DNA from: a virus
IMG/VR virus record: IMGVR_UViG_3300044737_000014
Coordinates: 1-20,250 of that record
Direction: 5' to 3' (one strand)
Length of the DNA: 20,250 nt
Below, in pieces: positions 1-20,250 of the stretch. Each line of letters starts with the position of its first letter. Positions within the stretch are counted from its first letter, which is position 1. Under the pieces are notes generated by a model. The model was not told the DNA's origin. It saw only the letters and a program-made list of their open reading frames with translations, and did not search any database. Made by a program: the position numbers and the translations under genes.

Positions 1-60
1 ATCGCGGCTCTGACGATGTACATCGCCGGTTTCCGGCCTTTGAATTTGCACAAGAATCCC

Positions 61-135
61 GGACGCATAGCTCAGCGGGAGAGCGTTCCCTTCACACGGG
101 AGAGGTCCAAGGTTCGATCCCTTGTGCGTCCACCA
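61..135 (+). tRNA. tRNA-Val (anticodon CAC)
   Basis: A full cloverleaf can be folded by eye. The acceptor stem GGACGCA pairs with TGCGTCC, the D stem is GCTC/GAGC, and the anticodon stem TTCCC/GGGAG has one G-U pair. The anticodon loop TTCACAC gives anticodon CAC, which reads GUG (valine). The T stem is CAAGG/CCTTG with loop TTCGATC. The discriminator A and the CCA end are encoded. All segments add up to 75 bases. It is the only + strand gene in the window, and its 3' end faces the prophage. tRNA 3' ends are classic targets of tyrosine-recombinase integration, so this gene probably marks the insertion site. Confidence 0.96.
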
Positions 136-136
136 G

Positions 137-162
137 AAAGCCCTTGATCTATTGGGCTTTTT
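137..162 (+). terminator. Intrinsic terminator of the tRNA-Val transcript
   Basis: A 7-bp perfect stem, AAAGCCC (137-143) with GGGCTTT (154-160), has a 10-base loop and runs straight into a short T tract (158-162). It starts two bases after the encoded CCA end, which fits a rho-independent terminator for the tRNA. Confidence 0.8.
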
Positions 163-183
163 CAATCTCGCAATTTTCGAACC

Positions 184-220
184 TTGCAGTAACTCGGCAG
201 AACGTTGCAGCAACTCGGCA
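184..220. repeat. Tandem 16-bp direct repeat beside the tRNA (possible integrase arm sites)
   Basis: TTGCAGTAACTCGGCA at 184-199 is repeated as TTGCAGCAACTCGGCA at 205-220, with one mismatch and a 21-bp period, two helical turns. The second copy lies in the small palindrome GTTGCAGCAAC. Such short repeats about 50-85 bp from a tRNA end are typical of arm-type sites for a phage integrase or excisionase. That role is inferred only from position and spacing. Confidence 0.55.
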
Positions 221-296
221 CAGGATGTTGTGAACTATTGGTGAGGTCCGTTCGCGGATTGTCCCCCGACCATCCCGAGATCATGGCGAAGTGCGG

Positions 297-321
297 GATG
301 CCCGGGTTAAGCCCGGGCATC
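297..321 (-). terminator. Strong palindrome just after the last prophage gene; likely 3' stem-loop
   Basis: GATGCCCGGG (297-306) pairs perfectly over 10 bp with CCCGGGCATC (312-321) around a 5-base loop. It lies four bases beyond the stop codon of the last minus-strand gene. It has no T tract, so it is not a textbook rho-independent terminator. It may stabilise the transcript end or act with Rho. The sequence also resembles the GC-rich palindromic elements common in Bradyrhizobium and Rhodopseudomonas. An alternative stem, CATCCCG (271-277) with CGGGATG (294-300), shares four bases with it, so the two are mutually exclusive. Confidence 0.5.
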
Positions 322-325
322 AGTT

Positions 326-700
326 TCACGCAGCTTCGGTGTTGGCCGTAACCGCATCCGCCGTCGCCTGACCGCTGGCGATAGCCTTGGCGGCGATGGC
401 ATCCATGGTATCGCTCAGGGTTTGCAGCTTCGCAGGATCGACGCCGGCAGACGCGAGTTGCGCCTTGAGGTCCAAAATCGTCTTGGCGTTGGCCGTCACG
501 ATGGCAATGATCGAGGCATCGAGATCGGTATTCTTGGTCACCTGCGCCAGAGTGGCGTCGGCTTTGGCTTGGAGGTCGTCGATGGCTGACATGATGGTTT
601 CCAGTCTGTTGAGGATGAGCGCGCCTTGATGTTTCAGTTCAGCAGCCCATGGCGGCGGCTCGTTGCTCCATGAGACGTGATGGTGGATGTCGAAGCGCAT
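326..700 (-). CDS. Phage-associated coiled-coil protein, unknown function
   Basis: A 124-residue protein. I chose the ATG at 700 because it overlaps the stop of the upstream gene by one base (TGATG); an upstream extension in the same frame reads as Arg-rich shadow sequence. The N-terminus (MRFDIHHHVSW) is followed by a hydrophilic, Ala-rich helical segment from about residue 35 to the end, with heptad-like spacing (LNRLETI, IDDLQAKAD, ILDLKAQLASAG) and the tail AVTANTEAA. No signal peptide or membrane segment is seen. Short Ala/Thr-rich coiled-coil proteins of this kind are frequent near the ends of rhizobial prophage late operons, but I know of no assigned role. It is the last gene of the train and is followed by a strong palindrome. 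It could be a minor virion or accessory protein. Confidence 0.75.
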   Translation of the reverse strand: MRFDIHHHVSWSNEPPPWAAELKHQGALILNRLETIMSAIDDLQAKADATLAQVTKNTDLDASIIAIVTANAKTILDLKAQLASAGVDPAKLQTLSDTMDAIAAKAIASGQATADAVTANTEAA

Positions 701-876
701 CAGAGCTTGCCGAGCAGCAGCAGGACCAGCAGCACGACAACGATCAGGCCAAGCCCGCCGCCGCCGTAATAGCCGGTGCCGTAGAAAAATTGAGGCGGAC
801 GCACGCCTCCCCAGGGGATCAGGCCGCCGAGCAACGCGATGACGAGAATAATCAGGATGATGGTTCCGAGTGACAT
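700..876 (-). CDS. DUF3309-like small membrane protein
   Basis: A 58-residue protein. It begins MSLGTIILIILVIALLGGLI, has a central Trp/Tyr/Gly stretch (PWGGVRPPQFFYGTGYYGGG), and ends in a second hydrophobic run (LGLIVVVLLVLLLLGKL). This hairpin of two membrane segments around a Gly/aromatic loop matches what I recall of the DUF3309 family of alphaproteobacteria, whose function is unknown. The ATG at 876 has a good ribosome binding site (AAGGA, about 8 bases upstream). Its TGA shares one base with the next gene's ATG, so the two are probably translationally coupled. DUF3309 genes are normally chromosomal, so this may be a cargo (moron) gene, or a small membrane protein used in lysis. Both are inferences. 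Confidence 0.85.
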   Translation of the reverse strand: MSLGTIILIILVIALLGGLIPWGGVRPPQFFYGTGYYGGGGLGLIVVVLLVLLLLGKL

Positions 877-1051
877 TTGGTTTCCTTTCTTCGCAGTTCA
901 GCCCGTTTGCAGCGGGCGTTCTTCGTGGCGTCCCTGCTTGGTCGCGAAGGATCGTGCCGCCGGCGCCCGCGCGCTTCACAGAAAGTACCGATTTTTTTTT
1001 GTTAACCCTCACAAAACGCCCCCCCCTTGATCTGGGAAATTTCTGCGCCGG
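877..1051 (-). other. 175-bp non-coding gap with homopolymer tracts; possible promoter region
   Basis: No supported reading frame crosses this gap. It holds a run of nine T (992-1000) and a run of eight C (1019-1026), with GTTAAC (1001-1006) between them, and a small stem GCCCG/CGGGC (901-905 with 913-917). Read on the minus strand, an AT-rich patch precedes the DUF3309-like gene by more than 100 bases. I cannot define convincing -35/-10 boxes. It is the only gap over 40 bp inside the gene train that lacks the CGGTGCGTTG motif, which suggests the last two genes form a separate unit. Confidence 0.4.
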
Positions 1052-1372
1052 TCATGAACGTTCACCGATCAAGCCCCTGCCGAGACGCAGATCGTGGATG
1101 TCGACCCCGACGGATGCGAGCACTTGAGCTTGGGTATTCTGTCTGACTTCGATCACCGCGAGGCGCTCGTTCACGGATCTGTTGTCCCGCATCGTTTCTT
1201 CGACGGAATTGAGGCGGGTCTCGATCACGGTAAACTTGCCGTTCATCGTTTCGGTGTTGAGGTCGATCCTATTCGTCAGCTTGTTGAACGCCGTCACGAA
1301 GGTGATGAGCGCAACACAAAGCGAGATGACGGACGTCAGGTTGATCGAGAGGTCGATGGAGACTCCGGACAT
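1052..1372 (-). CDS. Membrane-anchored coiled-coil protein of the lysis region
   Basis: A 106-residue protein. The ATG at 1372 overlaps the upstream gene's TGA by one base. A long in-frame extension to 1828 is Arg/Cys-rich shadow sequence and was discarded. One hydrophobic segment near residues 11-27 (LTSVISLCVALITFVTAF) is followed by a long polar helix with heptad spacing (LTNRIDLNTETMNGKFTVIETRLNSVEETMRDN, then ERLAVIEVRQNTQAQVLASVG). An N-terminal anchor plus coiled coil is the plan of XhlA-like proteins and of inner-membrane spanins. I see no diagnostic motif to choose between them. Its place downstream of the holin-like and lipoprotein genes supports a lysis or envelope role, but this is inference. 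Confidence 0.75.
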   Translation of the reverse strand: MSGVSIDLSINLTSVISLCVALITFVTAFNKLTNRIDLNTETMNGKFTVIETRLNSVEETMRDNRSVNERLAVIEVRQNTQAQVLASVGVDIHDLRLGRGLIGERS

Positions 1373-1596
1373 CAATCCGCCGCATCGTCGTCCGCAACGG
1401 CGGCATCGATCTGGTTGCGCAGCGCGGTTTCGCGAGCCTGCAGCGCGAACCGTTGCTCGGTCGACAGCGGCTGGTGTTTCACCACGATCTGCAAGGCATC
1501 GGCGACAAACGGCTTTGCGTCGAGGCCAAGCTCGAGGGTCTGCTTGGCGACCGAAAGCACAAGCTGCACATCGGCCAGAATTTGGGCTGCGTTCAT
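1372..1596 (-). CDS. Small hypothetical protein of the lysis region
   Basis: A 74-residue, acidic, largely helical protein (MNAAQILADVQLVLSVAKQT at the start, VADDDAAD at the end). The ATG at 1596 has a strong ribosome binding site (AAGGAG, about 5 bases upstream) lying in the nine-base gap after the lipoprotein gene. The end overlaps the next gene by one base. No signal peptide, membrane segment or cysteine is seen. The middle part (STEQRFALQARETALRNQID) looks like an amphipathic helix. I do not recognise a family with a known function. Tight coupling on both sides suggests it is made together with the membrane-anchored coiled-coil protein downstream. Confidence 0.8.
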   Translation of the reverse strand: MNAAQILADVQLVLSVAKQTLELGLDAKPFVADALQIVVKHQPLSTEQRFALQARETALRNQIDAAVADDDAAD

Positions 1597-1605
1597 GGTC
1601 GCTCC

Positions 1606-2016
1606 TTAGAGGCTGATGCCGTTGTCGGAAATGATCTGCTTGACCGCGGCAATGGCGGTCTGCAGGGCTTGCCATGCCGCGGCGGCCCCGGTGGCGTTGC
1701 CGGAATCGATCTGCGCCTGCGTGGCGGCGAAAGCCTTGGCAGCCTGCCGGTCGGCATCGCGCATCCGCCTGAGCAGCGCCTTGTCGTGGCAGCGGTTGGC
1801 GGTCGATATCGTGGTTCCCGGCGCACACCGCGGCATCACGGCATAGGCCTTCAGCGCCACCAGCGCGGTGGCGTCATAGCTGGCGCGGGTGGCATCGAGG
1901 CCGTTCTGCGAGACGGTGAAGTTCGCGGCAACGTCGAAGGCCTGCTGCACCGTGCTGAGGGTGGCGCAGCCGGCGAGCGAGACGGCCAGCGTGAGGGCGA
2001 GGAGTATCCGTTTCAC
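1606..2016 (-). CDS. Phage lipoprotein (possible outer-membrane lysis component)
   Basis: A 136-residue protein starting at a GTG that overlaps the upstream stop codon (GTGA, 4 bp). A strong ribosome binding site (AAGGAGGTG) lies at the right distance, so this start is well supported over a longer frame reaching 2394. The N-terminus KRILLALTLAVSLAGC is a clear lipoprotein signal, with lipobox LAGC and lipidated Cys17. The mature part is Ala-rich and mostly helical, with two further cysteines in RCAPG and NRCHD that could form a disulfide. In phage lysis clusters a lipoprotein next to a holin is often an outer-membrane spanin, but this one is longer than typical Rz1 proteins and not Pro-rich. 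The export prediction is firm and the spanin role tentative. Confidence 0.8.
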   Translation of the reverse strand: MKRILLALTLAVSLAGCATLSTVQQAFDVAANFTVSQNGLDATRASYDATALVALKAYAVMPRCAPGTTISTANRCHDKALLRRMRDADRQAAKAFAATQAQIDSGNATGAAAAWQALQTAIAAVKQIISDNGISL

Positions 2017-2300
2017 TTGAGCACCTCCTTGGTGGGAACGTCGGGACCGGCCGCAGAGGCCGGGGTGATGGTCTTGCTGAACCACGTTCTCATGACCCAG
2101 GTGGCGATACCCTGCACCGCCTGAATGCCGGTCACGATCTCGACCTGTACCTCGACCGGAATGTTGACCTTGCCGCCGGTCAGGAACACCAGCGCCGACG
2201 CAGCTATGCCAACAGCCTGCGTCCAGTTGATCTTGCTCGACCACGCCGACTGCACGTCGACCTGCGCGACGGTGGTGGTGAGTTTGTCTGTGGTGGACAT
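2013..2300 (-). CDS. Putative holin (two membrane segments)
   Basis: A 95-residue protein. The ATG at 2300 follows a GGGAG ribosome binding site; an in-frame ATG at 2351 would add a Pro/Arg-rich leader and was rejected. After a polar N-terminus (MSTTDKLTTTVAQVDVQSAW) come two hydrophobic stretches, about residues 26-44 (WTQAVGIAASALVFLTGG) and 53-75 (VEIVTGIQAVQGIATWVMRT), then a basic/polar tail. Size, two helices and location directly after the fibre region agree with a class II holin, matching the place of T7 gene 17.5. The second segment is only moderately hydrophobic, so another small membrane protein is possible. The stop overlaps the lipoprotein gene by 4 bp. Confidence 0.6.
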   Translation of the reverse strand: MSTTDKLTTTVAQVDVQSAWSSKINWTQAVGIAASALVFLTGGKVNIPVEVQVEIVTGIQAVQGIATWVMRTWFSKTITPASAAGPDVPTKEVLK

Positions 2301-2348
2301 GCCTGATCTCCCGTTTCGGGGAGACAATGGAGGGCTGTGGGGAAGTCG

Positions 2349-2358
2349 CAACGCACCG
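2349..2358 (-). promoter_or_regulatory. Recurring intergenic motif CGGTGCGTTG, copy A
   Basis: In the 65-bp gap before the holin-like gene, the coding strand reads GGCGGTGCGTTGC seven bases after the TAG of the preceding gene. The same 10-bp core occurs in three other gaps of this operon. The core begins 58 bases upstream of the holin-like ATG. Its function is unknown; a promoter or operator is the simplest guess. Confidence 0.55.
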
Positions 2359-2365
2359 CCGTCCG

Positions 2366-2578
2366 CTAGTCCTTCGTCGCGGGCTTCGGCTCAAGCTCTT
2401 TGATGCGCGCCTGTGCTGCCGTTAGCTGATTGCGGAGCGCGGCAATCTCATCGGCGCGCTGTTCGGCATTGCCGATGCACTGGCCTAAAGCGAGCGAGAT
2501 GCGGTCGATCGCCGCCTGCTGGGCAAAGGCCGGCGAAGTGATCGCCAGCAGAACGACTGCGAAAATGATCCTCACCAT
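2366..2578 (-). CDS. Small exported or anchored coiled-coil protein (spanin-like candidate)
   Basis: A 70-residue protein. The ATG at 2578 lies within the last codons of the fibre gene (7-bp overlap), with GAGG about 10 bases upstream. The N-terminus MVRIIFAVVLLAITSPAFAQ is a signal peptide, with likely cleavage after AFA, or an uncleaved anchor. The rest is a polar coiled coil (ADEIAALRNQLTAAQARIKELEPK) with one cysteine (Cys34). A hydrophobic N-terminus plus periplasmic coiled coil right after the fibre resembles an inner-membrane spanin, though it is short for that. If the signal is cleaved, it would be a free periplasmic protein. The gene is real by coupling and composition; the function is a guess. 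Confidence 0.7.
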   Translation of the reverse strand: MVRIIFAVVLLAITSPAFAQQAAIDRISLALGQCIGNAEQRADEIAALRNQLTAAQARIKELEPKPATKD

Positions 2579-5523
2579 GCGGGGATATACCTCGTCGTTC
2601 CGTTGTCGTCATAGGGCAGCCATTTGGTCGGGTTGCCGGCGGCGGGCGCATTCGTCAGCGTGCCTGCCGCAGCCGCGGCGCCGTTGCTCAGCGAAGTCTT
2701 GGTGCGCATCAGGAAGCTGGCGCTGTTGGTGTAGATCAGACCCGCGCCGGGATCGGACGTTGAGCCGATCGACAAGCCGCCGCTTGCGGAAAACCGCGCC
2801 GTCTCAGCACTGCCGCCCGCCGCGAATTTGATGGTTCCGGCGGCGTTGTCCGACATGATGACGAAGCCGGCCGCGGTGCCGCGCACCATGCCGTCGCCGT
2901 TCGCGCTTGCGCCATAGCTTTTGTTGGTGCCGTTCTGCTGGAACGTCAGCGCGCCCGCGCTGGTGCTGAAGCTCGCCCCCGCCAAGGCGCTCGCCCCGGC
3001 GTTGGCGTTGGCCACCGACAGCAGATAGGCGTTGGCGTTGTCGCTCTTGCTCACCGACGCGGTGCTGACGCTAGCGTCTACGGCCGTAAACGTCGTGAAC
3101 GTCCCGGCGAGCGGAGTAGCCGCCCCGATCACCACGTTGTTGATCTGATTGCCGCCGCCGCTGACGGTGCCGCCCAACGTAAAGGCGTTGATCGTGGTCG
3201 CGGTCAGCGTGGCTACGGTTGAGGTCCCGGTAAAGGTCGGAGACGCCGTCGGGGCTCGCGTGGTGTCGGTCGGGTGAACGTGATCGCCGCGCGCGTAACG
3301 GGTTGACGTACCGACGGCAGCCGTCCCGTCAATCAGCGGTGTTGCGGATGCGGCCTGCCCGAGCACCATCGCCGTCGTGGCAATTTGCGTGGTGTTGGTG
3401 TCCACTGCCGCTGTGGGCGCCGCCGGCGTTCCGGTAAAGGTCGGGCTGGCGAGCGGCGCGCGGGACGTGTCCGTGGGATGTACGTGGTCGCCACGGGCAA
3501 AGCGCGTCGATGTTCCGACCGCTGCGGAGCCGTCCATCAAAGGCGTGGCCGACGCGGCTTGCGCCAGCACCATCGCGGTGGTCGCGATCTGCGTCGTGTT
3601 TGTGTCCACCGCGGCCGTCGGCGCGGCTGGCGTGCCTGTGAACGTCGGCGACGCAAGATTTGCCTTAAGCGCGGCGATGGCGTCGGCATAGGCCGTCGTC
3701 GCCAACTGCGTCGTGTTCGTGCCGGGGCTCGCCGTCGGGGCAGTGGGAACGCCCGTCAGCGCGGGTGAAGCCAGCGGCGCTTTGAGCGCCACATTGCCGT
3801 CGATCTTCTGGAACGCCGAGAGGATGGAATCGGTCGCGCTCACAGCGCCGGCGCCGCTCGCGAACGCGGTCAGCAGCTTTGCAATGACGGGCGCGTTGTT
3901 GATTGTCGGATTCGGGTATGTGCCCGCCAGATCGCCGCCAGCCGCGCCCGTAGGGGCCGCGCCGGTGATGACGACGCTGGACGCCGCGGTGACCTGGCCC
4001 TTGGCGTTGACCGTGAACTGCCCGACATGGGTGCCGTCGCCGAACGTGCCGGTGTTGCTGTTCACCGTGGCAAAGGTCACCGCGCCGGTCGAGGCCAGCG
4101 TGGCGTCGCCGCTCAACGTCTTTGGCGCGGGATCGGCGCCGGACTGCCCGATGCGGATTTGCCCCGCCGCAACCAGTGAGATCGAGGGCGAGTTGCCTTC
4201 CGTCGTGATGTTGGTGCAGTTCGACGGGTTTGCGATCTTGGTCGTGATCGTTCCGCCGCCACTGCCCCCCATCCTGTTGCCGGTAATGCTGCCGCCGTCG
4301 ACGGCGGTGGTGCAGTTGATGGCAATATTGAGAAAATCAAAATCGTTGCCGCCGATAAAGATGCCCTTGGAGGCATTCAGCGAGATTCCGTTGGTGAGAT
4401 TGCCGGTATCCCCGGCAATCCTGTTGCCGATAAATGTGAAGCCGTTGGCCCACACGTCGATCCACGTCCCGCCGCCCACGCTGACGTCGCCGAACCAGTT
4501 GTTCTTCCACACCATCGCCTTGCACGGCAGGGTAGATATCGTCTGGAACGCCACGCCCAGTCCGCCGGGCGTCGCCTCGAAGGCGTTTTCTTCCAGCGTC
4601 CAGCTCTCGCCGCAACCTGAGATCGCCACGCCGTCGCCCAGCGAGAACCACGATTTCCTGATCGTCGCGACGGTGTTTTGCCCCGCAGTGACGCCGCCCA
4701 AAATCGCGGGCGCGCCGTGGTAGAAAAATGCCCCGTCAACCTTCGCATCGACGGTCTGCCCCATGTTGAGCAAGGTCGCGGTCCCGGTGCGGTTAGTGTC
4801 GGTGCCGAGGAAGCTCCCCTCGATGGTCGCGAATGCGCCCACCGTGACGCCGATATTGTTCGACGAGACATCGACAAGGCTGCCGGCGAACGATGCGCTG
4901 GAATATGTCAGGTGGACATTGATCAGGCCAAGGCCGACGATGCTCCGCGCGTCGATGTAGCGGGCGGCCGTCCCGGTATAGTTCAGCCGGGAAACGTTCT
5001 GGTTGGATACTCCCCCGTTCCCAGTCGCCCGGACCGGGCCCATGATCTTGACGTTCGGCTTATTGATCGTGACGGGACTGCTGTCGTTGCAGAACGATCC
5101 CTGCGGCAACCAGATCACGCCGCCTGCCGCCGGAAGATTTGCGAGTGTCGCCTGAATGATGCCGGCCTCGGGCGTGCCGTCGCATTTGAAGCCGATGTAT
5201 TGCGGCGTGACCGACGCGACGATTTCGCCCTTAAACGACGGCAGGTTTACGATCGGGGAGCCGGCGTGAATGTTGGTGGTGAGGGTGGTGATGCCGCCGC
5301 TGGCGCTGCGGAATTTCAGGATTTGCAGGGTCGGGGTGGTGGCGAACATCTGGTTCGCCAGTTGGTTGAACGTGATCGCCTGCCCGGGACCGGAATCGCC
5401 GGGCACTGCGCCGATCCGGCCGTAGACGGTGTGAAAAGGCAGGTTTGCAGGGGCGGCTTGCCCGAAGGCGCTGGCGGCAGCGGCGAGCCACAGGGCGGCG
5501 GCGGTAGCGAGGATGCGTTTCAT
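2572..5523 (-). CDS. Tail fibre / tailspike with beta-helix region and signal-like N-terminus
   Basis: A 983-residue receptor-binding protein. I chose the ATG at 5523; the frame also opens at a TTG (5559), but this would add PCSRP-type sequence before an obvious start. Residues 1-22 (MKRILATAAALWLAAAASAF) look like a secretion signal, which is odd for a virion protein. Residues about 98-433 are Gly/Asn-rich with repeated short strands (NAFEATPGGLGVAF, GNRIAGDTGNLTNGISL), as in right-handed beta-helix spikes. The linker GTYPNPTI is typical of phage fibres. Next come two 68-residue repeats with RGDHVHPTD, then a Ser/Ala-rich stalk and the C-terminus NGTTRYIPAW. No intramolecular chaperone domain is evident. 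It lies after the internal-protein genes, as T7 gene 17 does. Confidence 0.88.
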   Translation of the reverse strand: MKRILATAAALWLAAAASAFGQAAPANLPFHTVYGRIGAVPGDSGPGQAITFNQLANQMFATTPTLQILKFRSASGGITTLTTNIHAGSPIVNLPSFKGEIVASVTPQYIGFKCDGTPEAGIIQATLANLPAAGGVIWLPQGSFCNDSSPVTINKPNVKIMGPVRATGNGGVSNQNVSRLNYTGTAARYIDARSIVGLGLINVHLTYSSASFAGSLVDVSSNNIGVTVGAFATIEGSFLGTDTNRTGTATLLNMGQTVDAKVDGAFFYHGAPAILGGVTAGQNTVATIRKSWFSLGDGVAISGCGESWTLEENAFEATPGGLGVAFQTISTLPCKAMVWKNNWFGDVSVGGGTWIDVWANGFTFIGNRIAGDTGNLTNGISLNASKGIFIGGNDFDFLNIAINCTTAVDGGSITGNRMGGSGGGTITTKIANPSNCTNITTEGNSPSISLVAAGQIRIGQSGADPAPKTLSGDATLASTGAVTFATVNSNTGTFGDGTHVGQFTVNAKGQVTAASSVVITGAAPTGAAGGDLAGTYPNPTINNAPVIAKLLTAFASGAGAVSATDSILSAFQKIDGNVALKAPLASPALTGVPTAPTASPGTNTTQLATTAYADAIAALKANLASPTFTGTPAAPTAAVDTNTTQIATTAMVLAQAASATPLMDGSAAVGTSTRFARGDHVHPTDTSRAPLASPTFTGTPAAPTAAVDTNTTQIATTAMVLGQAASATPLIDGTAAVGTSTRYARGDHVHPTDTTRAPTASPTFTGTSTVATLTATTINAFTLGGTVSGGGNQINNVVIGAATPLAGTFTTFTAVDASVSTASVSKSDNANAYLLSVANANAGASALAGASFSTSAGALTFQQNGTNKSYGASANGDGMVRGTAAGFVIMSDNAAGTIKFAAGGSAETARFSASGGLSIGSTSDPGAGLIYTNSASFLMRTKTSLSNGAAAAAGTLTNAPAAGNPTKWLPYDDNGTTRYIPAW
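3250..3657 (-). repeat. Two tandem 204-bp repeats inside the fibre gene
   Basis: Unit 1 (3454-3657) and unit 2 (3250-3453) each encode 68 residues beginning LASPTFTGTPAAPTAAVDTN and ending DHVHPTDTxRAP. They differ at only a few residues (LAQ/LGQ, LMDGS/LIDGT, TRF/TRY, TSR/TTR). A diverged 39-residue half unit (LASPALTGVPTAP...) precedes them at 3658-3774. Synonymous differences are many, so the duplication is not very recent. The HVH element resembles the HxH metal-binding motif known from T4-type fibre tips. Confidence 0.9.
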
Positions 5524-5556
5524 GGGCCGGGAGCATGGCGAACGGGCCAATCCCAG

Positions 5557-5566
5557 CAACGCACCG
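5557..5566 (-). promoter_or_regulatory. Recurring intergenic motif CGGTGCGTTG, copy B
   Basis: The motif begins directly after the TGA of the internal-protein gene and continues as CGGTGCGTTGCTGG (5566 down to 5553). Its first base lies 43 bases upstream of the fibre ATG. Copy C has the same 14 bases and the same 43-base spacing. The fibre gene has no clear ribosome binding site, so this leader may matter for its expression. Confidence 0.6.
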
Positions 5567-8500
5567 TCAGGGAGCTGTGGGGCCCCGCAGCCGCTCTACC
5601 CGGGCTTTCTGCTCGGGTGTGGCGTAGCGGTAGAAGTCCCGCACGATCTTCGGGCTCATGCGGGTTGCCGGATCGAGGGTGGTCTTGATCGTGAACCGCT
5701 GCATGCTGGCCGGGATGCCGAGCTCGTCCATGCGATCCTGAGCGCCGGCGACATCGCCGAGCTGGATCTGGCGCCGGATGCCCGGCATGGACATCTGCAC
5801 CTCGAAATCGTGCTGCCGTTTGGCAGCGTAAATCTCGCCCATGGCAGGACCGCCCGGCGCGCCCTTGGAGAACGTCACGCCGGCGAACGGGCCGAACGCC
5901 TTGGCGGCATTCAATTTGGTGTCGCCAACGCCCTTCACCAGGTCTACCGTCGCGTCGAACTGGCTTTCCGGGAACTGCGATTTTGCGAGATGCGCCGCGA
6001 TCATGCCAATGTTTTTCATGTATTTGGCAGGCGTGTCGGCGTCGGGATCATAGACCTTGCGGCCGAATCCGGCATCGTTGCTCATGATCTGCCAGGCCGG
6101 CCGCGCGGTGGTGCTGAGTTTCTTGCGCATCATGTCCAGCGGCCCGGTCATGTAGCCGGTGAATTCCTCGCCGATCTTGCCGACCGGGTTGCGCATATAG
6201 ACCGCCTGCCCGTCGCCGGTGGTTCCGACGCGGATGCGGTCCTTTTTGCCGGGCTCGTTTTCGCTGGTCGACGACAATTCCTCCAGCAGGCCCATCGGCT
6301 GGATCAGCTTCAGCGGATGCTCGCGGACTTCCTGCATGACGTTGTTGAAGCGCTCGGCATAGCCGTGCAACTCCTTTTCCAGCGTGTTGTCGCTGCGCAG
6401 CACGTTGATCGCGCTCTGCAGCAGCGAGTTGCCGACGTACATCAGCGCCACGTCGGCCAGCACAATCGTCATGGCCTTGCGCCGCGCCAGCGATTTCGCG
6501 TAGCCCTTGGCGGCCGGGTCGACCACGCCCATGTCGCGCTCGATCTGTGCCAGCACGTCTTTCGGCAGACCGGTCAGCATGTCTTTCATGACGCCGAGAT
6601 TGCCCAGCGTGAACGAGCGCGAGAACAGCAGCATGTTCGCGACCTTGGTCGCGGCGTCGCTCATCGCCTCTTTCGGCAGCGCGCCGGCGTAGCGGTTGGC
6701 CCAATGTGCGGCGAGCCGGGATGAGGTCTGCGGGTCGATTCCCTTGGCAATCGCATCGGCGCGCAGGTTGACGTAAAGGCCCATCTGCAGGTCGGCGACA
6801 CGGTCCCACAGCAGCGTATTGTGCCAGAAGTCGCCGGCCTTATCGACCGCGCGCTTGACCGCCACACCCGCCGCCTCGTCGAACAGCCCGGGCACCGCGG
6901 CGAGCAGCTTCGCGGTCCATGACCGGCCCGGCGTCAGGTCCGGCGATTCCATCAAACCGGAAATGTCCTGGTTGAAAAAGCGATGACCGATGGGGACGAG
7001 GCCGTTGTCGATCGCCTCGCCCATCAGCGCCGGGTTGTTCTTGGCGCGGTTGCCCTCGAAATAGACCTTGAACGTCGCGACCTTGCCCGGCATCGCAGGC
7101 AGCGCCCGACCCCACTCGACCGCGTTGTGGATCATTGGCGAGTTCATGATCATGCTCATGGTCTTGCCCTTGAGCGACATCATCCCGCCGTACAGCGCGC
7201 CGGATTTTTGCGTCAGCACGGCGCGCAACGGCCCCTCGAAGTCGCCGTGGACGTAAAGCGGCACCTGCTCGAAAACCGTGTTGCCCTCCGCGTCCTTGAC
7301 GGCCTGCACCTTGCCGTCGATCTCGCGCAATTGCGGTCGCCACGTCCGGAACGCCGGATGGTCGAGCGTGAACCATTTGGTTTCGGAGCCTGCCGGAATT
7401 GCCCCCTCGACCACGGTGTCGGCTCCGGTGCGCGCGCCATAGTCCTTGATGTTGTTGATCAGGGTCCGGCCCGCGACTGCGTCGTCGAGCTCGGCGGTGG
7501 ACAGCGCAACCGTGCGGATGTTCTTTGCGACGACAGCCTGATCGCCATACTTCGCCTTGGCCGCGGCTTCGGTTTCCTCGATCGTCATGTACTTGCGCTG
7601 GCGCAGGTTGCGGGTTTTGACCGTCAGGTTACGGCCAAGCGCATCGAGTGACAGCGCGCCTTCCTTACTGCTGGCGTGCGCGATGTTGATCACCATGCGC
7701 GGCGCGTGCATCGGAATGCCTTCGCCCTCGACAATGCCGGCGGCGATCGCGCGAAGCCACGAATTCTGCTGGCGGGCATCCAGTTCCTCGACCATCGCGC
7801 GCTCGGCAGGTTCAAGCGTGGCAAGCCCCTGGTGCTCGCGCATCGACGCCGGTTCGCCAAGCCGCATCGACGTGCTTTCCTCGTCCATCGCCATGAACAT
7901 GCGCGCCTGCTGCTCCGGGGTGAACCGCTTGCCGATGTCGGTATCAATCCGGCTCCAGTCCCAGCGATTCCGCCGCAGCGAATTTGAAAAATCCTTGGCG
8001 ATAGCCATGCTGTCTTTGGTGCCGCGTGCCATCGGAGCAACCAGCATTTGCGCATCGCGGCCGATGTCGAGCAGGGTATTCGCCGCGCTCTGAAACGATG
8101 CAGCGAGACTGCCCGGCGGGCGCGCGGGCGTCACGCTCAACGGCACGTCGGGCGGGTCGGTTGCGGCGGCGCCGAGGGACCGGGGAGCCCCGCCGGTTTC
8201 GGTCAGCACCTCAACGTCGGCAGGGTCGAGCTTCACCTCAACCTGCTTTGCCGTGACCTCGTGTTTCAGGAACGCATCGTTTGCCGCATCGTGCACGGCT
8301 TCGGCGGGGTGGATGCCGTCCTCTTGCCACATGCGGCGAAGGTTAACGGCAACATGCGAGCCCTCGTATGCTTCCTCACCACCGAAACGGGCTCCGCTAA
8401 TCCGATCCCCCGAAAGCTCCTTGATCTCCGGATTTTGTTCCCGGAACTGTTGCAGCAAAGACCGCACTGCTCGCGGGCCAAGCGCATTCGATCCCTCATC

Positions 8501-9274
8501 GACGTAAATGTTTTCGACCCGCGCGACATCGCCCATTTTGGTAACGAGCAGATGACCCAACTGCTCACCGTCGTTGCCTTTGATATCGTAAAGGTGCTGC
8601 ATCTCGCCAAGCCTTGTGTCGCTGCGCACCAACGTCGGGCGCAGGCGGCTACTCTCTACAAAGCTTTCGGGCGCCAGCACCTTAGCAGCGTTTATAAAAT
8701 CCTCCGGGCGCGGCAAACCCCCGACGGGCTGATCCATCACGCCTTCCGGCGTGGCGGCCGGACGCGAGAATCGGCCCATGCCGCCTTCGATCATCGCCCA
8801 ATTACCGATGTTGATGACTTCGTCCTTGGCGCGGTTCGATGTGCCTTGCGAACCGCCGAATTCCTCGACCAACTGGCCCATTGCACCACCAGCACCATGA
8901 ATGCCGGCGTTGAGCGCGCCCATGAGCCCCTGCCACGCCTGCGCAACCGGCAGCAGCACCGCCTCATTCGCCATCTGGATCGGGCCGGGCCTTGATTTCA
9001 GCGGGTCGTGAAACACGCCGATATCGATCATGTGCGCGAGCCGCTCGTCCGAATAGCCGGTCGGGGTTGCGCCAGCGAAGCCTTCCTTGGCTTCGTGGCC
9101 GGCAGCATTCAGGATACGGCTGATCTGCTGCCCCTTGCGCACGCGATCGAGGAAGGCTTCGGGGATGGGCTCGCTGGCGGCGGGCGGCGGTGCGCCGAAC
9201 ACGTCGGCGTCGCTCATCTCGCGCGGCTTGCCGAAAACCTGCTCGTCGGAAAGTTCGGTCACGGCGCCACCCAT
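5567..9274 (-). CDS. Large internal virion / polyvalent protein (gp16 position, GNAT-like segment, LPD38-like C-terminus)
   Basis: A 1235-residue protein, the last of three internal-protein genes, near the size of T7 gp16. The N-terminus has a repeated short motif (SDEQVFGKP, SDADVFGAP; residues 9-29). Residues about 212-315 (LGEMQHLYDIKG..GHLLVTKMGD..RVENIYVDE..GPRAVRSLL) look like a GNAT acetyltransferase fold. Residues 395-900 are long helices. About 935-1235 contains a hydrophobic helix (MTIVLADVALMYVGNSLL) and resembles the large polyvalent protein-associated domain LPD38; I recognise this by style, not by a search. I see no lytic transglycosylase motif such as T7 gp16 carries. The protein is probably ejected into the host with DNA. 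The ATG at 9274 overlaps the upstream gene by 16 bp; a GTG at 9262 (GTGA overlap) is an equally plausible start. Confidence 0.82.
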   Translation of the reverse strand: MGGAVTELSDEQVFGKPREMSDADVFGAPPPAASEPIPEAFLDRVRKGQQISRILNAAGHEAKEGFAGATPTGYSDERLAHMIDIGVFHDPLKSRPGPIQMANEAVLLPVAQAWQGLMGALNAGIHGAGGAMGQLVEEFGGSQGTSNRAKDEVINIGNWAMIEGGMGRFSRPAATPEGVMDQPVGGLPRPEDFINAAKVLAPESFVESSRLRPTLVRSDTRLGEMQHLYDIKGNDGEQLGHLLVTKMGDVARVENIYVDEGSNALGPRAVRSLLQQFREQNPEIKELSGDRISGARFGGEEAYEGSHVAVNLRRMWQEDGIHPAEAVHDAANDAFLKHEVTAKQVEVKLDPADVEVLTETGGAPRSLGAAATDPPDVPLSVTPARPPGSLAASFQSAANTLLDIGRDAQMLVAPMARGTKDSMAIAKDFSNSLRRNRWDWSRIDTDIGKRFTPEQQARMFMAMDEESTSMRLGEPASMREHQGLATLEPAERAMVEELDARQQNSWLRAIAAGIVEGEGIPMHAPRMVINIAHASSKEGALSLDALGRNLTVKTRNLRQRKYMTIEETEAAAKAKYGDQAVVAKNIRTVALSTAELDDAVAGRTLINNIKDYGARTGADTVVEGAIPAGSETKWFTLDHPAFRTWRPQLREIDGKVQAVKDAEGNTVFEQVPLYVHGDFEGPLRAVLTQKSGALYGGMMSLKGKTMSMIMNSPMIHNAVEWGRALPAMPGKVATFKVYFEGNRAKNNPALMGEAIDNGLVPIGHRFFNQDISGLMESPDLTPGRSWTAKLLAAVPGLFDEAAGVAVKRAVDKAGDFWHNTLLWDRVADLQMGLYVNLRADAIAKGIDPQTSSRLAAHWANRYAGALPKEAMSDAATKVANMLLFSRSFTLGNLGVMKDMLTGLPKDVLAQIERDMGVVDPAAKGYAKSLARRKAMTIVLADVALMYVGNSLLQSAINVLRSDNTLEKELHGYAERFNNVMQEVREHPLKLIQPMGLLEELSSTSENEPGKKDRIRVGTTGDGQAVYMRNPVGKIGEEFTGYMTGPLDMMRKKLSTTARPAWQIMSNDAGFGRKVYDPDADTPAKYMKNIGMIAAHLAKSQFPESQFDATVDLVKGVGDTKLNAAKAFGPFAGVTFSKGAPGGPAMGEIYAAKRQHDFEVQMSMPGIRRQIQLGDVAGAQDRMDELGIPASMQRFTIKTTLDPATRMSPKIVRDFYRYATPEQKARVERLRGPTAP

Positions 9275-10872
9275 CCCGTGCCGGTCCAGCGCATCTTGCC
9301 GCGCGGCGTCTCATAGAGGCCCGGCGCGCGTTGATCGGCCGGCGGAATCGCCGGCATCACGTCGTCGCGCTTTGCCGGTGTCTCAGCTTTGGTCGAAAGA
9401 TCGCTCTGCATCGATCCGGCATACCTCGCGATGCGTTCGGGCTTCCCAAGAAAATGTTCTGACGACGGGTCGTAAATGAGGTGAGGATCAAGCCCCTTTT
9501 TACGCAGGTCCGCTTCCATGCGTCGCGCGTCCATCTCGGCCGCATACAGTTTCGGTGATCCGCCGACAGGATCGTACTTTCCTCTGCCGCCAGAAAAGGC
9601 ATCGGCGTACTGCTTGAAGAACAGCGCGCGGTCCCTTTCCAGCGCCGCGCCTTCCGGCGTCTTGCGGGCGATCACTTCGGCGCGAAACTGGTTGAAGTCC
9701 TTTTCCGACATGCTGCCAGGCTTACCCGGGTCGGTCAGCCGCGCATCCCATGCCTTCTGCATCACCTTGTCGGGGTCGGCATCCGGCGCGCGCAGGTCGC
9801 GCAACAGGCCGACGAAGGTCTGCTGCGACAACCGCGAGTCCGTTTCCGGCTTGAGCTGGCGATCCACGTAATTCAGCAAGTTGTTCTTGTCAGTCTTGGT
9901 TAGGCCGGGATCGTTGAGGATTTTAACTGCGGTCGGATCGTTGGCGAGTTTCGGGTCCTGCGAGCGGACATCGATCAGGTATTTCGCGGTCAGTTCATTG
10001 CTGCGATCCTGAACGACTTCCTTTTCGCGGCGGCGGTTGGTCTCATAGTCGTAATTGCGGGCGCGGATTTGCTGCCGGGCATTCGATCCCAGCGTTTGCG
10101 CCTCGGCGCCGTTGATATAGTCGGGATATTTCTTGATCCACTCGGCGGCGGTTTCTTCCGGGTTGCCGGATTTCTGGATTGCGCCGATGGCGCCAGCCTT
10201 GATGATGGCGGCCTTGGCGGTCTGCGATAGTTCGGTGCGCGCCCGCGCAGCATCAACCGGGCTCAGCGTCGGGCTGCTGTCCACCATCGCGCCGATGGAA
10301 TGATCCACGCCCGCGAGCAGATTCGGCACCGACGACGGATCGTTGATCGCGGTATTCGACATTGCCGTGGTCGAGTTGGCGATGTTGTTGCGGGCCGCGA
10401 TTCCGGCCAGCGTCGATTGGTCGGCGGCGGTTTTTTCGAAAAGATGCGCGCGGAGGCTTTCGACCTTGTGCTCGGCAAACTTCTGGCCGCCTTCGGTGCT
10501 GAAGCCCTCGGAGTATTTATCGAGCGCGGGCTTGACGACTTCTTCCCGAAATTTCGCCGCAACCGACGGGTCGTTCGGATCGAAATTCGGGTCTTTGAGC
10601 GTGTTATTCCATTGCTTGGTGAGGTTGTCCTGCAGCTCGGCGTATTTTGCGGCACCGGCGCTGACTTCGCGATGCTCCATGAACTTGTAGGCAACGTTGC
10701 CGACATCATTGATGGTCGAGGCCCAGCGGCGGCCTTCGTCGCTGATGGCTTCCGCCGCCGCATTGAAGAACGAGCCGCCGCGACGCGCCGCCGCCGCCGT
10801 CGCATCGACGCCGATTTCCGTCGGTCGAAGGCCGATGTCCTGGGGCGCGTTATTTTCTCGAATGTTGGGCAT
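9259..10872 (-). CDS. Internal virion protein, gp15 position
   Basis: A 537-residue hydrophilic, mostly helical protein without cysteine, signal peptide or membrane segment. The start (MPNIRENNAPQDIGLRPTEIG) leads into an Ala-rich helix with an aromatic patch (RRWASTINDVGNVAYKFMEHRE), then long charged helices to about residue 460 and a Pro-rich tail ending GLYETPRGKMRWTGTGWVAP. This tail pattern, with Trp repeats after a disordered linker, is common at the ends of phage structural proteins. Position between a gp14-like and a gp16-like gene, and the all-helical make-up, fit the middle ejection protein of podoviruses, although it is shorter than T7 gp15 (747 residues). The gap to the upstream gene is 9 bp. 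Identification rests on order and composition, not on a motif. Confidence 0.75.
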   Translation of the reverse strand: MPNIRENNAPQDIGLRPTEIGVDATAAAARRGGSFFNAAAEAISDEGRRWASTINDVGNVAYKFMEHREVSAGAAKYAELQDNLTKQWNNTLKDPNFDPNDPSVAAKFREEVVKPALDKYSEGFSTEGGQKFAEHKVESLRAHLFEKTAADQSTLAGIAARNNIANSTTAMSNTAINDPSSVPNLLAGVDHSIGAMVDSSPTLSPVDAARARTELSQTAKAAIIKAGAIGAIQKSGNPEETAAEWIKKYPDYINGAEAQTLGSNARQQIRARNYDYETNRRREKEVVQDRSNELTAKYLIDVRSQDPKLANDPTAVKILNDPGLTKTDKNNLLNYVDRQLKPETDSRLSQQTFVGLLRDLRAPDADPDKVMQKAWDARLTDPGKPGSMSEKDFNQFRAEVIARKTPEGAALERDRALFFKQYADAFSGGRGKYDPVGGSPKLYAAEMDARRMEADLRKKGLDPHLIYDPSSEHFLGKPERIARYAGSMQSDLSTKAETPAKRDDVMPAIPPADQRAPGLYETPRGKMRWTGTGWVAP

Positions 10873-10881
10873 GTGCGCGGC

Positions 10882-11373
10882 CTATGTGAACAGCGAAGCG
10901 ATGGCCGCCGCGCCCTTGATCGCCGCCATGATCCCGGCGTTGTCAGCCGCGTGATTTTCCGCATCGATCGCGACTTGCGCCGCCCGCGTCATGTTGCGGT
11001 AGGAATCGCCCTGCTCTTTGTAGCCGGCCTCGGTGATCAGGCCTTGCTCGCCGGCGACGGCATGGGTGAGCGCGCCCTGCGAGGCCGAGTCCCGCATCAG
11101 GTCAAGCGCGCTGCCGCTTTCGGAAAATCCGGCGCCCGCCACATCGGCCGACATGCCACCGAGCGTTTTGTAAAGTTCGCGGTCGCCCTGTGCCTGCTTG
11201 ATGCCGGTCGAGGTTTCGGTGAACTTCGCATTCTGATCGGCATAACCAGCGGCGAGGTCGTAATTCTGCTGTTCGAACCGATCACCGGCCGCCTTGGCGC
11301 GATGCGCGTCGGCGCCGAACAGGTCGTTCACCGCGCCGCCGATTGCCGTAATGGTGTTAGGGCCGAATGCCAT
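10882..11373 (-). CDS. Internal virion protein, gp14-like
   Basis: A 163-residue protein. I chose the ATG at 11373, two bases after the upstream stop and with AGGA in the right place; an in-frame start at 11448 lies inside the upstream gene and gives an Arg/Pro-rich shadow. The N-terminus (MAFGPNTITAIGGAVNDLFG) is hydrophobic and Gly-rich. It is followed by a long helix rich in Ala and Gln, with an AGFSESGSALDLMRDSASQG segment, and a hydrophobic C-terminus (IMAAIKGAAAIASLFT). Weakly hydrophobic ends around a helical middle with a GxSxSGSALDL-type stretch are characteristic of gp14-like proteins, which form a channel in the outer membrane during DNA ejection. It is the first of three ejection-protein genes. 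Confidence 0.8.
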   Translation of the reverse strand: MAFGPNTITAIGGAVNDLFGADAHRAKAAGDRFEQQNYDLAAGYADQNAKFTETSTGIKQAQGDRELYKTLGGMSADVAGAGFSESGSALDLMRDSASQGALTHAVAGEQGLITEAGYKEQGDSYRNMTRAAQVAIDAENHAADNAGIMAAIKGAAAIASLFT

Positions 11374-11375
11374 GG

Positions 11376-14300
11376 CTATCGGTCCTGCGTCGCAATGTTG
11401 CCGCTGATCGCGACGAGGTTTGCCGGGAACGGCCGCGAGACGCGCCACGCGATCATGCCGTCATAGCTGTAGTCGTCCTGCAGCGTGTTGTGCACGACAC
11501 CGGAGAACGCGGTCAGCGTCGCGATGTCCTGCCCGTTCGCCTGTTTCAGCGGCACCGGATACATCGACGTGAAGTTTGCGCCGACCGACATGCCGCGCGT
11601 ATTTGCCAGCAGCATCGAATATTGATGATTGCGCCGCGTCTTGCCCAGCGCCGGGCCATTGCGCGCGCCAGTGTCGGCGGGCGCAATCGGGCGCACCAAC
11701 TGGCCGTCGCTGTTGTAGGTGAATCCAACAACGATCTGCGATACCGGGAGTGCCGCGGCAAAATCGAGCGTGAACAACCCGCGGCCGGACCCGGAAGAAA
11801 TGCCATCGCCATAGGGCACGAAGCAAGAGCCGTTGCTGACAAGGAAATCGGCAAAGCCTGATGTGCCGGTTCCGCGGTCGCCACAGTCCAGCCCGCCGGC
11901 AAATACCTGCACCGTCTTGCCGTTGAGGTGCCACAGCCCGTTGATCGTCAGACCGCCATATGGCGCGCCGGTGATCGCCGTGTCGCTCGATGTGACGGAC
12001 GTTGCTGGAACGGCGTCGTCGAGCAGCCACGCATCCGCAAGGGCTGCGTTTTCGTCCGGCGTGTCGGTCAAGAGCTCGACGTGGCGGATTCCGGTCGCGG
12101 GATCGTTCGTCACCATGGTCAGGGTGTCGAGATCGCCGCCGACCGACGGCCCGCCGCAGATGCTTTCGACTATGCGGCCGGAGCCGAGGGTGTGGCGGTG
12201 CCAGCCGTAAAAGGTCGGCGGCTGCGCGGTGGTCAGGGTGTCGCGCTTGTAGGTCACGCCGAACAGCGTTCCGCCGGTGCAGCGGCCCCAGATCATCGGG
12301 GTGACCGACGAGGTGTAGGCGATCTCGGCAATGCCGGTGCTGATGATATGCCCGGCCTTGTCGGCGAGGTTCGGGCCGGTGAACTTGCCGGAATAGGCGT
12401 CCGGGAAGTATTCGGTCAGCTTGCGGGCGTAGCGGTGCACAAAAATGTTGGTGTGCTCGGTGCGGCAGGGCTCGATATTGGCGGCGCCGATCTTGGTGAT
12501 GCGCCGCGCCGAGATGTTGTTCGGTGCGATTGCGCCGGTGGTCGGGGCGCGCACCAGCCATTCGCCGGCCTGCGTGCCCATCACGATGCCGCCTTCCTCG
12601 GGCTGCATCCAAACGATCTGATTGGCATCCTTGGCGTTGAGTTTGTAGGAAATCGCGTTGCTGGCCGCCACCGTGCCGTATTGATCGGTCGGCGCGAAAT
12701 TGACGGTGCCGCCGGCGATGCCGTTCGATACGCTGGCGTGGAAGCTGTTCTTGACCGCGCCGCCGAGCCACAGCCGCCCGTCGTCATAGGTGCCGCAGGT
12801 CGGCCATCCGGTTGTGTTGCTGTAGACGCCGAGGCGCCAGGTCAGGATCGAGACGGTGTAGAGCAGCGGCGGCCCGAGGATTTCGATGCTGACGCCGGAG
12901 CTGGTGCCGGTGCCGGCCGGATTGAACAGTGACAATTCGCCGATGGTATTCGAGAGGCTGTAGCTGATGGGACCGGGCGGGCCGCCGCCGGATGCCGTGA
13001 TCGTGACGACCGCGATCTGCTCGATCCAGACATATTTCCACGCCGTCACCTGGTCGGTCGAGGTGATCGTCACCGCGGAAAACGTGTTGGCGATTGCGCC
13101 GGAGGTGCCGAGCAGCGCCCCGTCGGACGAGGACGACGGCACTGACGCCTTGCCGCGCAGGTTGAGCGTGATCGAATTGATGGTGACGTTGGTGCCCGAA
13201 GCAAACCCGCCGTCGCTTGACGGGTAGATCGTGGCCTGCTGGATTTTCTGGTCCGACGCGCCGGAATAATCCTTGCCGACATAGGAGATCAGGGTCAGCG
13301 AACCGCTGTCGGCGCCGGATATCGTCTGTTCGGCCGATGCCGCCGCGGCCTGCGAGAAGATGCCGTCGAACGCCGCCGCCAGTCCGCCGCCGGAGCCCAT
13401 GTTGCCGATGCTGGACGAGCCCGCCAGCGCGCGGTCGATGATGTTGGACAGGCCGACGATCTTGCCCCAGGTCCAGATCGCCGCGCCCTGCGGGACAATC
13501 TGCCAGTTGGTCAGGTCCGCGCCGGGCGCGTGGCCGGTATTGCTCGAGGTTAGCGACTGCCAATAGGTCGTGGCGCCCGGCAACCCGCTGGGATTGTAGC
13601 CGACCACATTGCCCGCGGCGTAGGTCGAGCCGACCAGCCAAAGGGCAGGCTCCGAAAATAGCCGCACCAGCCTGCCGGTATCGGTGCCGAGGAATCCCCG
13701 CCCCTCATTGATCGCGGCACTTGCCGAGGTGGCCGACCACCACGGCAGCAATCCAATCGGCGCATTGCCGACGTTCTGATCCAACATCGACACGTAATTG
13801 ACACCAGCGCTGGTAACAAACGCGCCGGCCGCGTATGCCTTGGTGGCATCATAGGCCGGGAACGCCAGCGCGAGGTTGATCACGCCGGATTTGGCCGATG
13901 GCGCCGCCTGCACTCCGTTGGTGAACGGGTCGAGATAGGGCCCGTCGTTGAATACCGCGGCCGCCAGCGCGAAGTTGGTCTGGATGACCGTAGCCGAGGG
14001 CGGCGCCAGAACGGTCAGCGCTTGCGGCGCAACCTGGGGGGAAAGCAGGATATTGGTCTTTTCAGCCTGCACCGCGCGAATGCCGGCCCATGCGCCGCCG
14101 GTATAGGGCGTCACGAGTTCGGCGATGCGCGCCAGCGTCATGTTGGTCGGCAGCGATCCCAGCACCGAGCCGTCGAGGCTGTCGCCGGTGATGGCGTCGC
14201 GCAGCGAAAGATGCGTGGCGTCGATCACGGTCGCGATGAAATTGCGTTCCTGCATCAGCGCCGGCGCTGGCCCGAGCCGCACCGTGTTTTCCGAGGAGAT

Positions 14301-14663
14301 GCCGTGCGCAATAAGCGTCTCGACAACGGCCGGCGACGCCGTCGAGATCGTGACCGGCGATATCGAGATGTCCTGCACCAGGTGTCGCCCCGAGCGAAAC
14401 CGGACATAGCCGTCGGTAAATTCCATCGTCACCGCGTTGGCCTGCTCGAAATCGAACCGGATCACGCGGGCGGGCCGGCCGAGCCGGGTGGTGTCGCCGA
14501 ACAGCGTGCCGGGTCGCCGCACCAATGCGCCGATCTCGTTCGGGAAACTGTTGAGGCAGACATTGAGCGAAATGCGGTAGTCGGGCTTGTCGAAACGGCC
14601 CTGCGCGAACTTGGAAATCTCACCTCCCAAGAAGCCTGGAATGGCGTATGTCGCGTCGGCCAC
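11376..14663 (-). CDS. Tail tubular protein B (gp12-like nozzle) with carbohydrate-binding-type inserts
   Basis: A 1095-residue protein starting at GTG 14663, with AAGGAA upstream. The first 90 residues have the hallmark of podoviral nozzle proteins: an opening GFLGGEIS, then NSFPNEIGALVRRPGT, ARVIRFDFEQANAVTMEF and DGYVRF. Two short modules (about 271-311 with YAAGAFVTSAGVNYVSM; 343-392 with YAAGNVVGYNPSG and NTGHAPG) look like CBM5/12 chitin-binding repeats. Residues about 400-515 (YVGKDYSGASDQKIQQATIY) resemble a discoidin-type domain. The C-terminal third continues the beta-propeller-like body. It is about 300 residues longer than T7 gp12, and the inserts account for much of that. It is expected to form the tail nozzle beneath the gp11-like ring. 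The gap to the upstream gene is 3 bp. Confidence 0.88.
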   Translation of the reverse strand: MADATYAIPGFLGGEISKFAQGRFDKPDYRISLNVCLNSFPNEIGALVRRPGTLFGDTTRLGRPARVIRFDFEQANAVTMEFTDGYVRFRSGRHLVQDISISPVTISTASPAVVETLIAHGISSENTVRLGPAPALMQERNFIATVIDATHLSLRDAITGDSLDGSVLGSLPTNMTLARIAELVTPYTGGAWAGIRAVQAEKTNILLSPQVAPQALTVLAPPSATVIQTNFALAAAVFNDGPYLDPFTNGVQAAPSAKSGVINLALAFPAYDATKAYAAGAFVTSAGVNYVSMLDQNVGNAPIGLLPWWSATSASAAINEGRGFLGTDTGRLVRLFSEPALWLVGSTYAAGNVVGYNPSGLPGATTYWQSLTSSNTGHAPGADLTNWQIVPQGAAIWTWGKIVGLSNIIDRALAGSSSIGNMGSGGGLAAAFDGIFSQAAAASAEQTISGADSGSLTLISYVGKDYSGASDQKIQQATIYPSSDGGFASGTNVTINSITLNLRGKASVPSSSSDGALLGTSGAIANTFSAVTITSTDQVTAWKYVWIEQIAVVTITASGGGPPGPISYSLSNTIGELSLFNPAGTGTSSGVSIEILGPPLLYTVSILTWRLGVYSNTTGWPTCGTYDDGRLWLGGAVKNSFHASVSNGIAGGTVNFAPTDQYGTVAASNAISYKLNAKDANQIVWMQPEEGGIVMGTQAGEWLVRAPTTGAIAPNNISARRITKIGAANIEPCRTEHTNIFVHRYARKLTEYFPDAYSGKFTGPNLADKAGHIISTGIAEIAYTSSVTPMIWGRCTGGTLFGVTYKRDTLTTAQPPTFYGWHRHTLGSGRIVESICGGPSVGGDLDTLTMVTNDPATGIRHVELLTDTPDENAALADAWLLDDAVPATSVTSSDTAITGAPYGGLTINGLWHLNGKTVQVFAGGLDCGDRGTGTSGFADFLVSNGSCFVPYGDGISSGSGRGLFTLDFAAALPVSQIVVGFTYNSDGQLVRPIAPADTGARNGPALGKTRRNHQYSMLLANTRGMSVGANFTSMYPVPLKQANGQDIATLTAFSGVVHNTLQDDYSYDGMIAWRVSRPFPANLVAISGNIATQDR

Positions 14664-14666
14664 GGC

Positions 14667-15968
14667 TCAATTCCTTACCGTGACATACTCGTCGTCCGGC
14701 GGATCGTCGTAGCTCTGCTCGATCGCGTTGACGGCGCGCGCCTGCGACATCCATTCGTCGTAGACCTTGGCGATGGTGCCGAGCTTTGAAGTCGATTGCG
14801 TCAGCGGCTCGCACACCTCCATGCCGACCCGTGCCGCCAGCCCCTCGCAAAACATCGCGTCCATCTTCCGGACATCGGTGATGTCGACGACGCAGCGAAG
14901 CGGGATGGGACCGGATTCGGCGGTGATCAGCAGTCCGTTCTCGAAATTCCAGTCGTTATAGGTGACGCCGGACGGCCCGCCGAGCCATGTGGTCGTGCCC
15001 TTCGGATTCTGTGCGCCGAGCCGCAGGAAGCCGGCCGGCAGCATGAAGATGTTGCGGCCAGCACCCTGCGCCGATGGGCCGGCGCCGACCGGATAGATGA
15101 TGTCCAGCGTAGTCAGCCCGACGCCCATCGGGAATTCGGCACCGCCGATCTGCCGCCATTTGCTGGACCCGGCGCCGCTGACAAACACCGTGGTCCACGG
15201 GTTGAGGACGCCGGTATTGGTCCAGTTCACGCCGTTGTCGGCGGTCGGATCGTTGGCGATATTGCCGGCGCCGACCGAGGTGTAGATCGCGCCATCGGAG
15301 CCGCCGACGGATGCACCCGCGGCATAGGTCGTCGCGATGTCCCACAGCGCCGGCGCAGCCGACGGCGTCTTGCCGGTGTTGAAGTTGATCAGGCTCATAT
15401 AGGCGACGGCGAGATACGTCACGACCTGATTTTTGCTGTAGACGGCGGTGGCGTCGTAAGGCGTGCCGGTAGCCGGGTTGTCGGTGTTGCCGTTCTGCAG
15501 CGAAACGTAGGTCCGCGCCGTGCCGTTGCCTGATGTGGTGTAAACAACCTCGCCGGAGAAATAGCTGGTCGCGGCGGCGTACAGCGAGACGGTGAGCGGG
15601 CCGAAATATGGCTCCCATGTCGTCGAGGCCAACGGGTCGTTGCCGGTATTGTTCGGGACCTTCGAAATCCACGGGTTGCCGTACTGATCCGAAACGATCG
15701 ATCCGACAAAATAGGTGGTGCCCTGCGACCACAATGCGGGCACCAGCAGCATAGTGCCGCTGTCGATGGCCCGGATGGCGGTGCGGCGGGTGGCGAAGGT
15801 CCAGACGTTGCGGCGCAACTCGGCTTGGCGCAGCTTGCCGTAGCAGAACGAGGTCTCGGATGCGTTTTTGGAAATCTCCGCGAAGCCCAGCAGCGGGTCA
15901 ATGCGGGACGCGCCGCAGTGCTGCAGCGCGCGGTTGGCGACATCTACCGGGGTCTGGTATTCAGCCAT
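14667..15968 (-). CDS. Tail tubular protein A (gp11-like adaptor) with four inserted repeats
   Basis: A 433-residue protein with ATG at 15968. The ends match the gp11-like adaptor family: an opening TPVDVANRALQHCGASRI, then SETSFCYGKLRQAELRRNVWTF, and near the end DAMFCEGLAARVGMEVCEPL with YDEWMSQARAVNAIEQS. T7 gp11 has 196 residues. The surplus is a block at about 80-250 made of four repeats of a Tyr/Gly-rich module (WSQGTTYFVGSIV, YAAATSYFSGEVV, YDATAVYSKNQVV, WDIATTYAAGASV), each followed by an aromatic plus NTGxxP-like turn, resembling CBM5/12 modules. The protein should form the ring between portal and nozzle, with the inserts displayed outward. It starts a tail module after intergenic motif copy C and is almost contiguous with the nozzle gene. 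Confidence 0.88.
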   Translation of the reverse strand: MAEYQTPVDVANRALQHCGASRIDPLLGFAEISKNASETSFCYGKLRQAELRRNVWTFATRRTAIRAIDSGTMLLVPALWSQGTTYFVGSIVSDQYGNPWISKVPNNTGNDPLASTTWEPYFGPLTVSLYAAATSYFSGEVVYTTSGNGTARTYVSLQNGNTDNPATGTPYDATAVYSKNQVVTYLAVAYMSLINFNTGKTPSAAPALWDIATTYAAGASVGGSDGAIYTSVGAGNIANDPTADNGVNWTNTGVLNPWTTVFVSGAGSSKWRQIGGAEFPMGVGLTTLDIIYPVGAGPSAQGAGRNIFMLPAGFLRLGAQNPKGTTTWLGGPSGVTYNDWNFENGLLITAESGPIPLRCVVDITDVRKMDAMFCEGLAARVGMEVCEPLTQSTSKLGTIAKVYDEWMSQARAVNAIEQSYDDPPDDEYVTVRN

Positions 15969-16001
15969 GCGCCGGACGATGCGGTTGCCGGGTCAGACCA
16001 G

Positions 16002-16011
16002 CAACGCACCG
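16002..16011 (-). promoter_or_regulatory. Recurring intergenic motif CGGTGCGTTG, copy C
   Basis: Located in the 46-bp gap before tail tubular protein A, three bases after the TAG of the upstream gene. The match extends to CGGTGCGTTGCTGG (16011 down to 15998), identical to copy B. The first base is 43 bases from the ATG in both, and the segment just before the start codons is also similar (CATCGTCCGG against CATGCTCCCGG). Confidence 0.6.
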
Positions 16012-16014
16012 CTG

Positions 16015-16308
16015 CTATTCGACCGCCGTCGGAATCCGGACGATCTCAAGGTAATTGGCGGTGAACGTCGCGACCACCCACTGATAGGTGCCCGGCGGCA
16101 GCGAAATGGTCTGCTGGCCGGCCGTCGCCGTGATCTGCGTAATCCGAGCCGTATAGGTCACGCCGTCTGGCCCGAGACGCTTCAAATCGATCGTGCCTGT
16201 ACCCGTCGATTTGGTTTCGATCCAGTAGGAGCCGCCGCGCAGGTTGAACGGGCCGAGCGTGCCGGCGGCCTGGTTCGAATAGACGACGCGGTCGATGCCA
16301 TTGAACAT
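16015..16308 (-). CDS. Small beta-rich virion-type protein, unknown
   Basis: A 97-residue protein. The ATG at 16308 lies four bases after the upstream stop; a longer frame to 16521 is Arg/Ser/Pro-rich shadow sequence. The sequence alternates hydrophobic and polar residues (RVVYSNQAAGTLGPFNLRGG, SYWIETKSTGTGTIDLKRLG, then PPGTYQWVVATFTANYLEIVRI), as in a beta-sandwich, with no cysteine and no signal peptide. This looks like a small head or neck decoration protein. It is the last of four small genes between capsid and tail tubular A, and is followed by motif copy C. No family is recognised. Confidence 0.78.
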   Translation of the reverse strand: MFNGIDRVVYSNQAAGTLGPFNLRGGSYWIETKSTGTGTIDLKRLGPDGVTYTARITQITATAGQQTISLPPGTYQWVVATFTANYLEIVRIPTAVE

Positions 16309-16312
16309 CAGA

Positions 16313-16534
16313 TCACCCGTCGATGAACGTGAAACCTGCGGCGACAACCTGCTTCGGGTCCTCGATGAACCGTGCGCAAGCCTCAAGGAACTTGATCGCA
16401 TCGATCTTGCGCACCGCGCCATCGGTGATGCGCAACTCCATCGACAGGCCGCCGGTGGTCGCCGTCCCGGTGGTGAAGTCGGAGGCTTTGAAGCCCTCGA
16501 TGCCGCGGCTAAACCCAACAAAGTGATCGGCCAT
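16313..16534 (-). CDS. Small hypothetical virion-region protein
   Basis: A 73-residue protein with ATG at 16534 and a clear AGGAGAG ribosome binding site that overlaps the upstream stop region. It begins MADHFVGFSRGIEGFKASDF, has a short strand-like part (SMELRITDGAVRKID), and ends in a helix (AIKFLEACARFIEDPKQVVA). One cysteine is present, and no membrane or export signal. The compact alpha/beta make-up and tight packing among head genes suggest a structural or assembly factor. I do not recognise it. Confidence 0.8.
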   Translation of the reverse strand: MADHFVGFSRGIEGFKASDFTTGTATTGGLSMELRITDGAVRKIDAIKFLEACARFIEDPKQVVAAGFTFIDG

Positions 16535-16543
16535 CTTGCTCTC

Positions 16544-16894
16544 CTACACCGTGCCGCTGAAAGCAGCTTGCTCGATAGCCCGCATCGCGGACCTGAATTT
16601 GTTGCGATCGGTGATCACGGCCATGTTGACGATCACGGCCATGTTGCCGGTCTTGACCACGGTCTGCGCGGCGCTGACGGCGGCAATGGCCGTGTCTGAC
16701 GCCTGCGCCAGCCCGAGCGCGGTCGGGTCGGCGGCGACGGTGGCATTCGCGGTGACGGCTGCGGATGCTGCAATTGCCGCAGTGACGGCGGTATCGAGCG
16801 CGGTCACCTTGTCGCCGACGCCGGCAGCACTCGAATTATAGGTGCCGTTGCCGAGGCTCTGGCCCAACGTCGCTCGAATGACCGCGAACGCCAT
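16544..16894 (-). CDS. Ala-rich small protein of the head-neck region
   Basis: A 116-residue protein with ATG at 16894, six bases after the upstream stop, with GAGG in the gap. The centre is extremely Ala/Val/Thr-rich (DTAVTAAIAASAAVTANATVAAD), giving a long helix or coiled coil. The ends are less biased (MAFAVIRATLGQSLGNGTYN; ITDRNKFRSAMRAIEQAAFS). The hydrophobic stretch near residues 80-94 (TVVKTGNMAVIVNMAVI) is not long enough to be a confident membrane segment. The role is unknown; position between head genes suggests a virion or assembly protein. Confidence 0.78.
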   Translation of the reverse strand: MAFAVIRATLGQSLGNGTYNSSAAGVGDKVTALDTAVTAAIAASAAVTANATVAADPTALGLAQASDTAIAAVSAAQTVVKTGNMAVIVNMAVITDRNKFRSAMRAIEQAAFSGTV

Positions 16895-16900
16895 TTGACC

Positions 16901-17434
16901 TCAGTCCGCGTATGCGACGCGGATGCCGAACTTGCCGGTTCCGGTGGTGACAGCGGTGGTGACGACGGTCGCAACGATATCGAACATGCCGCCGGGGTCC
17001 GATGACAGTCCGGCCGCCTGCCACAACGGCTGTGTCCGCTTGTCCAGCGTATAGGTGCCAGACTCGTTGCTGACGTCGGTCGGGGTCACGGCCGCGGCGC
17101 AATCGATCGCGGATGCGAAGAACGCCGCTGAGATCGTGTTGGCGAGCAGCAGCGCCGTCGGCTTGCCGCCTTCGCCGTCGGTCGCGTAATAGAGACCGAG
17201 GTCGAACTTGCCGGCGGTCTGCGCTTCCGATTCGAACACGATCGACTTGACCTTGCAGTTCGAGGGCACCCGAACGAGTTGGTAAGTCGCCGCAACGCTC
17301 GATGAAGCGACCGCAGTGGCGTACCCGTCGACCGACTTCAGCACGGCTGCGGCGCCCTCGCCGGCGGTGTTCGCTACCGGAGGCGTCGCGTCGAGGTTGG
17401 TGATCGGGGTGGATTTGACGTGGTCAATGGCCAT
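16901..17434 (-). CDS. Probable head decoration / minor capsid protein
   Basis: A 177-residue protein. The ATG at 17434 is set by a strong AAAGGAGG site just downstream of the capsid stop codon; a 19-residue upstream extension was dropped. The sequence is beta-rich: MAIDHVKSTPITNLDATPPV, then VKSVDGYATAVASSSVAATYQLVRVPSN, KVKSIVFESEAQTAGKFDLGLYYATD, TYTLDKRTQPLWQAAGLSSDPGGMFDIVATV and GKFGIRVAYAD. I recall homologues in rhizobial prophages beside capsid genes, without an assigned function. A gene of this size directly after the capsid gene is often a decoration or stabilisation protein, which is what I infer here. It should be made in high amounts given its ribosome binding site and place. 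Confidence 0.72.
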   Translation of the reverse strand: MAIDHVKSTPITNLDATPPVANTAGEGAAAVLKSVDGYATAVASSSVAATYQLVRVPSNCKVKSIVFESEAQTAGKFDLGLYYATDGEGGKPTALLLANTISAAFFASAIDCAAAVTPTDVSNESGTYTLDKRTQPLWQAAGLSSDPGGMFDIVATVVTTAVTTGTGKFGIRVAYAD

Positions 17435-17445
17435 GGTGGCCTCCT

Positions 17446-18369
17446 TTACGGCGTTACGTCGGCAGCGGCCGAGGTGTCGGCGCACAGGCATTCCAGCAAC
17501 CGGCCCGGCTCAAGCCGCACCGCGCCTGCTGTCATCATGGTGTACATCTGCCACGGCAGGCCGGTGATATCGGCGCGCTGGCGCACGTCGTCCGTGCGCT
17601 CGTTCCAGACGCCGAGATAGAGACCGGATTTGGCGAACGGGATGTTGGAACGGACGTTCGAAGCGGATGGCAGGCGTTCCGAATAGACGATGTCGAAGCC
17701 CATCAGGCGCGAAACCTTGCCGTCGGTCATCTTCGGGGTATCGTTGAATTCGGTGGAGACGACCTGCACCTGGTTGAGCAGATCGGATTCGCCCTGGGAA
17801 TTGGTGACCCAGGTCAGGGTCTCGACTTCCATGTCGACCTGCGCCTTGCGCATGATGCGCTTGGCTTCGATCATCTTGGCGACGGTGAGGCCCGATGCCG
17901 CGGCAGAGCCGAAGGTCGATGCGACCTGCCATGAGGATGAGATCGAGGCCCAGGTCTCGGAGGTGAAGCTGCCGAGGTCGGTGCCGAGCGTCGCGGTGCC
18001 GAAAGCTGCCGAGATCAGCCGGTCATCCCATTCGCGGTTGACGGCGGCAGAAGCTGCGGCGATTTCTTGGCTCTGCGGGTCGATCGTGGCCCGCAGCTTG
18101 TCGAAGGTGTCGATCATCTGGTTGACTTCGCGGTCGACCGGGTAAACCCAGCGCCGGACGAAATCGATATCCTGCCGGCCGATCGGGGCGAAGCGGCCCG
18201 CGGGCGGCTTCATCTGCACCGCGCCAGCGTACTGGATCGGCGACGCGACCTTACCGACGTGCGAACCTTCCATGACGCGGCCGCGCAGCTTCGACGTGCG
18301 CTGCTGCAGCTTGAGGTCGAGGATGGTGGCATACTGCGTCGTGAAAAGTTTCGAGAGATTCTCGGACAT
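17446..18369 (-). CDS. Major capsid protein
   Basis: A 307-residue protein. I chose the ATG at 18369 (MSENLSKLFTTQYATILDLK); an in-frame ATG at 18414 would add MGKAADVSPFSGGIA. It fits podoviral capsid proteins of HK97-like fold: an early LKLQQRTSKLRGRVMEGSHVGK with PAGRFAPIGRQDIDFVRRWVYP, a helix like the HK97 spine (VAKMIEAKRIMRKAQVDME), then NSQGESDLLNQVQVVSTEFND, MGFDIVYSERLP, KSGLYLGVWNERTDDV and MTAGAVRLEPGRLLE. It follows scaffold and one small gene, and precedes the probable decoration protein by 11 bp. A 205-bp leader with motif copy D lies upstream, so it may have its own promoter or processing site, as expected for the most abundant product. Confidence 0.92.
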   Translation of the reverse strand: MSENLSKLFTTQYATILDLKLQQRTSKLRGRVMEGSHVGKVASPIQYAGAVQMKPPAGRFAPIGRQDIDFVRRWVYPVDREVNQMIDTFDKLRATIDPQSQEIAAASAAVNREWDDRLISAAFGTATLGTDLGSFTSETWASISSSWQVASTFGSAAASGLTVAKMIEAKRIMRKAQVDMEVETLTWVTNSQGESDLLNQVQVVSTEFNDTPKMTDGKVSRLMGFDIVYSERLPSASNVRSNIPFAKSGLYLGVWNERTDDVRQRADITGLPWQMYTMMTAGAVRLEPGRLLECLCADTSAAADVTP

Positions 18370-18448
18370 GGCTATCCCGCCTGAAAAGGGTGAAACGTCG
18401 GCGGCCTTGCCCATGCGGATTGCGCGCGGGGGCCATCAAACTTTCAGC

Positions 18449-18494
18449 CTTGTCCTTGACGGGGGCCGTCACTGCCCGAATCGGCTTGTCCTTG
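18449..18494. repeat. 10-bp direct repeat in the capsid leader
   Basis: CTTGTCCTTG occurs at 18449-18458 and 18485-18494, a 36-bp period, in the 205-bp leader before the capsid gene. On the coding strand it reads CAAGGACAAG. No frame across it is convincing, so it may be a protein-binding or RNA element; nothing more can be said. Confidence 0.4.
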
Positions 18495-18553
18495 CGGGGC
18501 CGGACGCTCGGGGTCTCATGGGCGCGGAAACTGGACCGGCGGCGCGTTTGGTA

Positions 18554-18563
18554 CAACGCACCG
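18554..18563 (-). promoter_or_regulatory. Recurring intergenic motif CGGTGCGTTG, copy D
   Basis: It lies 11 bases after the TAG of the small Lys/Cys protein gene, with the match extended to GGCGGTGCGTTG as in copy A. Unlike the other copies it lies far (about 195 bases) from the next start codon, at the beginning of a long leader to the capsid gene. That is compatible with a transcription start or processing element rather than a translation signal. Confidence 0.55.
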
Positions 18564-18574
18564 CCTTTTGCCGG

Positions 18575-18880
18575 CTACTTGAAGCGGTCGGGATCGAGCC
18601 GAACGTCGATCTGGTCGCGGGCGTCCTGCAGCCGTTTCAGGGCGTCGCGATTGTTCATGTCGGCCGACTGTAGCCCGCCCTTGGTCGGGTGGGCGCAATA
18701 GGGCTTGCCGCTGATCGCGCAGCCGTCGACGTTGCAGGCGCTGGCGCAGGCGTTACGGGTCAGGCCCGGGAAAGGTGCGCTCGACCTCTCCCGTGGCGCT
18801 GCGCGGGACTTGGCCCGCTTCTTCGCGGGCTTCTTCTTCACTGGCGCGTCGAAATTCACTTCATCGGCGGTGGTGTTCAT
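18575..18880 (-). CDS. Small Lys/Cys-containing protein between scaffold and capsid, unknown
   Basis: A 101-residue protein. The ATG at 18880 overlaps the scaffold stop (ATGA, 4 bp) and has GGGAG upstream. A basic N-terminal part (VKKKPAKKRAKSRAAPRERS) is followed by a cysteine cluster (NACASACNVDGCAISGKPYC, then AHPTKGGLQ), which with the nearby His could bind a metal or form disulfides. The C-terminus is a polar helix (NNRDALKRLQDARDQIDVRL). The lysine-rich head suggests nucleic-acid or scaffold contact. I do not recognise a family. T7 has no gene between scaffold and capsid, so this is an extra assembly-region protein. Confidence 0.8.
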   Translation of the reverse strand: MNTTADEVNFDAPVKKKPAKKRAKSRAAPRERSSAPFPGLTRNACASACNVDGCAISGKPYCAHPTKGGLQSADMNNRDALKRLQDARDQIDVRLDPDRFK

Positions 18881-19725
18881 GCTGCAACTCCCGTGATCAT
18901 CGTGTTAAGCCGGTCCATCTCACGCTTCTCGGCAACGCCGCCGGCGAGGTAGCGTTTGACCCACCCCTCCTTATCGGCCATCAGTTCGGCCTTGCGGGCG
19001 ACGGCGCCTTCCATCGTGGTGACATCGCCTTGGCCGGAAACGCCGCGCTCGACGAAGGTGTCCTCGCGGGTGTGCGCGCCAATCTTGCGCATGACTTCCA
19101 TCACGACGTCGTAGCCGATCTGGCCTTCAAGCGCCTTTACCGCGTCGGGCGTGATGCCGATCCGACGCGCACCTTCCATCGCGTTCAGATGGTTGAACTG
19201 GTAGGTCGCGGAATCCTTGCCGCCCCAGTTCTTTTCGAGGTTCAACCGCTGCTCGTCGAGCTTTCCCTTGTCCAGCACGCCCTGCGTGGCCGCGACGGAT
19301 TCGAGTGCCTTTGCGATCGTGGCGGCGATCCCCGCTGCGGCATCCTTCGGCACGCCCTTTTCGTACATCGTGGCGCGCAGCGCGTCGGCAACGGCCGGCT
19401 CCTTCACTGCGGACAGATCGTAATCCTTGGCCTCCTTCGGCGCGCCGAGTCGTTCGTGATAGGCGCGGAATTCCTCGGGCTTGGCATCGGCCTTCGGCAG
19501 CCTGACGATCTGATCCGGCGGTGCGCCGATGAACTTCTCGGCCTGCTGGTAGAGTTCGGTCAGCTTGGCGCCGAACGCCTTGGGGTCGTCGAGCGGCAGG
19601 CCCTTGAGCTGCCAGAAGCCTTTGACTTCTGGCGCAACGCCATCGTGCCAGGCGGCAGGCGGCGGGGTCGGAGGCGTGGGTGGCGTCGGGGGATTAGGCG
19701 GGGTCGGAGGGGTAGGTTCGGTCAT
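18877..19725 (-). CDS. Capsid scaffolding protein
   Basis: A 282-residue protein with ATG at 19725 and an AAAGGAG site at about 9 bases. Residues 1-24 are a low-complexity tract (TEPTPPTPPNPPTPPTPPTP). The following text matches the podoviral scaffold pattern: GFWQLKGLPLDDPKAFGAKL, then YQQAEKFIGAPPDQIVRLP, YHERLGAPKEAKDYDLS. After this comes a charged helical body and a basic C-terminal helix (KRYLAGGVAEKREMDRLNTM) that would contact the coat protein. It lacks cysteine and export signals. The order portal, Bbp19-like gene, scaffold, capsid is conserved among podoviruses. It overlaps the upstream gene by 32 bp. Confidence 0.88.
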   Translation of the reverse strand: MTEPTPPTPPNPPTPPTPPTPPPAAWHDGVAPEVKGFWQLKGLPLDDPKAFGAKLTELYQQAEKFIGAPPDQIVRLPKADAKPEEFRAYHERLGAPKEAKDYDLSAVKEPAVADALRATMYEKGVPKDAAAGIAATIAKALESVAATQGVLDKGKLDEQRLNLEKNWGGKDSATYQFNHLNAMEGARRIGITPDAVKALEGQIGYDVVMEVMRKIGAHTREDTFVERGVSGQGDVTTMEGAVARKAELMADKEGWVKRYLAGGVAEKREMDRLNTMITGVAA

Positions 19726-20011
19726 GGCTTATCGCTCCTTTTGCGGGCCGGGTGTATTTTTCGACAAGTTGCTCGGTCGTCAGCTTGAGGTGGTCCTGAA
19801 TTCTCAAAAACACTTCGCGGCGCCCTTCCAGGACATAAGTGCGGTCGCGGTCGCCGGGGACGACGCAGGTTTCATTCGCGCGGCAGAACATGGTGAGATC
19901 GGCGAGCACCGCCTGAATGGCCGCCTCCTTGTCCTTGTCTCCGAACACCAGCAAGTAGGCGCGCTGGCAATCGCCAAGGACTTCGGTCGCCTTTTCCAGC
20001 GTCAGCGTCAT
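19694..20011 (-). CDS. Bbp19-like small phage protein
   Basis: A 105-residue protein. The ATG at 20011 overlaps the portal stop (ATGA, 4 bp); a longer frame to 20233 is shadow sequence within the portal gene. The pattern YLLVFGDKDKEAAIQAVLADLTMFCR, then PGDRDRTYVLEGRREVFLRI and DHLKLTTEQLVEKY matches my recollection of the Bbp19 family, named from a Bordetella phage. That family is small, of unknown function, and usually coded next to portal and scaffold genes. Its last 10 codons are read in another frame as the Pro/Thr tract of the scaffold, an unusually long overlap. Confidence 0.8.
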   Translation of the reverse strand: MTLTLEKATEVLGDCQRAYLLVFGDKDKEAAIQAVLADLTMFCRANETCVVPGDRDRTYVLEGRREVFLRIQDHLKLTTEQLVEKYTRPAKGAISHDRTYPSDPA

Positions 20012-20250
20012 GCGGGCATGCCTTGCGGCTGACTTTTCGCGACGGTGGCCTGCGCCTTCACCATCGCCGCCTCTGCCGGGAGCGCCTGAATGCGGGCCTG
20101 CTGCGCCTGCTGATCCGCGCGCGCCTTGCGCTTCTGCGCGATCTGGTCGTCGCTCGCCGTCCAGCTTTCGCGCACGCCGTAGATGCCGGCAAGATCGCGG
20201 GCCGCCGTGTCGCGATTGACGACATCCATCCATGACGGGTCTTGCAGTTC
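20008..20250 (-). CDS. Portal (head-tail connector) protein, C-terminal fragment
   Basis: Only the last 80 residues are in the window. The frame stays open through base 20250 (reading ELQDPSWMDVVNRD onward), so the internal ATG at 20229 is not a start. The sequence DVVNRDTAARDLAGIYGVRE, then ASDDQIAQKRKARADQQAQQ and an Ala/Gln-rich tail is the usual end of podoviral head-tail connector proteins: a tyrosine/glycine motif with a Pro/Arg turn, the sensed E/D-Q pair, and a Gln-rich helical tail. Portal forms the 12-mer through which DNA enters and leaves the head. Its position upstream of Bbp19-like and scaffold genes supports this. Confidence 0.85.
   Translation of the reverse strand, partial: ELQDPSWMDVVNRDTAARDLAGIYGVRESWTASDDQIAQKRKARADQQAQQARIQALPAEAAMVKAQATVAKSQPQGMPA

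Follow-up and report, generated by a model that had tools for sequence, protein, structure and literature searches.

A repeated box and a degenerate -10 region probably form dispersed, activator-dependent late promoters in an uncultured temperate phage

The late genes of an uncultured temperate phage are preceded at several points by copies of a short box, and we suggest that each copy would act as one late promoter of the phage. The window, by which we mean the whole stretch of 20,250 nucleotides that was analysed, is a 20-kb piece of this phage without the early region, and a tRNA-Val adjoins its end. We observed directly a bipartite element with fixed spacing, an ATG at the expected +1, orthologous placement in relatives, concerted variation within single phages and co-occurrence with one protein family; promoter activity, the use of the host sigma factor, the identity of the activator and leaderless translation are what we infer. 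The late promoters are probably dispersed, phage-specific and activator-dependent, and would mostly yield leaderless mRNAs. The explanation as a whole, which comprises late promoters, the host sigma factor, an activator of the type that we call A2/A3 and leaderless mRNAs for tail tubular protein A, fibre and terminase, appears quite probable to us.

An exact-match search found exactly four copies of CGGTGCGTTG in the window, at 2349-2358, 5557-5566, 16002-16011 and 18554-18563, all on the - (coding) strand as the original prediction had stated, and the boxes and start codons were verified base by base. Copies with one mismatch were absent from both strands of the window. The boxes follow stop codons at distances of 11, 3, 0 and 7 bases, within the range of 0-11 that had been given, and all four are intergenic, intergenic DNA making up about 2% of the gene train. 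The claim that no box lies inside a gene was confirmed by the exhaustive search, including the one-mismatch scan, and the fifth large gap (877-1051) was found to be without a box, as had been described. The four-fold repetition of a 10-mer is, alone, weak evidence; 13 different 10-mers have at least four coding-strand copies in the window, against about 3 in Markov nulls. Among these 13, only CGGTGCGTTG is confined to intergenic DNA, and the chance of such all-intergenic placement is about 2e-7 per 10-mer. At gathering score, Rfam families gave nothing but tRNA in the window and three relatives.

Alignment of 102 non-redundant copies revealed that the box is one part of a bipartite element, YGGTGCGTTGYTGG-N16-CANNNTCC. 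Position-wise information (n=109 copies) showed that conservation rises again about 29 bases downstream of the first G of the box, and an alignment search (n=102 copies) gave this second block as C79 A91 N N N T92 C70 C66, starting at an offset of 28-30 in 86 of the 102 copies. The alignment score of the block was 735, whereas shuffles reached 343 +/- 10 and a control range 432. The original prediction had missed this second half, CANNNTCC, 20 bases downstream of the box. The A-11 and T-7 of a sigma70-type -10 are present in 91% and 92% of the copies, respectively (n=102), the box contributes, through its TTG, the first half of the -35 hexamer, and the modal spacer is 17 bp, inside the 16-18 bp expected for a TTGNNN -35. 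Equating the box TTG with a -35 is supported by G015, a distant relative without the box, in which a textbook TTGACA-N17-TATGTA lies at the same distance from the ATG of TerS; the tail tubular A gene of G015 is preceded by an ordinary Shine-Dalgarno site. A 9-of-12 consensus scan for TTGACA/TATAAT picked up none of the four window promoters. Since the -10 is GC-rich and degenerate, we deduce sigma70 use from two positions and the spacing, and the host vegetative sigma factor (sigma70-type) probably opens these promoters.

In the mechanism that we propose, CGGTGCGTTG(C/T)TGG would span about -41 to -29 and its TTG would open the -35 hexamer, followed by a 17-bp spacer, the degenerate -10 CANNNT and CC; +1 would lie about 7 bases further downstream. 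The RNA polymerase of the host, carrying the vegetative sigma factor, would probably open the -10, and a DNA-binding protein that the phage encodes in the final part of its early operon would probably bind the box and replace the poor -35 contact. With such an activator on every box, all late modules would switch on together. A promoter, an operator and an RNA-processing element had all been offered as roles for the box, and the -35/-10 architecture, the fixed spacing, the ATG at +1, the boxes ahead of divergent genes on the other strand, the orthologous sites in relatives, the lack of boxes in the early half of a complete genome and the box variants that are uniform within a phage favour the promoter.

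All window features described below lie on the - strand; boxes were located by exact match, and the -10 regions were predicted from the 102-copy alignment. The putative tail tubular A promoter consists of the box at 16002..16011 and the predicted -10 CATCGT at 15976..15981, and the ATG of the tail tubular protein A-like gene (14667..15968; phrog_394 5.2e-29) at 15966-15968 is the expected +1. The tail fibre box (5557..5566), which abuts the TGA of a 1235-aa gene, is followed by the predicted -10 CATGCT (5532..5537), and the expected +1 is again an ATG, at 5521-5523, which belongs to a gene with a signal-peptide-like N-terminus and matches to several tail-fibre PHROGs (2572..5523). Both boxes have orthologous copies in relatives, and Shine-Dalgarno sites are absent from both genes. 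The distance of 43 bases before the ATG, which had been reported for two copies, reflects a start codon placed at the expected transcription start. That start is expected 40-42 bases from the first G of the box, and ATG shows a peak at 40-43 bases, with 50 occurrences in four positions against a background of about 1.5 per position. An ATG lies 35-46 bases from the box in 60 of 102 copies and at the expected +1 in about half of all copies. Because the ATG falls on the expected +1, the mRNAs of tail tubular A, fibre and terminase should be leaderless.

The lysis gene and capsid gene of the window start further from the box and have Shine-Dalgarno sites, and their copies would give rise to mRNAs with leaders. 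The lysis/holin-like box (2349..2358) is followed by the predicted -10 CATTGT (2324..2329), a short leader with GGGAG and an ATG at 2298-2300; the gene (2013..2300) encodes a small membrane protein, a possible holin by its position, and family searches gave no clear match. The capsid box (18554..18563) is followed, 20 bases past it, by the predicted -10 CAGTTT (18528..18533). The capsid leader (18370..18522), with its start at 18522 placed from the predicted -10, contains three short hairpins in tandem as well as AGGCGGG, which resembles a Shine-Dalgarno site, and is kept in 14 phages; the major capsid gene (17446..18369; start MSENLS) matches phrog_3437 at 1.4e-45. The capsid copies of most relatives carry an additional element, a hairpin of 8-9 bp that has the -10 at its centre and compensatory changes in its arms; the window's own capsid copy is without it. 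A more specific scheme is that A2/A3 XRE-fold activators, as an undescribed class, drive five to nine late promoters with +1 on start codons, that most virion proteins come from leaderless mRNAs, and that the capsid mRNA alone has a long three-hairpin leader read by a second trans factor; we put this forward only tentatively, with more doubt than confidence.

The capsid protein has 35 relatives in IMG/VR (contigs), and in nearly all of them the late genes' coding strand carries GGTGCGTTG, while the same pattern read backwards gave 0-1 matches per strand. The placement was strand-specific in 15 of 18 contigs. In relatives, a box at orthologous sites precedes TerS by about 40 bases, the capsid by about 190, tail tubular A by 42 and fibre-like genes by about 40; the gene that follows TerL also has one ahead of it, and lysis genes are likewise preceded by a box. 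The complete 45.7-kb temperate phage G016, which has a 127-bp terminal repeat and encodes an integrase, a CI-like repressor, RusA and an exonuclease, has boxes only in its late half and where early and late genes meet, and the region of 28.3-44.9 kb with early, integration, lysogeny and recombination genes contains zero boxes. The box occurs at several late modules and is absent from early genes, a distribution that characterizes activator-dependent late promoters of the P2 Ogr, Mu C and T4 MotA type. Boxes within genes and boxes dispersed over the rest of the phage were both looked for, and neither search spoke against the reading. At the early-late junction the boxes face both directions, and those on the opposite strand precede small HTH genes (66-101 aa) with start codons 41-45 bases from the box. 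The parts examined of two distant phages, MW202898 and Rhizobium phage RHph_Y25, contained no box, and bacterial genomes, scanned twice with the capsid protein and the capsid alignment, yielded no relative. A 14-mer scan of viral contigs gave mostly chance matches among the matches listed.

In three phages, L001, G017 and G011, a variant peculiar to the phage fills all or nearly all box copies, and the standard box is absent from all three. L001 carries GGTACGTTG in both of its two copies, G017 carries a non-G base followed by GTGCGTTG, with the first G changed, in all five copies, and G011 carries GTACGTT[GTC] in five copies. Such variation in step within single phages implies a phage-specific trans factor. 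L001, whose capsid is the closest to that of the window (95%), has a variant box, indicating that capsid ancestry alone does not determine the box. One locus, L203, counts against the concerted picture, having GGTACGTTG beside the regulator gene and the standard box at TerS.

The best candidate for the activator that would bind the box is the A2/A3 family, proteins of 170-200 aa whose genes close the early operon, between RusA and TerS; the proposal draws on shared gene order and joint occurrence in a single phage group. This family was the sole protein common to every junction examined, and its A2 and A3 branches are homologous (hhalign 96.9%, E 1.6e-10). Residues 20-91 of the A2 model match the XRE domain (HipB, Z 9.9; lambda CI, Z 7.5), and the model also matches restriction controller proteins (Z about 7.5) and many XRE chains; in Foldseek the E-values of A2 were above 0.1. 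The A3 model was poor (pLDDT 55), so an XRE fold is predicted for the A2 branch only. L203 comes from a search with the A3 branch, which gave 11 loci, and in all 11 a box lay either close to the regulator gene or ahead of TerS. The family had no match in Pfam or NCBIfam and only marginal matches, of unknown function, in PHROGs, and no match was found for A2/A3 regulators among annotated phages.

The main alternative to A2/A3 as the reader of the box keeps the promoter and assigns the trans factor to another phage protein, such as the 66-101 aa HTH protein encoded from the opposite-strand copy. The sequences of these proteins are HTH-like, and their own genes are preceded by the box, as for an autoregulated factor. 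However, they fall into two or more dissimilar types and were not found in every phage of the group, whereas the A2/A3 family is in every junction examined, and we regard this alternative as rather unlikely, though worth keeping in mind. It is improbable that a phage sigma factor or single-subunit RNA polymerase reads the box in place of an activator and the host sigma factor. Such a reader would be consistent with a box that is longer than a normal -35, phage-specific and varies in concert, but a spacer of 17 bp, A-11 and T-7 together make up the pattern of host sigma70. Sigma region 2 gave no match in ten long relatives, while the controls were detected, and the region-4 matches that did appear, in G003, G009 and G014, are isolated and belong to unrelated small HTH proteins that are not conserved. 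The T7-type polymerase PF00940 had no match in ten long relatives and the control genomes gave none either; for a T7-type promoter, the 17-bp -35/-10 spacing weighs against the reading more than this search does.

We consider it equally improbable that the box, with the capsid hairpin, works at the RNA level as a nut-like antitermination or processing site between the modules of a read-through transcript. The boxes come straight after stop codons, and the 8-9 bp hairpins in most relatives' capsid copies, with arms that vary yet match, hint at an RNA role there. Nevertheless, the hairpin excess is largely limited to capsid copies, together with palindromes at some TerS and divergent copies, and most tail, fibre and lysis copies show no hairpin, nor does the window's capsid copy. 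Boxes are also found ahead of first genes and divergently oriented, and the RNA-level reading leaves the -10-like block and the ATG at +1 unexplained. As for a lambda nut-type site with boxA and a boxB hairpin in each copy, stems of 8-9 bp over 99 copies were almost only at the capsid. A translation-start signal is the least probable. Cluster K mycobacteriophages have Start Associated Sequences 3-7 bp before the start codons of non-structural genes, for which a role in translation has been proposed, and these are, like the box, short asymmetric intergenic words ahead of the start codons of many genes in one main orientation (PMC3203893). The box, however, begins about 40 and ends about 31-34 bases before the ATG, and about 190 bases separate the capsid copies from the start; since the Start Associated Sequences sit too close to start codons, the two are not the same thing.

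The phage group analysed here is uncultured and temperate and has no annotated close relative, and the promoter reading with an A2/A3-type activator offers a testable late-gene switch for it, with the 13-bp box, the -10 and the predicted start as its DNA parts and a named protein family as its candidate activator. If it is right, most virion genes would be expressed from leaderless messages, an uncommon arrangement for the structural genes of phages. The box may be used to locate late modules and to pair regulators with phages in metagenomes, and its change in step within single phages would be a natural record of regulator-site coevolution. A literature search for the box word returned only unrelated text, and one on late promoters returned nothing on this phage group; the sources searched contain no description of the box, of the candidate regulator family or of the leaderless arrangement.

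Late promoters that occur in several copies and respond to a phage activator are themselves of a known kind. The late promoters of phage P2 and satellite P4, which depend on Ogr/Delta, resemble those proposed here in that several lie among the virion genes, one per module, and are served by a small phage activator, here a candidate, together with host RNA polymerase. P2 Ogr is a zinc-finger activator that acts on an imperfect inverted repeat near -55, whereas the box here is asymmetric and overlaps the -35, and the candidate activator has a predicted XRE fold. The T4 middle promoters combine a MotA box at about -30 with a sigma70 -10, so that in both cases a phage box takes the place of the -35 at a fixed spacing to a sigma70-type -10; the box itself differs, no relative of MotA or AsiA emerged from the searches that were run, the genes are late rather than middle, and the phage is temperate. 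With lambda CII and CI (at PRM) there is a likeness in the use of an HTH or XRE-fold protein at or beside the -35 to aid sigma70, which here would be the candidate whose A2 model matches the CI N-terminal domain with Z 7.5, but those proteins serve one to three lysogeny promoters and not five or more late promoters. Finally, the candidate regulator gene shares its place with the gene of lambda Q: it is the last of the early operon, between a RusA-like resolvase and the terminase. Lambda Q is an antiterminator at one late promoter, while here every module would have its own promoter.

The capsid mRNA leader contains three tandem short hairpins (window 18370-18522, minus strand), which are conserved in 14 phages and take the form GGxC-C-CC-GCAA-GG-ACAA-GGCx. 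The ACAA side reads (A/T)AC in all three repeats of four of the 14 phages, and (A/G)CAA in nearly all repeats of the remaining 10. It appears as if a single trans factor would read all three hairpins. When the window and three relatives were searched against Rfam, no match was obtained for these hairpins. In most relatives (related IMG/VR contigs L002:5507-5560, L012:3167-3215 and L022:1656-1705, among others), the -10 of the capsid promoter sits at the centre of a different hairpin, which is 8-9 bp long and has compensating arms and a CANNTT-like loop; the window's own capsid promoter copy is without this hairpin.

At the early-late junction of relatives, the rightward promoter is followed by a conserved segment (GAGGACCACGACGAAGGCGAATAGCCGAGGA) that is common to diverged phages (L164:5030-5170, L202:1146-1280 and L201:11111-11240). 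This segment is apparently noncoding, and its reading frame is not preserved among these phages. Small HTH proteins of 66-101 amino acids and of at least two types are encoded downstream of leftward promoter copies, on the opposite strand beside the junction promoters in L157 and L202, and their start codons lie at or near the expected +1, the predicted transcription start.

In the virion region, a 1235-amino-acid protein (window 5567-9274, minus strand) gave zero matches in PHROGs. The tail fibre gene (window 2572-5523, minus strand) has a signal-peptide-like N-terminus (MKRILATAAALWLAAAASAFG), and the fibre-like genes of relatives begin likewise. Two scans of bacterial genomes with the capsid protein and alignment did not find a host genome. 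The late genes end at a tRNA-Val (CAC) gene (window 61-135, plus strand), which is probably the prophage attachment site.
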